From positions 1 to 64,000 of the IMG/VR virus record IMGVR_UViG_3300042543_000303: 64,000 bases of DNA; one strand, written 5' to 3'. Under the pieces are notes generated by a model, which was given only the letters and a program-made list of their open reading frames with translations, ran no database searches and had not been told where the DNA came from. Each line of letters begins with the position of its first letter. Position 1 is the first letter of the stretch. The DNA comes from a virus. Below are positions 1 to 64,000 of this stretch, one piece after another. The position numbers and the translations under genes are program-made.

Positions 1-1
1 A

Positions 2-106
2 AACGTAGGTAACATTGAAGGACCAACAGGCCCTGCAGGCGCGCCAGGCGCAACCGGACCAGCCGGATCTAGCGACCTGGTCGTCCCGTGGTGGTTAGGA
101 GCTTAA
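2..106 (+). CDS. Collagen-like tail protein, C-terminal end (partial)
   Basis: Only the last 34 codons lie in the window; the reading frame is open to the left edge and stops with TAA. The visible peptide has Gly-X-Y triplets (GPTGPAGAPGATGPAG) followed by a short tail ending WWLGA. Collagen-like triplets are common in phage tail fibre and baseplate proteins, where they form trimeric stalks. It is followed one base later by the TTG start of the next gene, so it belongs to the same plus-strand tail operon. The size and N-terminal part of the protein cannot be judged here. Confidence 0.75.
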   Translation, partial: NVGNIEGPTGPAGAPGATGPAGSSDLVVPWWLGA

Positions 107-107
107 G

Positions 108-437
108 TTGCAAATTCTTCGACTAGCCACAGCTGAGCCGGCCGCGGCCGAGTTTGGCTCTGGCACGGCTGTATACACGGCCACAGAACCTACTCTCGTT
201 TCCGTCATTGCTGCCAATAAGAACGACGAAGACGCGTTTGTGTATGTCTACGTAGTACCGCCGACGACCGAGTCAACTCCCACTCAGTGGGGGATTATAG
301 CCTTTAACCTTCCTATAACGGCAGGCAACTCGTACGAAACTTTTAGATTCGCGATGAACGAAAATGATGCTCTATACGTCGCTGGATCCAGCGGCGTAGG
401 CTACTTCGTTCAAGGCGCCGGCCAAGGCACAGCGTAA
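108..437 (+). CDS. Small tail-associated protein, paralogue of the next gene
   Basis: 109 aa, starting at TTG with a TAGGAG ribosome binding site six to seven bases upstream. No family is recognised. The central part (YTATEPTLVSVIAANK) aligns with FTATKRTRVTSLIATNK in the next gene, and both continue with a stretch of alternating hydrophobic residues ending in YV, so the two look like diverged duplicates of one beta-rich domain. Position between a collagen-like protein and a large fibre suggests a tail fibre or baseplate accessory subunit, for example a knob or decoration protein. That role is inference from context only. Confidence 0.65.
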   Translation: MQILRLATAEPAAAEFGSGTAVYTATEPTLVSVIAANKNDEDAFVYVYVVPPTTESTPTQWGIIAFNLPITAGNSYETFRFAMNENDALYVAGSSGVGYFVQGAGQGTA

Positions 438-445
438 GGAAACCG

Positions 446-850
446 ATGCCAGGATTTTCAGGTGACAACAGCGGAGCTGGGACCGGCCAATCACGAGGCG
501 TGTACGTTGAAGATGTCGGATCTTCCGGCACTCTTCTTTTTACCGCCACGAAGCGGACGCGAGTAACCTCGCTCATCGCGACAAACAAGGAGGGCGGGAT
601 TCTCCCAATCTCTCTCTACGTCATCGATGCGTCTGAAGATCAGGCGTATGTCCTTCGGAACATCCGAGTCTTCAAGTCTATGCCGCTTGTCATGGAGCTG
701 GTAGATGGTGACGAAAGAACCATGACAAACCTGCTAGATCAAGTCCCTCTCGTCGAGCTGGTTCTGATGCCAGGAGACGAGCTGTACGCTACAACGCCTA
801 TCAACGACTCTTTTGATATCACGCTTGCCGTCCGTGAAGGAGTTCGCTAA
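446..850 (+). CDS. Small tail-associated protein, paralogue of the preceding gene
   Basis: 134 aa with ATG start and a GGAAACC-type upstream sequence. The first 25 residues are Gly/Ser-rich; the middle shares the T-A-T-x-x-T-x-V-x-S-x-I-A-x-N-K pattern with the 109-aa protein upstream. The stop TAA shares its last base with the ATG of the following gene, so translation is probably coupled. Function is unknown; operon position suggests a virion tail component involved in receptor contact. Confidence 0.65.
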   Translation: MPGFSGDNSGAGTGQSRGVYVEDVGSSGTLLFTATKRTRVTSLIATNKEGGILPISLYVIDASEDQAYVLRNIRVFKSMPLVMELVDGDERTMTNLLDQVPLVELVLMPGDELYATTPINDSFDITLAVREGVR

Positions 851-1101
851 TGCCACAGTACTTCGTCACCGTTGACCGAAAGTCTCCTTCACTTGAAGAT
901 CTCGTTGATAAGATTTTCTATGGAGTAAAGCAAGACTACGTTACGGGTAAAACTACCATTGAGAAGATCACTGGAGACGAACCCGTGCGTTTGCCTGACC
1001 CTCCAGCGCAGTACCGAGACGACTACGTCAACTGGATGTGGTCGTACAACAACTTTAAGTTTTACTGGGAAGACGGCCGCCTGCTGATGGAGGTTCTATA
1101 A
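850..1101 (+). CDS. Hypothetical tail-operon protein, 83 aa
   Basis: Begins on the last base of the previous stop codon (TAATG) and ends one base before the next ATG. The protein is acidic and aromatic-rich, with several Tyr and Trp in its second half (DDYVNWMWSYNNFKFYW). No known family is recognised. The tight packing in the tail operon suggests a small fibre or baseplate component or a fibre chaperone. Confidence 0.6.
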   Translation: MPQYFVTVDRKSPSLEDLVDKIFYGVKQDYVTGKTTIEKITGDEPVRLPDPPAQYRDDYVNWMWSYNNFKFYWEDGRLLMEVL

Positions 1102-1102
1102 C

Positions 1103-4100
1103 ATGGCTCAGATCCTCGACCTGGGCAAGCTTCGGTTTAATTGGGCCGGAGCTTACAGCCCGTCAACTGAGTACGAGTACAATGACGTCGTCAAGTACGG
1201 CGCCAACCTGTACGCCTACACCGGCCTTAATCCAGCCACTGCGGTTGTACCCACGACCACTGCAAACTGGACCCTCGTCATCGAAGGTATTCGATTTCGC
1301 GGAGTATACTCCGAGGGTGTCGTCTACTACGTCAACGACATCGTCGTCGACCAATACAGCACGTTCATCGTCATCGAGCAGCATACCGCTCTTTCTCCCG
1401 ACACTGACGTTGAAGAACTTCAGATCATCGCTGTCGGGCAGCAAGGCATTCCCGCGCAGGAAAACAACGCGGGCAAGGTTCTAACCACTGACGGCGACAC
1501 GCCTGAATGGACCGGCACCGTTGAGCTTGACATTGCTTACGTCGGCGAAGGCCAAGGCGCACAGGCGATTCAGTTTGAGACGGACGCCGATCTAAGCGAC
1601 ACTCTTTCAGTCTTTGCCGCAACCAGCCCTAACTTTGTTCAACTAGCCATCGCCAACCTTGACAATGACACGAGCTCGTCAACCGACTTCATTGCCTACA
1701 CAGCCGATGGCACCAATGAGGCCGGCTGGATCGACATGGGCATTACCAGTCGAGAGTTTGACGCAGAGCAATATGGAATCACGGGACCGCATGACGGCTA
1801 CATCTTCATGTCCGGACCAAAGATTCGTCAGACCGCGATCACAACCAAGGCAGTAGCCGCGCAGATCGCGACGCTCACGACCGAGCTCGCACACGGCTAC
1901 GTTACCGGCGACAAGGTAGAAATTAGCGGTGTCGGCGTCGGAATCAACGGCCGCCGCACGGTTATCAACGCCCCCACCGCAACAACGTTCCGCGTGTCAG
2001 TCCCCGGCGTGTCGCCTCTAAGCTCCACCGAGCTCGAGGTATTTGGCGCAGCGTTTTCTCCTCTCGGCAGCGGCAACCTTGTACTTGCCACTGACCTCAC
2101 CGGTCTCGACAACAAGATCATCTTCGCAGCGGGTGGATTCTCCACCGGGCGCACGCAGATGGAGATCACGCCGGACGTCAACGTTCACATCGAGATCGAA
2201 ACTCCGTCAGTTAGCTCTGGTACCGGCGCACTAACCGTAGCTGGTGGCGTAGGAATCTCCGGCGACGTCAACATTGAAGGCGACCTTACAATGGAGGGGT
2301 CGCTAAACCTCTCCGGCTCACTTGACTACTCAGGCGTAGATCTTCTGCCGATTGGCGCAGGGGCGTTCGCGTTCTCGCAGGATCTAACTAATCCCGTACT
2401 TGTCGTCCAGACAGACGCAGACGACTACGCGCAAATTGCGTTCAGAAACACGAGCAACGCCGCGAATGCGTCAACCGACATCATCGTCTACGCCAACAAC
2501 GGCACCGATGACGCTGGCTGGATTGACCTTGGCATCACTTCGTCCGCGTTCGCTGACCCCGAATTCACAATCACTGGGATCAACGACGGGTACATCTTCT
2601 ACGTAGCGCCGGAAGGCACCGCAGGAGAGGGAAATCTGGTCATTGCCACTGGCGATACCGGCGGTGATAACTCGATCGTGTTCGCGGCCGGCGGTCTCGC
2701 ATCCAACAATACGCAGATGAAGATCGTCCCCGACGAGACAGTTCACATTGACATTGACACCGACTCGACAAACTCTGAAACTGGCGCGCTAACCGTAGCC
2801 GGCGGCGCAGGGTTCCTTGGCTCCGTGTCAATTGAAGGACTAATTCGAGTCGACGGCGCATCGTACCTAGGGGACGGCGCTGAGGCATTCAATGATGACG
2901 CTGAGCTCACAAACGCAAACGTTGTTGTTCAGCTATCTGGCACCCCGTACGCGCAGCTTGCCGTGCACAACGATACGCCAAATGCGTCGACCGACATCAT
3001 TGTCTACTCCGACAATGGCACGGACACGTCCGGCTGGATCGACATGGGCATCACCGGCTCGACGTTCTCACAGGCAGAGTTTGGAATCACCGGCCCCAAT
3101 GACGGGTACATCTTCTTCGAAGCTCCCGACGACACTGACGGCGCCGGTAACTTGGTGTTTGCAACCGGCGACAAGGGCTCAGAGAACAAGATCATCTTCG
3201 CGGCCGGTGGTTTTGCCAGTGGAACGACGCAGATGGAGATCACACCGGACGTTAACGTTCACATCGAGATCCCGACCGAGTCGACAAGCCCGGCCACCGG
3301 AGCATTCACGGTAGTCGGAGGCGTCGGCGTTCAGGGTGATATGAACGTCCAAGGCAACGTCAGCATCGAAGGCACGATCACCTTCGCTGGCGGTGGCACA
3401 ACGGTTGAGACCGAGAACCTCGCGGTAACCAACCCGATCATATTTGTCGGCAACGCCAACGCCGCGGATATTGTCGATCTCGCGGTTATCGGGGAGTACG
3501 TTACCTCGGTCACGCCTGTCGCGGCCACGGCAACTAACAAGGCGCTGACAAGCAATGTTGCCACAATCACGACCGACACCGCGCACGGGTTTGTTACAGG
3601 CGACGTGGTCACAATCGCTGGCGTTGACGCGACATTCAACGGCGTCTACACAATCACAGCCGCGCCAACAACGACAACGTTCACGTTCAATAAAACAAAC
3701 ACGAACGTTTCCTCGGCGCCGGTTACTCCTACAGGCACCGCGACCGTCAACGGTAAGCGCCGATTCGCCGGTCTCAGCCGCGACGCATCGGACGGGATCA
3801 CCAAGTTCTTCCGTGACGCGACAACACGACCTGTCACGGCGGTTAACTTCTCTGAACCTGGTCTTTCGTTCGCTCCGATCAAGACGGGCGCACTCGAGAC
3901 TGTCGGAAACATTGACACCTCAGGCAATATCACCATCAACGGCACGGTCGTAGACAACAAGCACGCTGCCACGGTCGAGTTCGTTCGAACCGCAATCGGT
4001 GGAAACTGGACAGAAAGAACTGCCAACTACGCGGTAGCCGGCGGTGAATCAATCTGGGCAAACACGACAGGCGGGGCATTCACAGTAACACTACCTGCCA

Positions 4101-4288
4101 ACCCGATCGCAAACTTTGACCGCATCAGAATCGCCGATATCGCAGGAGTGTGGGCAAACACGCCCGTCGTTGTCGCACGCAATGGCCGTCTCATTCAAGG
4201 GCTGGCCGAAGACCTTTCACTTAATGTACGAAACGCCTCTATTGAGTTAATATACTCAGGGCCTACCTATGGATGGAGACTCGTTTAA
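1103..4288 (+). CDS. Modular tail fibre protein with carbohydrate-binding N-terminus and three long repeats
   Basis: 1061 aa. Residues about 10-105 hold two copies of the pattern W/F-x-G-x-Y-x-x-x-x-x-Y-x-x-x-D-x-V, as in chitin-binding CBM5/12-like modules. From about residue 178 there are three related repeats of roughly 140 aa with the hallmarks STDxxxYxxxGTxxxGWIDxGI, DGYIF, GNLVxATxxxG, and GALTVAGGxG. The first repeat is interrupted between DGYIF and GNLV by a module with the pattern HGY-x-x-G-x-x-V-x-I-x-G (about residues 245-310); a second such module is near residue 815. The C-terminal 110 residues resemble the ends of other phage fibres (NYxVAGGExIWANT, then FTVTLPAxP). It is the likely long adhesion fibre. 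The downstream gene starts immediately after the stop. Confidence 0.8.
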   Translation: MAQILDLGKLRFNWAGAYSPSTEYEYNDVVKYGANLYAYTGLNPATAVVPTTTANWTLVIEGIRFRGVYSEGVVYYVNDIVVDQYSTFIVIEQHTALSPDTDVEELQIIAVGQQGIPAQENNAGKVLTTDGDTPEWTGTVELDIAYVGEGQGAQAIQFETDADLSDTLSVFAATSPNFVQLAIANLDNDTSSSTDFIAYTADGTNEAGWIDMGITSREFDAEQYGITGPHDGYIFMSGPKIRQTAITTKAVAAQIATLTTELAHGYVTGDKVEISGVGVGINGRRTVINAPTATTFRVSVPGVSPLSSTELEVFGAAFSPLGSGNLVLATDLTGLDNKIIFAAGGFSTGRTQMEITPDVNVHIEIETPSVSSGTGALTVAGGVGISGDVNIEGDLTMEGSLNLSGSLDYSGVDLLPIGAGAFAFSQDLTNPVLVVQTDADDYAQIAFRNTSNAANASTDIIVYANNGTDDAGWIDLGITSSAFADPEFTITGINDGYIFYVAPEGTAGEGNLVIATGDTGGDNSIVFAAGGLASNNTQMKIVPDETVHIDIDTDSTNSETGALTVAGGAGFLGSVSIEGLIRVDGASYLGDGAEAFNDDAELTNANVVVQLSGTPYAQLAVHNDTPNASTDIIVYSDNGTDTSGWIDMGITGSTFSQAEFGITGPNDGYIFFEAPDDTDGAGNLVFATGDKGSENKIIFAAGGFASGTTQMEITPDVNVHIEIPTESTSPATGAFTVVGGVGVQGDMNVQGNVSIEGTITFAGGGTTVETENLAVTNPIIFVGNANAADIVDLAVIGEYVTSVTPVAATATNKALTSNVATITTDTAHGFVTGDVVTIAGVDATFNGVYTITAAPTTTTFTFNKTNTNVSSAPVTPTGTATVNGKRRFAGLSRDASDGITKFFRDATTRPVTAVNFSEPGLSFAPIKTGALETVGNIDTSGNITINGTVVDNKHAATVEFVRTAIGGNWTERTANYAVAGGESIWANTTGGAFTVTLPANPIANFDRIRIADIAGVWANTPVVVARNGRLIQGLAEDLSLNVRNASIELIYSGPTYGWRLV

Positions 4289-7200
4289 ATGGCTGCACTG
4301 AGCGATCTCATTGGAGGCGGAACCGGCGGCAACGCGCCGGACGCCGCGGCAACTCTGCTCACCCGGGTCCAGTCCAATAAGTGCTGGTGGGAGTACAAGC
4401 CAGCAGCGGCACTCGCGCCCGGTAAGTACGTCGTCAAGGTAAGCCACGACGGGCGTCAGCGCATCCGCGTCTCGACCGACAAGGGCGACTACGCCGAGGT
4501 GGTGCACGAGGACTCCGCGGTCATCGATATCACATCCGCGACCAACAACCTTCAGGTGTCCCTTGAGCCATTCGACATTCGAACCGGTCCAATTCAGCAG
4601 TACATTCCACGATACTACCCTGGCCTTAACGCAAACGTAGGCGCTAGCACGTCGCGTTTGTACAATGGCCGGCGAATGATGGCGTGTGACCCGACAGGGC
4701 AAATCTGGATTCAGGTCCGCGGTCACCAGGGAACAGTGTTTCGGTCAACAGACTTTGGCCGCACGTGGCTGGACCTCGGCCGCCCTGACCAGCTCGCCGG
4801 CGTCGCGAACACTTTCTACGACACCTACTGCGTTATCTACGCGCTCGGGCGATTCATTATCTACGCGGGCCCCGCGGAAACAACCATCGCCAACGGTGTC
4901 ACGATTGCGTCAACCAATGGTTACACCTGGAGCCGCATCGCCACAAACGGTATTCTCACCGGCGTTATCGATTCCGCGACAAACTCTCTCACAAACCCGT
5001 CAAACATCTCATCCACGGGTGTTAATCAGGTAACTGAAGGCCCGGTCGTTGTCGGCGCCAGGTGGGCGACAACAAACAACGTCGTGTACAGCACCGACGG
5101 CGTAAACTTTGTGCAGCAGAGCGTTGTCGGCTTCACCGGGAACGCCTGGTTTGTCGACTATTTCCCGACCTACGGGTCCGGCACGTTCATCATGACCGAC
5201 AACGCGAACCACATCATCACGTCAACCGACGGGATCAGCTGGGCCGCCACGATCACCATTCCGTTCAACGCACGCAACATCGCGCTCATCGGGTCAACGT
5301 TCTACGCCGTCAGCCAGGCCGGTCAGATCTACTCAAGCACCAACCTGACGACCTGGACTCTTCTGGTCACGCTCAGCAACAACGCCTTCAACAATCACCT
5401 TCTCTGGAACCGTGGAAGTCTGCTCTTCTACTTTGACCCCACCAATGGTCTGGTTCGCACGTCAACCGACGGCGTAACCTGGGCATCGCGTGTGAACATG
5501 ACCAATGACGCCTCGCTGTTCCTCGGCAACAACTACTTCTGGGTCTGGGATCAGAACAACGCGTACCGATCAGAGGACGGTATCAACTGGACGTTCAGAA
5601 ACGCGGCGTCCGGTGGTAACAATATTCTCGCGTCAGCTGCCGGGCAAGCCAACTTTGTCACCGGCGGTGCTACGTCTATCACCACTTCACCGTTCACGGA
5701 CACTGTCTTCTGGACAGGCAGAACCAACCCTGTCGCTGGTTCAATTCGTGACATGGAGTACAACACGAGCACCAGCACGTTCCTGCTCGTCACGGACAAC
5801 GGCCGTATCGCAACATCGGCAGACGACGGAATCAACTGGGCAGCGGTCAACAACCCGTGGGCAGGTTCCGTCGCCGCGACTGGCACCGGATTCAACGGCA
5901 GCCGCTGGGTAGTGGTTGGCAACAGCGGAACGCAGGTTCTTCTCTCAACCGACAATGGCGTATCCTTCACCGCGATCAACTTGACCGCCTCGACCGGTCA
6001 GAACATGAACGGTGTCACGTTCACAACCAGCAACCGCTGGTTCGCTGTCGGCAACGCTGGTACCATGGCGTTCTCCACCGATAACGGGTCATCCTGGACC
6101 ACGATGCCAACAACGCGCTGGCGCACGTTCTGGGGCGGCAAGGGTGCGCCGCCCACACTGGCATGGAACAGCATCGCGTTCGGCAACAACACCATTGTCG
6201 CTGTCGGAGACCGCCAGATCGCGTACAGCAAGGACAACGGCGACACCTGGTACTACCGCGACCAGAACTCATTCATCTCAAACGTCATCATTCAGGACGT
6301 CAAGTTTGCCGCCGGTCGATTTGTTGCGTCCTGCCGCGGCGGACTTGTTCTCTACTCCACCGACGGCATTGACTGGTTCAGCCTTCAGAGCGGGTTCAAC
6401 ACGACCAACGTCAACAGCTACACGTTCGGCGGCGGCGTTCACCTGCTCACCGGCGACGCCGGAGTGCAGCGCATCTCAAGCGACGGGCTCAACTTCATCA
6501 CCCCCGTGATGACGTTCATTCCGTCAACGACCTACTGCGCAGTGTCCGCTGGCGGCACAAAAAATGTCGCCTTCGGTAACAACGGGATCTGGATTACCAA
6601 CGACTTTGAGCAGTGGGAGTTACCGGTCACAAACAACGTTGGCGGCGGCAACAACCTCGTGCAGGGCACGTACGGCTCAGGGCGATTCGTCGCGATCTCA
6701 CTAACCACGAACGCGACGTACTACTCAACAAACGGTCGCAACTGGGCGGTTTGTAAGTCCCACGACGGTCTTACAGATATTCGCGCCAACAACGTTATCT
6801 ACGAAGACGGGCGATTCTGGAAGATCTGGCAGGGTCGCCTGGCGTACTCGACCGACGGCGTAACCTGGTACGACTATCACGTCTGGGGTACCGTCGACAC
6901 GGCTGGCACCGGCCAGCTCGGCTACCCGCCGTTGTACATTAAGAAGACCGGCGGGTACTACTTCGCGTTCGGGCGAACCTCCGCCGCCAACGGCAGGTAC
7001 TACTGGTACACTCGTAGCCTGCTTACTCGCCCGGACTCTTGGTCACTTGGCGACACTGGACAGAGCAACGCCGGCTGGCAGATGACAGACGTTGCTATGC
7101 ACGGTGAAATGGTGATCTTCGCGTACGGTAACGCTGGCTACGCTAGCATGGGTATCAACATGGCTGGTAGCCAGAACGGAACGGTTGGGTCATTCCAGTT

Positions 7201-7522
7201 GTTCAACGGCTCAGGCGACGGCTCAACTGGTGTAGCTACCTTCTATCAGGTGTTCATGGTTGGTAGTCGAATGTTTGGTGTTGACACGACGAATAACTTC
7301 TATGAGATCACTGTTGAATCGGACCAGCGTAACGCGACTAACACTGTTTACGCACTCAAGCAGCGCGCCTGGATCAACGGCGTGTGGGGTACATTCAACT
7401 ACTACACTCACTGCTACGGCCCTGGCGCGATTAGCGCTCGCGGTGATCGCATCTACCAGATTGACTCGTCTGAGTCGGTAACGTTCAGCGTGTACAATTC
7501 AACAATCCCAACGGTTAACTAG
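4289..7522 (+). CDS. Large tail protein with about sixteen Asp-box (BNR-like) repeats
   Basis: 1077 aa, starting directly after the previous TAA. After about 110 N-terminal residues that may anchor it to the tail, the protein is a chain of Asp-box motifs S-x-D-x-G-x-x-W, for example STDFGRTW, STDGISW, SADDGINW, STDNGSSW, SKDNGDTW, STDGIDW and STDGVTW. Asp-boxes mark beta-propeller blades in sialidases and related surface-binding proteins; I do not see a sialidase Arg triad and make no enzyme claim. The number of motifs implies two or more propellers. It is probably a receptor-binding protein that recognises surface glycans. Confidence 0.75.
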   Translation: MAALSDLIGGGTGGNAPDAAATLLTRVQSNKCWWEYKPAAALAPGKYVVKVSHDGRQRIRVSTDKGDYAEVVHEDSAVIDITSATNNLQVSLEPFDIRTGPIQQYIPRYYPGLNANVGASTSRLYNGRRMMACDPTGQIWIQVRGHQGTVFRSTDFGRTWLDLGRPDQLAGVANTFYDTYCVIYALGRFIIYAGPAETTIANGVTIASTNGYTWSRIATNGILTGVIDSATNSLTNPSNISSTGVNQVTEGPVVVGARWATTNNVVYSTDGVNFVQQSVVGFTGNAWFVDYFPTYGSGTFIMTDNANHIITSTDGISWAATITIPFNARNIALIGSTFYAVSQAGQIYSSTNLTTWTLLVTLSNNAFNNHLLWNRGSLLFYFDPTNGLVRTSTDGVTWASRVNMTNDASLFLGNNYFWVWDQNNAYRSEDGINWTFRNAASGGNNILASAAGQANFVTGGATSITTSPFTDTVFWTGRTNPVAGSIRDMEYNTSTSTFLLVTDNGRIATSADDGINWAAVNNPWAGSVAATGTGFNGSRWVVVGNSGTQVLLSTDNGVSFTAINLTASTGQNMNGVTFTTSNRWFAVGNAGTMAFSTDNGSSWTTMPTTRWRTFWGGKGAPPTLAWNSIAFGNNTIVAVGDRQIAYSKDNGDTWYYRDQNSFISNVIIQDVKFAAGRFVASCRGGLVLYSTDGIDWFSLQSGFNTTNVNSYTFGGGVHLLTGDAGVQRISSDGLNFITPVMTFIPSTTYCAVSAGGTKNVAFGNNGIWITNDFEQWELPVTNNVGGGNNLVQGTYGSGRFVAISLTTNATYYSTNGRNWAVCKSHDGLTDIRANNVIYEDGRFWKIWQGRLAYSTDGVTWYDYHVWGTVDTAGTGQLGYPPLYIKKTGGYYFAFGRTSAANGRYYWYTRSLLTRPDSWSLGDTGQSNAGWQMTDVAMHGEMVIFAYGNAGYASMGINMAGSQNGTVGSFQLFNGSGDGSTGVATFYQVFMVGSRMFGVDTTNNFYEITVESDQRNATNTVYALKQRAWINGVWGTFNYYTHCYGPGAISARGDRIYQIDSSESVTFSVYNSTIPTVN

Positions 7523-7530
7523 GAGCATCA

Positions 7531-7917
7531 GTGTCCTATCAGTACTCAATCGGTCAGGGCAACGCAGTTAGCATCTGGCTCGGTGACAAGGCATCGGCAG
7601 GGATGCTTATGCAACCGACATGGCCGGACGGTACCAAGTGGAGCTCAAAGGCGGAAGCCGAGGCCTGGGCTAAGGCGTACATTGCCTCTCAGGAGGACCC
7701 GCAGGCTGACCTTCCGGGCAACGGGCCCGATCAGAAGGTTATTCCTCGCGAGGACTTAGAGGTTTCTTCCGACGAGTGGGCTGAGCGCGAGGCTCTTTGG
7801 GCAAGCGAGGCGGCTGAGCGCGAGGCCGCGAATCTTGCTGCCGAGGCCGAGGCCGAGGCTCGCGCCGCGGCTGCTGCGGCGCCTGTCGCCGACACCGACA
7901 CCGACGCCGACGAGTAG
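7531..7917 (+). CDS. Small acidic Ala/Glu-rich protein at the end of the tail fibre operon
   Basis: 128 aa with GTG start and TAGGAG seven bases upstream. The N-terminal 60 residues form a compact domain (ISIWLGD-like start, then WPDGTKWSSKAEAEAWAKAY), which resembles small phage tail accessory proteins. Residues 75-128 are Ala/Glu-rich and probably a long helix, ending in an Asp/Thr tail (DTDTDADE). It is the last gene before a strong terminator. Function unknown. Confidence 0.6.
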   Translation: MSYQYSIGQGNAVSIWLGDKASAGMLMQPTWPDGTKWSSKAEAEAWAKAYIASQEDPQADLPGNGPDQKVIPREDLEVSSDEWAEREALWASEAAEREAANLAAEAEAEARAAAAAAPVADTDTDADE

Positions 7918-7948
7918 AGTTACTCGCAACAATTTCATAGATTAAGCT

Positions 7949-7978
7949 AAGAGCCAGCGGTATTCGCTGGCTCTTTGC
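7949..7978 (+). terminator. Intrinsic terminator of the plus-strand tail fibre operon
   Basis: An 11-bp perfect stem (AAGAGCCAGCG and CGCTGGCTCTT) closes a 5-base loop and runs into a T-rich tract (TTTGCTTTTG). It lies 31 bases after the stop of the acidic small protein and in front of the glycosyltransferase gene. Confidence 0.85.
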
Positions 7979-7980
7979 TT

Positions 7981-8012
7981 TTGTTCGCTTCTACGGCAAA
8001 AAGGCATAAAAT
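7981..8012 (+). promoter_or_regulatory. Possible promoter giving a leaderless glycosyltransferase transcript
   Basis: TTGTTC at 7981-7986 is separated by 18 bases from CATAAA at 8005-8010. Transcription would start at about the ATG at 8019, and no Shine-Dalgarno sequence lies at normal distance from it. A leaderless mRNA, common in actinobacteria, is therefore plausible. The evidence is only the hexamer match and spacing. Confidence 0.35.
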
Positions 8013-8018
8013 ACGCGC

Positions 8019-9086
8019 ATGCGCGTTGCAGTGTACACGATCGCCCTAAACGAAGAGCAATTCGTCGAGCGCTGGGTAAGCAGCGCCGTAGAAGCCGATG
8101 TGCTTCTCATCGCCGACACAGGGTCCACAGACCGCACCGCTGAGCTTGCCCGCCAGTACGGCGTTGAGGTTGTAGACGTCCGCGTACGACCCTGGAGATT
8201 CGACGATGCACGCAACGCTGCGCTAGCCGCGTTGCCGCTTGACGTCGACTACTGCATAGCCCTTGACATGGACGAGGTACTTCTACCAGACTGGCGCGCC
8301 GAGCTCGAGAAGGCGCACGCCGAAGGCTGGACGCGGCCCCGCTACCAGTACACATGGAATTGGAACGAGGACGGCTCACCCGGACTCACGTACGGTGGCG
8401 ACAAGATCCACGCCCGCATCGGATATCGCTGGAAGCACCCCGTTCACGAGGTCCTGCGCAACTACGGCGACGTACAGGAAACCCAAGGCTGGATCGGGCT
8501 TGAAATCTACCACTTCGCCGACAACACGAAATCACGCGGGCAATACATGCCACTGCTCAAGCAGGCAGTCGATGAAGACCCAGCCGACGACCGCAACGCG
8601 TTCTACTACGCACGCGAACTTTACTACTATGGTCAGTACGACGAGGCTGTGCAACAGTTCATGCGCCACCTGTCTCTGCCGCGCGCCGTGTGGCCGCCCG
8701 AGCGCGCGGCTTCGATGCGCTTCATCGCGAAGTGTCGCCCTGACGAAGCCGAGTACTGGCTCAAGGCAGCTGCAAAGGAAGCGCCAGGGCGTCGCGAGCC
8801 GTACGTTGATCTCGCAAAGCATTACTACGCAAAAGGCGACTGGGCGAACTGCCTGAGTGCAGCCGAGTCTGCTCTTGCAATCACAGAGCGCCCACTTGAA
8901 TATCTATGCGAGTCGTACTCGTGGGGCGCAGCGCCGTGGGATTTCGGGGCGATTTCTGCATACCGCATGTCAATGTTTAAGAAGGCGCTCGAGTACGGTG
9001 AAAAGGCAGTCGCGCTTGAACCAGCGAACGAACGAATTGCGAAGAACTTAGCGTTCTACCGAGAGGCCCGCGGTGAAATCAGCTAG
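8019..9086 (+). CDS. Family 2 glycosyltransferase with TPR-like C-terminal region
   Basis: 355 aa. The N-terminus follows the GT-A/GT2 pattern: VAVYTIALNEE, then IADTGSTDRT for nucleotide-sugar binding, and an acidic metal-binding motif DMDE near residue 86 (the DxD equivalent). The Arg/Trp-rich segment after it (HPVHEVL) is usual in this family of SunS/TPR-linked glycosyltransferases. From about residue 190 to the end there are helical hairpins with A/Y/A spacing typical of tetratricopeptide repeats (YYARELYYYGQYDEA, then HYYAKGDWANCL). It could glycosylate virion proteins made by the adjacent fibre operon or host surface glycans. The 3' end overlaps the converging methyltransferase by 39 bases. 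Confidence 0.8.
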   Translation: MRVAVYTIALNEEQFVERWVSSAVEADVLLIADTGSTDRTAELARQYGVEVVDVRVRPWRFDDARNAALAALPLDVDYCIALDMDEVLLPDWRAELEKAHAEGWTRPRYQYTWNWNEDGSPGLTYGGDKIHARIGYRWKHPVHEVLRNYGDVQETQGWIGLEIYHFADNTKSRGQYMPLLKQAVDEDPADDRNAFYYARELYYYGQYDEAVQQFMRHLSLPRAVWPPERAASMRFIAKCRPDEAEYWLKAAAKEAPGRREPYVDLAKHYYAKGDWANCLSAAESALAITERPLEYLCESYSWGAAPWDFGAISAYRMSMFKKALEYGEKAVALEPANERIAKNLAFYREARGEIS

Positions 9087-9578
9087 ATACGCTCCTGTCA
9101 CCGCGTAGGTCTCATACTCGGTGATCCCCGGGAACGTGTCCATGACGCGCTCATGCGACCAGTCTTCAACGACATGAACCTCGTACGGGTTTCCGTGCTC
9201 GGCGCACTGTGGATAGTGAATGATCGGAATCGACATTAGCACTTTGCCGCTGGCTGATGCCGCCTTAGCCCACAACAGTCGAGCGTCTTCCTCGCTCATG
9301 TGCTCAAGAACGTCGCCAAAGATAACTAGGTCGCTTGACCAGTCGTTGAGCTCTCTCGCGTCCATGACAAGAACGTCATCGTAGATCGCGCGCAGACCAA
9401 ACTCGTCAATATACGGTTCCCAGGCTTCTACGCCGATCAGGTTAGCGTCTGCCGCGACGTCACGAACAATGCGGCCATAGGCGCCAGACCCTGGCCCGAT
9501 ATCGAGAACTGTTTGCGGCGCGATTTGTTCGATCGCTCTTGACATCCACGCCTTATTTGCAAAGTCCGAATGCGGCAC
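9048..9578 (-). CDS. Class I SAM-dependent methyltransferase
   Basis: 176 aa, GTG start that overlaps the stop of the WhiB gene (TAGTG). The SAM-binding glycine loop is LDIGPGSGAYGR (about residues 25-36), followed by an acidic strand end (GVEAWE), and FGDVLEHM near residue 90 is the usual post-II/IV signature of small-molecule type methyltransferases. No DNA-methylase NPPY/DPPY motif is visible, so a sugar or small-molecule substrate is more likely than a base. It faces a glycosyltransferase tail to tail, with the last 39 bases of each gene shared, which suggests a joint role in glycan decoration. Substrate unknown. Confidence 0.8.
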   Translation of the reverse strand: MPHSDFANKAWMSRAIEQIAPQTVLDIGPGSGAYGRIVRDVAADANLIGVEAWEPYIDEFGLRAIYDDVLVMDARELNDWSSDLVIFGDVLEHMSEEDARLLWAKAASASGKVLMSIPIIHYPQCAEHGNPYEVHVVEDWSHERVMDTFPGITEYETYAVTGAYLADFTAGLSVER

Positions 9579-10105
9579 TACTTAGATCCCTTTCGCGCGC
9601 GGGTAGTCTTGAGCGCTTTCTTTTCAGCGGCGCGACGCGTCTTTTCTTCTTTTTCACTTCTCTTTGCGTGGTACGCCTCGACCGCGTTCGCGCTGGTCCG
9701 ACTGCGCCATTTGAACTTGCATGACGAGCACTCGACCCAGCGAAGTGACGTCCAGCGCCCTCCGCCCAAAGACGAGCCTACGACTACGAAGAGCTTTCCT
9801 GGCCGCGCGCTGCAAAAAGGACACTGCGGAAACCTCTGCCTCCGTGATTCCTGCCCAACGTATGAAACAGAAAGAGCGCGACGGATTTCTCCTTCGTCGC
9901 GCCCGCCCCAAATGCCCCAGATTTGCCGATGTTCAAGAGCCCACTTTAAGCACTGCTCTCGAACCGGGCATTCGAAACAAATATTTTTAGCCTGGTACTT
10001 CTCGTCAGGGTTCTTTGAGAAAAACCAGTCTCTCGTGTGAGAGTACTCTGTTCGAGCGCAGATGGCATCCTTCTGCCACGCAAGCTCGTCAGCTGCTCCA
10101 CTCAT
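9578..10105 (-). CDS. whiB: WhiB-family regulator fused to a C-terminal zinc ribbon
   Basis: 175 aa. WhiB hallmarks are complete: Cys16, then Cys43-x-x-Cys46-x5-Cys52 to hold a [4Fe-4S] cluster, and GIWGG at 64-68. These proteins are restricted to Actinomycetota and their phages and act with the host sigma factor on transcription. Unusually, the WhiB domain is followed by a second metal-site candidate, C95-x-x-C98 and C126-x-x-C129 with aromatic residues around it, i.e. a zinc ribbon, and then a basic Lys/Arg/Ala tail (150-175). The start ATG lies behind an AT-rich 66-base gap with a direct repeat that may be its promoter region. Phage WhiB proteins are known to inhibit host WhiB2 or to redirect transcription; the role of the ribbon is unknown. 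Confidence 0.9.
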   Translation of the reverse strand: MSGAADELAWQKDAICARTEYSHTRDWFFSKNPDEKYQAKNICFECPVREQCLKWALEHRQIWGIWGGRDEGEIRRALSVSYVGQESRRQRFPQCPFCSARPGKLFVVVGSSLGGGRWTSLRWVECSSCKFKWRSRTSANAVEAYHAKRSEKEEKTRRAAEKKALKTTRARKGSK

Positions 10106-10171
10106 ACGCCCTATTGAAACTTATTAAGCGCGAATTGTAAATACCGTACAAACCGTACGTTTAGTTGTATC
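10106..10171 (-). promoter_or_regulatory. Promoter region of the whiB gene with a direct repeat
   Basis: AT-rich gap in front of whiB. The heptamer ACCGTAC occurs twice on the plus strand (10143-10149 and 10152-10158, two bases apart), a possible operator. On the minus strand TTGTAC (10151-10146) is followed after 17 bases by CTTAAT, a weak -35/-10 pair. No experimental support; the gap contains no gene. Confidence 0.4.
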
Positions 10172-10504
10172 TTAGATTTCTACCCAGGTAACGACGCAAA
10201 TCTCGTCAACTACATCGCCTTCGCGTGTCTCTCCAGCTACATCGCACACGGCAAAGTCGATGGCGCCATCTACCATTCCGGCGTACCCGTGAGTGACGAT
10301 CGCGGTGTCAAGACTTCTAAAGCCGTCGCCTAATGATACGGCGGATCCGTCGCGCTGAAGCGCGGACGCTAGCGCTCGACGAACTACTTCGTGTTCAATG
10401 TCGACGTGTCCAATGGTGAAGAACACCGTTCCGTCATTCTCCGTCTCAAGATCTTCACCGGTCCACTCGTACCAAAGCGTCTCTCCAGTCCTTGAGTCTT
10501 TCAT
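10172..10504 (-). CDS. Hypothetical protein, 110 aa
   Basis: Start placed at ATG 10504, which overlaps the upstream TGA (ATGA), the usual coupling in this genome; a longer upstream frame runs antisense-free into the neighbour and is unlikely. The protein is acidic, with a beta-rich pattern and a conserved-looking DTAIVTHGYAG stretch. No family is recognised. Its neighbours are small proteins between whiB and a DUF4406 gene. Confidence 0.6.
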   Translation of the reverse strand: MKDSRTGETLWYEWTGEDLETENDGTVFFTIGHVDIEHEVVRRALASALQRDGSAVSLGDGFRSLDTAIVTHGYAGMVDGAIDFAVCDVAGETREGDVVDEICVVTWVEI

Positions 10505-10755
10505 GACAAGTGCTCGAGCCAGATCTTGCGTACGTTGCTCGCAGGAGTGACAACAGTCTCGAAAGGAACGTATGTGTCTTCGCCGGTCTTGCGGCAGGAG
10601 CACGACACGGCGATGCCCATGCCGCACGCGTCAGCTTCAATTGCGCGTACGATGCGGATTTGATGAGGCAAAGAGTCGTCCATGATCATCCAGGAATCAT
10701 CGTCTACTGGGACGCTGTGAACCAGCCTAAGATGCCCTCTAGTTTTCACACTCAT
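10501..10755 (-). CDS. Hypothetical protein with paired cysteines, 84 aa
   Basis: ATG at 10755 overlaps the stop of the DUF4406 gene (ATGA). It contains a C-S-C motif (VSCSCRK) in the middle and an upstream Cys in EADACGMG. The Cys spacing alone is too little to claim a metal site. Function unknown; it is part of a run of translationally coupled small genes. Confidence 0.6.
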   Translation of the reverse strand: MSVKTRGHLRLVHSVPVDDDSWMIMDDSLPHQIRIVRAIEADACGMGIAVSCSCRKTGEDTYVPFETVVTPASNVRKIWLEHLS

Positions 10756-11123
10756 ATTTTATTCACCGCTAGCCCGACTAGTTCTCCGACAGCGTCTCGA
10801 CTAGAAGGAATTTTGTACCAGTCACCAAGCCCGTGATCATACTCGTACACCGGTATAGCCGCGCTCATAGCCGCGGCTACTTCTACGCGCGCGCCGACAG
10901 ATTTCTTCCAGCCGTCAAGAACAAACACTCGCTGGCAACTAAAAATTCCAGATAGACACGACTTCATATAGTGCTCCCACGGTAGATCTGTTCTTCCCCC
11001 AAAGAGCTCAGTAGGATCAAAGACTTCATAGCCCGCTTCGCGCAGCTTTCGGCATAGAGCCGCAAATGCGCCGTAGTTGTGCCCATCTATGCCTGTCATA
11101 GGGCCGCTGATGTACGCCCGCAT
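10752..11123 (-). CDS. DUF4406 protein, nucleoside 2-deoxyribosyltransferase-like
   Basis: 123 aa. It begins with AYISGPMTG, followed by NYGAFAALCRKLREAGYEVF, and has the later block VFVLDGWKKSVGARVEV AAA in the same order as DUF4406 proteins (the space here is only typographic). DUF4406 belongs to the nucleoside 2-deoxyribosyltransferase fold; the conserved GA-R-x-E Glu near residue 81 would be the nucleophile position. Phage members are widespread and not biochemically defined. A role in nucleotide salvage or modified nucleotide handling would fit the metabolic genes further along, but this is inference. Confidence 0.75.
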   Translation of the reverse strand: MRAYISGPMTGIDGHNYGAFAALCRKLREAGYEVFDPTELFGGRTDLPWEHYMKSCLSGIFSCQRVFVLDGWKKSVGARVEVAAAMSAAIPVYEYDHGLGDWYKIPSSRDAVGELVGLAVNKI

Positions 11124-11144
11124 GGGTTACTTACCCTTTCGTGC

Positions 11145-11165
11145 GTCTTAGAGCAAATCTAAGAC
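11145..11165. promoter_or_regulatory. Small perfect hairpin upstream of the DUF4406 gene
   Basis: GTCTTAGA and TCTAAGAC pair perfectly over 8 bp around a 5-base loop. The gap 11124-11245 has no convincing gene. On the minus strand the hairpin sits 22 bases before the DUF4406 start and has no U-tract, so an operator or 5' leader hairpin is more likely than a terminator. Confidence 0.4.
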
Positions 11166-11245
11166 AATTTAATAGAGACGTGGTAAACGATATGGAATAG
11201 CCTATGTTTGTCCGCTAGAGTCGCCGAGAGAGCCTTATTTTTCAC

Positions 11246-11755
11246 CTAAGCTGCCATGAAACCGTCTTGATGCGGCCACAGGTACTCGTATGAGCCCGGG
11301 GACGACCCTGGATCCTCCAGATAGTCAAACTGCGAGTACCACTCATAGTTCTTAACCAGCAGCGCGCGCCGATGCGTTGAGACAAGACGCGAGAAGTAGT
11401 CGCCGTCTTGCATCCACGACGGCAAGGTTAGCTCGGAACTGACTCGGCCGAGCTCAAGCGCGCGATCGAAGGTCGCAAACGTCTTGGGCAGAAGAGTAGA
11501 CTTGTAGCCTCGGGAACGCCACTCAAAATAGGTAGCTGAAATGTACGAGACAAGCAGCGCCTCGGAGCCGCGCCACATGCGCGTCACCGGGTGATTGACC
11601 CAGCCTTTCTGCTGACGGTCGTTGCCCTCAGGGTCAAGACAAGTAAGAGTAAGAAGTGTCTGCCATGCCTCAAGTGTCTGCTTGTGAAGTCTTTTATTGT
11701 CAAGCTGGCGAGCGGTAACTTCAAAGCTGCCAGTATCTACAAGAAATGTCTGCAT
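11246..11755 (-). CDS. MQTF-type phage protein (MSMEG_6728-like; often labelled pyrimidine-dimer glycosylase)
   Basis: 169 aa. The order MQTFLV, then A-x-x-L-D-N-K-R-L-x-K-Q, then GWVNHPVTRMWRG and EWRSRGY matches a small family found in actinobacteria, plasmids and phages, which databases label either as MSMEG_6728 family or as pyrimidine dimer DNA glycosylase. The strictly kept NHP-x-x-x-M-W-x-G block could be an active or binding site. I cannot confirm the repair function from sequence. A good sigma70-like promoter lies directly upstream, so it can be transcribed separately from the terminase gene. Confidence 0.7.
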   Translation of the reverse strand: MQTFLVDTGSFEVTARQLDNKRLHKQTLEAWQTLLTLTCLDPEGNDRQQKGWVNHPVTRMWRGSEALLVSYISATYFEWRSRGYKSTLLPKTFATFDRALELGRVSSELTLPSWMQDGDYFSRLVSTHRRALLVKNYEWYSQFDYLEDPGSSPGSYEYLWPHQDGFMAA

Positions 11756-11784
11756 ACACGTCCTAATGTCGTTATGGTAGAGCT

Positions 11785-11812
11785 ATTATATCGTGCACTA
11801 TCGCACTGTAAA
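11785..11812 (-). promoter_or_regulatory. Sigma70-like promoter for the MQTF-type gene
   Basis: On the minus strand TTTACA (11812-11807) and a perfect TATAAT (11790-11785) are 16 bases apart. The -10 box lies in the 42-base gap between the large terminase stop and the next start; the -35 lies inside the end of the terminase gene. Confidence 0.6.
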
Positions 11813-13207
11813 CACCTTGCCGCCGCCGGACCCCGGCTTCGCCTGCGGCAGTCTACGACTTGCAAATGATTTGGCAGTTAGCCGACCGCCAACAAATCCA
11901 GGCGGAGGCTTGATCAGAAGCGCAGTCATAGCATGAACTAGTGCGTCGATACGGTCAGGCGACTTACCCTCGCCGGGAATCCATGCGCACATCTGAGACT
12001 CTAGATCTGCAAGAATCCCGACATGGTGAACACGGGTCTGCTCATACGCAAGTACGACTGGCTCAGCGCGAAGCGCCTTGCCGTGCTTGCTGTGTACCTC
12101 GAGAACTTTAATACTCGGGTCGATAGCCTGAATTGCATTGCGCACAAGCGCGCCGCCCTGATTGACTTCGGCAACAACCGGCGCCTGCCACTTACGCGCC
12201 ATCGTGGCAACCGCGCTCGCCCAGACTTCAGGCGAGCCGTGCACCGTGGCATCTTCAACTACCCAGGCATGACGCTTATACAGATCGCGATCAGCCATTG
12301 CGGTGCATACCACGATGCCGCACTCATCGCGCGGGTTCTCAGCGACAGACGGGTCGACGCCGACAACGCGCAACGGCGCGTTCATCGGCAATGCCATTTG
12401 GCGCCCAGCCTCGATCATCTCCAACGTCCAGAGCGCGCCTTCAACGTCGTCGAGCATCTCGCCGTACAGCTCTTGCTGCGCCAGGCGGGTGCCTGCGTAC
12501 ACTCCGGTGATCGTGTCCAAGTACGCGCCAGATAGGTTACCCGCGTTGTCGAGCGTCGAGCCGCGAGAGATGTACACCTTGCCTGTGCGCTCGGCTTCGG
12601 AAATCAAACCATAGAGAACCGGCACGCGCTTTGGCGTAGTTGTCGCGATGATCTGCGGGTTAGAGCCAAGACGACAGGCGACGCGAAGGTTGTCCCACGA
12701 GGTCATACCAGCCGCGTCAGGCGTTTGCCGCCAGGCGGCAAGCTCGTCAGCCCAGGCGTAGTGTGCCTGGATACCGCGGAGGCCGTCAGGTTCATCGGCA
12801 GTGAACAGCGTCGCAGTGTTCCCGTTCGCCCAAGTAAGGCGTCGCTTGGATGGCTCGTAGTGCGGGCGCTCGCTTGGCGGACTGACATTGATGATACCGG
12901 ATTCGCCTTCAACAATGACGTCGCGAACGTCCGCCGCAGTACGGGCAACTAGCGCAAAGCGCAGTTGACCCTTGTTTGTGTACTTAGCCTTCTCACGTAC
13001 CCACTCCGCAGCGGAGCGAGTCTTACCTGCGCCTCGGCCGGCAAGGTACAGCCAGATTGCCCACGACTCGTCCTGCGGCGGTCTTTGCTCTGGTCGAGCC
13101 CACATCGACCAGTCCCAGACGAGCGCGTCCATGTCAAGACCTTCAAGCGCCGCTGCCTGCTCCTCCGGCGGCAACGTCGCAACGATCTCCATAAGGCTCT
13201 TGCCCAT
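11798..13207 (-). CDS. terL: Terminase large subunit
   Basis: 469 aa, usual length for the family. ATPase half: Walker A in LAGRGAGKTRSA (residues about 55-66, Lys62), Walker B with its catalytic Glu in YAWADELA, and the coupling motif ATTTPK. Nuclease half: RNase H-like acidic residues in GVDPSVAE, VVAEVN and SPDRIDALVHA. It packages genomic DNA into the prohead and cuts it. It is preceded by a 124-base gap with a striking inverted repeat and by an HTH protein that could be the small subunit. The portal gene is not next to it, so packaging and capsid genes are split in this genome. Confidence 0.93.
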   Translation of the reverse strand: MGKSLMEIVATLPPEEQAAALEGLDMDALVWDWSMWARPEQRPPQDESWAIWLYLAGRGAGKTRSAAEWVREKAKYTNKGQLRFALVARTAADVRDVIVEGESGIINVSPPSERPHYEPSKRRLTWANGNTATLFTADEPDGLRGIQAHYAWADELAAWRQTPDAAGMTSWDNLRVACRLGSNPQIIATTTPKRVPVLYGLISEAERTGKVYISRGSTLDNAGNLSGAYLDTITGVYAGTRLAQQELYGEMLDDVEGALWTLEMIEAGRQMALPMNAPLRVVGVDPSVAENPRDECGIVVCTAMADRDLYKRHAWVVEDATVHGSPEVWASAVATMARKWQAPVVAEVNQGGALVRNAIQAIDPSIKVLEVHSKHGKALRAEPVVLAYEQTRVHHVGILADLESQMCAWIPGEGKSPDRIDALVHAMTALLIKPPPGFVGGRLTAKSFASRRLPQAKPGSGGGKVFTVR

Positions 13208-13243
13208 GCGTTAGATCATACCCTAAGATCTGCCAAATGGTGA

Positions 13244-13295
13244 CTGCCCCGCGGGCGAAGTGACAGGGGCTATCACCTCAAGCGCCGCGGGGCAG
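13244..13295. repeat. Two-tier inverted repeat in front of the large terminase gene
   Basis: CTGCCCCGCGG (13244-13254) and CCGCGGGGCAG (13285-13295) pair perfectly over 11 bp. Inside, on the minus strand, AGGTGA and TCACTT can form a second stem with one wobble pair. AGATCT occurs on both sides (13226-13231 and 13299-13304) and can extend the pairing. There is no U-tract. It lies in the gap between the HTH gene and terL, so it may be a leader RNA structure or a DNA packaging site. Confidence 0.7.
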
Positions 13296-13331
13296 CCAGA
13301 GATCTAATGTAACCTAGAGAGAATAAAGCTA

Positions 13332-13799
13332 CTACGCGCTTTCTCGAAGTGCCGCGCGCTGAACCCCGTAGTACAGAGGGGCGGCCGAACTAAGCCCGAG
13401 CTCCTCCGCCAGAGCGGCAAGAGACACGCCCTTCGAGTACTCGGCAGCAAGCGCGGAATGATACGCCTCGGCGCCACCGCTGTCTCGGGCCTTTGTCACT
13501 CTCTTAGCCGCGGCGGAGATCTCGGCCTCCGAGTACTTAACTCGGCCCTTCTTCATGGTCGAAGGAGGCAGCTTTGCGGTGAAGACGCGGCGGCGCATTC
13601 CGCTATACGCCACGTCTAGTTTTTCCGACAGCGCGACGAGACTGCCGCCATTCTCGTAGAACTCCGCAAGAAGTCGAGTATACTCCCGGCTTGCCTCGTG
13701 CGCCGGCGTAACCTGCGCGCGGGATCCATAGGCTCTTTTGGCAAGCGGCAATAGCGGCTTGATCTTCTTGGCGTACTGCTCGACGAGAGCGTCGCTCAC
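13332..13799 (-). CDS. Helix-turn-helix protein, candidate small terminase subunit
   Basis: 155 aa with GTG start and AGGGAGAG upstream. Two similar HTH-like units are visible: GGSLVALSEKLDVAYSGMRR near residue 50 and GVSLAALAEELGLSS near residue 123, each preceded by a helix with an A-x-E-Y/F pattern. Two HTH units and a basic middle suit a DNA-binding protein. Its place directly upstream of terL suggests the small terminase subunit, but typical small subunits also have an oligomerisation domain which I do not recognise; a transcription regulator is the alternative. Confidence 0.6.
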   Translation of the reverse strand: MSDALVEQYAKKIKPLLPLAKRAYGSRAQVTPAHEASREYTRLLAEFYENGGSLVALSEKLDVAYSGMRRRVFTAKLPPSTMKKGRVKYSEAEISAAAKRVTKARDSGGAEAYHSALAAEYSKGVSLAALAEELGLSSAAPLYYGVQRAALRESA

Positions 13800-13847
13800 T
13801 TTGTCTCTCCCTGTTGTTTGTCAGTGCGTTGTCTCGATGATGATTTG

Positions 13848-13876
13848 ATTATATTACATGAGACACGAGAAATAAA
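13848..13876 (-). promoter_or_regulatory. Possible promoter for the HTH-terminase genes
   Basis: A perfect TATAAT (13853-13848 on the minus strand) stands in an AT-rich gap, with TTTATT 17 bases upstream as a weak -35. It is 49 bases before the GTG of the HTH gene. Confidence 0.45.
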
Positions 13877-13886
13877 ATTAAGATTT

Positions 13887-13994
13887 CTAAAGAGGTTCGC
13901 CTTCGCAGCACGACGCCTTAAAACCGCAGTGCGGGCACAGCCAACGAGTGGCTACAGGAGAAAATCTCTCGCCGCAGGAGTCGCACTCAATCAT
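13887..13994 (-). CDS. 35-aa zinc-ribbon microprotein
   Basis: ATG at 13994 overlaps the TGA of the upstream gene (ATGA), and the frame ends with TAG at 13889-13887. The peptide begins MIECDSCGERFSP and continues WLCPHCGFKASCC, so two CxxC knuckles at residues 4-7 and 20-23 are spaced as in rubredoxin-like or zinc-ribbon folds. Size is below common gene-caller limits. Both knuckles and the start coupling make it a convincing gene. It may modulate transcription or bind nucleic acid; partner unknown. Confidence 0.75.
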   Translation of the reverse strand: MIECDSCGERFSPVATRWLCPHCGFKASCCEGEPL

Positions 13995-14239
13995 TCTGCT
14001 TGAACCTCTTGACCATCAGTTTTTACGTCGCCCCAGGCGATAGCACGGGCGAGCACGACTAGTCTCTCTGCCTCGGCATAGAGTTCTTCTGCGGCTACGA
14101 GAAGATCTGCCTTGTCCTCAATGCTTTTCGGCGCGGCTAGATCCGAAACTACAGCATTTGCGGTATACGCGCACGCGGCCATGCGACGAAGCGCGCGTGC
14201 CTGCGCGTCTTCGTACTGCCAACTTCGCTCGAATCCCAT
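13991..14239 (-). CDS. Hypothetical helical protein, 82 aa
   Basis: Almost entirely predicted helix with Ala/Glu heptad-like spacing (LLVAAEELYAEAERLVVLAR). Its TGA overlaps the ATG of the 35-aa zinc ribbon, suggesting that the two are made together. No family is recognised. Confidence 0.6.
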   Translation of the reverse strand: MGFERSWQYEDAQARALRRMAACAYTANAVVSDLAAPKSIEDKADLLVAAEELYAEAERLVVLARAIAWGDVKTDGQEVQAE

Positions 14240-14270
14240 GACAGTAATTGTAGTACTGGCTCACGAAGTC

Positions 14271-14540
14271 TTAGTCTTCCCAGGGGCGAAGTTCAACGAT
14301 CTCACTGAGATATGGAACTGTCTCTGGATCGCGCTCGACGAAAAGTCCAACTATGGTTAAATCAGAACACATGCAGCAAATGTAGACATTTCCTGTTTGC
14401 AAGTTTTCTGGAATGGAGACACCGGACAGCTTTGAGACAATATTTCCGTCCTCGTCCACGCCCTCTGGCTCCCAGACAGTGTTCTCATCTAGCCAGCATC
14501 GTTCGCAGATCGGCAGTGTTTCCAGGTTAATCTCGCTCAT
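14271..14540 (-). CDS. Hypothetical protein with two Cys pairs, 89 aa
   Basis: CERC near residue 12 and CCMC near residue 55 can form one zinc site, flanked by acidic residues. This is the third small cysteine-knuckle protein in this part of the genome. It lies between the helical protein and the cytosine methyltransferase gene; function unknown. Confidence 0.6.
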   Translation of the reverse strand: MSEINLETLPICERCWLDENTVWEPEGVDEDGNIVSKLSGVSIPENLQTGNVYICCMCSDLTIVGLFVERDPETVPYLSEIVELRPWED

Positions 14541-14568
14541 AAAGATATCAAATCACATTTCGACGCGG

Positions 14569-15822
14569 CTATTCTGAGTACCAGCGCTTGCGCACGGCTT
14601 CACGGGAAAAGCCTTTGTCAAGGTTAAGAAGCCACTCACGATCACCAATGAGCTCCCCTTGCGGGCCAGTAGGCGTCCCCTTGATGGCGCCGTTGATAGC
14701 CTCGCCTAGCCACGTGGCGGCTTGCACTGGCACGGCCTTACCCCACACGGCCGGCAGCGCGCTGTACGTGCGAACGGGCTCGATAGCCCAGCCGTCTGGC
14801 AGCCCCTGCATCCGTGCTGCTTCACGATGCGTGATTAGACGCGGCTTTGTTGGGTGTACCACGTGATCAAGCGCTGAGCCGGTAAGAACGTTCGCCCAGT
14901 AGCGATCGCTCCACCGATACGGCGTCGAAAAGCCTAGACGGTAATCCTTTCTTCGAACGCCCTCTTCAAGATTCTTCCATGTCGGCGGGAACTCGCCCAG
15001 GTTATCAACTGCCTTTTTGAGCGCGTCACCTAGACTTTCATTGGCCATCCAGGCGTCGTCTTCGGCAATAGACGTGAAAACTTCCTCGACCCGTTGAGCG
15101 TGGATATTCGTTCGCCCCATGTGCCCGTCAACCTGGCCGGTCTGATTTCTCAGCGAACGCGTCCATTTTGTGTCGTCCCCGACGTATGGCTGCTCTTCCC
15201 ACTGATATGGCATATCGGCAAGGTCACCGATGACTTCCATGATCTTAGGCAACTCAGTGGGGTCGTCGCAGTGCGCACCAAAAGGCAAGCCCTTCTCAAC
15301 CGCTACCCAGAAATAACGCGGCCGGAACGAAAATCCGCCAAGACGCAGATTGTTGTGCTTGACGTGATACAGGTCGTATTCTTTGCCGCTTAGCTGTTCG
15401 AGCATGTCGCGGTATTGGAGCATTACCTCGCGCCCTTGAGTGTACGCCTGCTGCACACACTCAAACGAGACAACTGTCGGCTTCTGCCGCGCGGCGTACT
15501 GCATGAATGCACGCGTATGCACATGCGCCGGTGAATCCGGCCCGCGATATGTTGGCCCGCTAAACGGTGACCACCCTGAGCACGGAGGACACCCGACCAC
15601 AGCGTCCGTGTCGTCAAAATCCGGCCAGTCATCTGGGTCATCAGAGAACCAGGCGTCCCAGTACTCATCATCCGAGTTGAAGTGTTTACGGTTCGCTTCC
15701 GCGACGCGGTTACCAAAATCAAGAGTGCCGACTCGTCCTTGCATCTTCATTCCAGCATTTGCCATGCCAAGGCTCATAAAACCAGCAAGGCCGTTGCAGT
15801 CAACAAACTTCGGGGCACTCAT
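14569..15822 (-). CDS. C5 cytosine DNA methyltransferase
   Basis: 417 aa. The start is set at ATG 15822 because AAGGAG lies six bases upstream; a longer frame would run through that site. Motif I is FVDCNGLAGF (6-15). Motif IV is GCPPCSGWS with the catalytic Cys81. Motif VI is FECV where the canonical form is ENV, so the active-site Glu is kept but Asn is replaced by Cys. Motif VIII is FRPRYFW instead of QxRxR. Motif IX/X are REAARMQGLPD and GKAVP. The order is that of the family. It probably methylates phage DNA at a specific sequence, for restriction evasion. The altered motif VI/VIII and its company of modification-type genes make an unusual substrate (for example hydroxymethylcytosine-containing DNA) worth considering. 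Confidence 0.85.
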   Translation of the reverse strand: MSAPKFVDCNGLAGFMSLGMANAGMKMQGRVGTLDFGNRVAEANRKHFNSDDEYWDAWFSDDPDDWPDFDDTDAVVGCPPCSGWSPFSGPTYRGPDSPAHVHTRAFMQYAARQKPTVVSFECVQQAYTQGREVMLQYRDMLEQLSGKEYDLYHVKHNNLRLGGFSFRPRYFWVAVEKGLPFGAHCDDPTELPKIMEVIGDLADMPYQWEEQPYVGDDTKWTRSLRNQTGQVDGHMGRTNIHAQRVEEVFTSIAEDDAWMANESLGDALKKAVDNLGEFPPTWKNLEEGVRRKDYRLGFSTPYRWSDRYWANVLTGSALDHVVHPTKPRLITHREAARMQGLPDGWAIEPVRTYSALPAVWGKAVPVQAATWLGEAINGAIKGTPTGPQGELIGDREWLLNLDKGFSREAVRKRWYSE

Positions 15823-15853
15823 GTGTCTCCTTCGTCGCGCGGTCGCCCTTACC

Positions 15854-16165
15854 TTACGCTGAGGTTGATCTGTTCTCAGTGATCTGGCCCACCTCATAGC
15901 CGCATCCCGCGTATCCGGCAATGTCGATCCAGGTGTCGGCCTGAAACCCGCCATTGACCAGTCGCGCCATCTTGACAGCGATCATTGCTGCCGCGACGTC
16001 CGATTCGGAGAATGGTCGCCCGAAGAGAACGGTCCAGATCCTAGCAATCCGGTTGAAATTCTCTTCTGGCCCGCCATACTGCTTGTCGCGATTACCGGCA
16101 ATAAGATCTGCCGCGGTACAAAGAGCTTCCTCGCGGGGGGTCTTCTTGCTTTCTTTGCTTGCCAT
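15854..16165 (-). CDS. DUF6378-type phage protein
   Basis: 103 aa. The sequence A-x-x-L-I-x-G-N-R-D-K-Q-Y-G-G-P-E-E-N-F followed by IARIWTVLFG is the signature of the DUF6378 family, common in phages of very different hosts. Helical throughout. The biochemical role is unknown; members often lie among DNA metabolism genes, as here. Confidence 0.75.
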   Translation of the reverse strand: MASKESKKTPREEALCTAADLIAGNRDKQYGGPEENFNRIARIWTVLFGRPFSESDVAAAMIAVKMARLVNGGFQADTWIDIAGYAGCGYEVGQITENRSTSA

Positions 16166-16170
16166 GTCTT

Positions 16171-16380
16171 TTACCTCTTCATTCTTAGATGCACGGTTGC
16201 CTTGTACGCGCCATCGGCACTCATGTCTGAGTAGCTAGGAGTAATGTCGACTTCGATGTCGACCCGATTTTCAATTTCATCGATGCTAATCCCAAGAAAC
16301 TCTGCGACTGCGCGTAACGTCTTACCAGCAATCTCGTCGTACGTATCGCCTTGCACCTCTAGCTGCGCTGAAGCTCTCAT
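16171..16380 (-). CDS. Hypothetical protein, 69 aa
   Basis: The pattern strand-helix-strand-strand (AQLEVQGDTYDEI, long helix, VDIEVDI, YKATVHLRMKR) suggests a small alpha/beta fold of dodecin-like size. ATG overlaps the upstream TAA (TAATG). No function assigned. Confidence 0.55.
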   Translation of the reverse strand: MRASAQLEVQGDTYDEIAGKTLRAVAEFLGISIDEIENRVDIEVDITPSYSDMSADGAYKATVHLRMKR

Positions 16381-16799
16381 TACTTGACTCTCTTCTCGAG
16401 CATGTACGGGCTATGATGCGCGCCTTCAATTGCCGGAGCCTTATCGTCCTCCGACTTAAAAATGACATCTCCGTATCGAATACCAACAATTCGTCCGCGC
16501 CGCCCGTTGTGCGCCGTTCCAGCTTCTCCCGTATACGCGTCAGCCTTAACTCGCACCTCATCTCCGACAGTGATTTGCCCCGGCTGCGCTTGAACCCAGA
16601 TCTCATCGGCAACGCTCTGAGGGATAAGCGCGTGCCCGAGTGCTACCTTGCTAAACACTTCAACTGTCTCGGCCGCTGACTTATCTGTGTGGTTCATTGT
16701 GTTCCACAGCTCCATAAGTCTTAGCACCGCCGTGCCAACCGACTGCTTAACTCTTGCCTGCGCGAATTGCTCGCGCACCCACTCTTCGCTAATCGTCAT
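16380..16799 (-). CDS. Hypothetical protein with KOW/SH3-like C-terminal domain
   Basis: 139 aa. Start taken at ATG 16799 because it overlaps the upstream TGA (ATGA). The N-terminal 70 residues are helical; residues about 75-130 (ITVGDEVRVKADAYTG, GRRGRIVGI) match a KOW/SH3-like barrel with the conserved G near the turn. KOW domains bind RNA or ribosomal proteins. Two similar barrels occur in the giant protein at the right edge of the window. Exact role unknown. Confidence 0.6.
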   Translation of the reverse strand: MTISEEWVREQFAQARVKQSVGTAVLRLMELWNTMNHTDKSAAETVEVFSKVALGHALIPQSVADEIWVQAQPGQITVGDEVRVKADAYTGEAGTAHNGRRGRIVGIRYGDVIFKSEDDKAPAIEGAHHSPYMLEKRVK

Positions 16800-17269
16800 G
16801 CCACTACCTCGCACTTCACGCAAATTGTTGAATTAGAAACACTAACCCGGACTTCGTCAAGAGCCCTCGAGCAGACACCACACTTTACTCCAGCCTCGCG
16901 AACTTTGTACCCATCGCGCTGGCGCGCTCGATTCTTTTTCATTTTTTCTAGATAGATTTCGTCAAGCTCTTCGTCGGTGGCTCCAGCGGCGCAGATGATG
17001 TTAGCGACAAAATGCAGAACATCGACCGCCTCCTTAACTAGTTCTTCGCGGTCAAGGTACGGGTCATCGTGCTGCCACGGTTTCCACGACATTGCTTGCC
17101 GCATTTCGGCAAGTTCATCGTCAATCGCCAACATGTTCCAACGCATATACTCGATAGTGGCGTTGATATCATCAGGCGCGTTGCTGTGGAAGACCGAGTA
17201 CTTGGCTCCGTAGCACTCTTCCTGAAGCCTGGCAGTCTCCTTGAGCCAGTCTTGAAAAAGTCTTTTCAT
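16796..17269 (-). CDS. Dimeric dUTPase/dCTPase-like pyrophosphatase with C-terminal zinc ribbon
   Basis: 157 aa; start set at ATG 17269 (GGGGTAAG upstream), within a longer open frame. All-alpha NTP pyrophosphatase features: E52-x-x-E55 (DELAEM) followed by SWKPW, then E80-x-x-D83 (KEAVDVLHF), and N-x-x-R-Q-x-x-G-Y near residue 113-121, as in phage dimeric dUTPases; T4 gp56, which acts on dCTP and dUTP, shares this fold. It would remove dUTP and possibly dCTP. Residues 128-157 add a zinc ribbon, C130-x-x-C133 and C150-x-x-C153, not usual in this family. It lies next to two glycosyltransferases. Confidence 0.8.
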   Translation of the reverse strand: MKRLFQDWLKETARLQEECYGAKYSVFHSNAPDDINATIEYMRWNMLAIDDELAEMRQAMSWKPWQHDDPYLDREELVKEAVDVLHFVANIICAAGATDEELDEIYLEKMKKNRARQRDGYKVREAGVKCGVCSRALDEVRVSVSNSTICVKCEVVA

Positions 17270-17282
17270 TCTTACCCCTACT

Positions 17283-18308
17283 TCACTTTGATGAGAGCAA
17301 CAGCGTGTCGAGAAGATACTCAAGCGCTTTGCCTTTAGGCGTAATTGAAGATAGATAACTGTCCTTTTGCTGCGCGGCAAGACTATCTCGCCGCGCTTGA
17401 TTCATTTCGTCGACGGTAACGGCTAGATCCATCCACGGGTCACCAAGAATAGCAGACTCTCGCCAATCGGTAACGACTGGCACCCCTACGCCTATAGACT
17501 GGGCAACGCGAGGAGTCCACCATGACCCTGTCGGCTTAGACGGCGCAATAAGCGCGCCAACACCTTGCGACATCTGCGCAAGAACGTCACGATCTGCCCA
17601 TCCCTTGTGCTCTTTCATTGGCACGACATTGGTTTTCATTGTTGCTTGAACGCTGGCCGCCCACCGCGACTTCACATCGTCCACGACCCAGAATCTACTT
17701 CCATCGCTAGAAGAGAAAGTTTCTACGTCGTGTACCCGATCAAAAATTAGTGAGTCTAGATTCACTGCTCGAAGACTGTTAACCGCGTGGGGCGGGAGTG
17801 CGCTTGCAACCTTGCCCTGGTTTCCCCACGGCAGAATCGGGTACAAAGTTTCCGCCCAGGTGTACGAATTAAGATAGTTAACAGCGCCGTGAATCTTTGC
17901 CGCAGTTTCTGGCGTGCGTGCCTGCGCGTAGAACGGCCTAGCCGAATAGAAAGGCTTGAACATCGCGGCAGGAGATTCCTGCATCGCGTGAATGCTGTGC
18001 GCAATCTTTCCAGGGTCAGGCGCGTCAAGAAAAAGACGCAGCTTAGGGGAATCGCGCATCTCATTGATAACCCATAGCGCCGCGTACGCATGGTTAGCGG
18101 CGACGCTAGTGAGTGGCGATAGCCCAACGAACACGAGATCATAGTCCTCGAGCGCGTCTCTAGTCATTCCAAAACTCGGTGCGCAGATTTCGCTTGAATG
18201 CAGTTTGGTGCTGAGCGCGCTGGATAGAAGTCCGGCAAATGACACCGAGCGCTCTGCGTATTTTTTCGACGCCTGAGGCGCAGTCATCCCAGTGATAAGT
18301 GTTTTCAT
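17283..18308 (-). CDS. GT-B type glycosyltransferase, paralogue A
   Basis: 341 aa; ATG overlaps the upstream TGA. N-terminus MKTLITGMTA and the acidic-aromatic segment YDLVFVGLSPL, followed by LRLFLDAPD, mirror MKILMSGFTA, FDVIWMNLAPL and VGFFDDW in the 393-aa gene at 18553. The C-terminal donor-site block (LIAPSKPTGSWWTPR, then SIGVGVPVVTDWRE) is typical of the second Rossmann domain of GT-B enzymes. The pair and its setting suggest DNA-base glycosylation, as by T4 alpha- and beta-glucosyltransferase, but protein or surface glycosylation remains possible. Sugar donor unknown. Confidence 0.75.
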   Translation of the reverse strand: MKTLITGMTAPQASKKYAERSVSFAGLLSSALSTKLHSSEICAPSFGMTRDALEDYDLVFVGLSPLTSVAANHAYAALWVINEMRDSPKLRLFLDAPDPGKIAHSIHAMQESPAAMFKPFYSARPFYAQARTPETAAKIHGAVNYLNSYTWAETLYPILPWGNQGKVASALPPHAVNSLRAVNLDSLIFDRVHDVETFSSSDGSRFWVVDDVKSRWAASVQATMKTNVVPMKEHKGWADRDVLAQMSQGVGALIAPSKPTGSWWTPRVAQSIGVGVPVVTDWRESAILGDPWMDLAVTVDEMNQARRDSLAAQQKDSYLSSITPKGKALEYLLDTLLLSSK

Positions 18309-18556
18309 TCGCGCCCGCCCGCGGGCTCGTCAACTTCACCAATTTCATCAAGAACAGCAGGTAGCGCGTCTAGCACGCGTTCGACATCCTCGCACGCGAT
18401 ACTCCCCCAGTTAAGCGCGTCGTCTCCAGCCGGGTAGCTGTTTGGGAACCACGCGGCAAGAAGAGCTTGCGCTAGTTTTCTTATGAGCTGATCTGTTACA
18501 TGCTCTGGTAAGTATTCTTCTGGGAAGCTTGTTTCATTGATCTCCGTGTACGTCAT
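18305..18556 (-). CDS. Hypothetical acidic protein between the two glycosyltransferases, 83 aa
   Basis: It overlaps both neighbours by 4 bases (ATGA on each side), so the three genes form one translationally coupled cassette. Acidic helical protein with PEEYLPEHVTDQLIRKLAQAL at the N-terminal half and a C-terminal Pro/Gly tail. No family recognised. Its conserved placement could be tested in relatives; an accessory subunit of the glycosyltransferases is a guess. Confidence 0.6.
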   Translation of the reverse strand: MTYTEINETSFPEEYLPEHVTDQLIRKLAQALLAAWFPNSYPAGDDALNWGSIACEDVERVLDALPAVLDEIGEVDEPAGGRE

Positions 18557-19734
18557 ATCTTGAGTCCTTTGTCTTCTCGTACTGCACGGTGAACGATTTG
18601 ATCGCAGTGCGCGATAAATGAATCGTAGCTTGGTATGTACTGCCGTAGCGCGTTCTGCTGCGTGATCGCGAGCTGCGCGAGCTCGGCGTCTGATAGACGC
18701 TCAATCTCGGCAATACTCAGCCGGTGGCAGTCACCAAGCGGCGCGCCTTCGTTCTTGTCCGCGAAGAGAACTGAACCTACACGCGCGGAGTACATGAATC
18801 GACTACGCCACCAGCCAGACCCGGCGTGCGGGTACGGCGGAGACAGAATACCCCAGTGCTCGTTGTAGAACGCGAGGACGTCCTGTTCAGTCTGAAGGCG
18901 CTGACCGCCGAGCTTGCGAACCAACTTGCGCGACCCGACAATTTCGACAGGCCACTCAAAGCGTTTCTTCTCAAGCCACGTGTCGTGCGGCATTAGCGCC
19001 CCAAGCACCCACGCGCGTTTCTTGCTCTCTGGCGGCAGCGCTGTGACGCTGTCAAGAATAGAATAGATCGTCGAGCTCGGGTCAAGCGCCTCGATCGCTG
19101 AAAGCTCTTTCGGCATGCGCTTGCGTACCAGTGAACGATCGCCCCACGCGTACATTGGGCACACAGGCACCATGCCTGCCCCCCAGCGCGCCCCGAGCAA
19201 GTTTCGCGCAGATTCGACAAGCATTGCGTCGTAGTCGCGAACAGACTCGTCAGTCTCCGTCATATAGTAGCGCTCGATGTAGATCTTGGCGTTAGGGTTA
19301 ATGGCTAGCGCGCGTTCCTTGGCAGCTACAGCGTCCGCGTGACTAAAGTACGTGGCGCCCTCCTCGCCGCGATCCTTGCCGACAAGAAGATATTTGTAGA
19401 TCATCTCGGGCTTGCGTATCAACGCCTTTGCACCATTGAACACGGTGGAGAACTGCCAGTCATCAAAGAAACCCACGCAGGGTTTCCCGCTAGCAAGAGC
19501 GTAAAGCGCGCCCATAGCGCCTTGTCTTCCGTTAAGTGAGTTTAGGGGCGCGAGGTTCATCCAGATGACATCGAAAGACGATAGGTCTTCGCCGGGTGTC
19601 ACCTTGCGCCACTCGACCTCATGCCCGGCGCTACGCAGCGCGTCAACGATTGACGCAGGTACGTCAATCTTTGAGATTGTACGCTTGTCGGTGTTGATCT
19701 GCAGGGCAGTAAACCCTGACATCAAGATTTTCAT
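18553..19734 (-). CDS. GT-B type glycosyltransferase, paralogue B
   Basis: 393 aa. Same architecture as the 341-aa paralogue: MKILMSGFTA start, FDVIWMNLAPLNSL, a CPMYAWGD turn in the middle, and the donor-site block SPPYPHAGSGWWRSRF followed by VGSVLFADKNEG. The longer linker (about residues 120-190) is specific to this copy. Two diverged copies in tandem could add two different sugars or build a disaccharide on one acceptor. The gene starts the glycosyltransferase cassette; a GC-rich hairpin lies between it and the SSB-like gene. Confidence 0.75.
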   Translation of the reverse strand: MKILMSGFTALQINTDKRTISKIDVPASIVDALRSAGHEVEWRKVTPGEDLSSFDVIWMNLAPLNSLNGRQGAMGALYALASGKPCVGFFDDWQFSTVFNGAKALIRKPEMIYKYLLVGKDRGEEGATYFSHADAVAAKERALAINPNAKIYIERYYMTETDESVRDYDAMLVESARNLLGARWGAGMVPVCPMYAWGDRSLVRKRMPKELSAIEALDPSSTIYSILDSVTALPPESKKRAWVLGALMPHDTWLEKKRFEWPVEIVGSRKLVRKLGGQRLQTEQDVLAFYNEHWGILSPPYPHAGSGWWRSRFMYSARVGSVLFADKNEGAPLGDCHRLSIAEIERLSDAELAQLAITQQNALRQYIPSYDSFIAHCDQIVHRAVREDKGLKI

Positions 19735-19764
19735 TCCGTCTCCTCAGTAGCCCCTGCGACGTGC

Positions 19765-19789
19765 CCGCCCGGTGTAGTGGGCCGGGCGG
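19765..19789. promoter_or_regulatory. GC-rich hairpin between SSB-like and glycosyltransferase genes
   Basis: CCGCCCGG (19765-19772) and CCGGGCGG (19782-19789) pair perfectly over 8 bp around a 9-base loop. On the minus strand it lies 24 bases past the SSB-like stop. There is no U-tract, so it may act as a partial terminator or as an mRNA stabiliser. Confidence 0.5.
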
Positions 19790-19812
19790 ACACGCCGTAC
19801 GCTTCGATCGTA

Positions 19813-20385
19813 CTAGAACGGAGAAGCGGGAGGTGCGCTAGCGCTGACAGCTTCTGGTGCAGGTGCAGGTGCAGGTGCAGGTGCAGGTGCAGGTGCAGGT
19901 GCAGGTGCAGGTGCAGGTGCAGGTGCAGGTGCAGGCGCCGCGGCCGGAGCGGAAGCTGCGAGGGGTGCTCCAGCCGCCGCCTGAGTGGCGTAGTAGGTCT
20001 TGATCTCGTTGCGCTTCTGACCCTGCCACGTGCGACTGCCAACCTGCGCACGGAACGAGCGCCCAACAAGCGCCTGCTCGATCTGAGCATTCGACGGGTT
20101 GGTTGCGAAGTAGTCGCGACCGAGACCAAGAGCGTTCATCTTACGGAAGAAGATGCCAAGCGCATTTGCGTTGTCAGGTGAGACAACCAGGTTGTCCCAG
20201 ACAAGACGCTTATTGTGCGCGCCACCCTGAACCTGAGTCTTCAGCGCGAACATTGTCTTGCCTGACTGCGACACTTTTGCGGTTGCCTCGACCACGGTGA
20301 GTTCATAGTCGCCGTCCGGCAGCGGCTCATAGCTGCCGACGTCTCCGGCCTCGTTGACGAGGTCTGACCAGTTGAGACTGCTCAA
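19813..20385 (-). CDS. Single-stranded-DNA-binding-like protein (DUF669-type) with Pro-Ala tail
   Basis: 190 aa, TTG start with AAGGAG six bases before. Residues 1-130 follow the phage DUF669/SSB-like pattern: LNWSDLVNEAG, LPDGDYELTVVEA, then RLVWDNLVVSPDNANALG and a Gly-Leu-Gly stretch. Residues about 145-175 are a run of Pro-Ala dipeptides encoded by 13 perfect copies of a hexanucleotide, ending in an acidic-poor tail with final aromatic ASPF. A flexible linker ending in a hydrophobic tip is usual for SSB proteins that recruit partners. It precedes the Sak4-like ATPase, Cas4-like nuclease and helicase, so a recombination-replication role is likely. Confidence 0.75.
   Translation of the reverse strand: MSSLNWSDLVNEAGDVGSYEPLPDGDYELTVVEATAKVSQSGKTMFALKTQVQGGAHNKRLVWDNLVVSPDNANALGIFFRKMNALGLGRDYFATNPSNAQIEQALVGRSFRAQVGSRTWQGQKRNEIKTYYATQAAAGAPLAASAPAAAPAPAPAPAPAPAPAPAPAPAPAPAPAPEAVSASAPPASPF
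19856..19933. repeat. Hexanucleotide tandem repeat, 13 perfect copies
   Basis: GGTGCA is repeated 13 times without a mismatch on the plus strand, inside the SSB-like gene, where the minus strand reads as alternating Ala and Pro codons. Six-base units keep the frame, so copy number change would only alter linker length. Confidence 0.95.
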
Positions 20386-20414
20386 TGTATTCTCCTTACT
20401 CTGCCTGACGACTG

Positions 20415-21191
20415 TCAGGACGCCTTCTTCTTGGACTCAGCCGGGGCTGCTTCTTGCTTTGGCCCGAAGACCATGTCGAGCATACGCTCGATTGATAGGT
20501 TTTCCTGCTCGACGACTCCGCCGAGCCTACCCTGTACGCGTTCGCCAGCTTCGTACTTCGGCGTACGCTCGACGTACATGCGACGCACTCGATACGGCCC
20601 TTGCGTTGGGTCAGGATTTGGAAATTCCTCGATAGTAATTGCGCCGAGGATATCGTAGAAATACGGAGCCTGAATAGCCAGCTGCCCCTGTAGATACGGC
20701 TTGTACCGATCATCCTGCCCCGACCGTGCCATGGCGGTAAGAACCACGGCCTCGAGCGGAGCGGTAGGGTGCATCGTTAGGTCACGCAGATCACGCAAGA
20801 GCGCGCCCATGTGACGAAGTAACTCACCCCACTGCTGCTGACTCATCTGCTGCTTCCCCGCGATATTCTCCAGGCACTTAACCTGGAGCTCAGACACGGA
20901 GTCAATGATGAGCGACTTAAACTGATGCTTACCGAGCTGAAGCCACTGGAACGTTTTCAGCACGGTGTCGTAGTCACGGATTTGCACGACGCAGGTATCC
21001 CACGTCCCATCCGCGACAGGCGGCTCCTCACGGAGCGGGTCCCAGTACTTGACAACGATGGGAAGGAAGCGGTGACCGCCTTCGACATCGAGCATGAGCC
21101 GGGGGTAGGGTGCGGTCACGGCGAAGGTTGACTTACCAACCTTTGACTCACCGTAGACCATAATGGTTAGAGAGCGCTGTACTTCCGACAT
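20415..21191 (-). CDS. RecA-fold ATPase, Sak4-like single-strand annealing type
   Basis: 258 aa. Walker A is YGESKVGKST (residues about 13-22), followed by LDVEGG; Walker B is the hydrophobic strand SLIIDSVSEL near residue 95. A later QQQWGELLRHMGALLRDLR helix and VVLTAMARSGQ match AAA_24/Sak4 phage proteins, which promote annealing together with an SSB. The C-terminus is basic and Ala-rich. It lies between the SSB-like gene and a Cas4-like nuclease, the normal set for phage recombination. Confidence 0.82.
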   Translation of the reverse strand: MSEVQRSLTIMVYGESKVGKSTFAVTAPYPRLMLDVEGGHRFLPIVVKYWDPLREEPPVADGTWDTCVVQIRDYDTVLKTFQWLQLGKHQFKSLIIDSVSELQVKCLENIAGKQQMSQQQWGELLRHMGALLRDLRDLTMHPTAPLEAVVLTAMARSGQDDRYKPYLQGQLAIQAPYFYDILGAITIEEFPNPDPTQGPYRVRRMYVERTPKYEAGERVQGRLGGVVEQENLSIERMLDMVFGPKQEAAPAESKKKAS

Positions 21192-21194
21192 GCG

Positions 21195-22121
21195 TCACTC
21201 AGTTCCTTTCTTTTCGGATTCGTAGTAGCCATACGGGTCGGCCACTTCGAACATCTCAGAGATTGCCTGCTCCGCCGCGCTGCCGTCATCAATCATGTGG
21301 CACACGGTGTAGAACTGGCACTTCCAGCTGCAGTCGCGGCTGGGGCGCGGATACGCAACAAACGCCGGGTCCTCGCCTTCGTCGAGCGCCTTGCGTGTTC
21401 GCATTAGATCGGCGATGGTTCCGTGGATGCGCTTCCAGAACGAGCGCAGTGTGAACACGTTATGACGAACCTCTACCTGCTCGTAAAAAGGCGGCTTCGC
21501 GTTCGCTGAACGCTTGACCTTTTTGAGAAGAGTGAAGATACCGCCGTCGCAGCGCTCGTCGCCTTCGTTTGTTGTCGCCTCGAGAAGCATGTACGTAAGA
21601 ATCTGCTCGTTCATATGCGACATCTTGTTAAAGTCAGTAAACGAACCGCCGACCGTCTTGAAGTCGCGAAAGAAGCGCACGCCGTCAGCCTTGCGCCGAA
21701 CGCGCATATCAAGTTTGCCCTGCAGCTCGACTTCGCCGTTGAACAGCGGGGCGATGATGATTTCCTCCGTCGAGATCATCTCGAGCTCGAGGTCGATGCC
21801 TTCCTCGTCAACCCACTGCAGATAGCCCTCGAGCATGATGCGCCCAAGCTCTGCCTCATTGTCTAGGTCTGACGTGTCGCGCCATTGCTCTGCAAGAATC
21901 TCGCGGTCCTGCTCGACAAGTTGCGTGTGCGCTTCGAGAAGAGGAATGCCCTTTGAGTAGTAGCGATCAAGCGCCTCATGAATACGCGACCCGAGCGCGA
22001 GCGCTCCAGTAAAGTCTTTAGACTTAGGCTGCAGACGACGGTAATACGTGAGCCACCATTTGCGCCGGCAGTCCTTGAACGTCTGTATTTCGGAGTTTGA
22101 TAGTCTTACGACACCAGTCAC
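21195..22121 (-). CDS. Cas4/RecB-like PD-(D/E)XK nuclease
   Basis: 308 aa, GTG start overlapping the helicase stop (GTGA). Early RLSNSEIQTFKDCRRKWWLTY is the usual N-terminus of the family with the first cluster Cys. The nuclease core includes GKLDMRVR and RFFRDFKTVG (the D and E/D-x-K positions). The C-terminal CSWKCQFYTVC provides the other three Cys of an iron-sulfur site. It likely resects DNA ends. All neighbours are recombination-replication genes. Confidence 0.85.
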   Translation of the reverse strand: MTGVVRLSNSEIQTFKDCRRKWWLTYYRRLQPKSKDFTGALALGSRIHEALDRYYSKGIPLLEAHTQLVEQDREILAEQWRDTSDLDNEAELGRIMLEGYLQWVDEEGIDLELEMISTEEIIIAPLFNGEVELQGKLDMRVRRKADGVRFFRDFKTVGGSFTDFNKMSHMNEQILTYMLLEATTNEGDERCDGGIFTLLKKVKRSANAKPPFYEQVEVRHNVFTLRSFWKRIHGTIADLMRTRKALDEGEDPAFVAYPRPSRDCSWKCQFYTVCHMIDDGSAAEQAISEMFEVADPYGYYESEKKGTE

Positions 22122-23923
22122 AGTTTGTTGTCCTTATCGTCACGAAGCATGGAGAGCAGCTGCGCCTTGTCGCGGACAATCTGCTCAAAGTTATCTGCCT
22201 TGGTTTCAAGCGCCTGAATAACACGTTCTTCGATTGTGCCTTCAGTGACGTAATCGGTAATGATCACCGAGTCGTGAATCTCTGAGCCAATGCGGTGCAC
22301 GCGGTCGAGTGCCTGCTTATGATCGACAAGCGACCATGGTCGCTGCAGCATGACAAGTCGTCGCGCCGCAGTTAGCGTTACGCCGACGCCGCCTGCCTGC
22401 GCAGTGAAAAGAATCCACTTGATTCTGCCGGACTGAAAATCGTCGATAGCCTCTTGACGTTCGTCTTCGGTCTGCGCGCCGGTGATCAGCCCATGGGGAA
22501 TCTTAGCTTTTGTCATCGCGTTGCTCAGCAACTCAATCAACTGGCGGGACACGGCGCATACGGCGACGCTGTCACTGCCAAAGTCGCCGGATGATATGTC
22601 GTTCATGAGCGCATCGACCTTACACGACGGCTCGGCAAGAATAACGCGCGATTCACCGCTCGTCTCGTCGATGACCATCTCGGCATAGGACGACGCAAAC
22701 TGCAGCAGACGTGTTGTTTGCGTGAGCGGGCTCGGCGCGGTAAGTGCGTCCCCGCCTTCCAGCTCCGCGATCATCATGTCGCGCATCTGGCCGTACGCCT
22801 TCTTCTGCTTGGTTGACATTTCAACGTCGCGACGCTCAAAGAGTACCTCTGGCAGCCACGGCAACACGCGCGCCTTAAGCATACGGCGCATGCGCGGGTT
22901 GATCGCCGCGTAGAACTCTTCCTGCATATGCGGCTTGACACCGAGCACCATCATGCCGCCGAATGCGTTGAGCATCGTGTCTACAGTGCGATCGACCCAG
23001 CGTGTCTTGCTCGGCCATTCTTCTGGCGATAGCCAGTGCAGAATGGACCAGAGATCGAGCACGTCATTGGCGATTGGCGTTCCCGTGAGAGCGAATCGGA
23101 ATGGCGCGTCCGCGGTGGCAGCCCAGAGCGCGCGTGTTTGCTTGCTCTTAGGCTCCTTCGAGCGGTGGATCTCGTCGGCGATGACGCTCTTGAAGTCGAT
23201 TTCGTTGAGCTCGCGCCGGTGCACCTCGCAACGGTTTTCGCTGATACGCTCATCGTGGCCGCCGCAGTCCTTGCACCGAGCCAGAGCCACAGAACCGTAG
23301 GGTGCGAGGCGCGAGTGTGATCGTAGCGACTCCCAGTTGATGACGTACACGTCCGCGTCGCTGGCTAGTTGCTTGCGGCGTTGTCCGGCGCTGCCTTTGA
23401 TGACCTCGACATTGACGCCTGGCCACCAGAGCGCGAACTCGCGCTTCCAATTCTTTTTGAGCGTGTTTGGGCACACGATGAGCGCCGGAAACACACCCTC
23501 GCCGGCGTCCTGCAGGCGCTTGAGTGCTCGAATTGCCTGGGCGGTCTTTCCGAGGCCAGGCTCATCAGCAAGAAGGGCTCGACGGGCCGTGGCAAGAAAC
23601 TCGACGCCCGCTCTCTGGTGGGGAAATAGGTCCTCGTTGACGCCATTCTCGAGGGTCTCAAGGTCACGAAGGGCGTTGGCCGGGTCGATACGCGCGACTC
23701 GCTCATTGGCCGCCCATTCGCCCAGTCTTGGCCCAATCTCAAGGTCGTCTCGAAACGTCGAGCGTAGCGCCAGGCAGGTTGCCCACCCGAGGGGCGCTCG
23801 CCATACCTGATCCTTCGCTGACCAGGTGGCTCCAGGGATGCTTTTGCAAAGCTCCTTGTACCGCCACTCGGCGTCGATCAGAATCGACTTGCCTTCGGCG
23901 TCGAGCTCTGTCGTTACGGTCAC
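22118..23923 (-). CDS. SNF2-family DNA helicase/ATPase
   Basis: 601 aa from GTG 23923, chosen because GGAAGGAG lies five to six bases upstream; an ATG 30 bases further upstream would put that site inside the gene. The first 85 residues (WRYKELCKSIPGATWSAKDQVW) look like a HARP-type annealing module. Then HQRAGVEFL, Walker A DEPGLGKT, DEIH box, a Cys-rich insertion (CKDCGG, later CEVH) and the C-terminal motifs TAQAGGVGVTLT and ALDRVHRIGS. The fold matches phage SNF2 helicases of SMARCAL1/HARP type, which remodel replication forks. Overlaps the nuclease gene. Confidence 0.85.
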   Translation of the reverse strand: MTVTTELDAEGKSILIDAEWRYKELCKSIPGATWSAKDQVWRAPLGWATCLALRSTFRDDLEIGPRLGEWAANERVARIDPANALRDLETLENGVNEDLFPHQRAGVEFLATARRALLADEPGLGKTAQAIRALKRLQDAGEGVFPALIVCPNTLKKNWKREFALWWPGVNVEVIKGSAGQRRKQLASDADVYVINWESLRSHSRLAPYGSVALARCKDCGGHDERISENRCEVHRRELNEIDFKSVIADEIHRSKEPKSKQTRALWAATADAPFRFALTGTPIANDVLDLWSILHWLSPEEWPSKTRWVDRTVDTMLNAFGGMMVLGVKPHMQEEFYAAINPRMRRMLKARVLPWLPEVLFERRDVEMSTKQKKAYGQMRDMMIAELEGGDALTAPSPLTQTTRLLQFASSYAEMVIDETSGESRVILAEPSCKVDALMNDISSGDFGSDSVAVCAVSRQLIELLSNAMTKAKIPHGLITGAQTEDERQEAIDDFQSGRIKWILFTAQAGGVGVTLTAARRLVMLQRPWSLVDHKQALDRVHRIGSEIHDSVIITDYVTEGTIEERVIQALETKADNFEQIVRDKAQLLSMLRDDKDNKL

Positions 23924-24006
23924 TAAGTCTCTCCTTCCGGGTGCAAACAACATACTAACAGGAAATCTGCAAAAAGTAATAGTTTTCTCGTAGTATGTAC
24001 AAGATT
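23924..24006 (-). promoter_or_regulatory. AT-rich gap before the helicase gene
   Basis: 83 bases without a gene, clearly richer in A/T than the flanks. On the minus strand TTGTAC and TATTAC stand 15 bases apart, a poor promoter match. The strong ribosome binding site GGAAGGAG of the helicase lies at its end. Confidence 0.3.
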
Positions 24007-24474
24007 TTATTGAAGTAGCACGGTTGGCTTCCAACCAAGCTTTACTAGCCGTAGAAGCCCATGACGAATCGCGTCATTCGCGTGCCCACCACCGCCGACG
24101 TGCCAAGTGCCGATTTTACGCAGCGCGTCGTTCGGGAACATCTTTTTTGCGTCCGACGGAGACTGAAAAATCAACTCAGCTTCGGCATCGCGGGCGTAGT
24201 CTCGCATGATCTGCTTAAGCACGCCGATCTGTTCGAGGCTGTATGGCGCCTGACTGTTGCGCACTGTCTGCGCGTTGATCACAAAGCGTTCGCATACAAC
24301 GCCAAGCTCAAGACCATGATGCAGCGCCCACTCTAGCGTGTCGCGAATCGGCTTTGCAAACTCATCAGGTTGGTACTCACCGGATGACAGTAATTCAGGA
24401 GACTCTGACAGGCTAATCACACTGACGCCAGTAGTCTTTCCAGGGTCTACTGCAAGAACATACTTCACGTCCAT
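24007..24474 (-). CDS. RuvC-like RNase H-fold nuclease (Holliday junction resolvase type)
   Basis: 155 aa. AVDPGKTTG at residue 8 gives the first catalytic Asp, VVCERFV near residue 60 the Glu, and HANDAIRHGL near residue 133 the last Asp, in the order of RuvC/RNase H-like phage resolvases. Size also fits. It is expected to cut branched DNA during packaging or recombination. The ATG lies within the upstream deaminase gene (10-base overlap). Confidence 0.82.
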   Translation of the reverse strand: MDVKYVLAVDPGKTTGVSVISLSESPELLSSGEYQPDEFAKPIRDTLEWALHHGLELGVVCERFVINAQTVRNSQAPYSLEQIGVLKQIMRDYARDAEAELIFQSPSDAKKMFPNDALRKIGTWHVGGGGHANDAIRHGLLRLVKLGWKPTVLLQ

Positions 24475-24788
24475 ACGATATTCGCCACTCCTACTCTGGC
24501 CAGCCGGCGCTCACAGCGCTTGCACGGTTTTGACATGGCAGGACTACCATCACGCCCAACGCGTGCCACGTAGACTGTTGCACCCTTCGCACGAGGTCCC
24601 GCCGCGGCAATTGCCGCTTCCTCGGCATGTACGTGCGCGATGCGCCACGTGTTTGAGTCTGCTTCACGGATTCTTTTATTCGTTGCCTCTGCGACTACTA
24701 CGCCGTTCGCAACAACAACGCAGCCGTGCCGGTATCTGCACTTACTCGTCGCGGCAATGTTGATCGCCTGCTCAAGAAACCGGTTCAC
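24465..24788 (-). CDS. Small deaminase of the cytidine/dCMP deaminase fold
   Basis: 107 aa, GTG start overlapping the polymerase TGA (GTGA). Zinc and catalytic residues are present: HAEE near residue 53 and PCKRCE near residue 88. It is shorter than the dCMP deaminase at 26607 and closer to the small phage dCMP/cytidine deaminase-like proteins. The genome therefore has two deaminases, one on each side of the polymerase. Substrate not decidable from the motifs. Confidence 0.75.
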   Translation of the reverse strand: MNRFLEQAINIAATSKCRYRHGCVVVANGVVVAEATNKRIREADSNTWRIAHVHAEEAAIAAAGPRAKGATVYVARVGRDGSPAMSKPCKRCERRLARVGVANIVWT

Positions 24789-26623
24789 CGGTACTTATCT
24801 CCCCATGTCTCAAGCGGACCGTCAATGCCGGCGGTAAGCGGGACGTCCCAGCCGTCTGAAGTTGTCATACACTCTTGCACAACCTTCATGATCTCGTGCG
24901 CCTCACGGCGCGGCGCCTGCAGCACAATCTCGTCGTGCACCGGCACAATGAGATGCTCGGTGAGATCTGCCTGATCGAGCTTGACGAGGTTCTGCTTAAA
25001 CACCTCGGCGGCGCCACCCTGAATTAGATAGTTGACAAGTGTGTACACGCGATTCTCATCGCAGGGGATTCGGCGGCCTGTCCACGTGTAGACGTAGCCC
25101 TGCCCTTCCGAGCGTAATCTCCGCATTCCAGTGTCTTCAATCTTGCGCTGGAAGTCGGCCATGCCCGGGTAGCGAATGTCAAATGCGTCTGATACTGAAC
25201 GCATCTGCGTCTCAGGCACGCCGGCAGTTAGCGCTTGCTTCGCGACGCCCGCTCCGTATAGGCGACCATAGACGGTGCCCTTGATCAGATTACGGCGCTT
25301 GTCGCTCTTTTGCATGTCTGGGTCTTGGTAGATTTCGCGACCAATCTCCGTGAACGGGTCCGAACCCGTCGCGTCCGCGCGGTTAAACAGCGTGATCAGA
25401 TTGGGGTCGCCAGACAGCGACGCAAACATGCGAAACTCAACCTGGTCGAGGTCGGACGTGATAATCACGTGATCCTCGTCCTTTGGAATGAAGGCGGTAC
25501 GCACCGTGTCATCGCCCTTCGGCAGCGTCTGCAGCGCAGGGTCGGTAATCGACATCCGCGACGTGCGCGCCCCGAGAGTCTTCACCGACGGATGAACGAT
25601 TCCGTCGATAGACTTGGTCAGGAAGTTCTGAAAGTACGTGCCAGCAAGCTTGTCCGCCTTGCGCTGCTTAAGCACAATCTCGGCGAGCTGCTTGACCTCG
25701 TCATTGCCGTAGATCGTCAACATTTTGAGCTGATCCTTGGTGCACGACTTCTGCCCGGTTGGCGTCATCTCTGTGATCTCCGCGCCGAGGCTCTCAAACA
25801 AGCGCACGAGTTGAATGTTACTTGTGATCGACGTCCCGCCGTACGTTTGCTTGGCCCATGTCTTAACCGACTCGGTGTACGCGGTCAACTCGTCATACTT
25901 GCGCTGCGAATAGTCCAAGTCAATTCGTGCGCCGTTAAGTTCCATGCGCGTGACGATGCGCCGTGCCGCCATTTCGAGTTCGTACGGGCGATTGTAAGGA
26001 CCGCCTGGGCCACACTTCTCCCAGAACATGTGCCACAGGCGCATTGTCAACACGGTATCCAGCGCGCCGTACGCCCAGTATGGCTGGAAGTTGATCGGTA
26101 CCGTTCCCCACGTCCAGCCGTTCTTGGCCAGCTCTGTGTCCAGCGTGTCTTGCAGCGCGACGGCGCGCCCGTCAACGTGCAACGCTGCAAGTCGCTTGAG
26201 CGCGCCAGAGCCTAGCGGGTCGATGATATGAGCCATGATCATCGTGTCGTGCGCGCGATGCCATGGAATTTCCCAGCGCGAACGAATGTCAAACCAACGC
26301 GCCTCGAACGCGATGTTGTGGCAGACGATAGGACCGTCGAAGCGGCTCATGGCTTCGTAGAAGACACCAGACCATTCTTCCCAGGGAATCGACCACCCTT
26401 GCTCGCCGTCGCCAACCTGCACAAGTCGCAGACGCCCGTGCCATGGCGATAGCGCATGATCACGTGGGTTGCCTGGGAGCTCGCCGGTCTCAGTGTCTAC
26501 AGCGATCGCGTTCAGTGGGCGTCGTTCACTTAGCCAGCGCAGAAACTCACCTGCTTTGTCGACAGAGTCGACAAGGTGAAGTTGAACGTCGCCCAGATTA
26601 CCAGTATCAGACAAGAACGTCAC
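24785..26623 (-). CDS. polA: Family A DNA polymerase with 3'-5' exonuclease
   Basis: 612 aa, GTG start. The exonuclease domain has DTETG near residue 43 and CHNIAFEARWFD; no 5'-3' exonuclease domain is present. Polymerase motif A is SDLDQVEFRM, motif B (O helix) is RRNLIKGTVYGRLYG, and motif C is VHDEIV. In motif B Lys448 and Tyr456 match E. coli Lys758 and Tyr766, and Tyr452 stands at the position of Phe762. Tyr at this place is typical of T7-like and many virulent phage polymerases. This is the replicative polymerase; the primase and helicase are not in view. Confidence 0.93.
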   Translation of the reverse strand: MTFLSDTGNLGDVQLHLVDSVDKAGEFLRWLSERRPLNAIAVDTETGELPGNPRDHALSPWHGRLRLVQVGDGEQGWSIPWEEWSGVFYEAMSRFDGPIVCHNIAFEARWFDIRSRWEIPWHRAHDTMIMAHIIDPLGSGALKRLAALHVDGRAVALQDTLDTELAKNGWTWGTVPINFQPYWAYGALDTVLTMRLWHMFWEKCGPGGPYNRPYELEMAARRIVTRMELNGARIDLDYSQRKYDELTAYTESVKTWAKQTYGGTSITSNIQLVRLFESLGAEITEMTPTGQKSCTKDQLKMLTIYGNDEVKQLAEIVLKQRKADKLAGTYFQNFLTKSIDGIVHPSVKTLGARTSRMSITDPALQTLPKGDDTVRTAFIPKDEDHVIITSDLDQVEFRMFASLSGDPNLITLFNRADATGSDPFTEIGREIYQDPDMQKSDKRRNLIKGTVYGRLYGAGVAKQALTAGVPETQMRSVSDAFDIRYPGMADFQRKIEDTGMRRLRSEGQGYVYTWTGRRIPCDENRVYTLVNYLIQGGAAEVFKQNLVKLDQADLTEHLIVPVHDEIVLQAPRREAHEIMKVVQECMTTSDGWDVPLTAGIDGPLETWGDKYR

Positions 26624-27101
26624 TTTCGTCTAGTGTCGAATGAAAAACGTCAACCTTCAATCCGCAAGCGCGCAGATACTTGATGACGAGCTCGGGCTTA
26701 CGATGCGCGTCTGCCTCGCGCAGGCGCATAACAACTCGAACAAGCCCCGAGTTGGACACTGCCTTTGCGCACGACATACACATGCTTTCGGTTACGTAAA
26801 TCGTCCCGCCCTCTACCTGAGTGCGATCTACGTAGAGTAGCGCGTTGAGTTCACTGTGAATGCTGGGGCACTGATCGTATGTGTTATCTAGCGGAGTTAT
26901 CCCTTGAGCTCTTGGGCAGAACTCGATGCAGTCACCTTCACTTGGGTAGGTTGCCGCTGGGCCGTTGTAACCGGTCGAGCAGATACGATTATTGGCGGAC
27001 ACAACAACAGCGCCGATACCAGCGCGTGTGCAGCGACTCCGCAGCGCGATCGTGTCAGCCACAGACATCCACGCCTCGTCCCACGTCAGCCTGCCATGCA
27101 T
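26607..27101 (-). CDS. dCMP deaminase
   Basis: 164 aa; ATG 27101 chosen for its GGGAGG site. The sequence WDEAWMSVADTIALRSRCTRAGIGAVVV is the standard start of the family. Zinc ligands are in PSIHSELNAL and in MCMSCAKAVSNSG (here Met replaces the usual Pro of PCxxC). The long insert CIEFCPRAQG with extra cysteines is as in T4-type dCMP deaminase. It converts dCMP to dUMP. The stop overlaps the polymerase start by 17 bases. Confidence 0.85.
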   Translation of the reverse strand: MHGRLTWDEAWMSVADTIALRSRCTRAGIGAVVVSANNRICSTGYNGPAATYPSEGDCIEFCPRAQGITPLDNTYDQCPSIHSELNALLYVDRTQVEGGTIYVTESMCMSCAKAVSNSGLVRVVMRLREADAHRKPELVIKYLRACGLKVDVFHSTLDESDVLV

Positions 27102-27102
27102 A

Positions 27103-27291
27103 CTAGTCGTCCTCCCGAGCGTCCTCAATCGCCGATCCGGCGCCAAGAACGATGCTACGGGCGATCAGATCAAGCGCCTCGCGACGCGTAAAGCCGGCGC
27201 GCTTAAGTTCCTGGTAGAGTTCGTGCATTTGAATGGCACCGGCAGCGAGCGGGCTCATGTCATTTGTTGGTTCACTATTCTCATTCGCCAT
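27103..27291 (-). CDS. Hypothetical protein, 62 aa
   Basis: Start at ATG 27291 with GAGGAG seven bases before; it overlaps the end of the thymidylate-synthase-family gene by 11 bases. Mostly two helices (LAAGAIQMHELYQELKRAGF, REALDLIARSIVLG). Its REALDLI segment resembles small phage proteins that follow nucleotide metabolism genes. Function unknown. Confidence 0.6.
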   Translation of the reverse strand: MANENSEPTNDMSPLAAGAIQMHELYQELKRAGFTRREALDLIARSIVLGAGSAIEDAREDD

Positions 27292-28159
27292 TGCTAGTCT
27301 CCTCAGTAATCTTCTTGGCCTTTTCTTCATTGTTGCGAATCGCGGTTACCATCGAGTTAGTAAACCACTTTTCGTGATCCTGCAAACGGTCATAAAGCGC
27401 CTGATCAAAGACAGCCTTTAGACAACCAACGGCACTAGCAGACACTTCCTGCCAGATTCGACCAGTGATGTATGGAACCGGTACGCCATCTGTTGCGTAC
27501 TCAAGACTTTCGGCTGCCGCATAGTGCTGCTCATAGATGTGCAACGAACCAACGTGGTGCGCGTACGTCCCGGGCTCAATGCCTAGCACTGACGCAATCG
27601 CAATCTGCACGCGCGTAAACTGAAACCAGTCATATGCGGCGCCGAGCCAAATATCATTCGAGCGCATGTACACACTCATGTTGAGCTTGCCGTTACGAAT
27701 GCGGAACTGATGCAGCACCGTGCACGGATAGTCGCGCTTACTTGGCTGCAGATCGAGCTTTGGGTCCCAGATGGTTACGACCGCCTGCCGCGTATCCGGG
27801 TCTTTCTTAAGCCGTTCAATGACGTGCTCGTATTGTCCCCGAGTGCGCGGGCCGTACGCTCCATGAAACAGCCCATTGTTCTCAGCGTAGTTCGCGAACT
27901 GCGGGCCAACCGCAATCACAAGCTCAGGAGCGCTCACCCCCGCAAGAAGCTGCAGCGACTCAACTGACGCAATACCCGGCACCGCACCGCGCTTAACACC
28001 AAGTGGCAGTGTGTTATACACGTCATCGATGACGATCACCGCGTCCTCAATCTCGCGCGTCTTCATTCCACGCGGCGCGACTTCGTCACCGTTCTCAAGC
28101 ACCCAACGAACAACGTCGACGTACCCGTTGACTCCGTCGGCAACGTGCTTAATTTTCAT
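27281..28159 (-). CDS. Thymidylate-synthase-family enzyme with dCMP-type substrate residue (putative dCMP hydroxymethylase)
   Basis: 292 aa from ATG 28159, which overlaps the upstream TGA (ATGA). Family residues: Glu68 in VESLQLLAG, GAYG at 100-103, the catalytic Cys146 in YPCTV, R166-S167-N-D169, and HIY at 207-209. In thymidylate synthases the segment after LG reads PFN, and that Asn recognises the uracil ring. Here it reads LGAAYDW, so Asp177 (codon 27631-27629) takes its place. T4 dCMP hydroxymethylase also has Asp there, and an Asn-to-Asp change is known to shift thymidylate synthase toward dCMP. The likely product is 5-hydroxymethyl-dCMP; 5-methyl-dCMP is the alternative. No second thymidylate synthase is in the window. 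Confidence 0.78.
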   Translation of the reverse strand: MKIKHVADGVNGYVDVVRWVLENGDEVAPRGMKTREIEDAVIVIDDVYNTLPLGVKRGAVPGIASVESLQLLAGVSAPELVIAVGPQFANYAENNGLFHGAYGPRTRGQYEHVIERLKKDPDTRQAVVTIWDPKLDLQPSKRDYPCTVLHQFRIRNGKLNMSVYMRSNDIWLGAAYDWFQFTRVQIAIASVLGIEPGTYAHHVGSLHIYEQHYAAAESLEYATDGVPVPYITGRIWQEVSASAVGCLKAVFDQALYDRLQDHEKWFTNSMVTAIRNNEEKAKKITEETSNGE

Positions 28160-29181
28160 TGCAGGATCCACTGAGCGCTCCCTTGTATCTCTTCGCCACG
28201 AGCGAGTCGCTCGATAGCCTCACCGTATTTTGCCTTGTCGCTAGAATGAAAACGTCGAACGTACTGCGGATGCGCCAGCGTTCCGGCCATCTCAAATTCA
28301 AGACCAGCGTCAATCGCAGCCCGCTCGGCCTCGCGGCCTAGCGAAATTACTCGCGGGTAACCAAGCGCCGACCATAAACCGTGTAGACGTTCAGTGTCGG
28401 CAAGATCGTTCGCGTTGACGATACCGAGCTTTGGCCAGGCCTTCTCGGGCAGCGAGTCAAGAAGGAACTCGCCTGAGTTGCCGCCAACAGGCATGAATGG
28501 GAGACGGGTCTCGTCGCCGTACAGCTCGGTGACATTACGCTTGTCTCCAAGAATAAGAGCGCGTGGAGTTGTTGGCCCGATGTACTCGGGGTACTCAGTG
28601 CGCAGCTTAAATGTCTGCCGCGTAGAGAATCCCGCGCGATCAACCACGGCCTTCGCAATTCCGCGCAGACTAGAAGTATCATTTGGTTCTGGCACCAGAC
28701 GCTCGACCACGGACGGGGCAACAGTCATACCAAAGTCATAGCGCTCAACGATCGCGTCGAGTTCGCCGACCGATACAAAATCATCGCCGCGGGACTCAAG
28801 GCGTGTTCGAAGAACATCGAGCGGCTGGCTGAGAATCCACGTTGTCGCTCCGCGGGACATAAGAAAAAGCTCAACCCATCGCCAGCCTGCGCGCCCGAGT
28901 AAACCGTACCCGTCTTTGTTTGTGTGAGGGCGCTTGAGCGGTGCGTACGTGACCTCGCCCCAGTGCCAACGGTCCGCGACGATACACGCTCCAGACGTCG
29001 CGAGTTCGTCAATCGACAAGACGTATTCATTGAGCACCCATCGCCGCGATTCCTCGAGAGGGCGACCCTTATGAAAATGGTGCGCGCTATGAACTCCGCA
29101 CGACACGCTTAGGTGGTGCTCGAGCGCTCCAAGCATTGAGCTCTTACCGGCCGCGTCTGGGCCTTCGATGATGATAAACAT
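28156..29181 (-). CDS. Thymidylate-kinase-like enzyme fused to a uracil-DNA-glycosylase-like domain
   Basis: 341 aa. Residues 1-200: P-loop EGPDAAGKSS (6-15), ADRWHWGE near residue 70 (the DR motif), and SRGDDF as a lid-like Arg region, as in dTMP kinases. Residues about 215-335: RALILGDKRN, then PFMPVGGNSGEFLL, GIVNAND, VISLG and HPQYVRRF, the block order of family 4/5 uracil-DNA glycosylases, although the first motif is GDK instead of GEAPG. The kinase would phosphorylate dTMP or a modified dNMP. The glycosylase-like half may be a pyrimidine-binding domain instead of an active enzyme. A promoter lies upstream. Confidence 0.75.
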   Translation of the reverse strand: MFIIIEGPDAAGKSSMLGALEHHLSVSCGVHSAHHFHKGRPLEESRRWVLNEYVLSIDELATSGACIVADRWHWGEVTYAPLKRPHTNKDGYGLLGRAGWRWVELFLMSRGATTWILSQPLDVLRTRLESRGDDFVSVGELDAIVERYDFGMTVAPSVVERLVPEPNDTSSLRGIAKAVVDRAGFSTRQTFKLRTEYPEYIGPTTPRALILGDKRNVTELYGDETRLPFMPVGGNSGEFLLDSLPEKAWPKLGIVNANDLADTERLHGLWSALGYPRVISLGREAERAAIDAGLEFEMAGTLAHPQYVRRFHSSDKAKYGEAIERLARGEEIQGSAQWILQ

Positions 29182-29212
29182 CGGCGTCCTTTGTCGTTAG
29201 GTATGCAAAGTA

Positions 29213-29241
29213 ATTATACCACTACGCGTGCGATTTGCGAA
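29213..29241 (-). promoter_or_regulatory. Sigma70-like promoter in front of the kinase gene
   Basis: On the minus strand TTCGCA (29241-29236) and a perfect TATAAT (29218-29213) are separated by 17 bases. It is 32 bases before the ATG of the kinase fusion and would drive the modification-replication operon. Confidence 0.6.
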
Positions 29242-29244
29242 TGG

Positions 29245-29715
29245 CTAGGGTATAACCTCGACTCGGTACACGGCTTCAATGCGCTCGTCTGCCGCCGCAG
29301 CGGTGTCGAGTAGTCGCTGAGCAACGTTGGTCAAGTACCTGGCGCCGCTCTGGTCATACTTGTACAGAGCCTCGAGTACTGCGTCCGGGTCTTCACTTAC
29401 CTGCGCCCAGTACCGATGCTTCTCCGGGAAGACCATTTGCGCTTCGAGCGACGGGTTGCACTCTCCGCACGGGATCGCGCTGTCAGCAAGCTTACCAACA
29501 GATGATTCGTGCAAGCCGTAACGCTTTACGAGAGGGCATGCCGCGCCGTGGTAGACAAGCGATACTCCCACGCGCGACAAAATATAAGAACCGCTTTTTG
29601 TCCTGTACAGCTCAAACTCGATCCACCGGTCCGATCCGCGGCGCCACGAGGTAGAAGACCCGAGAAGCTGCCCATCAAATTGCAGCTTACGCGACCCGTC
29701 TCGTACTTCAAACAC
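29245..29715 (-). CDS. Conserved-looking hypothetical protein with a His/Cys site, 156 aa
   Basis: N-terminal half is beta-rich (LQFDGQLLGSSTSW, then RWIEFELYRTKSGSYIL). A possible metal site follows: YHGAACPL with His and Cys, and IPCGECNP. The C-terminal part is helical. I have an impression of similar proteins in actinobacterial phages and plasmids but cannot name a family. No function assigned. Confidence 0.6.
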   Translation of the reverse strand: MFEVRDGSRKLQFDGQLLGSSTSWRRGSDRWIEFELYRTKSGSYILSRVGVSLVYHGAACPLVKRYGLHESSVGKLADSAIPCGECNPSLEAQMVFPEKHRYWAQVSEDPDAVLEALYKYDQSGARYLTNVAQRLLDTAAAADERIEAVYRVEVIP

Positions 29716-29771
29716 TGCGTCTCCTACGTTTTATGTCAGATATCTCTCTGTACATGGATACTCTATACTGG

Positions 29772-29975
29772 CTATACGGACTTATTGGAGTTAGACTTGC
29801 CTTCGAGCTCGGCGATTTTCCTGTCTTTTTCCTCAAGTTCCTTTGAAAAATGGACTTTTAGCACCGCGAGCTGGGTTTCGTACTGAGTAGTTAGTTGGCC
29901 AATTCGCGCCTGAAGTTCCTGCGCGACAAGCTCAATTGTGTTGTCTGGCGTCGCGTCTTGATTCTTAATCGTCAC
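29772..29975 (-). CDS. Small coiled-coil protein, 67 aa
   Basis: GTG start with AAGGAG about eight bases before. Residues 15-58 form an unbroken heptad-type helix (LVAQELQARIGQLTTQYETQ, then HFSKELEEKDRKIAELEGK). One of three small coiled-coil genes near one another. Function unknown. Confidence 0.65.
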   Translation of the reverse strand: MTIKNQDATPDNTIELVAQELQARIGQLTTQYETQLAVLKVHFSKELEEKDRKIAELEGKSNSNKSV

Positions 29976-29984
29976 TGAGGCTCC

Positions 29985-30224
29985 TTAGCTAACCGACGTG
30001 CCAGATGAAAGAGCAGCAAGTTTAGTCTCGAGCACGCTCTTCTTAAGTTGAAGATCGTCGATCTGTCCCTGAATATCCGCAACATAGCCTAGGTTTGGCT
30101 CGCTGATCGCGGTTTCCATGAGCACGTCTAGCTCGAGGTTGTACATTTGGTACGCCGTATTCTTGATTTTGGAGCGAATCGACGACGCCTTTTCCTCGTC
30201 GGAAAGTTCGCTAAAGTCATCCAT
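29985..30224 (-). CDS. Small coiled-coil protein, 79 aa
   Basis: Acidic N-terminus (DDFSELSDEEK), then helices, the second with heptads (IQGQIDDLQLKKSVLETKLAAL). It precedes the 67-aa coiled-coil gene by nine bases. No family recognised; possible heteromeric partner of its neighbour. Confidence 0.65.
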   Translation of the reverse strand: MDDFSELSDEEKASSIRSKIKNTAYQMYNLELDVLMETAISEPNLGYVADIQGQIDDLQLKKSVLETKLAALSSGTSVS

Positions 30225-30300
30225 AATTCATCCTTTACTATGCTCGAATAGCGCCAGTGATTCTAATTGTACCGCGTTTCTATCGCTGTTACCCCGCATT

Positions 30301-31047
30301 TCACCGATAGCTTTTCGGGGACCAGTACATTTTTTTGTACGCCTCTCCCATGAATAATTTCATGCCCTCGCCAGCATACTCATCAAACTCGCTAAGACTC
30401 GCGACACGATGCTCCCAACTTTCACGCTTGATCGGAATCACCTGCGCGACGGGCGTCCCTCTCGGGATCAACCCGTTGAAATCTTTCTTAAGGAAGAAAG
30501 GTAGATTTACAGGCACACCATACTTATCCGCTTCAACTACTCCTGACATCGTGTAGAATGGGAGCTCTATGCGATTCAACGGGTGTGTGTACAGAAGGCT
30601 ATAACCTTTCGGCACTGTGATAGCCCAGTGAAAATTCCACTTATACGGCGCCGGTTCGTACTCCTCGGGAGCTTGAAACCCTTCCATCTGCTTTGCCGCG
30701 TGCGTGTCAATCATGTTGGTGTTCGAGTCCCAGATGATGCGAGCCTCGTAGTACTGCGGATCCACTACTGTCACATCGGTTGGAAGCGTGATCGTGTAAC
30801 CAGTAAGCATCGAATCAAGAAATGGTTTGCATGCTTTTACCGTGAAATTGGTATTGTTCGGCGTCGAATTTTTGTCCGGGTATCGACTGCTTTTTGCCTC
30901 AGGGACAACGTACTTGCCGAGCGTTTGAAACCACTTTGGAACATTCTTACTTGCAGGCGAGGGGTGATCAAGTATTCGCTCGGCACGCTCCGTGTCAGGA
31001 GTAAAGGTTATTGTTCGCTTTAGAGGCAGCCTGCTAAAAGAAAACAT
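30301..31047 (-). CDS. Conserved phage protein of unknown function (DUF6065-like)
   Basis: 248 aa. Start placed at ATG 31047 because CGGAG stands seven bases upstream, where the longer frame would overlap its neighbour. Blocks such as VPKWFQTL, KWNFHWAITVPKGYS, THPLNR-x-x-LPF, GVPVNLPFF and IPRGTPVAQVIPIKRESW recur in proteins from many marine and cyanobacterial phages. The last block (GTP-x-AQV-x-P-x-K-R) resembles DUF6065. Function is unknown; a virion or host-takeover role has not been shown. It is located just after the coiled-coil gene that follows the tail module. Confidence 0.65.
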   Translation of the reverse strand: MFSFSRLPLKRTITFTPDTERAERILDHPSPASKNVPKWFQTLGKYVVPEAKSSRYPDKNSTPNNTNFTVKACKPFLDSMLTGYTITLPTDVTVVDPQYYEARIIWDSNTNMIDTHAAKQMEGFQAPEEYEPAPYKWNFHWAITVPKGYSLLYTHPLNRIELPFYTMSGVVEADKYGVPVNLPFFLKKDFNGLIPRGTPVAQVIPIKRESWEHRVASLSEFDEYAGEGMKLFMGEAYKKMYWSPKSYR

Positions 31048-31057
31048 GTGTTCTCCG

Positions 31058-31324
31058 TCAGTTGTTAGACACGTCATTAAGCTTTTCTAGGTTACGCTGC
31101 AGCGCAGTAATTCGCGCTTGGCAGTTTGTAAGTTCTTTTTCAATGAATCGAAGATGGTCTTTCTTTTCGTCTGCGTACTCGACGTCGTCATTTGTCAATT
31201 CTAGTAGAATAATATCCTGCCTGCTTCGCAATTTGTCCATGCACGCAGTCACTTCTTCTATTTTATGCACAGTAATCCACCTTTTAGTGTGATTCTGCGC
31301 TTGTGTTTCTTCTTGATTTTCCAT
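31058..31324 (-). CDS. Small coiled-coil protein following the tail genes, 88 aa
   Basis: Start set at ATG 31324, twelve bases after the previous stop; a longer frame would overlap the tail protein. Residues 25-80 are two antiparallel-looking helices with heptads (VTACMDKLRSRQDIILLELT, HLRFIEKELTNCQARITALQ). Possibly a tail-fibre-associated or scaffolding helix bundle. No family. Confidence 0.6.
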   Translation of the reverse strand: MENQEETQAQNHTKRWITVHKIEEVTACMDKLRSRQDIILLELTNDDVEYADEKKDHLRFIEKELTNCQARITALQRNLEKLNDVSNN

Positions 31325-31335
31325 AGATGTCTGCT

Positions 31336-33924
31336 CTACGACGCTGGAATGTTGGCAGAGAGCCCGCTCTGCGTACCGGTTCCACCCCACGGTGTTTGAG
31401 GAACTACTCGGTATCTAAACGCGCCGGAAACGGGCGGATTGGCGTAGCTGTCTTGAAACTGAGTGTTAGTGGTAGATCCAACCTCAGTGCCCGCGGACGT
31501 GCCCTGCCCTCGAAACACTGTGTAGCTGACCGTGCCTCCTCCGTTAGCATTGGACGCGCTCCAAGATATGTTGACATTATTGTTTGTGTTGTTAGCTGAA
31601 CCGCCGGGCGTCCCCGGAGCTCCAGGCGCTGCGCCTGTAGGTGTTGTAATAGAGCCAAGCGCTTCGACAGTGTTAATGCTATTTGTCATGCTAACTTTGT
31701 AGTAGTATGTCGTGTTTAGCGCAAAGTTTCCTGCGTCCAGCACGGACAAAAGCTGATTATTAGTGTTGGTTGTTCCGCCCGCAACGCTGCCGATGCTTGT
31801 CTGCGGGTTGGTGTTTTGTCCGCGGAAAACGGAATAGTTTGGAGTATTTCCGCTTCCAATATTTCCGCTGAAAATAACAAGAACTTCCCTAGCATTGCTT
31901 GACACTATAGGCAAAACGTTCACAGTCGGCTGCGTCACCGCCAGCTCGGATGATACAGCACTCCGCAAGCCAATGGCGCTTAGATTAACGTTCCCTGCGG
32001 CGAGCGTGTTCTGTGGAACTACTCTATAGTAGTAGCCTGTCGCACTGCCGGCGATGTTATCTGTAAAAGAAGTGTTAGCGATAAGACCAGACCGGTCTGT
32101 TGCAACGTTAGCGTCGTTTTGTCCGCGATACACGCGGTAGGAAAGATCACTACCCCCTCGAGCATCAGCGGCCGTCCAGTTGATCGTCGCTTGCGCGTTC
32201 GTAGCGTTAATGGTAGGGTTGCTAAACGCGGGGGTCCCGGGCGTGCTTGGAGAAGAATTTAGAACAACTTCAACGTACGGTCCAGCGCCTGCGCCGTTAA
32301 CTGCTCGCACTCTTACTCCGCATTTAGAACCGGAGAAAATACTTATGTCCGAGCTGGTGCTTGTTCCGTTGCTTGTCCAAATGTCATCAAAAGCGAATGA
32401 GCCGCCGGTGTCATCAAGATCGAAATCAAACTCATATCTGGTGATGGGGGTTCCAACGTCCGGAGCGCCCCAGGCAATGTTCCAGGTAATTAAACTACCA
32501 GAAGACCCGGCGGAAACGGCAGCCTGTCGCGGGTTAGTCACAGTGACGTTTTTAACAGCGGAAGGCACGCTCTGATGCGTGTAACTAACGCTACCTGGGA
32601 ATCCGTACTGGCCATCATAGGTTGCTCGTGAGATCGGACTAACGGTCACTGAGTACGCTCTGCCGGAAGTAAGTCCGCTCATTGTGATGCTTGTCCCAGT
32701 GGTAAATGCTGAGAAGTCGTCAACACCGCCCGCGGAAGCTCTAACCCAGTAGCCATTAGCGGTGCTCCCGCTCCAAGACACTGTCGCCGTAGTTGCCGTA
32801 GCGTACACGGGCGTGCTCACTGTTGGCGTAGACGGGTAAAACATGTTTGACTTAGTAAACGCGCTAGGAGAAAGCGCCGGAGAAGAACTTGTTCCTCCGC
32901 CGGTAAACACTAATGTTCCGTTGGTTAAATCCACAGGGTTAGCGACGGGTATCCACCCGTTAAAGATAGAAGGCGCCGTTGTCGACGGCGCCGCGGAGGC
33001 AGCCGCCACCGCGGTTAGCGGGTTCATCGTGACCCGGAACCGCGTGTTTGCCGCGTACGACGCGCTGGGGTGCGTCTTAATTTGGTACCCGCCAGACTGC
33101 CACGCGGTGTACGTTTCAATGTAGCTGGTTGTGACTGGGTTTACAACAAAAACGTCTACAATGTTGCTGTTGTTCGTAAAAACTATCTCCATTTCAATGT
33201 TTGGAGTAGAAGGTCTCTGATTTTCTGGAATGTCGTCTCTCCACATTTGATGATAGATACGAAACGTGGTCAGGTCAGACTTGTACCATACTTCATAGTG
33301 TCGAAATTGCCCGCTGAAGTATCGAAGAATTCTCGCAGTAAGAAGATCAAATGCCGTGGCAGAAGGAAAATTGCCGTTAGAGTCTGGGTCAAGCATGATA
33401 AAGGCGTTTGCGTTGACGCCAAGTGATACGCCGAACGAAAACGTGTAGTATGGATTTGGCACTGGTAGAATAATGGAAGCAGATGGAACTGCGGTAGACG
33501 CGCGCTCATTGGTACCGGTTATTAGGCATCGAAGAAACCTGCCAATATCCGTGTCTTGAACTGTGTATGACAAACCAGTCGCACTGGAAATGTTGCTGTA
33601 TGTGCCGCCTAGAGTGGGCGCACTCTGCCATTGATATGCGACAGCGTCGGGGCTTCTGTAGTCTGAAAAATCCCAGAAAAAATAATCGCTAAGCGACACT
33701 GTAAACCCGGGGACAGGGGTTCCTGTGACAAATGGCGTAGAGACGTTATCCGGCGGGTCAGGGTAGACAACTTGCCAAAACCCTCCCGGGTCAGGGCCTC
33801 TCCAGGCTGAGATTTTTTTCGCCAGGTACCAGTCAGTTGTTGGAGCACCAGTCGCTGTCGTCCTGAAAACTTTGAGCCTCTGGGCCAGATCCCAGACGTT
33901 ATTTCTAAACACCTTAAATGACAT
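31336..33924 (-). CDS. Tail protein with fibronectin type III domains
   Basis: 862 aa. The N-terminus (FRNNVWDLAQRLKVFRTT) resembles other phage tail tip proteins. A jelly-roll-like middle (about residues 160-300) is followed by at least five Fn3-like repeats of about 90 aa with the conserved W/L-Tyr pattern (TATVSWSGSTANGYWVR, AQATINWTAADARGGSDLSY, VNISWSASNANGGGTVSY), several ending in VPQTP/VPQNT. The repeats near the C-terminus share SYRVYRGQN/SVFRGQN/YTVFRGQG, i.e. recent duplication. A likely tail tip or fibre subunit that binds cell-wall carbohydrate. Confidence 0.75.
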   Translation of the reverse strand: MSFKVFRNNVWDLAQRLKVFRTTATGAPTTDWYLAKKISAWRGPDPGGFWQVVYPDPPDNVSTPFVTGTPVPGFTVSLSDYFFWDFSDYRSPDAVAYQWQSAPTLGGTYSNISSATGLSYTVQDTDIGRFLRCLITGTNERASTAVPSASIILPVPNPYYTFSFGVSLGVNANAFIMLDPDSNGNFPSATAFDLLTARILRYFSGQFRHYEVWYKSDLTTFRIYHQMWRDDIPENQRPSTPNIEMEIVFTNNSNIVDVFVVNPVTTSYIETYTAWQSGGYQIKTHPSASYAANTRFRVTMNPLTAVAAASAAPSTTAPSIFNGWIPVANPVDLTNGTLVFTGGGTSSSPALSPSAFTKSNMFYPSTPTVSTPVYATATTATVSWSGSTANGYWVRASAGGVDDFSAFTTGTSITMSGLTSGRAYSVTVSPISRATYDGQYGFPGSVSYTHQSVPSAVKNVTVTNPRQAAVSAGSSGSLITWNIAWGAPDVGTPITRYEFDFDLDDTGGSFAFDDIWTSNGTSTSSDISIFSGSKCGVRVRAVNGAGAGPYVEVVLNSSPSTPGTPAFSNPTINATNAQATINWTAADARGGSDLSYRVYRGQNDANVATDRSGLIANTSFTDNIAGSATGYYYRVVPQNTLAAGNVNLSAIGLRSAVSSELAVTQPTVNVLPIVSSNAREVLVIFSGNIGSGNTPNYSVFRGQNTNPQTSIGSVAGGTTNTNNQLLSVLDAGNFALNTTYYYKVSMTNSINTVEALGSITTPTGAAPGAPGTPGGSANNTNNNVNISWSASNANGGGTVSYTVFRGQGTSAGTEVGSTTNTQFQDSYANPPVSGAFRYRVVPQTPWGGTGTQSGLSANIPAS

Positions 33925-33938
33925 GACAACCAGACCCG

Positions 33939-36341
33939 TCAGAATTCAATGTGTATGTCTCCGGCAGTTCTGCCTGATGTTGGGGCAGTACCACCGTATG
34001 TTATCTTATTTGTCGTTGTTCCGTCCGTTGCGTTGCTGTAGCCTCCAGAGTTTCCATCCACAGCGGTGCCGTTGACAGTGAAAGTGCCTTGGATATTTGT
34101 ATTTCCTACTATTAGAATGGATCCGGATCCTCCGGTACTGATGTTGTAACTAGAAGCAAACATTGAAATAGTAGAAGTTGCAGGACCAGTAGTCGCCAGA
34201 TTAATTTCTGGGGGAAACCCGCTGGCCCCTCCGGGATCATAGCCTTCAATATTTAGGGTCTGATCTGTAGTAGGAGACGCACCAACCGTAAGATACATAC
34301 GGGCTGGCACAACGGGGGATGAACTCGACCTTGCTATTTTTGATAGAGATGGCGTGACGTAGACAAATTCAAGCAGGTCAGATTTAGCCCGGCCATCTAC
34401 ATTAGACATTCTAATAAAGTTATTGTTTGCTCCGACCGCAGTCTGGAAAGAATTCGCAGTAATGCCGCCGGAAAAAGTTCCATTCGCGCCAACCAGGGTC
34501 CCAGAGATGTTTAGGCTACTGCCATTCCATTCAACGTATTTGGAAGAGCCTCCAACTCTAAACTCGGCTGTGGCGCCAGTCTGGCTGAGGGTCCAGTAGT
34601 TGTTGGAGTTCAAGAACAACCCATCACGGACAGACATCACGTCTTTGCCGAAAGCGTACGTGGTGCCTTGGATAGTCAACTTTCCCTTGACGGTCCCCCC
34701 GGTGGGGTTAGTTTCGCCTTCGAATGAAGCCGTGCCGTCAGACGCTCTGATATAGAAGATTGGATTGGTAGCGGTGCCCTTGTAGCCGAAAATGCCGTCT
34801 GATGTCATCTCCACTCGGGTATTGGAGTCGGCAGTTTTGAAGGTGCCTCCCCCGGTGAGGGTAATATCCCCGCCGGTCAGTTTAAGAAGACCAGAGACTG
34901 TGTCGTAAGTCAATTGCTTGGTGCTTGACCCGACGCTAAACGCGGTTGACCCTCCAGTGTTCGACACCGTCCAGTGATTGTTGGCGTCAATTCTGAGGCC
35001 GTCTCGGTTCGACAGAACGTTCTGCCCGATCTCGATTCTGTCTACTGCCCCGGCGATAGCGCGAATACTAAGTTTTCCCTTTATCACGCCGCCGGTAGGG
35101 TTGGTAGTTCCCTCAAAGTTGACCGCGCCACCCTTAGTGACTGTCAACCCCTCAGTGCCAGAAGACCCAGCCTTGAAAATAAGACTGGTAGAGCCTGTAA
35201 CCGAGTTGGGGCGGTACCAGTAGTTGTAAGGGCCTAGGCGTATGCCGTCTTCTGCCTCGGTAGGGCCGACATCGGGTCCAATCAAAAGTGCTTCGTCGCC
35301 AGTACCGACTTTAAGTTGTCCAGATATGCTCAGACGATCAATGCTGTCAGGTGTGTTGAATTTGATAAATTCCTCAGTGTCTCCGAGAAAGAACGAGCCT
35401 TGAGTCGCGTCGAGGCGGAACAGTGCCGGAAGCGATGACTGTGAAGCCGAGTCAAGACCATAGGTCTCGCCGTCAGGGTTGCTTAGCACTGTGATTCCGG
35501 CGTAGAAGGTAGAAGAAAAATCAACCTCCGCGCCTTCGTCGTGCGCCGCGGACGACCCGGAGACACCGCGCACAACAGCTAGGGTTGTCCCAGTTCGCGC
35601 AGTTACGAGAACTACTTCCTCGTCAGGAGTCCCCGCGTCGATCTTTAAGTTGTACGTCACGGCGGGCGACGGCAAACCAGACGCATCCGCTATCGTCAAC
35701 GTGGTAGCCGAGCTAGTTATCGCCGCAGCAAGCTCACTGCTAAACTCGATATCTCCAGACCCGCCCGAGATCTCGAGGCGCGAAAAGCCTTCAGACGTGG
35801 GGTACTGGCCTACACGGATGATCGCAGCCGCGTCAAGCACACCAGTTGCGATCTTACCCGCGTTAAGAAAACGAAATGCCGCGTCGCCAAAAAGAGCCGG
35901 CTCCCACGAGTCACCGTCCCACTGGTACGGAGTGTACTTAGGCCGCCCGTCGGTGTCCAGCGACGTGTCGTACCAGATGTCATCAACTTGATACGTGCCT
36001 TCGTCTGGCCGCGTAGCACTAAAGAATAGAGAGTTCTTGCCATTAGCCGCGTTGGTAGAAAACGTCGCCGACGAGACTAACGCGTCAGTGATGCCGAAAC
36101 CCTGCTCCTCCGTTGTATCTCCAGTGGAATCACCGCTGCTGTATGTCTGCTGTAAAAGAGTGAGCAATTCAGGGCTCAGCTTGTCAAGAGTGATCAACCC
36201 CGGAGCAAGCATGTCCGAGGTAACACTCCACGAGTCAATGGAAGAACGTGGCCGCCGCTCGACAGACTTAAGGCGACGGTCAAGATCGTTGAGGTTCTGT
36301 CCGAGGTCTTTCTTGGCAGTCCTACGACGACTGGTTGCCAA
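33939..36341 (-). CDS. Minor tail protein with fibre-like repeats
   Basis: 800 aa from TTG 36341, with GGAGG only three bases before, a tight spacing that makes the start less sure; it overlaps the upstream gene by 20 bases. The N-terminus is a basic coiled-coil (KKDLGQNLNDLDRRLKSVERR). The second half contains repeats of the pattern NPTGGVIKGKLSI / NPTGGTVKGKLTI, followed by a conserved RDGLxxxxNNHW unit. The C-terminus carries FTVNGTAVDG and a Gly/Thr-rich end like fibre tips. A trimeric central or side tail fibre is likely. Confidence 0.7.
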   Translation of the reverse strand: MATSRRRTAKKDLGQNLNDLDRRLKSVERRPRSSIDSWSVTSDMLAPGLITLDKLSPELLTLLQQTYSSGDSTGDTTEEQGFGITDALVSSATFSTNAANGKNSLFFSATRPDEGTYQVDDIWYDTSLDTDGRPKYTPYQWDGDSWEPALFGDAAFRFLNAGKIATGVLDAAAIIRVGQYPTSEGFSRLEISGGSGDIEFSSELAAAITSSATTLTIADASGLPSPAVTYNLKIDAGTPDEEVVLVTARTGTTLAVVRGVSGSSAAHDEGAEVDFSSTFYAGITVLSNPDGETYGLDSASQSSLPALFRLDATQGSFFLGDTEEFIKFNTPDSIDRLSISGQLKVGTGDEALLIGPDVGPTEAEDGIRLGPYNYWYRPNSVTGSTSLIFKAGSSGTEGLTVTKGGAVNFEGTTNPTGGVIKGKLSIRAIAGAVDRIEIGQNVLSNRDGLRIDANNHWTVSNTGGSTAFSVGSSTKQLTYDTVSGLLKLTGGDITLTGGGTFKTADSNTRVEMTSDGIFGYKGTATNPIFYIRASDGTASFEGETNPTGGTVKGKLTIQGTTYAFGKDVMSVRDGLFLNSNNYWTLSQTGATAEFRVGGSSKYVEWNGSSLNISGTLVGANGTFSGGITANSFQTAVGANNNFIRMSNVDGRAKSDLLEFVYVTPSLSKIARSSSSPVVPARMYLTVGASPTTDQTLNIEGYDPGGASGFPPEINLATTGPATSTISMFASSYNISTGGSGSILIVGNTNIQGTFTVNGTAVDGNSGGYSNATDGTTTNKITYGGTAPTSGRTAGDIHIEF

Positions 36342-39300
36342 TTTCCTCCACCTCCACGTCTCTGATCAGCTCGAGATCGACAGTCTCGGGCACGCCGTAT
36401 GCGTCTGGCACGTCCACTTTAAACCCTAGAATCTTACGGACAATCATATCGTCCCGTGGCTCTTGGTCACTTGCAAGACGCAGGCGAACAAAGGCATCGT
36501 CGAAAAGCAAAGAGCACCAGTCCCCCGGGACGTAACTGCCGACCTCTGGATCCATAGACCCATTGACCGACACGGTCAAGTCGTCGATTGGCGGCAAAGC
36601 CTCATTGAGATAGCTCTTGGCTTGGTCGTACAGGTCAATGGCGCCGCTTTGCGCGTCAATTTGCTCGGCCGCGTCGAGTACCGGCCAACCCGAGCGAAGC
36701 ATCTTCTTGGAGCTGGCTCCAGCCATTGGCTGCTTCGTATCATCGCCGCCAGCTGTCGAATTCGTGCCAGTAACCCACATGCGTGTCGCCGCGTTCTCCG
36801 CTGATTCCTCGAACTTGAACGATGCGATGTTTCCGGGGTAGTCAAACACGAACTTGTCCGCCCCTAGGCTGGCGGCACTGCGGATGTCGCCGGGTTCTGG
36901 GTCGTCGGGGTAGTCGTACCCAGAGAGAACCAGTGTTCGCTTGAATGACTGAGTAGCAGTATCAAACGCACAGTCAATACGGTACTCAAAGCCGTTCGGG
37001 CCTGACGATGCTTCTTCGAGAATCTCGCCCACGCTCAAAAGACTACTACCGATGAAAATCTCGCGGCGAGTAAACACGCCAGCGTTGGTTTCCTCTGAAA
37101 ACTCAATGCCGATATCCGAGTTATCTTCGAATCCTCCATACGTACCAGCGTACACGCGGGGCCCGAGAGTAGCCGTACCACCGCCCTTAACTTCGATCGT
37201 ATTAGTTTCAGTGATGATCTCATCTCGCGAAATCTTAATGGGTTCAAACTCGAAGTCACTGGTGATTTTCGCTGTAGCATTCGCGGGGGGCTCGTTATCA
37301 TTGCCAGCTCGGTCTGGGAAGTCTTTGACGAACTTCGAAAGAGTCTCAAAGCGAATATTAGCGCCACTGGCGATGTTAGCTGTCGTATCCGCAGATAGAG
37401 TGATCTTCTTCCCATTAGTAGCAACTGAACTAACGAGCGTGCCCGCCGGGATACCCGTGGCATGCACGGTCATCCCGGCGGAAATGTTCTTTGTATCAGT
37501 GACAGTAATCGTCTGAGAGCCAGATGCTACCTGGCCGCCGGCGATCTGCACGGTGATGTTTTTAGCCTCGCCCGTGGTCTTCTTGGTTAGCTCGACAGTG
37601 GTTGAGCCCCCGGACGTGCTGATGCTTTTAATTTTCGCATCGGCCGGCACGCCTGAGCATGCGATCGTCATGTCAACAAGCAGACCTGTAGACGTTTCTC
37701 CGCTATTAAGCGTCATCTCCGTGCTGCCTTTACTAAAAACAACGTTCTTCTGCGCGTTGACTTGCTTCTTAAACGTGAACCGATTCGCGCCTGGAGTGCC
37801 GTCAATAACCCACGAGCCGTTGTACCCCTTATCGTTAGGGTCACCAAAGTTGGAGATCGTGACCGTCTCGCCAATACGGTACCCGTGTGGCGTATTGGTG
37901 TAAAGAGTAACAACGCCACCGCGACTGGTTCGTCGCGTGATACTCCGCGAACGGTTGATTAGATATGTAACTTGATTGTTGGCAGGAATCGTGTCGATCT
38001 CATGCTCGCCGTCAAAAGGAGCATTAGCGCCTTGCACCTTGATTTTTCCGGTAGTTAGATAGTTATGCGGAGTTTCCACCTCGAGTTTGACAACCCACTT
38101 TTCGGGTGATGCCTGATAGTCGATTCCGCGCTTTGTGATGTTGCGCTTGAAGTACCAGAACGAATTACTTAAAGACTGCCTGTTGTATACCAACCTATCT
38201 GGCGCCGTGATTTCGTCGATTTGCTCAGTCTCGTCGAAAAGGTCCATGTCCTGATTGGTGATAGACGTCTTGCTGCGCGGGCGATTAGCGTTGACAACCA
38301 CTTCATCGCCGACGCTGGCATTGTGATTCTCGGCGAGCGTCAGCGTAACCTTGCCACCAGTAACGCTGAAGGCAGTGATGTCGAGTGTGCGAAGCCCGTC
38401 CTCAGCTGCGGCCGCAAGATCACTGCCGGCGTTTTCGTACTCAAAGCTGAGCTCGCTTGGCGTGCTAGTTACTGCGTACAGGCCGTCAAAAACTTCATCC
38501 ACGTCCTTGACGACAACCTCTTGTCCTGGAATCAGTGTATGAGGACGATTGAGCGTCAGCCGGGCAGTGTTCTCTGTGCGCTGCTTGCCAAGGACCGAGT
38601 ACTCAGCTGTAAAGCCAGGCTGGTACTCATCACGAGGGATTTCGATCCCTGCAAAGTCGTCTGCGGTACGCTTGACGATATCCCGCACGAACTTGTAATT
38701 GTCCATGCTCTTGCGGAACGTTGCCGACGTTGTCTCAGTGCCCGAGATCGTCTCGTTCGAATCAATCAGTACCGTGAAAGTTGAAGCGTTTGGAGTTTGG
38801 TAAACGGTAGCGCCTCCGTCAAGCGCAGGCTGACCTGTCCCGATAATGATGATGTCGTTGCCTGGCGCAAGCAAGTGCTCTCTTGGCTCCGAGCCTTCGC
38901 CCAAGTCGACCGGCCGCGTCGTGAATGTTGCCAGGCCGTCGATCGCCGAATACGAACCAAGTTGAATGGGCGCGTCCATCGAGTAGATGCCTACAGGGGT
39001 GCCGGATGAGCGATCGACTAGAGTCTTCCAGACAAAGCGATGGTAGAAGTAGCTGATGAACTCAGCGCCGGACACAGACAGCGTGCGGTTTTCAGGGTCG
39101 TACTCGCGTGACCAAATGATACCACCCCAAACGCACGCGTCGTTGCGCATGACGTACAGCGCGGTGCGGCCGGGCATCGTTGAGTTGTAAAGATCCAAGT
39201 GAGTGTTCTCGTCGATGACGGGGATATTTCCTGAAAACTCACCAGCTCGGCGAATAGCCCGGCTCCAGCCCACACCCTGAAAAGGGATCTCTGCGAGAAG

Positions 39301-39354
39301 TGTGTTAGTGAGCAGATCAGTCGTGAAGTAGCGGTACCTTGCACCGGTGTCCAT
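36322..39354 (-). CDS. Minor tail protein (Gp37-like tail tip protein) with FCCH-like modules
   Basis: 1010 aa. Residues 1-120 match the start of siphovirus Gp37-like tail tip proteins of actinophages (GVGWSRAIRRAGEFSGNIPV, then RTALYVMRND-x-x-VWGGIIW and SVSGAEFISYF). Several insertions of a beta-domain with the pattern T-x-HG/N-x-x-x-x-G-x-x-V follow (about 220-280, 300-345, 395-450, 455-510). The C-terminal 300 residues return to the tail hub type (DCAFDTATQSFKRTLVLSGYD and later a LPPIDDLTVSVNGS stretch). It would form the tail tip hub. The start has AAGGACG. Confidence 0.75.
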   Translation of the reverse strand: MDTGARYRYFTTDLLTNTLLAEIPFQGVGWSRAIRRAGEFSGNIPVIDENTHLDLYNSTMPGRTALYVMRNDACVWGGIIWSREYDPENRTLSVSGAEFISYFYHRFVWKTLVDRSSGTPVGIYSMDAPIQLGSYSAIDGLATFTTRPVDLGEGSEPREHLLAPGNDIIIIGTGQPALDGGATVYQTPNASTFTVLIDSNETISGTETTSATFRKSMDNYKFVRDIVKRTADDFAGIEIPRDEYQPGFTAEYSVLGKQRTENTARLTLNRPHTLIPGQEVVVKDVDEVFDGLYAVTSTPSELSFEYENAGSDLAAAAEDGLRTLDITAFSVTGGKVTLTLAENHNASVGDEVVVNANRPRSKTSITNQDMDLFDETEQIDEITAPDRLVYNRQSLSNSFWYFKRNITKRGIDYQASPEKWVVKLEVETPHNYLTTGKIKVQGANAPFDGEHEIDTIPANNQVTYLINRSRSITRRTSRGGVVTLYTNTPHGYRIGETVTISNFGDPNDKGYNGSWVIDGTPGANRFTFKKQVNAQKNVVFSKGSTEMTLNSGETSTGLLVDMTIACSGVPADAKIKSISTSGGSTTVELTKKTTGEAKNITVQIAGGQVASGSQTITVTDTKNISAGMTVHATGIPAGTLVSSVATNGKKITLSADTTANIASGANIRFETLSKFVKDFPDRAGNDNEPPANATAKITSDFEFEPIKISRDEIITETNTIEVKGGGTATLGPRVYAGTYGGFEDNSDIGIEFSEETNAGVFTRREIFIGSSLLSVGEILEEASSGPNGFEYRIDCAFDTATQSFKRTLVLSGYDYPDDPEPGDIRSAASLGADKFVFDYPGNIASFKFEESAENAATRMWVTGTNSTAGGDDTKQPMAGASSKKMLRSGWPVLDAAEQIDAQSGAIDLYDQAKSYLNEALPPIDDLTVSVNGSMDPEVGSYVPGDWCSLLFDDAFVRLRLASDQEPRDDMIVRKILGFKVDVPDAYGVPETVDLELIRDVEVEEIGNQSS

Positions 39355-39393
39355 CGTCCTTTTTCTCCGCCTTAGTGTCGTTAGAGTTGATTA

Positions 39394-41832
39394 TTACGCG
39401 AGCCAGCCAGAGCGATACTTCAATGCCACAACGGCGGTTGATGCCGCGTTGCCAGCGTCCACGACCTTGATCGCGTTTGCGCCTGGCGCAAACTTGATCC
39501 AGTCCGTCACGGCCGCAAGTTTTCCTCGCGCGTAGGGCGCCTGCCCGTTAAGCAAAACCGAACGCATAGATGTGTCAATGACCAGCCGATCTGTGCCTCC
39601 AGACACTGTGCCGCTCGAGGTTGTCTCCTCTATCACGGTAGAGTTTCCACTGCCGACAGTGTTAGTTAGTCCGACGATAGAAAATGTCGTAACTCGCCCT
39701 CCCGTGCTGTTCTGTCCCTGAGCGTTCACCGAAGCGTTCTCAAACGAAGCCAGCGACGACTTAGCAGCCGCGCTGATCGGCGCCTCTCCGCTTGCCACGC
39801 CGAAGTACTCGATAAGACCGGTTTTCGTAGTCGAAGGAGGAATAACGTCGTAGTAGTACCTGGTAGCGTTCACCTTCGTGATTGCAAATGATCCATTCAA
39901 ACCGGTCGGTGCTCGCCCAGCCTTCAGGGGAGTGCGCAGGCGCAGGGTGTCCCCGCTCTCAAACCTGTGACTTGTCTCAGTATTGACTGTGACGCGGTAG
40001 TACTTGCCAGACGCTTTAGCAATCGCGATGCTAGCGGTTTCAACATTAAAACTGGCTACGTTGAATGTAAACGTGAAGTCTGTTTTGGCGGCCGGCTCTA
40101 CCGTGATCTCGCTGCTGGTCAAGTTTACCGGGCGACCGCACCCTCCAACGTAGATTAAGTCATTAGTCGTGAACCCGTGCTTATCCCAAGTTTCGAGCGT
40201 AATGACGTCGTCATTCGCGCTGTTTGAGGCCGTGTACGACTTAAACTTCACCGCGCGCGCGCGATTGGCGTAGTAGCGAAGGCTTAAGCCGTTGCCTGCC
40301 ACCGAGAGAACAGTCCCATTCGTAATGTTTACTGCGGGTGAGATGTTGTCTACCGTGATGGAGTCGCCGGCTACAAAATCAACTGGGTCGCCAGAGTACA
40401 AAGTCACGATCGACGCGACGGCAGTAGCCGATGCTGCGCCTGACGCAAGAGTCGCAAGCGCAGGGACGTTAACCGTGAACGTGTTAGCTGTTGGCGTCGC
40501 TACGATCTCAAAGCGTCCATTGAGCGCCACCGCGCCAGCAGTGAAACCCGACATAAGAACCTCAATGCCGGGGACGAGCTGGTGCGCTGCCGACGTAGTC
40601 AGTGTTGCGACGCTGGCTGTCACGCTGCGTGAGGAAATATTTAACGTCTCCCCGAGCCTGTACGAAGTAAAACCGCTGCTGCGAGTGAGTTCTAGTGCGT
40701 AAGAGAATGAATTCTCTGTTGGCACGTCGGTGATCACGTGCGTGCCGTTAAACTCCGCGTTGACTCCAGACACAGTCACGGTCTTACCGACGTACAGCTT
40801 GTGCGGCCCTTCAGTCGTCAACGTAGCGTAGCCGTTGAAGTACGAACGCTTGATGATGTTTGTTGTCGTGGTACCGCCAACAAGATTTGTGGTTACGGTA
40901 AGCTTCTGCTTGGTCGTCGTGTTCTCGATCGTCAGCGGCCCGGTAACCGGACCATCAATGGTAATAATCCCGCCTACCGCGACGTTGCCGGCGTTAGTAA
41001 TCGTGTATTCGCCGCTAATTGTCGTGTTCTTGGGCGAGATCGTAGCGGTCGTGTACCCGTCAACACCAGACCAAGAGTATTTGATCGGGTCCGCCGCAGT
41101 CAGGTCTGCTCTGAAATTGATGCGCCCACGAGAGCCAACAACCTCAATCTCTGGTTGCGAGCCAAGACGAACAAACGCTGCCTTGGTTAGCCCATCGCCA
41201 GACTGCACGCTGCCAATCGCGAAGGTGTCGGAGATGCCGCTACCCGTCGAGGCGAATGTTACCGCCGCGCCGCTGGAGCTAATCACCGCGAAAGTTCCGT
41301 TGACGGCGGAGACGTTGGACGAGACGGTAATCGAGTCGCCAGCGATAAATGGATTAGTCCCGCTAAGTGTGACAGTCGCTACGTTTGACGCTCGAGAAAC
41401 CTTCGCGATCTTGGCGAACTTGGTAGCCTGCCGCTCAACTGTCTTAAGCCAGGCTCCAGTGTACACCAGATTAAGCGCGCGGGCAAGTGAGTCCCGCGCG
41501 GCGAGAACAAACGACGGGCTTGGGACTAGTATCGAGCCCCTAAGCGTAACCTCGCGAGACTGGTAGCGACCAGACACGTCGTACGAGCCGTCGCCAAAGG
41601 CGCGCTCGACACTCGGGTAGTCAGGTTCGGCAAGCGTCCACCAATTTTCGATATCGGTGCATACCCAGACCACACCGTTGCCGTCTCGAGTGTTGAGCGT
41701 AAGATCTCCTAGGGCGACGTCTCCTAGGAGTTTCATTCCGGTAATTACCGGTTCATCGAGAGGCGTCAGCCCCTTACGGACGAAGTGGTTTTCACTGCGC
41801 TGGAACGCAGGAGTGACATTCTCAGCGGCCAT
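39394..41832 (-). CDS. Distal tail/minor tail protein rich in FCCH-like modules
   Basis: 812 aa. ATG immediately follows the tape measure stop. Residues 20-130 (GMKLLGDVALGDLTLNTRDG, then REVTLRGSILVPSPSFVLA) look like the distal tail protein start. At least six beta-modules follow, e.g. ATLTTEGPHKLYVGKTVTVS and ATLTTSAAHQLVPGIEVLMS, each with an NG near the end (FNGTHVI, LNGRFEI). The C-terminal 120 residues return to a compact domain. Expanded module number suggests a decorated tail tip, perhaps carbohydrate binding. Confidence 0.72.
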   Translation of the reverse strand: MAAENVTPAFQRSENHFVRKGLTPLDEPVITGMKLLGDVALGDLTLNTRDGNGVVWVCTDIENWWTLAEPDYPSVERAFGDGSYDVSGRYQSREVTLRGSILVPSPSFVLAARDSLARALNLVYTGAWLKTVERQATKFAKIAKVSRASNVATVTLSGTNPFIAGDSITVSSNVSAVNGTFAVISSSGAAVTFASTGSGISDTFAIGSVQSGDGLTKAAFVRLGSQPEIEVVGSRGRINFRADLTAADPIKYSWSGVDGYTTATISPKNTTISGEYTITNAGNVAVGGIITIDGPVTGPLTIENTTTKQKLTVTTNLVGGTTTTNIIKRSYFNGYATLTTEGPHKLYVGKTVTVSGVNAEFNGTHVITDVPTENSFSYALELTRSSGFTSYRLGETLNISSRSVTASVATLTTSAAHQLVPGIEVLMSGFTAGAVALNGRFEIVATPTANTFTVNVPALATLASGAASATAVASIVTLYSGDPVDFVAGDSITVDNISPAVNITNGTVLSVAGNGLSLRYYANRARAVKFKSYTASNSANDDVITLETWDKHGFTTNDLIYVGGCGRPVNLTSSEITVEPAAKTDFTFTFNVASFNVETASIAIAKASGKYYRVTVNTETSHRFESGDTLRLRTPLKAGRAPTGLNGSFAITKVNATRYYYDVIPPSTTKTGLIEYFGVASGEAPISAAAKSSLASFENASVNAQGQNSTGGRVTTFSIVGLTNTVGSGNSTVIEETTSSGTVSGGTDRLVIDTSMRSVLLNGQAPYARGKLAAVTDWIKFAPGANAIKVVDAGNAASTAVVALKYRSGWLA

Positions 41833-44800
41833 TTACGCCACACCCTTTCGCATCTGCTGCGCAATTGCGCGCGACACACGCGACGCAAGCTGCCGCTCAT
41901 CCATCCCGGGCGACGGGTATACCTGAATCTGAATGCTTGTCCCGGCCGCAGCAACTCCGGACTGCATCTGTGTCATGTAGTTAATCATCGCCTTGTCGCG
42001 AGTCGACAGCCCGTTAGGGTCAAGTGGCTCGACGCGCTCGGCGCGGCCAGCCTCTGCAACACGTACCAATGTCCCACCAGCGCGAGGGCGAATGATGCCG
42101 CCGTACGCCAGATTAGGAATCTCTGGAATATCATCGCCAGGGTTAAGTAGGTTTGCTCCGCGAATCGCGATGTTAATTCCATTGATCAGCCCGTTTAACA
42201 ACCCCTTGATGGTGCCAATCACGGTGGACAGTCCGTTCGATAGGCCAGACCAGAGTGACCCGGCCGCGCTTGAAACTTTACCTGCAAGGTCAGACAAGAA
42301 CGGCCAAACCGTGTTGTCCCAGAAGTCTTTTACAACAGTCCAGGCAATTCGGAAAGGCTGCACGATCCACTTATTAAAGAGCCCACCGATGCCAGACATA
42401 ATAGTGGTTATGAAACTCTTCATTGCATTCAAGAACGGAATGACAAAGGTGTTCCAACTGGCCTGCATCCCGCTCCAGATCAGCTTAAACCCAAACAGGA
42501 TGGGTTTAAAGGCAAGCGCAATCAAGGAAACAATTACCTTGATAATGCCGAGACCAACGCGGAACAGTCCTAGGAAAAGATCAAACACTGGGCTAAGCAG
42601 ATCAACAACAGCTTGAAAACCCTTCCAAATAAGCTGAAATGTCGGAACCAAAGTATTGACGATAAAGCCGACAATCAGACTAAAGATCGGGAATAGTGCA
42701 GTCGACCACCACCAGCCGATGACTCCGGCAACAATCTTAATGATACCGATCACTAGCTTGAATGCATTAACAATAATGTTGCCCCAGACAAAGCCAATGT
42801 ACTGTCCGATGGCACTAAAGATCGGTTGAACAAAACTCCAGAAGTTTGTTACCGCGGTCCCGATTTCTTCAAACGCTGCAGAAAAACCGGGCGCAATCTC
42901 GTTTGAGAACCATGACACGACGGTGTCGATAACTGGCTGAACGTTTTCAGTCCATAGCGCGACAAACTCGTCAATGTATGGTTGGATCCCGGAGACGATG
43001 CCTTGAACAAGTGAGACAAGACTTTGAATCACGCCACCGACGACGCGAATAAGGAATCCCCACCACTGAGCCAGGACCTTAATCGCGCCGACGAGAACAA
43101 ACTGAATGACGGGAACGATGAAGGTTCCTATAAAGTCGCCAAGCGCCTTGAGCGCGCCAAGCACTCCGTCAATTACGCTTTGGCCTCCACCCATCCAGGC
43201 AAACGCTTCTTCAAACGCCGTTTTAAGCGTGTCCCACGCCTCAGTAAGAGCCCCACCGATTGCCTCTGCCATATTCGTCAGCGACTCGCGGAACGCTTCA
43301 CTTTGCGTGTAAGCTCCGATAAGAATGCCAATCACGGCCGCGATGGCAGCAATGATTCCCCACAGCGCGGCGGTGCTTACTCCAAGAACAAGCGCTAGTC
43401 CGCCAAACCCACCCTGCGCAAGTGTTCCAGCAAACCCAAGCCCTAAGCCTTTAAACAAACCGATAACCGCGGCGAGCCCACCCGCGAGCCCCTTAAAGGC
43501 GGCGATAGCGCCGAGTACTGCGCCGGCTATGAACATAAATGCTGTTTTACCGATAGAAAATAGAAGTCTAAACGCTCGAGTAGCGGCAAAAATTACAGCA
43601 GCAAACGCTAGAACCTTTGCCACGGTTTCATTCGAGAAAAAGTCGGCTACGATTTTTGCTGCTTGATTCAAGATATCGAAGAAGATCTGAAGCGCGCCAG
43701 CATCTGTCAACGCGTCAAAGACGCGCATAAGATTATTGGCTAGCTCGCCCATCGTAGTGCCGAGGTTCGTGTCAGCCATCTTCTCAAAGGCGGAGAAGAA
43801 GCTGTCGATTGCTCCGCCGTCCTGCGAAATCGTGTTGAAGAAGTTCGCGACGCCTTGATTGTTACCAAGGTCGATAAAACCCTTGACAAACCTAGTTATG
43901 CCTCGGCCGATAGCAATAAAGTTTGTAGCAACGTCTCGAAAGAAATCTTCAAGCTCGCCATTTTCGTTAATGACTCGAGTAAATTCCTCAAACTTTTTTG
44001 TTGCGGCCTCGAATGCGTCAAGAATCATCTCGCCGCCGCTGCCTGGGCCGGACGCGGCCTTTCCGATGTTCATGAACGCGTCAAACAAATTACCAAAGAT
44101 TCGCCCGAGTTGCCTAGCAATTTCTCCGGCGTACGACATGGTGTCGGCTAGAGCGCCAGTTTCTTTGTTGGCTTGAAGCGACGTCTTCCATCCACCGGTT
44201 AGCGTCTTTGTCCACTCGGCAAATTCTTCAGTCAGCGGGCGCGCCGCATCGAGCAAATCCAATAGAATGCTGAGAAGGTTACTAATCGTCCCGCCAAGGC
44301 TGCCAATAACCTTGTCATTGGTCTTCCAGATGCGCTCAAGATTGCCAAGATTGTCTGCGGCCGTGACAGTTTTTGAAATCTGAATCGCGACCTTGCCGAT
44401 TGCGTCGCCGGTGCCTTCTAGCAGCGGAATCAGTCTCGGGAAAAGATTCTTGACAAGATTGTCGATCGCGATGATTAGCTGAGGAAACAGCTTTCTACCC
44501 GCGGCAAACTGAAGTTTCTTCAGCTCATCTTGAATACTAATGATGTAACGAACAAACGCCTGAGCTTCCGGCGACAACTTAGCCATCGCTTCAGCAAACG
44601 CATCAGCACCACCGCCCGCTCCGCCAAAGCCTTTCTTGAGATCCTCAAGAGCGTCGGCAAGCTCTTCCTCTGCTTCAATGATCGCGCGCTGCGCGTCACG
44701 CCGCGCACGCTCCGCGTCGACAACAGCGTCCTGGTAATCACGGAATGCGTCAGCCTCGCGCTGCTTAGCGTCTGCCACGTCCTTGCTCGCGTCGGCGAGA

Positions 44801-45726
44801 AGATCGGCGCCGGCGGACCCAGCCTGCGCAGCCTCCTCTTGTTCTTGACGCAGATCATTATTTCGGTCGATCGAGCGACGGTACTCGAGCTCAGCCTCGC
44901 GAAACGCGAGCTCGGCTTCGCGCCGGGCAGCGCTGTCGACCGGGAGATCAGAAGCCGCTGCCAACTGTGTGCGCGCCTGCTCGAGCCGCATCCCTGCGCG
45001 TTCTTGCGCGAGCGCGGCTTCCTCGACATCAAAGCCGAGCTGCTGCGTCATCTCAGCAGCTTCGCGTTGCGCGTCCTTTAGACGATCAACAGCGTCGGTA
45101 GTTTCTTCAATCGACTCCTGGTAGTCGCTCCAGGCGTCTTCAACCATTCGCGCCGCGCGCTCTTCGACCTCGGCCGCGTTTTCAATCGCGTCCGCGAGAC
45201 GGCGGCGTGCATCCTCTACGCGCTTCGCTGCAGCCTCAGCGGCCTCAGCGCTACCGCCACCGCCGCCACCTCCACCGCCGGCGTTCAATCCAGCAGAAAT
45301 AGCAGCGCCTACGCCAATGAACGCTACCTTGAGAGCTATTGCGCCTTGGATAAGTGCAGAAAACACTCCAAGAAGGCTGAGTAGAGCTGGCCCTGCCGCT
45401 GCTGCCTGAGCGCCAAGCGCAACAAGCCCACTGCCCAGCGCCGATATCGCGGCACCTGCACCGGCGAATGCCGGGCCAAGAACGTAGCCCAGCGTGATGA
45501 GGCGACTTAGCGAGCGAAATGTGTTTCGCGCGTCGTTCTGGAATTGCCGGCCAAAAAGCCCGCCACCGCCGCCTCCACGCCGGAATCCTTGCTGAAAACT
45601 GCGCCCTACACGGTTGCCCGCGTCGTTTCCAATTCGATCCGCGTCACGAAAGCCCTGCCGAATATCGTTCGGGACGCCGCGAGTAATCGCGTGGACAATT
45701 ACATAAGCGTCACCCACGACTGCCAT
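41833..45726 (-). CDS. Tail tape measure protein
   Basis: 1297 aa, the longest single-frame gene among the classical tail genes, located after the chaperone pair. An early hydrophobic block (residues 60-140) with poly-Gly (nine Gly near residue 145) is followed by a long Ala/Glu/Arg coiled-coil (about 155-350). Hydrophobic Gly/Ala/Ile/Phe-rich segments lie near residues 690-800 and 880-1130. At about 1.5 angstrom per residue the tail would be close to 190 nm. The ribosome binding site is nearly perfect. It ends with a Pro/Arg stretch (IIRPRAGGTLVRVAEAG). Confidence 0.9.
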   Translation of the reverse strand: MAVVGDAYVIVHAITRGVPNDIRQGFRDADRIGNDAGNRVGRSFQQGFRRGGGGGGLFGRQFQNDARNTFRSLSRLITLGYVLGPAFAGAGAAISALGSGLVALGAQAAAAGPALLSLLGVFSALIQGAIALKVAFIGVGAAISAGLNAGGGGGGGGGSAEAAEAAAKRVEDARRRLADAIENAAEVEERAARMVEDAWSDYQESIEETTDAVDRLKDAQREAAEMTQQLGFDVEEAALAQERAGMRLEQARTQLAAASDLPVDSAARREAELAFREAELEYRRSIDRNNDLRQEQEEAAQAGSAGADLLADASKDVADAKQREADAFRDYQDAVVDAERARRDAQRAIIEAEEELADALEDLKKGFGGAGGGADAFAEAMAKLSPEAQAFVRYIISIQDELKKLQFAAGRKLFPQLIIAIDNLVKNLFPRLIPLLEGTGDAIGKVAIQISKTVTAADNLGNLERIWKTNDKVIGSLGGTISNLLSILLDLLDAARPLTEEFAEWTKTLTGGWKTSLQANKETGALADTMSYAGEIARQLGRIFGNLFDAFMNIGKAASGPGSGGEMILDAFEAATKKFEEFTRVINENGELEDFFRDVATNFIAIGRGITRFVKGFIDLGNNQGVANFFNTISQDGGAIDSFFSAFEKMADTNLGTTMGELANNLMRVFDALTDAGALQIFFDILNQAAKIVADFFSNETVAKVLAFAAVIFAATRAFRLLFSIGKTAFMFIAGAVLGAIAAFKGLAGGLAAVIGLFKGLGLGFAGTLAQGGFGGLALVLGVSTAALWGIIAAIAAVIGILIGAYTQSEAFRESLTNMAEAIGGALTEAWDTLKTAFEEAFAWMGGGQSVIDGVLGALKALGDFIGTFIVPVIQFVLVGAIKVLAQWWGFLIRVVGGVIQSLVSLVQGIVSGIQPYIDEFVALWTENVQPVIDTVVSWFSNEIAPGFSAAFEEIGTAVTNFWSFVQPIFSAIGQYIGFVWGNIIVNAFKLVIGIIKIVAGVIGWWWSTALFPIFSLIVGFIVNTLVPTFQLIWKGFQAVVDLLSPVFDLFLGLFRVGLGIIKVIVSLIALAFKPILFGFKLIWSGMQASWNTFVIPFLNAMKSFITTIMSGIGGLFNKWIVQPFRIAWTVVKDFWDNTVWPFLSDLAGKVSSAAGSLWSGLSNGLSTVIGTIKGLLNGLINGINIAIRGANLLNPGDDIPEIPNLAYGGIIRPRAGGTLVRVAEAGRAERVEPLDPNGLSTRDKAMINYMTQMQSGVAAAGTSIQIQVYPSPGMDERQLASRVSRAIAQQMRKGVA

Positions 45727-45735
45727 AGACTCTAC

Positions 45736-45746
45736 TCACCTCCTTT
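45736..45746 (-). promoter_or_regulatory. Near-perfect Shine-Dalgarno of the tape measure gene
   Basis: AAAGGAGGTGA on the minus strand, nine bases before the ATG at 45726, complements the anti-Shine-Dalgarno end of 16S rRNA without a mismatch. It is the best ribosome binding site in the window. A TTCTTA/TAAGAA hairpin lies upstream of it in the 60-base gap. Confidence 0.8.
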
Positions 45747-45786
45747 CCCGCTAGATCTATTCTTACCTGTTTTTAAGAACTGACTC

Positions 45787-46248
45787 CTACTTTAGAGGCG
45801 CGTCCAAGGCGCTTCCGAACGGCAACTTCGCGTCTGAGTCAAACGTTGACGCCGGAGTGAACGGCTTAACCGTCTTTGGCTTCGGGCTGAACGGGTCCGG
45901 AAGTGGCTCGATCTCAGTGTCTAGGTCGATGTCGTCCGGTACGCCGAAACGCCCGTCTGAGGGGTTCTTGTCCTTAGGCAGGGCATAGCGGTAGGGGGTG
46001 TTATACAGCGCCGGATAGATACTTTCCCGGATAGCTGACTTTGAGCGCGCCGACTCTTCGCTGGGAGGAGTGTGGTCGGTCTCAAACATGTAGTGGAGTA
46101 CGTCCAGCATGTCAGATGCATCCATTTCTGCCAAGTTGAGACCGTTCATTTGCGCCCAACCATTCACGTAAGGCCAGAGATCTAATCCCCAGGTGGCGAA
46201 GGATCGGGCTGCGTCGTAGGGCGCGTCGCGTACTGCTCCACCAACCAA
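45787..46248 (-). CDS. Tail assembly chaperone, downstream (frameshift) part
   Basis: The frame is open from about 46248 to 45787 and lies at -1 relative to the 116-aa gene upstream, with 67 bases of overlap. Possible own start is TTG at 46248, but a -1 frameshift fusion (like lambda gpG-gpGT) is the usual solution at this place. The 153 aa carry LDLWPYVNGWAQMNGLNLAEM, typical of the GT-type extension, and Pro/Asp-rich middle and tail. It sits directly before the tape measure gene, as expected. No canonical slippery heptamer is seen. Confidence 0.75.
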   Translation of the reverse strand: MVGGAVRDAPYDAARSFATWGLDLWPYVNGWAQMNGLNLAEMDASDMLDVLHYMFETDHTPPSEESARSKSAIRESIYPALYNTPYRYALPKDKNPSDGRFGVPDDIDLDTEIEPLPDPFSPKPKTVKPFTPASTFDSDAKLPFGSALDAPLK

Positions 46249-46532
46249 CCCGTGATCTCGCCAAGCGTCTCGACCGAGACGATGCGATCTGGGTCATCAA
46301 GAAGAGCTTCAAAGCGCGCGTAGTCTTCAGAAACGATCACGTAGTTGAAGAACTTAGTGACAGTTTCAGCAGCAGCACTTGGGTCATCGTCGTCTGTGCC
46401 GGCCACTAGACTAAGCAGGAACTTACCCTGAATGGCCGGACGGCAGGAGAAAGTCTCGCCGTGAAGAGCGAACTGCAAAGGCTCGGCGCTTGCCTCGCCG
46501 CCGCTGCCAAAATCCTTGAATCGAGTAGTCAT
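46182..46532 (-). CDS. Tail assembly chaperone, upstream part
   Basis: 116 aa. The sequence (PLQFALHGETFSCRPAIQGK, then a DDPSAAAETVTKFFNYVI stretch and FEALLDDPDRIVSVETLGEI) matches the usual small chaperones of actinophage tails. It ends in PDPSPPGD just before the tail of its overlap with the next frame. It and its fusion product would hold the tape measure protein during tail assembly. Confidence 0.8.
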   Translation of the reverse strand: MTTRFKDFGSGGEASAEPLQFALHGETFSCRPAIQGKFLLSLVAGTDDDDPSAAAETVTKFFNYVIVSEDYARFEALLDDPDRIVSVETLGEITGWLVEQYATRPTTQPDPSPPGD

Positions 46533-46594
46533 GCGGTAAATTCCTCCGTCTTTATCGTGGTGTCTTAGCTACTGAGCTATTCAGCAACATGGGT

Positions 46595-46975
46595 CTACAG
46601 TATCAAACGAAGAGCGTCCGTGAGGTAGTGATTGGCGCGTGTCCCCGGGTGAGACACTGACCTGGTGTAAACGATTCGCCCTCCGGCGGCGAACCGTAGG
46701 TGTTGGCCTTTGCCGACGATCTGATGCGGACGAGTGCCTTCGTGGTGAAGCAGAGCGTAGCCTAGCGGCGAGCCGATCTTGAGCTCTTGCCCTGGGCCAC
46801 GGCGATAGTGCCGCATATGTATCGAGTTCATCAATCTGCCAGAGCGCCTACCTACGCGCGCCTTTGCAGCCATGACAATTAACTGACCGCGACGGCGAAG
46901 CCAGCGGCCGACCGCTCCAGGGGGCTCGTTCAAGAAAAAATCGAGCTCCGCGGCGCGCAAGCGGACAATTGCCAT
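46595..46975 (-). CDS. HK97 gp10-like tail component
   Basis: 126 aa from ATG 46975, which overlaps the upstream TAA (TAATG); the longer frame is unlikely. Helix LRRRGQLIVMAAKARVGRRSGRL, then HMRHYRR and GSPLGYALLHHEGTRPHQI-like order, and a final HPGTRANHYLTDALR match the family pattern (GSPVxYAxxxExGTxPHxI) of HK97 gp10-like proteins. It would act in head-tail joining or tail termination. Confidence 0.8.
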   Translation of the reverse strand: MAIVRLRAAELDFFLNEPPGAVGRWLRRRGQLIVMAAKARVGRRSGRLMNSIHMRHYRRGPGQELKIGSPLGYALLHHEGTRPHQIVGKGQHLRFAAGGRIVYTRSVSHPGTRANHYLTDALRLIL

Positions 46976-47478
46976 TACGGGACGCCGAGCGTGAGCTGCA
47001 TGTTGACTACCTGAAAACCGCCCTCGGGCACGGGAGCCTCGACCGTCGAGATCACTCCCAGGCCGAACCCTGTGTCGTCCCAGCCGTCCAGGTCGGCCGC
47101 GATCTGCATAAGTGTCCACGCGTCAACCGCGCTGATCTGCGCGCCTTCTTGGATCTTTTCTGCCGCAGGCGCTTTGCCGTTGTTGCCAACTACGGGAATG
47201 CTCCGTGCGATGGACACCTGTAGTACCGCACTGCGTGGAGAATTGCACCGCTGAGGGCGCGAGGCTTCGTCTCCGGGCGGTCCGAGGTACATCTGAATGA
47301 AGGCGACCACTAGCTGTTCACAGTCAATCGACGGCGTCCCCATGGCCCAATAGCGCCGAGAAGGCAAAGGCACGTTGTAAGACTCAAAACCTGCCACAGC
47401 GCGCTCGAGCACCCCGTCCATAAGCTGAGCGAGGTTGATTGCGTCTGGGTGAACGTCGGCGATAGGAGTAATAGGCAT
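46975..47478 (-). CDS. Tail terminator/completion-like protein
   Basis: 167 aa, located between the gp10-like gene and the connector region, where a tail completion protein is expected. It has a long mid segment with paired cysteines (RPQRCNSPRSAVLQVSIARSI) and a final beta-strand set (GFGLGVISTVEAPVPEGGFQ). Similar proteins in actinophages are labelled tail terminator; the assignment here is from context and beta pattern. Confidence 0.6.
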   Translation of the reverse strand: MPITPIADVHPDAINLAQLMDGVLERAVAGFESYNVPLPSRRYWAMGTPSIDCEQLVVAFIQMYLGPPGDEASRPQRCNSPRSAVLQVSIARSIPVVGNNGKAPAAEKIQEGAQISAVDAWTLMQIAADLDGWDDTGFGLGVISTVEAPVPEGGFQVVNMQLTLGVP

Positions 47479-47483
47479 GTGGG

Positions 47484-47675
47484 CTACGCTTCGGTATTAG
47501 AGGGCTTCTGAGCGCTTTTAGCCGTCTTGCGGCTAGTACGGCTGGCAGCAGGCTTTGAGTCCGTCTCGACGGTCTGAGCGGCCTCAGTTTCAGCGGTAGA
47601 AGGCTTTGGAGCAGCCTTTTTGGCCTTCTTTTGATAGCCAGGCATGTCTTCGGGCCTAAAGTTCGTGATAATCAT
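47484..47675 (-). CDS. Small Lys/Ala/Thr-rich protein, 63 aa
   Basis: MIITNFRPEDMPGYQKKAKKAAP followed by a low-complexity Thr/Glu/Ala/Lys tail. It sits in the head-tail connector cluster. Low complexity and charge suggest a DNA-contacting or disordered virion element; no family. Confidence 0.55.
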   Translation of the reverse strand: MIITNFRPEDMPGYQKKAKKAAPKPSTAETEAAQTVETDSKPAASRTSRKTAKSAQKPSNTEA

Positions 47676-47705
47676 CTTGTCACTCCTTCTTCCGACGGTC
47701 GCACG

Positions 47706-48848
47706 CTACTGAAGCGTGTTTCCAATCGTATACGCGTTGATGACGCTAGAAGCAAGACTGATGCGAACATTTCCAGACGTTACGCGAACGGTCTCGGGTA
47801 CTTCAGGATCTTCAACAGAAGGCCGCGTGGCGTACAAATCATACTGACCAATGTCGACCATTCCAAGAATACGAAGAGCATCGGCGTAGCCTGCCGACAA
47901 CTTGACAAGAGCCTCAGCCTCATCAAAAACCGCTCCGCCAGGAACAGTAAAGCTCTTGCTTCCCGAGTAGTTCATGATGTCAAGCGAAAGCTCCCAGCCG
48001 ATCTCTTCGTCAAGCCACTCTGCATTGAGATAGTCTAGAGTCAAGTCAACTGATCCGCCGTCCGGTGTCACTACTAGATCGCCAGGCCCTTCGCCATACA
48101 GAGCCGGCTTAGACACAGAGCGCCTGGCGCGAGGCATGTCAGGAGAAAAGACTCGCGACTTAGCACGGGCACGGTCCGGGTTCACAGACTTAAGAAAAAG
48201 GTCGACCGCGTACAGGCCGGTACGCATATCATCAACAAAGTCTTGATTGTCAAGCAGAGTAAACGACACGCCCTGGCGCGAGATTGTCGTAACGCGCTCT
48301 GGAAGAGCGCAGTCGTCGCCAGCCCAGAGCTTGGCAAACTCGAGGGCCAGAATACGCGCGGCAGCTCGCCCCGCGGCAGGCGGGTAGGCTCCGTACGTGT
48401 ATGTGACCTCAACGTTACACGGAGTCCAGGGGATGCCGGCCGCGGCTTGAATTGTTGAATGATCTACGAGGTAGTATTTGCTGGGGTCGATAACCCCGCC
48501 AGACCGGTTACGCACCGTGTGAATCTTGACGACGGGGCGGCCGCGTAGGCGAATACGGGACATCGGTGACAATCCGTCAGAAGTGATTTCGGCATAGTTG
48601 TCGAACTCCTCCGAAGGAATATTGTAGATATCTCGATCAAGCAAGACAGGGTTATATGTCTTGGACGAGGCGCCTAGGCGATAAGACTTCGCAGCGCATA
48701 CGTAGCGCTCAGTCACCGTCGCGATTCCCCCAAACTTGCGCCCCGACAGAGACCACAGAATCTGCGAAGCTGCCTTGCACGCGTCATAGGAGTAATCCGA
48801 CTCGGCATAGTCGCCGAGCTCGTCTGACGTCACCCAGAGATTTGTCAT
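47706..48848 (-). CDS. Head-to-tail connector/adaptor protein
   Basis: 380 aa. Early WVTSDELGDYAESDYSYDACKAASQILWSLSGRKF is typical of the phage adaptor (gp6/gp15-like), and the later YGAYPPAAGRAAARILALEF with RVTTISRQGVSFTLLD matches connector proteins of actinophages. The last 140 residues are an extra beta-rich domain. It is transcribed after a strong hairpin that separates it from the major tail protein gene. Confidence 0.75.
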   Translation of the reverse strand: MTNLWVTSDELGDYAESDYSYDACKAASQILWSLSGRKFGGIATVTERYVCAAKSYRLGASSKTYNPVLLDRDIYNIPSEEFDNYAEITSDGLSPMSRIRLRGRPVVKIHTVRNRSGGVIDPSKYYLVDHSTIQAAAGIPWTPCNVEVTYTYGAYPPAAGRAAARILALEFAKLWAGDDCALPERVTTISRQGVSFTLLDNQDFVDDMRTGLYAVDLFLKSVNPDRARAKSRVFSPDMPRARRSVSKPALYGEGPGDLVVTPDGGSVDLTLDYLNAEWLDEEIGWELSLDIMNYSGSKSFTVPGGAVFDEAEALVKLSAGYADALRILGMVDIGQYDLYATRPSVEDPEVPETVRVTSGNVRISLASSVINAYTIGNTLQ

Positions 48849-48885
48849 CGAAGACCTCGCTGCTAAAGGCGGCTAATACGCGAAA

Positions 48886-48930
48886 CGGGCGACGCGCTTG
48901 TGTTGTAGTAACACGTCAGCGCGCCGCCCG
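48886..48930 (-). terminator. Strong bipartite hairpin after the major tail protein gene
   Basis: On the minus strand CGGGCGGCGCGCT and AGCGCGTCGCCCG pair over 13 positions with one G-U pair, and GTGTT/AACAC extends it inside a small bulge; the loop is 5 bases. TTT follows. It lies 10 bases after the major tail protein stop and before the connector gene, a place where phages lower expression after abundant structural proteins. Confidence 0.75.
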
Positions 48931-48939
48931 TCAAGCGCA

Positions 48940-49758
48940 CTAGGCTGTCGGGTCCTCCGTCGACGCGATGATGAAGTCGATCGCGTTGTCGGGGTTGTAC
49001 TCCTCGCTGCCAGGGACGTTGTAAGCCGTGGTCGAACCCTGCGATGAGAAGTCGGTAACTGCGGTGTAATCGCCGTCCTCGTCGTCCCAGGTGTAGAAGC
49101 CCTTCAAGCCGCTGCCGGGGGCCCACTGAGAGCGAGCGTATGAGTACGGACGCTCTGCCGCTACTGGGAACTCCCAGCGCCCGTCGGGTCCAGCGCCGAA
49201 CGTCGCATTACCAAGGCCGTAGCCCTCGAACGTGTTGGCGAGCAGGCCGTTCTCGATCACGCGATCGCCAGACTGGCGAAGCTTCGCGAACGGGAACACC
49301 CAGTGGAAGAACGGGAGGGTAGCAGCACGGCGGCCCTCCTTGATCGCGTACGACCAAACCTCGAGCGCCACACCATTGCCGGCGGGATCGTCACCGACCG
49401 CAGGGGCGGCCCAGCCGATGCTGCTGCGGCTCGGCGCGCCAAACGTGCCGAGATTCTTGCGAAGCAGCAGACCGCCTGAGATCAGAGCGGTGAGCTCGGG
49501 ATCGGGCTCGCAGATTGCGAGCTCCATGGTGATACGCTTTAGAGTATCGGGGGACTTGTAGGTGACGCACACTGTTCCGTCCGCAGACTTCTCAGTGATC
49601 TCGTCGCCTTCCTCGTACTCGGGCGTGAACGACACGCGCATAAACGCAGAGGTCGTGTAGCTGTCACCAGCATTGTTAAGCAAGTTTCCATCGGCGTCCA
49701 GTCGAGTTACTCGAATCGACACGCCCTGGATACTCGCGGCGTAATCTTGAGTAGCCAT
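48940..49758 (-). CDS. Major tail protein
   Basis: 272 aa. MATQDYAASIQGVSIRVTRL with an internal TSAFMRVSFTPEYEEGDEI and RITMELAICEPDPELTALIS resembles tail tube proteins, which begin with these strands and then have the ITMELxI-PDxE block. The final segment carries GFYTWDDEDGDY. It is the main tube subunit, followed by a terminator-like hairpin and preceded by the capsid genes. Confidence 0.75.
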   Translation of the reverse strand: MATQDYAASIQGVSIRVTRLDADGNLLNNAGDSYTTSAFMRVSFTPEYEEGDEITEKSADGTVCVTYKSPDTLKRITMELAICEPDPELTALISGGLLLRKNLGTFGAPSRSSIGWAAPAVGDDPAGNGVALEVWSYAIKEGRRAATLPFFHWVFPFAKLRQSGDRVIENGLLANTFEGYGLGNATFGAGPDGRWEFPVAAERPYSYARSQWAPGSGLKGFYTWDDEDGDYTAVTDFSSQGSTTAYNVPGSEEYNPDNAIDFIIASTEDPTA

Positions 49759-49799
49759 ACCAGCTTTCTCCTAATTTAGTTACTCGTGGCTGCCGTGGA

Positions 49800-50663
49800 T
49801 TAAGCCGTCAGATCAACTCTGACAGCGAAGTGGCATGATGGGTCAAAGTACGCCGCAGCCGGGCGAACCGCCTTGATGCGCATGTCGTTGATTGCCACGT
49901 CGGCACCCTGAGCAAGATTCTCATTCATAAGCTCAGGCTTACCAAGGTGGACGTCTACAGGTCCTGTGCCGTACATCCACTTGTTAGTCAGGGTCGCTGC
50001 GGTGTGCTGTACGTCGATCGGGCCGTCTCCGGAGTATCCGGATCCAACCACGACTGGGGTACCAAGCATTGTGGTCAGCTTATCGTCTGATCGGTACAAG
50101 TGCTCAGACCCAAGCGCCGAAGCAACGTCCCTGGTTACGTGGATAACGCCACCGGCTCCAGATGGAGAATCAGCGAGCGCGCCTTCAAGATACGCAAGAG
50201 CCCGTGCTGCTGATGCTGCCGAAGTGCCGTTGACTAGCGACGCGGCGTCCTCCTTGCGGAGATACGCGTTGCTGTTTGTGGCTTCTTGGGCGGCAACGCC
50301 AGACCAAAGCTCGAACTCAACTGCCTTCTGCGTCGCCGCTTCAAGCTGCGTGAGAACCCGCCTTAACCGGTCCTCGCCCGTGATACTGAAGATCGAGCGA
50401 AAATCCTCGACCTCGATGCCGAACGGAACATACTCGCGAAAGCGAACATCTCCATCGGCGTCATAGATTTCTCCGTTAGTAGCCTCGACGTCTTCGAGGG
50501 TGAGCAGGGAGAGGGTCATCTGCGAGTCGAACTCGTATGAAAACCCTCGCACCCAGCGCTCGTCATACTCGCGTGCCGTGTGCTTCATCACACGCGCGAC
50601 GCTCAGAAGCCCAAAGGGGGCGGGTTCCAATTCAGGAGCAGGGTACACTCCACGAAACACCAT
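49800..50663 (-). CDS. Capsid-associated protein, possibly a second capsid-fold protein
   Basis: 287 aa, ATG with GGAGGAG seven bases before. It lies between the major capsid and major tail genes. It has an E-loop-like segment and helix (RLRRVLTQLEAATQKAVEFELWSG) as in encapsulin/HK97 folds, and terminal VTRDVASALGSEHLYRSDD with GTPVVVGSGYSG as in capsid P-domain/A-domain strands. I read it as a minor or second HK97-fold capsid subunit; a decoration protein is the alternative. Confidence 0.6.
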   Translation of the reverse strand: MVFRGVYPAPELEPAPFGLLSVARVMKHTAREYDERWVRGFSYEFDSQMTLSLLTLEDVEATNGEIYDADGDVRFREYVPFGIEVEDFRSIFSITGEDRLRRVLTQLEAATQKAVEFELWSGVAAQEATNSNAYLRKEDAASLVNGTSAASAARALAYLEGALADSPSGAGGVIHVTRDVASALGSEHLYRSDDKLTTMLGTPVVVGSGYSGDGPIDVQHTAATLTNKWMYGTGPVDVHLGKPELMNENLAQGADVAINDMRIKAVRPAAAYFDPSCHFAVRVDLTA

Positions 50664-50727
50664 TTGATTCTCCTCCAGGTCCTGAGCGTCGCGCCGTGTG
50701 ACTATGGCTTGCTATTCGCGATTCGGC

Positions 50728-52773
50728 TTAGTACTCGATAGCCGCTGCGGTCGCGCCACCGGTCGTGTCGCGGAGAGCCGCGGCAACGCCGTTGATGCTA
50801 ATCGTCGAGGTAACCTTGAGGCCCTCAACGCCGACCTTGGCAACGCCCTCGAAGGTCTCAACGAACATCTTGTAGTCGTTGGTGCCAACGAGGCTGGAGT
50901 CGCGGATGATACCGAGATCCAGGGTGCCGCCGTCGAGGAACAGGAACGTGCCCTCGGCGAACAGGTACCACGTGAATGAATCAGCGAACTCGTTGAGCGC
51001 GCCGGTGCCCTGGGCACCGTACACGTTCTGATCGAGCGAGTACGAAGCAACCACGCCGCGGGCGTTGAGGTAACCATCAACCTCGCCGTAAGCGTTGAGC
51101 AGGTTGTCACCGGGCATCGACAGCGCGAGGTCAGCAACCATCGCGTCCTTCACCCACGACGGGGCGATGAGACGGAGGGGAGCGTCGGCCTCGAGACGGT
51201 GACGCGAACGGTAGGCAACAGCGGCGCGAGCAACCTGCACGAGGAAGTCGCGGCCGAAGCCGATGAGCGACGTCGTCGTGACGGCGGTGCTAGCATCGCC
51301 AATCTTGCTGAGGATGTACTGCTCTGCCTCGCGGGCATGCTGGATCAGACCGAGCTCGTTGTGACGAGCGATCAGCTCCGGGTATGCCCGAGTGGCGAGG
51401 TTGCCGAACTGCATCTGCAGCGTAACGGCATCGGTAGCAACCGTGGTCTCAGAAGCCGCGGTCACCGTGAGGCTCGCCTTGGTTGCGGGATCCGGCGTGT
51501 TGTCCGCGTCGTTGGCTGCCGTCCACACGCCGACAGCGTTGGCGTAGTCGGTCAGAACCGGCGGGGTCACGAAACGGATGCCACCACGATCGGCCTGGAA
51601 GCGCGGGAGCGCGTCACGAACCGGACGAGAGGTGGTGCCGATGCCGAAGATCTCGTAACGGTTGACAAACGGGGCCTGATGACCGCCGGCGGCGACCAGC
51701 GCCTCGGGGCCGACCACGTTCTGAATCTTCGACCAGTTCTCCTCGGGATCCGAGGTGAGGACGCGGTCCTCAGGGAACTGAGTGGTGACGCTAGCAACAA
51801 TGTGCTGCTCACCGTCGCCGCCGTTGACACGGCGGAGTGCGTGAAGTCGCTTGGACATTGCCTCTGCGACATCGGTCATGTTGTTGAGGGGGCTGCCGGC
51901 CGTGTAACCCGGAATATCAGCGCCCGCCGTGATAGCCACGGGAGCGGCGGTGGTCCGGGAAGTCGGACGACGGTCAGCCGGAACCTCGATCTCGAGGCTG
52001 TCGCCCTCGTGGGCTGCGGCAGTCACTGGTGCCTCCGGGTTCTCTTGCGTTGTGGTGGACTCTTCAGTTGTTGAAAGCTCAGCGATTGCTTCGCTCTCAG
52101 TTGATGCCTCGGACGCCTCGGGCGCATCGGCAGCAGTGTCAGTAGTGGTCTCCTCGCTGGCGGCCAGTTCGGCCTCAACGGGAGTCTCCTCTACAGTGGT
52201 CTCCTCAGATGCAGCCTCGGCTGCCTCCTCGACGACCACGGAAGCCTCGGCAACAGCCTCGGCCTCGGTATCAACGGCAGCCTCGGCCACCGTCTCGGTC
52301 TCGACTGCAGCCTCGGCGACCGTCTCGGTCTCCGCTGCAGCGGTCTCAGTTGCATCGGTCGAAAGCTCGGAAGCCTCGTCCGCAGTTGTCGACGCCTCGG
52401 TCATCGGCTTCTTCGACTCCTCCTCGTCCATGGGAGCGGGAGCCGGCGCGGGCGCCTCGTCCTCGTCCTCGTCCATGTCCTCGGAAGCGTCGACAGAGTC
52501 GCCGTCCTCGGTCTCGGCGCCCTCGCCCTTAACGCGCATTGCAGCCTCAGCAGCTCGGTTAGCGAGCTCCTGGCCAGCAATCTCACGGCGCTTGACTTCA
52601 CCGCGCACGGTGTCAAGCATATCGGCGAGCGACGTCATCGCGTCGACTGTCTGCGGAGTAGGATCCTCCTTCTCGACCGTCTCGAATTCGCTGATGATAG
52701 CACTCTGGAGCTCAGCGAGCTGATCCTCGCCAAGCTCGGAGAGCTGATCCAGCATCTCCTTGATACGGTCCAC
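50728..52773 (-). CDS. Major capsid protein with long acidic N-terminal scaffold-like region
   Basis: 681 aa from GTG 52773 (GGAGGAGGG upstream). Residues 1-110 contain a coiled-coil (DQLSELGEDQLAELQSAI) and charged helix typical of the delta domain of HK97-type capsid proteins. Residues 100-260 are a Glu/Ala/Thr low-complexity segment. From about residue 285 the HK97 fold appears: IPGYTAGSPLNNMTDVAEAM, later PRFQADRGGIRFVTPPVLTD, and the ending DSFTWYLFAEGTFLFLDGGT-like strands followed by FVETFEGVAKVGVEGLKV. The delta-type region is presumably removed by the protease encoded upstream. Confidence 0.88.
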   Translation of the reverse strand: MDRIKEMLDQLSELGEDQLAELQSAIISEFETVEKEDPTPQTVDAMTSLADMLDTVRGEVKRREIAGQELANRAAEAAMRVKGEGAETEDGDSVDASEDMDEDEDEAPAPAPAPMDEEESKKPMTEASTTADEASELSTDATETAAAETETVAEAAVETETVAEAAVDTEAEAVAEASVVVEEAAEAASEETTVEETPVEAELAASEETTTDTAADAPEASEASTESEAIAELSTTEESTTTQENPEAPVTAAAHEGDSLEIEVPADRRPTSRTTAAPVAITAGADIPGYTAGSPLNNMTDVAEAMSKRLHALRRVNGGDGEQHIVASVTTQFPEDRVLTSDPEENWSKIQNVVGPEALVAAGGHQAPFVNRYEIFGIGTTSRPVRDALPRFQADRGGIRFVTPPVLTDYANAVGVWTAANDADNTPDPATKASLTVTAASETTVATDAVTLQMQFGNLATRAYPELIARHNELGLIQHAREAEQYILSKIGDASTAVTTTSLIGFGRDFLVQVARAAVAYRSRHRLEADAPLRLIAPSWVKDAMVADLALSMPGDNLLNAYGEVDGYLNARGVVASYSLDQNVYGAQGTGALNEFADSFTWYLFAEGTFLFLDGGTLDLGIIRDSSLVGTNDYKMFVETFEGVAKVGVEGLKVTSTISINGVAAALRDTTGGATAAAIEY

Positions 52774-52796
52774 TGTCCCTCCTCCGGGCCAGTCAT

Positions 52797-52822
52797 GACG
52801 AACGAGACATGATTCGTTCGTC
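52797..52822. promoter_or_regulatory. Perfect inverted repeat before the major capsid gene
   Basis: GACGAACGA (52797-52805) and TCGTTCGTC (52814-52822) pair over 9 bp around an 8-base loop. It stands 24 bases before the GTG start on the minus strand without a U-tract, so an operator or mRNA leader hairpin is more likely than a terminator. The 128-base gap has no other gene; TTGACT at about 52838 could be a -35 box. Confidence 0.55.
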
Positions 52823-52901
52823 TCGCTTATCAGTCAAGGCTGAGGGACTTCAACGCATTCGCGCGGAGGCACTCCACCCAGGACTGAATATTACATGGTT
52901 T

Positions 52902-55900
52902 TTACGTCAGCAAGCGAAGAAGCTTGCTTAGTTCACTTGAGATTTCAGATTGGTTCATAAAGTCCCCGCCGCCCTTGTAACTCTCGAGAACCTTTGTTGC
53001 TTCCGCCGCATCTTCATCGCCGATCTTGTCGGCGACACGAATAATCATGTCCTCGATCAGATCCTTTAGTGCGGGGGGAAGATCACTATAGCGAACCTTG
53101 GCAGCATCCTGCCCGAACGGCAAAGGAAGATTGGCGACAACGCGCCCAAGTTCCGCCGCGGTCGCTCTTACATTCTCAAGAGCGCGCGGATTAAGCGCGC
53201 CGGTGTCGATACGGTCAATCATGTCGATCAACTCACCGGCAGAGCCTGCCGCCTGCTCATAGTCGCCGGCGTTCTCGTTATTCTCGGCCTCTTCGATCTT
53301 CTCAATGATATTGGTAAGACCAGAATCTCCGATATTCTGCTTGAGTCGCGCTAGCACTCGACGAAACCGCCCACTATCGTCCCGCGGCTGAGTTTCAGGG
53401 GTGTACCTACCCCGCTCATCGACGCTTTCACCTACCGCGGGGACCATTTCTTCAGCCTCGACGGCTACCGCTAGAGCCCCAGTGGCAGTTAGACTCGCGA
53501 TACGCAACCGCATTTCATCGAGCGTCTCATCGATCTCAAACGTGCCCATGCTCTTCCACTTCTCAGGGATGAGATCCGGGCGATCGAGTTGGCGCGCGCG
53601 CTTCATAATGTGGCGACGAATCTGCGCGCGCTTCGACTTCTTGCCTCGGCCGTACGCTTGAATAGAATCTTTAAGAGAGTCGATGTTGCCGATCGGGTAC
53701 GACCCGTCTGGGAGCGCCTTGCCCTCCTTGGCCATCTTCATGCGGTACGCGGTGCTGTCGCCGAAGCCGTCGTCATAGCTCGGCTCGCCCTTGACGCGAA
53801 GAGTGAGCTCAGACATTCGTGAGCGCAGGCGCCCCTCCTGCTCGGCCTTGGCCGCCGCGAAGGTCTCCTTGATCGGGTCAATCTTGGCAGAAAGTTCCGC
53901 TTGCTCCAACTGCTCTAGTTTCTCGACACGAGACGCAAGATCTGCCATCGGGTCAGACTTAAGCTTGGCAAGGACGCTCGCGCCGGCAGCGACAAGCGCC
54001 ATTACCTGACCGGACGCGACACGGGCACGAGCGATCGGGAATCCTGGAACATTCACCTGGCAAACTGCGACCAGCTCAAGGTTGCCCTTGATCGGCCGCC
54101 AGTCCCCTGACGGTGCTGAGGCGCGTAGCGCGCGAACTTGCTCCGGTGTTACGCCAGGGCGAAGCGCGCCAGCGACCCAGATCCCAAACCGATCCTCGCC
54201 CGCGTGAACATCAGCAATTGCGGACGCGGTGTCATCGTAGTGACGAACCGCCTGTTCCGCGCTTGCCTCAAGAGCAGCGTGGCCGCCAGCAAGCGTTAGC
54301 TGGCCGACTGGAATATCCTCGCCGTTCTCCGCGCGAAGCACACCCGTGTGGAAGTAGGCGTACCTGCTCTTGCTACGCGGAGGGCGGGTGCCAAAGGCCA
54401 TTCCAATGTGATCAACGTGCCAGGCGGCAATGTGCCCAAAGACGCGCCCGTCATCCGTCACGGTAAGCGCCGCTGGCTTATCGAGCTCCGGGTTGTCGAA
54501 CCACTCGCGAGGGGGAACAACCGGAATAGCTCCGGCAATCATGCCGCAGGCGACAATGGCCGCTGCCTCGCTCGGGTCAACCTGCTCGACGTAGACTCCG
54601 TCGGGGATCACGTCGCCCTCCTCTTCAGTAGCCTGCTCGGGCTGCTCATTTTCATCCTCTATGAGTTGGATGCTGCATTCCTGGAACGCAGGCTTAGGTA
54701 CAAGGGTAACTGCCATCACTCGGGCCTTGTGGATCCGAATCTTGTCTCCACCGATTCGGTCCTCGCTATCATCGCCAGCCTCGGACTGCCCATGCTTAGC
54801 CTCGAACTGGTCAAGGTCGGCGGATACACCGCGGATAAAGCCCTCGCGAACAAGGCGCTCGGCCTCGCGGCCGTACGCACCGGTGTCAAACACTCCGTAG
54901 GCGTTTCCAATGCCATTTTCGACGCGCTCCATCGTGTCAATGCGACCGACCACGACAGAGCCTTCGTGCCCATCGGCTGTCTTGATCTGCCACATTAGCG
55001 GGAGTGGTAGATCTCGCACTCCAATTGAGTCAGGTTCGAAGCTGCGCCCGTCACCAGACTCCATATCCTCTGGAATCACCAACGGAATGCAGAACTTAGC
55101 GCCATCCGCTCGCTGCGCGCCGCCAGCCATAAGCACTCGATCCTTCGCTGCTCGAGCCTGCGCGCTTAGCGCAGTCGTGAACGTGACCTCGTCTTCGGTA
55201 TGAATAACGTCAGTCGAGAACATACCCTTGTTGCGGCCGTACATCTGGCGATGCAGCTTGTCGCCCGTCCAGAGACCGGTAGCCTCCTTGTGACGAAGAG
55301 CGCAGTACCCCTTTGCGCGGGGTCCCATATACTTGGCAAGGTAGCGCACACAGCGCGTCCAGTCGCCGGGAGTATTCCAGCGAATCTTCGCCGCGCCCTT
55401 GCCGTGCAGCCAGTAGCGGCGGAGCTTCTCGGCATTACCACGATTACGGTCGAGACCGCCCGCGGAAACCAATGCAGCAATCTCGCCCTTTGGTCCCCAC
55501 AATGGCATCAACATCGCGTCGCGCATTTGCTCGAGCGCTGCGGTCAGTGCTGCGTCGCCGTCAACTTGCTTAAGCACGTCGTCAAGCGTCGGGTCGTCAA
55601 GAACGATGACGGGAGGCGGCGTCGGAGAATTAAGATCGCGCAGGATCTTCTCGTCCGCTACCCACTCGCCATTCAAACGCTTAAATGTTGCAGGCTCGAG
55701 TGACGTCGAAGTGGCGGGAACAAGTGAAACGAGCTCCATAACCGCACGCGGGTCGTCCGCGGCAACGATCGCCATATACAGCGGCGCGACGTCAGATGTC
55801 TCCGGAGTGAGCGCCTTGCCTTCCTTGGCCGGAGCCTTCTTCTCGTCCGTGTTCTTATCTGGCTCGCCGGACGCGTACACAGCCTTGCGGGACTTCTTAT

Positions 55901-57611
55901 CCTCGATAATTTCCGGGTCGTTCAGAATTGGGTTGTACCAGCTCCGGTTCGGGTAAACGTGCTTCTTACCTTTGCCCTTGTGCCGCTCGTCGAGCCAATC
56001 GCGCAGCATTGGGTGGTTATACGCATTCTGAACCTTCTGCGGCTCGTACCCGGAATCCTTTATCTTCGGGTCATCGTAGTAGCGCGTCTCGTCACCGTCA
56101 ATCTGCTCTTCAACGCGGTTCTCGTCGTACGTCTTTCGCTGATCCGATACCCATGACGGCCAGTCGGACAGTAGAAGCCGCAGATCGTTTGAGGTAAGCG
56201 GCGGTAGACGATTTGGGAGCGACGCGACAGGCTGATCAATTGGCGCGCGAGGCTCGGCAACGATCCCGCGGAGATCAAGAGGCGAGTCGTCGATAATCTG
56301 AGGCCGCTGGGTAGGAGGCGGCGCGCCTTCCTCGTCCGTCGGACCAGTCTGTGACGCTGGGACGGTCGCCGATGAGCCATCGTCAAACTTAACCGTGACG
56401 GTCTTGTCGGCAGGGTTGATCGACGAGATGTTGCCAGAACGCCCGGACGTGTCGCCAGTGATCGTGACGCGCGAACCATTCTTCGCGAAACGCCCTGTGC
56501 GATCACGCACCTGTTGACTAGCCTTCTTGCTGCGCTCCTCTGGCGTGTAGTTGCCGTCGCCATCCGAGACCTTGATGTCTGTTTCGCCGGCCGCGGTTAC
56601 AGTGACAAGATCAGCGAGCTCCCAGTCAACCTCAGGCATGGCGTTCTCGACGAGAGTTGCCTCGTCAGCGTCAAGGTCATACACCGAAACCGGAGTGAAC
56701 GGGTTCTGCTGCAAATGCGCCGAGACGGTGACAGCCGCGATGGGGTCGATGACAACGTGCATTTTCTCGCAGCGGTCATACGGGTCGTCGAGCATGCGGT
56801 CATAGCCGAGCGGGTCGCCGTCAACTGTGGCGAATCGCGTCCAGCAGCCGTCGTCCCAGAGAAGAACGTCACCGGCCTCGTTCACCATATAGAGACGGTC
56901 GATACCAGTGCCGTCGAGGCGCACGCGTGCAACAAACTCTGGTGCTGCATCTTCGTCGAGCTCAAATGCGAGCTTGAACGGATCAACGTCGGCGTCATAG
57001 CTCGTTGCCAGCTCGTACTCCGAGCCGTCGCCAAACAAATCAACGCCTGGGTAGCCGCCAGACGTCAGCGCGCGCTTGTTCTCGCGCTCGACGATCGCCT
57101 TCGACCAGCGCCACGCCGCGTCACCACCCCACAACGCCCAGGCAATGCGCCCGCGCGACGGAAAACCGTCTTCACCAGGCTCGTAGCCCTTCGCCTTCTT
57201 ATCAATTTCATGACGAGGAAAGTACTTTGCGATGTGGCGAATCTTCTCAATACCAATCTGACCGCCTCGCGCAAGAGTACGCGCCGTGTTCATACCCACC
57301 GGGGTACCACCGCGCTTAAACTCCTTGCGCCACTCCAGCGCGCGCTTAGCCTCGGCTTGCACGCCCTTCGGAATCGTGTACATGCGCCCGGAAGCGGTCA
57401 ACACGCGAATATCGAGACTCGAAACAGCGCTCGAGGCAAGGTCAAACGTCGCAGGCAAAGCGGAAAGCTCGTCGGACGACCAGCTCTCACGCGCACGAAA
57501 CTCCGCCGCGCTTCCGCTCGCGACAACAGTGTTCGTGCTCTCGTCAACAATAGCTGCGGCATCGTCATCCGCGAAGAGAAGACGTGAACCATTGCGCCCA
57601 ACGAGTTCCAT
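52902..57611 (-). CDS. Giant capsid maturation protease fusion
   Basis: 1569 aa, starting one base after the preceding gene. Ordered blocks: residues about 70-170, YTIPKGVQAEAKRALEW to IAWALWGGDAAWRW, a domain seen at the start of other actinophage capsid proteins; a disordered region; RYWLHGKGAAKIRWNTPGD to GYCALRHKEATG (about 720-790); the S78-like protease core with VLMAGG, GFIRGVSADLD and RIHKARVMAVTLVPKPAF (about 835-1000); a domain with GHIAAWHVDHIGM (about 1070-1190); a DUF6582-like segment (MAKEGKALPDGSYPI to RRHIMKRARQLDRPDLIPEKW, about 1260-1340); an acidic helical end. It would cleave the scaffold-like part of the capsid protein. A fusion of this size is unusual. Confidence 0.8.
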   Translation of the reverse strand: MELVGRNGSRLLFADDDAAAIVDESTNTVVASGSAAEFRARESWSSDELSALPATFDLASSAVSSLDIRVLTASGRMYTIPKGVQAEAKRALEWRKEFKRGGTPVGMNTARTLARGGQIGIEKIRHIAKYFPRHEIDKKAKGYEPGEDGFPSRGRIAWALWGGDAAWRWSKAIVERENKRALTSGGYPGVDLFGDGSEYELATSYDADVDPFKLAFELDEDAAPEFVARVRLDGTGIDRLYMVNEAGDVLLWDDGCWTRFATVDGDPLGYDRMLDDPYDRCEKMHVVIDPIAAVTVSAHLQQNPFTPVSVYDLDADEATLVENAMPEVDWELADLVTVTAAGETDIKVSDGDGNYTPEERSKKASQQVRDRTGRFAKNGSRVTITGDTSGRSGNISSINPADKTVTVKFDDGSSATVPASQTGPTDEEGAPPPTQRPQIIDDSPLDLRGIVAEPRAPIDQPVASLPNRLPPLTSNDLRLLLSDWPSWVSDQRKTYDENRVEEQIDGDETRYYDDPKIKDSGYEPQKVQNAYNHPMLRDWLDERHKGKGKKHVYPNRSWYNPILNDPEIIEDKKSRKAVYASGEPDKNTDEKKAPAKEGKALTPETSDVAPLYMAIVAADDPRAVMELVSLVPATSTSLEPATFKRLNGEWVADEKILRDLNSPTPPPVIVLDDPTLDDVLKQVDGDAALTAALEQMRDAMLMPLWGPKGEIAALVSAGGLDRNRGNAEKLRRYWLHGKGAAKIRWNTPGDWTRCVRYLAKYMGPRAKGYCALRHKEATGLWTGDKLHRQMYGRNKGMFSTDVIHTEDEVTFTTALSAQARAAKDRVLMAGGAQRADGAKFCIPLVIPEDMESGDGRSFEPDSIGVRDLPLPLMWQIKTADGHEGSVVVGRIDTMERVENGIGNAYGVFDTGAYGREAERLVREGFIRGVSADLDQFEAKHGQSEAGDDSEDRIGGDKIRIHKARVMAVTLVPKPAFQECSIQLIEDENEQPEQATEEEGDVIPDGVYVEQVDPSEAAAIVACGMIAGAIPVVPPREWFDNPELDKPAALTVTDDGRVFGHIAAWHVDHIGMAFGTRPPRSKSRYAYFHTGVLRAENGEDIPVGQLTLAGGHAALEASAEQAVRHYDDTASAIADVHAGEDRFGIWVAGALRPGVTPEQVRALRASAPSGDWRPIKGNLELVAVCQVNVPGFPIARARVASGQVMALVAAGASVLAKLKSDPMADLASRVEKLEQLEQAELSAKIDPIKETFAAAKAEQEGRLRSRMSELTLRVKGEPSYDDGFGDSTAYRMKMAKEGKALPDGSYPIGNIDSLKDSIQAYGRGKKSKRAQIRRHIMKRARQLDRPDLIPEKWKSMGTFEIDETLDEMRLRIASLTATGALAVAVEAEEMVPAVGESVDERGRYTPETQPRDDSGRFRRVLARLKQNIGDSGLTNIIEKIEEAENNENAGDYEQAAGSAGELIDMIDRIDTGALNPRALENVRATAAELGRVVANLPLPFGQDAAKVRYSDLPPALKDLIEDMIIRVADKIGDEDAAEATKVLESYKGGGDFMNQSEISSELSKLLRLLT

Positions 57612-57612
57612 G

Positions 57613-58659
57613 CTAGTCAGCCTTCTCCTCTGTCACGGGACCACCTGCAACCCACGCGCGGCACGTTCTTGCCGCCGCGCACTTAAAGTCAAACGCTTCG
57701 CAGTAGCCAAGCTCGCCAGCTTCATCAATCGCGTCAAACTCGTCCGCGTCATCGGTAAGACCAGACGCGATGCAGTCCTTCATACGCGGAGTGATCACGA
57801 ACACGGCGCAGTTACCGCAGCGCTGCTTCTTAGCCTCGTCCGGGCGCACCTGCCACTCGCTGGCAAGAGCCGCCCAGTACTCGTCGTTCGGCTCCGCTGG
57901 GTTCAACGGGCCGTACATCGCTGTCTGAATCGCGTTCTGCCGATTCTTTAGATTCAGGCCAATATCCCGGGTCGCGGGCGGGCAGGCGCCAGCGGCAGCC
58001 GCGGTAAGACCTTCCTGCACGTCCTCGTACTTCTTAACCTCGGCGAACGTCAGCTCGTCGTCATCGGAGAGCTTGGCCCAGGCTTTGATAATTTCCGGCT
58101 TGACGTCGATGACCTGTAGCCCGTCAAGCGACTCGTCATCGGCTGGAAGCTTAAACCACCCGTCACCTTCGCGCAGATAGATGCCATCAGCGCCGCTGTA
58201 GATTAGATCCTGAACTTCCTGAGTGTCAGGGTCAACCGTTACGAACAGCGACTCGTCCGCCGCGGGCGCATCCGGGCTGAACGCCATTGCTACCTCCAAG
58301 TCGATGCTTCTCTCGATTGCCTCGGCGGGAACCTCAGCGGCCAGAGAAGATGCCCACAGGCCATCGGAATCTTCAACTGCTCGTATCGTATAGATCCTAC
58401 CAAGACTCGAGAACGTTATAGCTCCAGTTTTAGGGTCAATGTCAACCGAATCACGCGAATCTACCGGGTACTGGCGCGCAACTCCGTCGTACCCGCCGAC
58501 GTAGACATACGTGATCCCGTCCTGCTCAACAACTATCCGTGGAGAGTACGCTACTCGGTGGACAACCTGACCCTCGTCCTCGCTATCCAGAACCGCCGGA
58601 CCCCAGGCAAGATACCCCTGGTCTTTAACCTCGTCAGGTGCCTGTCGTAGTTTACGCAC
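57613..58659 (-). CDS. Virion-region protein with a C-terminal Cys-rich domain
   Basis: 348 aa, GTG start at 58659 with GGGAGAA seven bases before; an ATG nearby is out of frame. Residues 1-120 are beta-rich (GQVVHRVAYSPRIVVEQDGI). The last 90 residues hold about seven cysteines (RCGNCAVFVITPRMKDCIAS, GYCEAFDFKCAAARTC), like Cys-rich or small iron-sulfur-type domains seen in phage structural genes. The YSGADGIYLREGDGWFKLP segment resembles MVNEAGDVLLWDDGCWTRFA in the protease fusion, hinting at a shared module. Function unknown. Confidence 0.65.
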   Translation of the reverse strand: MRKLRQAPDEVKDQGYLAWGPAVLDSEDEGQVVHRVAYSPRIVVEQDGITYVYVGGYDGVARQYPVDSRDSVDIDPKTGAITFSSLGRIYTIRAVEDSDGLWASSLAAEVPAEAIERSIDLEVAMAFSPDAPAADESLFVTVDPDTQEVQDLIYSGADGIYLREGDGWFKLPADDESLDGLQVIDVKPEIIKAWAKLSDDDELTFAEVKKYEDVQEGLTAAAAGACPPATRDIGLNLKNRQNAIQTAMYGPLNPAEPNDEYWAALASEWQVRPDEAKKQRCGNCAVFVITPRMKDCIASGLTDDADEFDAIDEAGELGYCEAFDFKCAAARTCRAWVAGGPVTEEKAD

Positions 58660-58670
58660 GTCATTCTCCC

Positions 58671-61600
58671 TTAGCTAATCTTGTCCATGGCGGCCTTGAG
58701 CTTCGCGCGCTCCTCAGGTGAAATATCAGGCAGATCCTCGCCCTTGGAGATAAAGATCTGCTCGATCGGGATGCCTCCGAGAGAGAAGATCCCGCGGGCT
58801 TTCAAGGCAGCGATTAGATCATCGCGCATACGAGCCTCGGGGATGAGCACATGGTCGAGGTCAGACCAGTCAAGACGATGCTTGAGCATCAGCTCATACG
58901 TGTACGGAGTAATGTTTTTGATGATGTCAGCCGTGTTGGAGCGCTTTCCGAACTTGTCGTTTTGGTTCGCGTACATATCCAGGCGCTCGAACACAGCCTC
59001 GGGCCTAAACACGATGCGAGGTCCGGAATTATACGAGTCCGAATACACTGTCGTGTCCGGGCGATAGCCCTTCGGAGCAGTAAACACGTAGTCAGCTCCG
59101 CCAGTCACGGCATCACTGGTAGACGACATTCCGTTGCGGCCAATACCCTCAGTCCAGCGCGTTGTCGTCGACAGCAGACCGTCATGCGGGCTGCCGAACA
59201 GCTCCAGGTAGTACTCAAGCCACGCCGCGCGGCGCTCATCCTCTGGCCCGCTATAGAGCAGCTTCCCTGTCGCCGTTTCCGACGGCGGAGTAATTGAATG
59301 AAGAATCGCCTTAACACCAGTAGCCTTAGCGATTTTCTCAGCAACCTCGGGAGGAAGCCTGTACTCAATGCGCCCGTCCGCTCCAGACACGACGCGAATG
59401 TCTTCTAACGCAAAACCCCACTTCTTGTAGATCTCCTCAAGCTTAGCTTCGCGCGCCGGGCCGGAAAGATTCTTAGTCGGGTTAGTCTCCTTGCCGAACA
59501 GGCTAAGCACACGATTCTCAATCAGTACCCGTGCATCTTCCTGAACGGCCGGACGCGCATCGCGCACGCCTGCCGCGGTCATTACCTTGGCGATGTCATC
59601 CTCGGTAGCGTTACCGGGGAGAACCACCTGCACAAGATTATGGAACGCCTTAGGGCCGCTCGATGACGGGTTAGCCCCGTCGCTCGTGTTTGCCCGGTGC
59701 AAGATAACCGTAGCGGGGCCGCTATCCGTGTCGACAGTGAACTCGTACGTTCGACCGTACCCGTTCTTGTACGCCGAGTCCGGCGCAATGCGCATCAGCC
59801 CGTCCTGATCACGACGGAGCTTACGGATTCTCAACTCCGTGCTCTTTACATCCGGATCGCCAAACACCTTCTTAGCCAAAACGGCACCGGCCCAGCTGGT
59901 CAGACGATACTTGAGCATGAGCTTCTCGTCGCCGCCCTGATCGAGCACACGAGTGACGCGCACATCCAAGTCTTCAACATCACCCGCGTCAGTCGCAACA
60001 GATGCACCTCGAGTTGCGGAGTCGGCGTCTTGACGAACATAGTCAATTGCTCCGCTCATTGACTTCACGTCTTCAAAGTTTGACTGATTCCAAGACTGCG
60101 GCTCATCGACGACAACCGCGGGCGCACCAGTCTGAATCGGCTTGCTTGACTTCTTAGGAGTGTTGCTCTTCGCGACCGGCATGTCACCAGTGCCAGACAC
60201 GACAACCTTCTTGATCGAGCGAGCCTTCTTGGTCTCGTCCGGGAACTTCACGTCGACGTATGTCCCGTTCGGCTGCAGCTTGACGACAGTACCCTCGTTG
60301 CCCTGCGCGTCAGTAACCTTCGCGCCGACCCAGATCGGGTTGCCATTTGCGTCAGGCAGCGTGGGCGCGCCTGGCGGAGGAGTAGGCACGTCGACTGCCT
60401 CCGCAGCAGCGGGCGGCGCCTCTGGCTCAGATACGTCAGCCTCGGGCTCGCTGTCGTTGTTGTCATCCTTGAACGACGTGTAGTGCTCACCGGAGACCGG
60501 GCCGATCTTCTCGAGGCCACCGTAGATTGATGCAAGCGCGTCATCAAGCGTGCCAACGCCCATTCCGGGCTTTAGTGTAATCGACCATGACTTATCGTCA
60601 CCGTTGTAGCGATAGCCAGCCTTCTTCAGCGCGTCCTTAATCGGGAAGGTCTTACCCTTCACGGTCAGAGTGACACCGGCTACCTTACCGGTGTACTTGC
60701 CCCCGACGTTGTAGTCGCTAACAAGATCGCCCTTGATGCTGTATTCGACTCCGTCACCGACTGTGCCCGAGTAGTCGATCGCTTCGAGCGCACTCTTTGG
60801 CACGGACTTGACTACGCTGCCTGGCGTCTCCATATTTGGCAGCTTGAGATCGAGAGAATCCGCAGCAGTAGGTTCACTTGCGACAGGCTCCGGCTCCGGC
60901 GTTTCTTCAATCTCTGGAGCCGCAGGCTCTGGGGCCGCAGGCGTTGGCATCGTCGGAGCATTGTCCTTGGGCTCTGGAACCGACCAGCCCTTGTCCTCGA
61001 GCACGGAGATCAAGGCGCTTACGCTGATCGGAGTTTCGTACCCTCCGGGAGGAGCGATGTCGACAACGGAGTCGCCGCTGTACATTGCCTCGTAGATATT
61101 CCAGCGCTGATCCTTAGCCAGGTCAAAGATATCGGCATTCGAGTATTTACCGTTTTCACCGTCGGCCAGTGATTCTGCGATGTCCGCGTAGGCCGCACTA
61201 ATCGGCATACGCTCGTACTCGTACGCGGCCTTCGGCCCATTCAGCACAACGTCGGACACGATCGCGTCGATGTCGTCACGCCCATCGCTTGTTAGACCGT
61301 CGCGTATCGCAGGAAGTAGCGCGCTTGGGATGAAAACCGATTCTGGATTCTTATCGTAGTACGCGGGATGCCGAAGTCGCAGATAGTTGTACATGTCCAC
61401 GGCAGGCTCAATACCAAGGGCATCAGCGATAGCGTCCACGCCAACCCCTCCCTGCAGGACGGGCTCGAGAGCCATGAGCGCATCGATCTTGCTCTGGAAC
61501 GTGGAAGTGTCCTCAGGCTCCCCCGGGGAAGGCGCTTCAGGCGCTTCAGGCGCTTCAGGCTCAGAAGCTGGAGACTCGTCAGAGTCTGTCAGAATCTCAA

Positions 61601-64000
61601 GCGTCTTCGTCGAACGCACAATCTTCTTACCCGACGCGTCCTTGACAAACACATACTTTGGGTTCTTATCAAACTTGACAACCTCAGCCTCGAGCCCGTC
61701 CTTTGTAGAACGAACCTTCATGCCGATCTGCAACGGCGTTCCGTCACTTGACAAATACGAATCCGCTACAGGAGCAGACTCAGGCTCAGGCTCAGGCGAC
61801 GGCTCATCAACCGTAGCAGCAGGCGGAGTGTAGTCGTCAGGAACACCAGCGGGCTCCGGCGTAGCAACACCGGCGGGCGTTTCCTTCTCGTCATCAACGT
61901 ACGTGTTAACATGAGTCTCTGGCTGCTCATCATTCAAGCTCACGTAATCAAGAATGTACTGACGACGCGCCTTTAGCTTATCCGACAGCTCCTTGGCTTG
62001 CTCGGGATCCTGCACGATCGCGCCGACCATGTCTTCGATCTTGTCCGGAGTCATCGGCAAAAGCTTACGCGCGCTCTCGCGCAACTGATCCGTCGACATG
62101 CTACCAAACACTGCAAACGACTGCGCGTTCTTATTCGGGTCGCGCAGTGTGTCAAGCTCAGTGACTTCGTTGCCAAACGCGCCACCCTTCGGCGCGCCCT
62201 GCGCCCGGAAGATAAGCGCACCACCCGGGTCAACACGCACCGGGTTACCATCCGCGTCAGTGACAACGTTATCAAACACGAGACCAGCGACATCCCAGTT
62301 CGCGAGCCAGGCGTCAACAGCGAAACCGTCCTGCACCTTCTCGAGGTAGTCCTGCTCGTCGAGGCGCGAACCAAAATCGCTTGTTGCGCCGTCAATCATC
62401 GGCGACACCGTCACCAGGTCGCCATTGCCGTCGCGACCCAGATAAATTCCTGCCGCGTCAACACCAGCCGCACGATACAAAGCCGACGCGAGCGTTTCGT
62501 TCTGCGCGTGCAAATCGCTCTTCGGGTACTTCACGTAGTAGCGGTTACCATCCGCGTCCTCGTACGTGCCACCCTTGTTCGAGCCCATCTGACCGCCGAC
62601 CTGCTTCCAGTCAGAGATATCAAACTCTGACAGCGCAGTCTCGTCCCGGACCGCTGCGATCTCATCAGCCGCGATCGACTCAGCAGGCTCAATGTCAGGC
62701 TCATCGGTCTCAGTATCAGCGTCAACGCCATCACCGGCGTTCGCCACGTCGCGCAGAATTTCGTCCGTGTCGAATCCCTGAATCTGCAGCGCGTCGCGAA
62801 TAGCCTCGACGGGGATCTGTGCAGTGTAACCCTCGTCAAGCGGGTACTCAAACGAGCCAAACCCGGTGCCATCCTCGACACCGGCGCGAAGCTGCTCGAT
62901 CAGATCGTTCGTTTCCCACATCTCCGCAAGATACAGAGGGCTATCCGTAAAGCCTTCCGGAACCCCCTCATAGTTATCGCCCTCAGGGTACTCAGGCTCA
63001 TACGTGTCAGGGCTAACGTCGTGGTAACCTTCCGGCATCTCGACGTATTCATTCTCAGACAGCAATGACGAGTAATCGCCATTCGCGTTGTACCGCGCCC
63101 ACTCTGGCGTAGTCATCGGGCGAAGATTAACGACGTACGTATCCTTGGTTTCGCCACCGTACGTAGGCGCGGTCTCCTTTGTCACCGAATCCACGACGTA
63201 CTGGCCCCAGACGACATCCTCGTGCTCGTGGAAGAACCAAGAAAGACGCTCGATGTTCATTGACGTAGCTTCACCGGCGTCCAGTCGAAAAACAACACCC
63301 GCCGTGTTATCATCTGACTTAAAGTTACGCTTCGCATACGAATCAGCGGTCGACTCTTCCCAGGTCCAGCTAGACGGAGCAAAGTTAATAACTGAACCCT
63401 CAGTCGTGTACAACTCAAAGTCTTCGTCAAAGATCGACATGTCAACGCCTCGGAACACCGGCCTCTGATTCGCTGACGCGCCAGCGGCAAGGATTTCCGC
63501 GAACGCACGATAGATTTCAGAGCCTTCCTCACCCGCCGCGAACGCGCTCTTTGACTCCTTAAAATCGTCAATACTGCCAAGCTGCTTGTAGATCTCGCTA
63601 GCGAGCGCAGAAACTGCGTTGTAATCAGAATCGTCAATACCGCTGTAGTCCGCGAGGGCTTTAGCCACTTCCCTTAGCCCAGTGCTGACTACTCCCCCGT
63701 CCCCATTGTCGATGTGCTGGAACAGTCCCCACCAACTTGCAATAAGAGCCTTATCGCTGTCGCTTGCCGTGTCGCTCATCACTCCAGCAAGCGCTGGCGC
63801 CAAGAACTCAGCAATGGCGGCGCGATTTGCCATAGCCTCAGATTCATCGGCGGGGATCGGAAGCTGCATCGCGAAATTGCGAAGCTCACGAACACCAGGC
63901 TGGAGCTCATCGACATCGATCGCGGAGATTTCCGCCGCGATATTAAGCTTCTCGAGCTGGCGCTGGCTAACGTAGACATCAGGCTCGGCTTCCTCTACGC
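58671..64000 (-). CDS. Giant polyvalent protein with ADP-ribosyltransferase-like and kinase-like domains (N-terminus beyond the window)
   Basis: At least 1775 aa; the frame is open through the right edge (the visible start reads VEEAEPDVYVSQRQLEKLN), so the true start lies outside. Domain order: an ART-like region near 63500-63150 with FRGVD (Arg), SSWTW and an EHE motif (R-S-E arrangement); a kinase-like domain near 62600-61940 (GGTYEDADGNRYYVKYP, AWLANWDVAGLVFDN, VDPGGALIFRAQG) of HipA/phosphatidylinositol-kinase type; acidic repeats; KOW-like barrels near 61700 and 60300; a DUF5710-like segment (TFPIKDALKKAGYRYNGDDK) near 60650; a C-terminal domain with DAVTGGADYVFT. Such polyvalent proteins are injected or carried in capsids to act on host targets. 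It may start as a portal or MuF-like fusion. Confidence 0.75.
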   Translation of the reverse strand, partial: VEEAEPDVYVSQRQLEKLNIAAEISAIDVDELQPGVRELRNFAMQLPIPADESEAMANRAAIAEFLAPALAGVMSDTASDSDKALIASWWGLFQHIDNGDGGVVSTGLREVAKALADYSGIDDSDYNAVSALASEIYKQLGSIDDFKESKSAFAAGEEGSEIYRAFAEILAAGASANQRPVFRGVDMSIFDEDFELYTTEGSVINFAPSSWTWEESTADSYAKRNFKSDDNTAGVVFRLDAGEATSMNIERLSWFFHEHEDVVWGQYVVDSVTKETAPTYGGETKDTYVVNLRPMTTPEWARYNANGDYSSLLSENEYVEMPEGYHDVSPDTYEPEYPEGDNYEGVPEGFTDSPLYLAEMWETNDLIEQLRAGVEDGTGFGSFEYPLDEGYTAQIPVEAIRDALQIQGFDTDEILRDVANAGDGVDADTETDEPDIEPAESIAADEIAAVRDETALSEFDISDWKQVGGQMGSNKGGTYEDADGNRYYVKYPKSDLHAQNETLASALYRAAGVDAAGIYLGRDGNGDLVTVSPMIDGATSDFGSRLDEQDYLEKVQDGFAVDAWLANWDVAGLVFDNVVTDADGNPVRVDPGGALIFRAQGAPKGGAFGNEVTELDTLRDPNKNAQSFAVFGSMSTDQLRESARKLLPMTPDKIEDMVGAIVQDPEQAKELSDKLKARRQYILDYVSLNDEQPETHVNTYVDDEKETPAGVATPEPAGVPDDYTPPAATVDEPSPEPEPESAPVADSYLSSDGTPLQIGMKVRSTKDGLEAEVVKFDKNPKYVFVKDASGKKIVRSTKTLEILTDSDESPASEPEAPEAPEAPSPGEPEDTSTFQSKIDALMALEPVLQGGVGVDAIADALGIEPAVDMYNYLRLRHPAYYDKNPESVFIPSALLPAIRDGLTSDGRDDIDAIVSDVVLNGPKAAYEYERMPISAAYADIAESLADGENGKYSNADIFDLAKDQRWNIYEAMYSGDSVVDIAPPGGYETPISVSALISVLEDKGWSVPEPKDNAPTMPTPAAPEPAAPEIEETPEPEPVASEPTAADSLDLKLPNMETPGSVVKSVPKSALEAIDYSGTVGDGVEYSIKGDLVSDYNVGGKYTGKVAGVTLTVKGKTFPIKDALKKAGYRYNGDDKSWSITLKPGMGVGTLDDALASIYGGLEKIGPVSGEHYTSFKDDNNDSEPEADVSEPEAPPAAAEAVDVPTPPPGAPTLPDANGNPIWVGAKVTDAQGNEGTVVKLQPNGTYVDVKFPDETKKARSIKKVVVSGTGDMPVAKSNTPKKSSKPIQTGAPAVVVDEPQSWNQSNFEDVKSMSGAIDYVRQDADSATRGASVATDAGDVEDLDVRVTRVLDQGGDEKLMLKYRLTSWAGAVLAKKVFGDPDVKSTELRIRKLRRDQDGLMRIAPDSAYKNGYGRTYEFTVDTDSGPATVILHRANTSDGANPSSSGPKAFHNLVQVVLPGNATEDDIAKVMTAAGVRDARPAVQEDARVLIENRVLSLFGKETNPTKNLSGPAREAKLEEIYKKWGFALEDIRVVSGADGRIEYRLPPEVAEKIAKATGVKAILHSITPPSETATGKLLYSGPEDERRAAWLEYYLELFGSPHDGLLSTTTRWTEGIGRNGMSSTSDAVTGGADYVFTAPKGYRPDTTVYSDSYNSGPRIVFRPEAVFERLDMYANQNDKFGKRSNTADIIKNITPYTYELMLKHRLDWSDLDHVLIPEARMRDDLIAALKARGIFSLGGIPIEQIFISKGEDLPDISPEERAKLKAAMDKIS
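61531..61557. repeat. Three tandem copies of a 9-bp unit in the giant protein gene
   Basis: GGCGCTTCA repeats three times in tandem and gives the Glu-Ala-Pro repeats of an acidic linker. A second short repeat of CTCAGG follows near 61785. Frame is kept. Confidence 0.85.

Follow-up and report, generated by a model that had tools for sequence, protein, structure and literature searches.

Candidate genes for a T4-like glycosylated hydroxymethylcytosine in the DNA of a probable actinophage

Introduction

Does a virus whose host is probably an actinobacterium exchange the cytosine of its DNA for a sugar-coated form, as T4 does? The question is raised by the genes in Table 1, which lie in the window, i.e. 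the whole stretch of 64,000 nt under study, taken from a record of 73,960 bases that is possibly a fragment. Most of what is known of glycosylated hydroxymethylcytosine (hmC) comes from T4-like phages whose hosts are Gram-negative. The literature searched held no report of an actinophage with this base, and nothing relevant was found on Kurnik, on DNA modification in Gordonia phages or on base modification in DSL-LC01. An earlier note on this DNA proposed a T4-like cytosine hypermodification, and the genes that it named all lie where it placed them. We consider it likely that the gene set is such a T4-like swap, with hydroxymethyl-dCTP made before replication and glycosylation following after it.

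Results

Table 1. Features of the window considered in the analysis.
Feature	Coordinates	Strand	Basis
C5-cytosine methyltransferase-like protein (MTase)	14569..15954	-	PF00145 4.7e-18
dCTP/dUTP pyrophosphatase, T4 gp56 homologue	16796..17269	-	Pfam dUTPase_2 1.3e-10; gp56 4e-11
Glycosyltransferase GT5, fast-evolving GT6 paralogue	17283..18308	-	homology to GT6, 3e-8
Glycosyltransferase GT6, GT-B fold (modelled)	18553..19734	-	AlphaFold + Foldseek
SSB-like gene, edge of variable sugar slot, not a modification gene	19813..20385	-	conserved 5' neighbour of transferases
Short cytidine/dCMP deaminase-fold protein, 107 aa	24465..24788	-	PF00383 1.1e-11
dCMP deaminase	26607..27101	-	PF00383 2.4e-16; PHROG 2e-36
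Predicted dCMP 5-hydroxymethylase, thymidylate synthase (TS) family	27281..28171	-	PF00303 1e-25; MilA best PDB match 1.1e-25; aligned signature
dNMP (hydroxymethyl-dCMP?) kinase + ~135-aa C-terminal domain, possibly UDG-like	28156..29181	-	PHROG thymidylate kinase 2e-10

The gene of the TS-family enzyme can be read from a GTG start, as in Table 1, or from an ATG (27281-28159), which gives the 292-aa enzyme whose numbering is used here. Its best solved relative among PDB sequences is the CMP 5-hydroxymethylase MilA. The active-site residues were compared by alignment with T4, MilA, SPO1 and canonical TS controls. It was found that the residue at the uracil-recognising Asn position is indeed Asp177, as the earlier note had read it (codon GAC, 27631-27629), aligned with Asp179 of T4 gp42 and paired with Asp186 of MilA in the phmmer alignment. 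The full signature relative to T4 gp42 is E67, Y102, R124, D143, C146, T147, S167 and D177. The water-activating Asp143 is three residues N-terminal of the catalytic Cys (D143-Y-P-C146), Thr147 directly follows this Cys, and Arg124 and Ser167, the deoxy-selecting pair, stand at the positions of Lys133 and Ala176 in MilA. One residue of the published hydroxymethylase signature is missing, Ser94 of T4 being Gly here while Tyr102 (T4 Tyr96) is kept, and this counts against the T4-like swap; the Gly recurs in other enzymes that have the Asp179 equivalent, among them those of phage G and of Gordonia phages. The canonical TS controls have Leu, His and Asn at the sites of Asp143, Thr147 and Asp177, respectively. 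The R-D-C-T-S-D signature is present in 49 of the 52 distinct homologous segments, and the remaining three are two uracil-type controls (R-D-C-N-S-N) and one partial piece.

These residues set the choice of cytosine over uracil, of deoxy over ribo and of hydroxymethylation over methylation (PMC5175136, PMC6400193), and an Asp three residues ahead of the catalytic Cys is the mark of hydroxymethylation (PMC6400193). Moreover, Asp at the cytosine-recognition position belongs to the pair of residues with the strongest association to phage contigs whose modification was found by experiment (PMC8670742). With Arg and Ser replacing Lys133 and Ala176 of MilA, the enzyme is predicted from its alignment to prefer dCMP. 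In the tree, the actinophage hydroxymethylases form a clade apart from T4 gp42 (99/96 for the actinophage set and 100/100 for the T4-type set). The earlier note also saw no ordinary thymidylate synthase in the window, and this extends to the whole 73,960-base record, possibly a fragment, where there is a single PF00303 match and no canonical TS, ThyX or TET was found.

The other nucleotide enzymes were likewise as the earlier note had described them. The dTMP-kinase-like enzyme next to the hydroxymethylase gene has a profile match to YorR (8e-8), and its closest solved fold is YorR/TMK (Foldseek). The dCMP deaminase is clear from both Pfam and PHROG. The all-alpha dUTPase/dCTPase-like enzyme is a homologue of T4 gp56, with 27% identity by BLASTP, and gp56 was scored at 33 bits by the family profile.

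For GT5 and GT6, Pfam gave no match and profile searches against PDB sequences gave nothing credible; therefore the fold was predicted for GT6. The AlphaFold model is of moderate quality (pLDDT 69, pTM 0.74), and its best Foldseek matches are GT-B enzymes with TM-scores around 0.5. T4 beta-glucosyltransferase (1qkj) is only 15th by E-value, but its TM-score of 0.50/0.54 is higher than those of the entries ranked above it. GT6 is thus, by its model, an enzyme of the two-Rossmann GT-B fold. The earlier note described two paralogous GT-B enzymes unrelated to those of T4. Paralogy is supported (21.6% identity, 3e-8), and the GT-B fold holds for the modelled GT6 and is extended to GT5 by homology only. 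The lack of relationship to the T4 enzymes stands by sequence, where none was detected, but not by TM-score, in which GT6 is nearest to T4 beta-glucosyltransferase.

GT5 evolves faster, the median identity among homologues being 40% for GT5 vs 71% for GT6. Homologues of GT6 occur in Gordonia phages, in DSL-LC01 and in T4-like Aeromonas and Erwinia phages; the T4-like phages also carry a T4-type dCMP hydroxymethylase and a separate canonical TS. On the other hand, C48C1 is a GT6-positive phage with no TS-family gene at all, which counts against the T4-like swap. A bacterial origin of GT6 was considered and set aside, with no relative in bacterial genome contigs (genome_contigs). UDP-galactopyranose mutase adjoins the GT6 homologues in DSL-LC01, Erwinia FBB1 and Aeromonas phages, and was considered as a local sugar source. 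It is absent from the record and from the other freshwater contigs tested, and therefore galactofuranose is not assignable to the window.

A megablast of the region against phages gave no match. The module is nevertheless colinear in DSL-LC01, in Gordonia phages (four Gordonia genera) and in tens of IMG/VR contigs, so that the association extends to phages only distantly related to one another. The SSB-like gene at one edge of the variable sugar slot was matched in 87 loci. Within the module the transferase slot varies among relatives, and the sugar genes are interchangeable. For example, in some relatives GT6 is swapped for another transferase together with an APH-type kinase, a HAD phosphatase and a nucleotidyltransferase. 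These cassettes show weak similarity to RB69 ORF052c/053c, and RB69 genes have been proposed for arabinosyl-hmC (PMC6024577).

The MTase-like gene belongs to the same neighbourhood. In a search based on the MTase only, GT5 was found in 44 of the 45 loci with enough upstream sequence and the dCTPase in 51 of 52. In the phage collection, GT5 and the MTase occur in the same 14 records, and the MTase in one more, Micrococcus phage Kurnik, a phage with hydroxymethylase, pyrophosphatase and transferase genes from different families. One clade without the MTase and GT6 retains the hydroxymethylase and GT5. The subfamily keeps PPC (motif IV), the motif-VI Glu and RxR (motif VIII), and its base-flipping and catalytic residues are invariant; all 20 members have E[CS]V for ENV, GK[AG]V for GNAV and an altered motif I. 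Among general bacterial C5-MTase controls, 12 of 12 have ENV and every one with a motif X match has GNAV, with motif I unrecovered in most. The bacterial relatives are mostly short general C5-MTase matches, apart from one partial match of 37% to residues 117-454 in a Verrucomicrobiales MAG.

Discussion

For every enzyme reaction of the T4 scheme there is a counterpart here, either homologous or matched by fold. From the enzyme families, the active-site signature, the gp56 homology, the GT-B fold predicted for one transferase and the conserved gene set, we infer the following reactions. The TS-family enzyme would convert dCMP to 5-hydroxymethyl-dCMP, which the phage dNMP kinase and the host nucleoside diphosphate kinase would raise to hydroxymethyl-dCTP. 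The gp56-like enzyme would clear dCTP and yield dCMP, part of which the dCMP deaminase would send to dUMP for host thymidylate synthesis. Hydroxymethylcytosine would then be built in by the phage Pol I-type polymerase, and a sugar would be attached after replication by the two GT-B enzymes; the conserved GT6 probably acts first, and the fast-evolving GT5 is probably a variable second or alternative transferase. The sugar coat may shield the DNA against restriction and CRISPR nucleases.

The likeness to T4 (gp42, gp1, gp56, beta/alpha-GT) covers the hydroxymethylase signature, the gp56 homologue, the dNMP kinase, the dCMP deaminase, a GT-B transferase and the logic of synthesis first and decoration afterwards. 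The differences are the separate clade of the hydroxymethylase, transferases without detected sequence kinship to those of T4, a record without td, the added MTase-like gene, and relatives with actinobacterial hosts and Pol I-type polymerases. MilA (mildiomycin, Streptomyces) shares the Asp177 equivalent and the Asp three before Cys, but differs in the Lys/Ala pair. The phages with 5-carbamoyloxymethyl-dC (MetaGPA study) combine an Asp177-type TS with a deaminase and a pyrophosphatase in modified contigs, whereas the window has glycosyltransferases. Kinase, phosphatase and nucleotidyltransferase cassettes link some relatives to RB69 arabinosyl-hmC and to the deoxypentose-cytosine of Shewanella phage Thanatos; the window lacks a cassette of this kind, and its transferases are another family.

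If the T4-like swap is true, it is carried by widespread freshwater actinophages and cultured Gordonia phages, and bears on restriction by these abundant hosts. The exchangeable sugar slot would be a source of candidate transferases and sugar-activating enzymes for DNA. Since relatives are cultured, a single nucleoside analysis could test the claim.

The earlier note suggested that cytosine may be replaced. A glycosylated 5-substituted cytosine is supported by the Asp177, Asp143, Ser167, Arg124 and Thr147 alignments and by the conservation of the module; replacement may be less than complete. With every cytosine C5 already occupied, a conserved C5-MTase-like gene makes little sense, so that this gene, a specific question raised by the module, speaks against a simple replacement of all C or suggests that hydroxymethylcytosine undergoes an additional step. 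We give some weight to a milder form, unlikely as it is, in which hydroxymethylcytosine replaces part of the C, the MTase methylates the remainder or host DNA, and glycosylation is partial. This would account for an MTase with invariant base-flipping and catalytic residues; a gp56-type dCTPase, however, is expected to drive replacement, and the cofactor-site motifs are altered across the whole subfamily. More doubtful is a repurposed MTase-like protein, no longer a methyltransferase of cytosine, that acts on hydroxymethylcytosine in DNA. This is suggested by the altered cofactor site beside kept residues for base flipping and covalent catalysis. At selected sites the protein would carry out an additional or a reverse step, such as condensing another group or taking off the hydroxymethyl so that C is restored ahead of glycosylation. 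If true, phage DNA based on hmC would have a component not recognised so far.

Replacing Asn by Asp in an ordinary TS leads to dCMP methylation (PMC8670742), and the enzyme could accordingly be a dCMP methylase like that of phage XP12, with 5-methylcytosine in the DNA and the transferases serving another use, e.g. surface glycans. We regard this as improbable: Asp143 is the published hydroxymethylation mark and is Leu in the canonical TS controls, the C-terminal end of these controls (..MAV) is missing from the enzyme, transferases that need a hydroxyl acceptor are conserved alongside it, and GT6 is without a bacterial relative in genome_contigs. The MTase-like gene, near the transferases and conserved together with them, could instead point to a TET route, in which 5mC made at motifs is oxidised by a dioxygenase and glycosylated, the TS-family enzyme being secondary. 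This is very improbable, as PF12851 is missing from the record, the relatives tested gave no TET/JBP match except one below the family cut-off (G014), and one clade has hydroxymethylase and GT5 without the MTase. Finally, that the enzyme is a phage thymidylate synthase in a dTTP-boosting set would fit its neighbours, the thymidylate kinase-like gene and the dCMP deaminase, and its annotation in relatives, but we can hardly credit it given the Asp177, Thr147 and Asp143 residues, the separate canonical TS in T4-like relatives with GT6, and Gordonia phage GMA2, which carries ThyX besides this enzyme and so does not need it as thymidylate synthase.

On two genes the earlier note was silent, namely the MTase-like gene, inside the coordinates it covered, and the short deaminase-fold gene. 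The latter is limited to 7 of the loci in the comparison, and its link to the pathway is uncertain. The C-terminal domain of the kinase is possibly UDG-like, as suggested by motifs seen by eye and by no more than a subthreshold UDG match in the DSL-LC01 homologue (E=0.22).

Active site of the predicted hydroxymethylase

We consider it quite probable that the virion DNA contains a substituted hydroxymethylcytosine, and less so that cytosine is completely replaced. Hydroxymethyl-dCTP would be synthesized before replication and the sugar attached after it. Every gene named in the earlier note is present. The full IMG/VR record consists of 73,960 bases, of which the window covers bases 1-64000; as the earlier note had stated for the window, there is no ordinary thymidylate synthase (TS), a second TS and ThyX both being absent from the whole record. 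UDP-galactopyranose mutase and TET are also absent from the 73,960 bases.

Features of the module in window coordinates
Feature	Position	Strand	Remark
C5-cytosine methyltransferase (MTase) family member	14569-15954	-
Small protein	16380-16775	-	between dCTPase and DUF6378 genes
dCTPase	16796-17269	-	T4 gp56 homologue (27%, 4e-11)
GT5 transferase	17283-18308	-	paralogue of GT6
GT6 transferase	18553-19734	-
SSB-like protein	19813-20385	-	long Pro-Ala repeat tail
Second deaminase-fold protein	24465-24788	-	107 aa; in few relatives
dCMP deaminase	26607-27101	-
Predicted TS-family hydroxymethylase	27281-28171	-	292 aa from ATG
Asp177 codon	27631-27629	-	GAC
Kinase-like protein	28156-29181	-	C-terminal extension
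Kinase C-terminal domain	28159-28578	-	UDG-like by eye (LG..A, HPQ..RR)

The proposed Asp at residue 177 of the TS-family protein was verified, and it does occupy the cytosine-recognition position, aligned with D179 of T4 gp42. Residues E67, Y102, R124, D143, C146 and S167 align with gp42 E60, Y96, R123, D145, C148 and S169, and the counterpart of T4 Ser94 is Gly100. The top solved relative is MilA, a CMP 5-hydroxymethylase (1e-25), with all thymidylate synthases ranking lower. From published structures and mutants, the choice of cytosine is set by Asp179/Asp186 and that of the deoxy form by an Arg/Ser pair (PMC5175136), while Asp three residues before Cys gives hydroxymethylation rather than methylation (PMC6400193). 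In a phage metagenome study, the Asp179-type position and the residue directly after Cys were the two most associated with modified-cytosine contigs (PMC8670742). T4-type enzymes have Cys-Thr and Asp; the controls have LPPCH and Asn (canonical TS of T4-like phages) or Cys-Asn and Asn (the uracil-type SPO1 dUMP hydroxymethylase and Montesquieu, the latter with thymine-hypermodification genes). The R-D-C-T-S-D signature occurs in 49 of the 52 distinct homologous segments recovered, the other three being two uracil controls and one truncated segment. In the tree, the actinophage enzymes form a single clade (99/96), separate from the gp42-type enzymes.

Partner enzymes and gene order

The dCTPase is homologous to T4 gp56, and the kinase-like protein is nearest to YorR and TMK. 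A weak UDG match to its C-terminal domain was obtained only in the homologue from the relative DSL-LC01; Gordonia kinases are shorter and apparently lack this domain.

The module runs kinase, hydroxymethylase, deaminase, Pol I, RuvC, helicase, exonuclease, RecA-like, SSB-like, transferases, dCTPase and MTase. DSL-LC01 and many IMG/VR contigs have the same order, and Gordonia phages of four genera keep it in large part. In an independent search seeded with the MTase, loci with room contained the dCTPase (51/52), GT5 (44/45) and GT6 (30/37). Common descent explains part of this co-occurrence, but the association persists at protein identities as low as about 30%.

Transferases and the variable sugar slot

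The GT6 model, of moderate quality, has the GT-B fold. T4 beta-glucosyltransferase ranks only 15th by E-value against it, yet its TM-score (0.50/0.54) exceeds those of the entries above. Searching with GT6 alone found 188 relatives among viral contigs and none in genome_contigs. GT5 is less conserved than GT6 in all 112 divergent pairs of complete modules (median 40% vs 71%). Phage C48C1 (Kyanoviridae record) has a GT6 homologue at 8001-9035 and no TS-family gene in its record. This may mean that enzymes of the GT6 type use other acceptors, or that the base is supplied from elsewhere. Manatee Spring phage (MW202657, 20001-39858) combines a GT6 homologue with an Asp-type hydroxymethylase and a HaeIII-like C5-MTase.

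The slot flanked by the SSB-like and dCTPase genes shows several arrangements among the loci compared: GT6 and GT5 in the window; a diverged GT6, UDP-galactopyranose mutase and GT5 in DSL-LC01; GT5 alone in L009 and L014; and, in the six loci read without full-length GT6 (L193, L198, L201, L210, L212, L216), a 415-aa transferase, APH-type kinase, HAD phosphatase and nucleotidyltransferase followed by GT5. These cassette genes have profile support within the set and, for the members tested, Pfam support. The 415-aa transferase is related to Gordonia transferases and is 35% identical to a protein of Micrococcus phage Kurnik. The cassette kinase and nucleotidyltransferase are weakly similar to RB69 ORF052c and ORF053c, for which a role in UDP-arabinose synthesis was proposed (PMC6024577). 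We infer that the base chemistry is constant among relatives while its decoration varies.

The methyltransferase-like protein

In all 20 aligned members of the MTase subfamily, ENV is replaced by E[CS]V and GN by GK, and motif I is altered; PPC, RxR and the Glu of motif VI are retained. ENV is present in every general bacterial C5 enzyme used as a control, and GNAV in each of those in which motif X was matched. MTase and GT6 are both missing from one clade (G002-G004). Kurnik has the gene order of the window module and retains the MTase although, unlike the window, it has a T4-type hydroxymethylase, a MazG-like pyrophosphatase and transferases of other families, which suggests that the MTase is functionally tied to hydroxymethylcytosine. 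Nearby, the small protein beside the dCTPase gene gave a subthreshold match to Tad3, a type I Thoeris inhibitor (E=5.7e-4; score 20.1 bits, cut-off 27).
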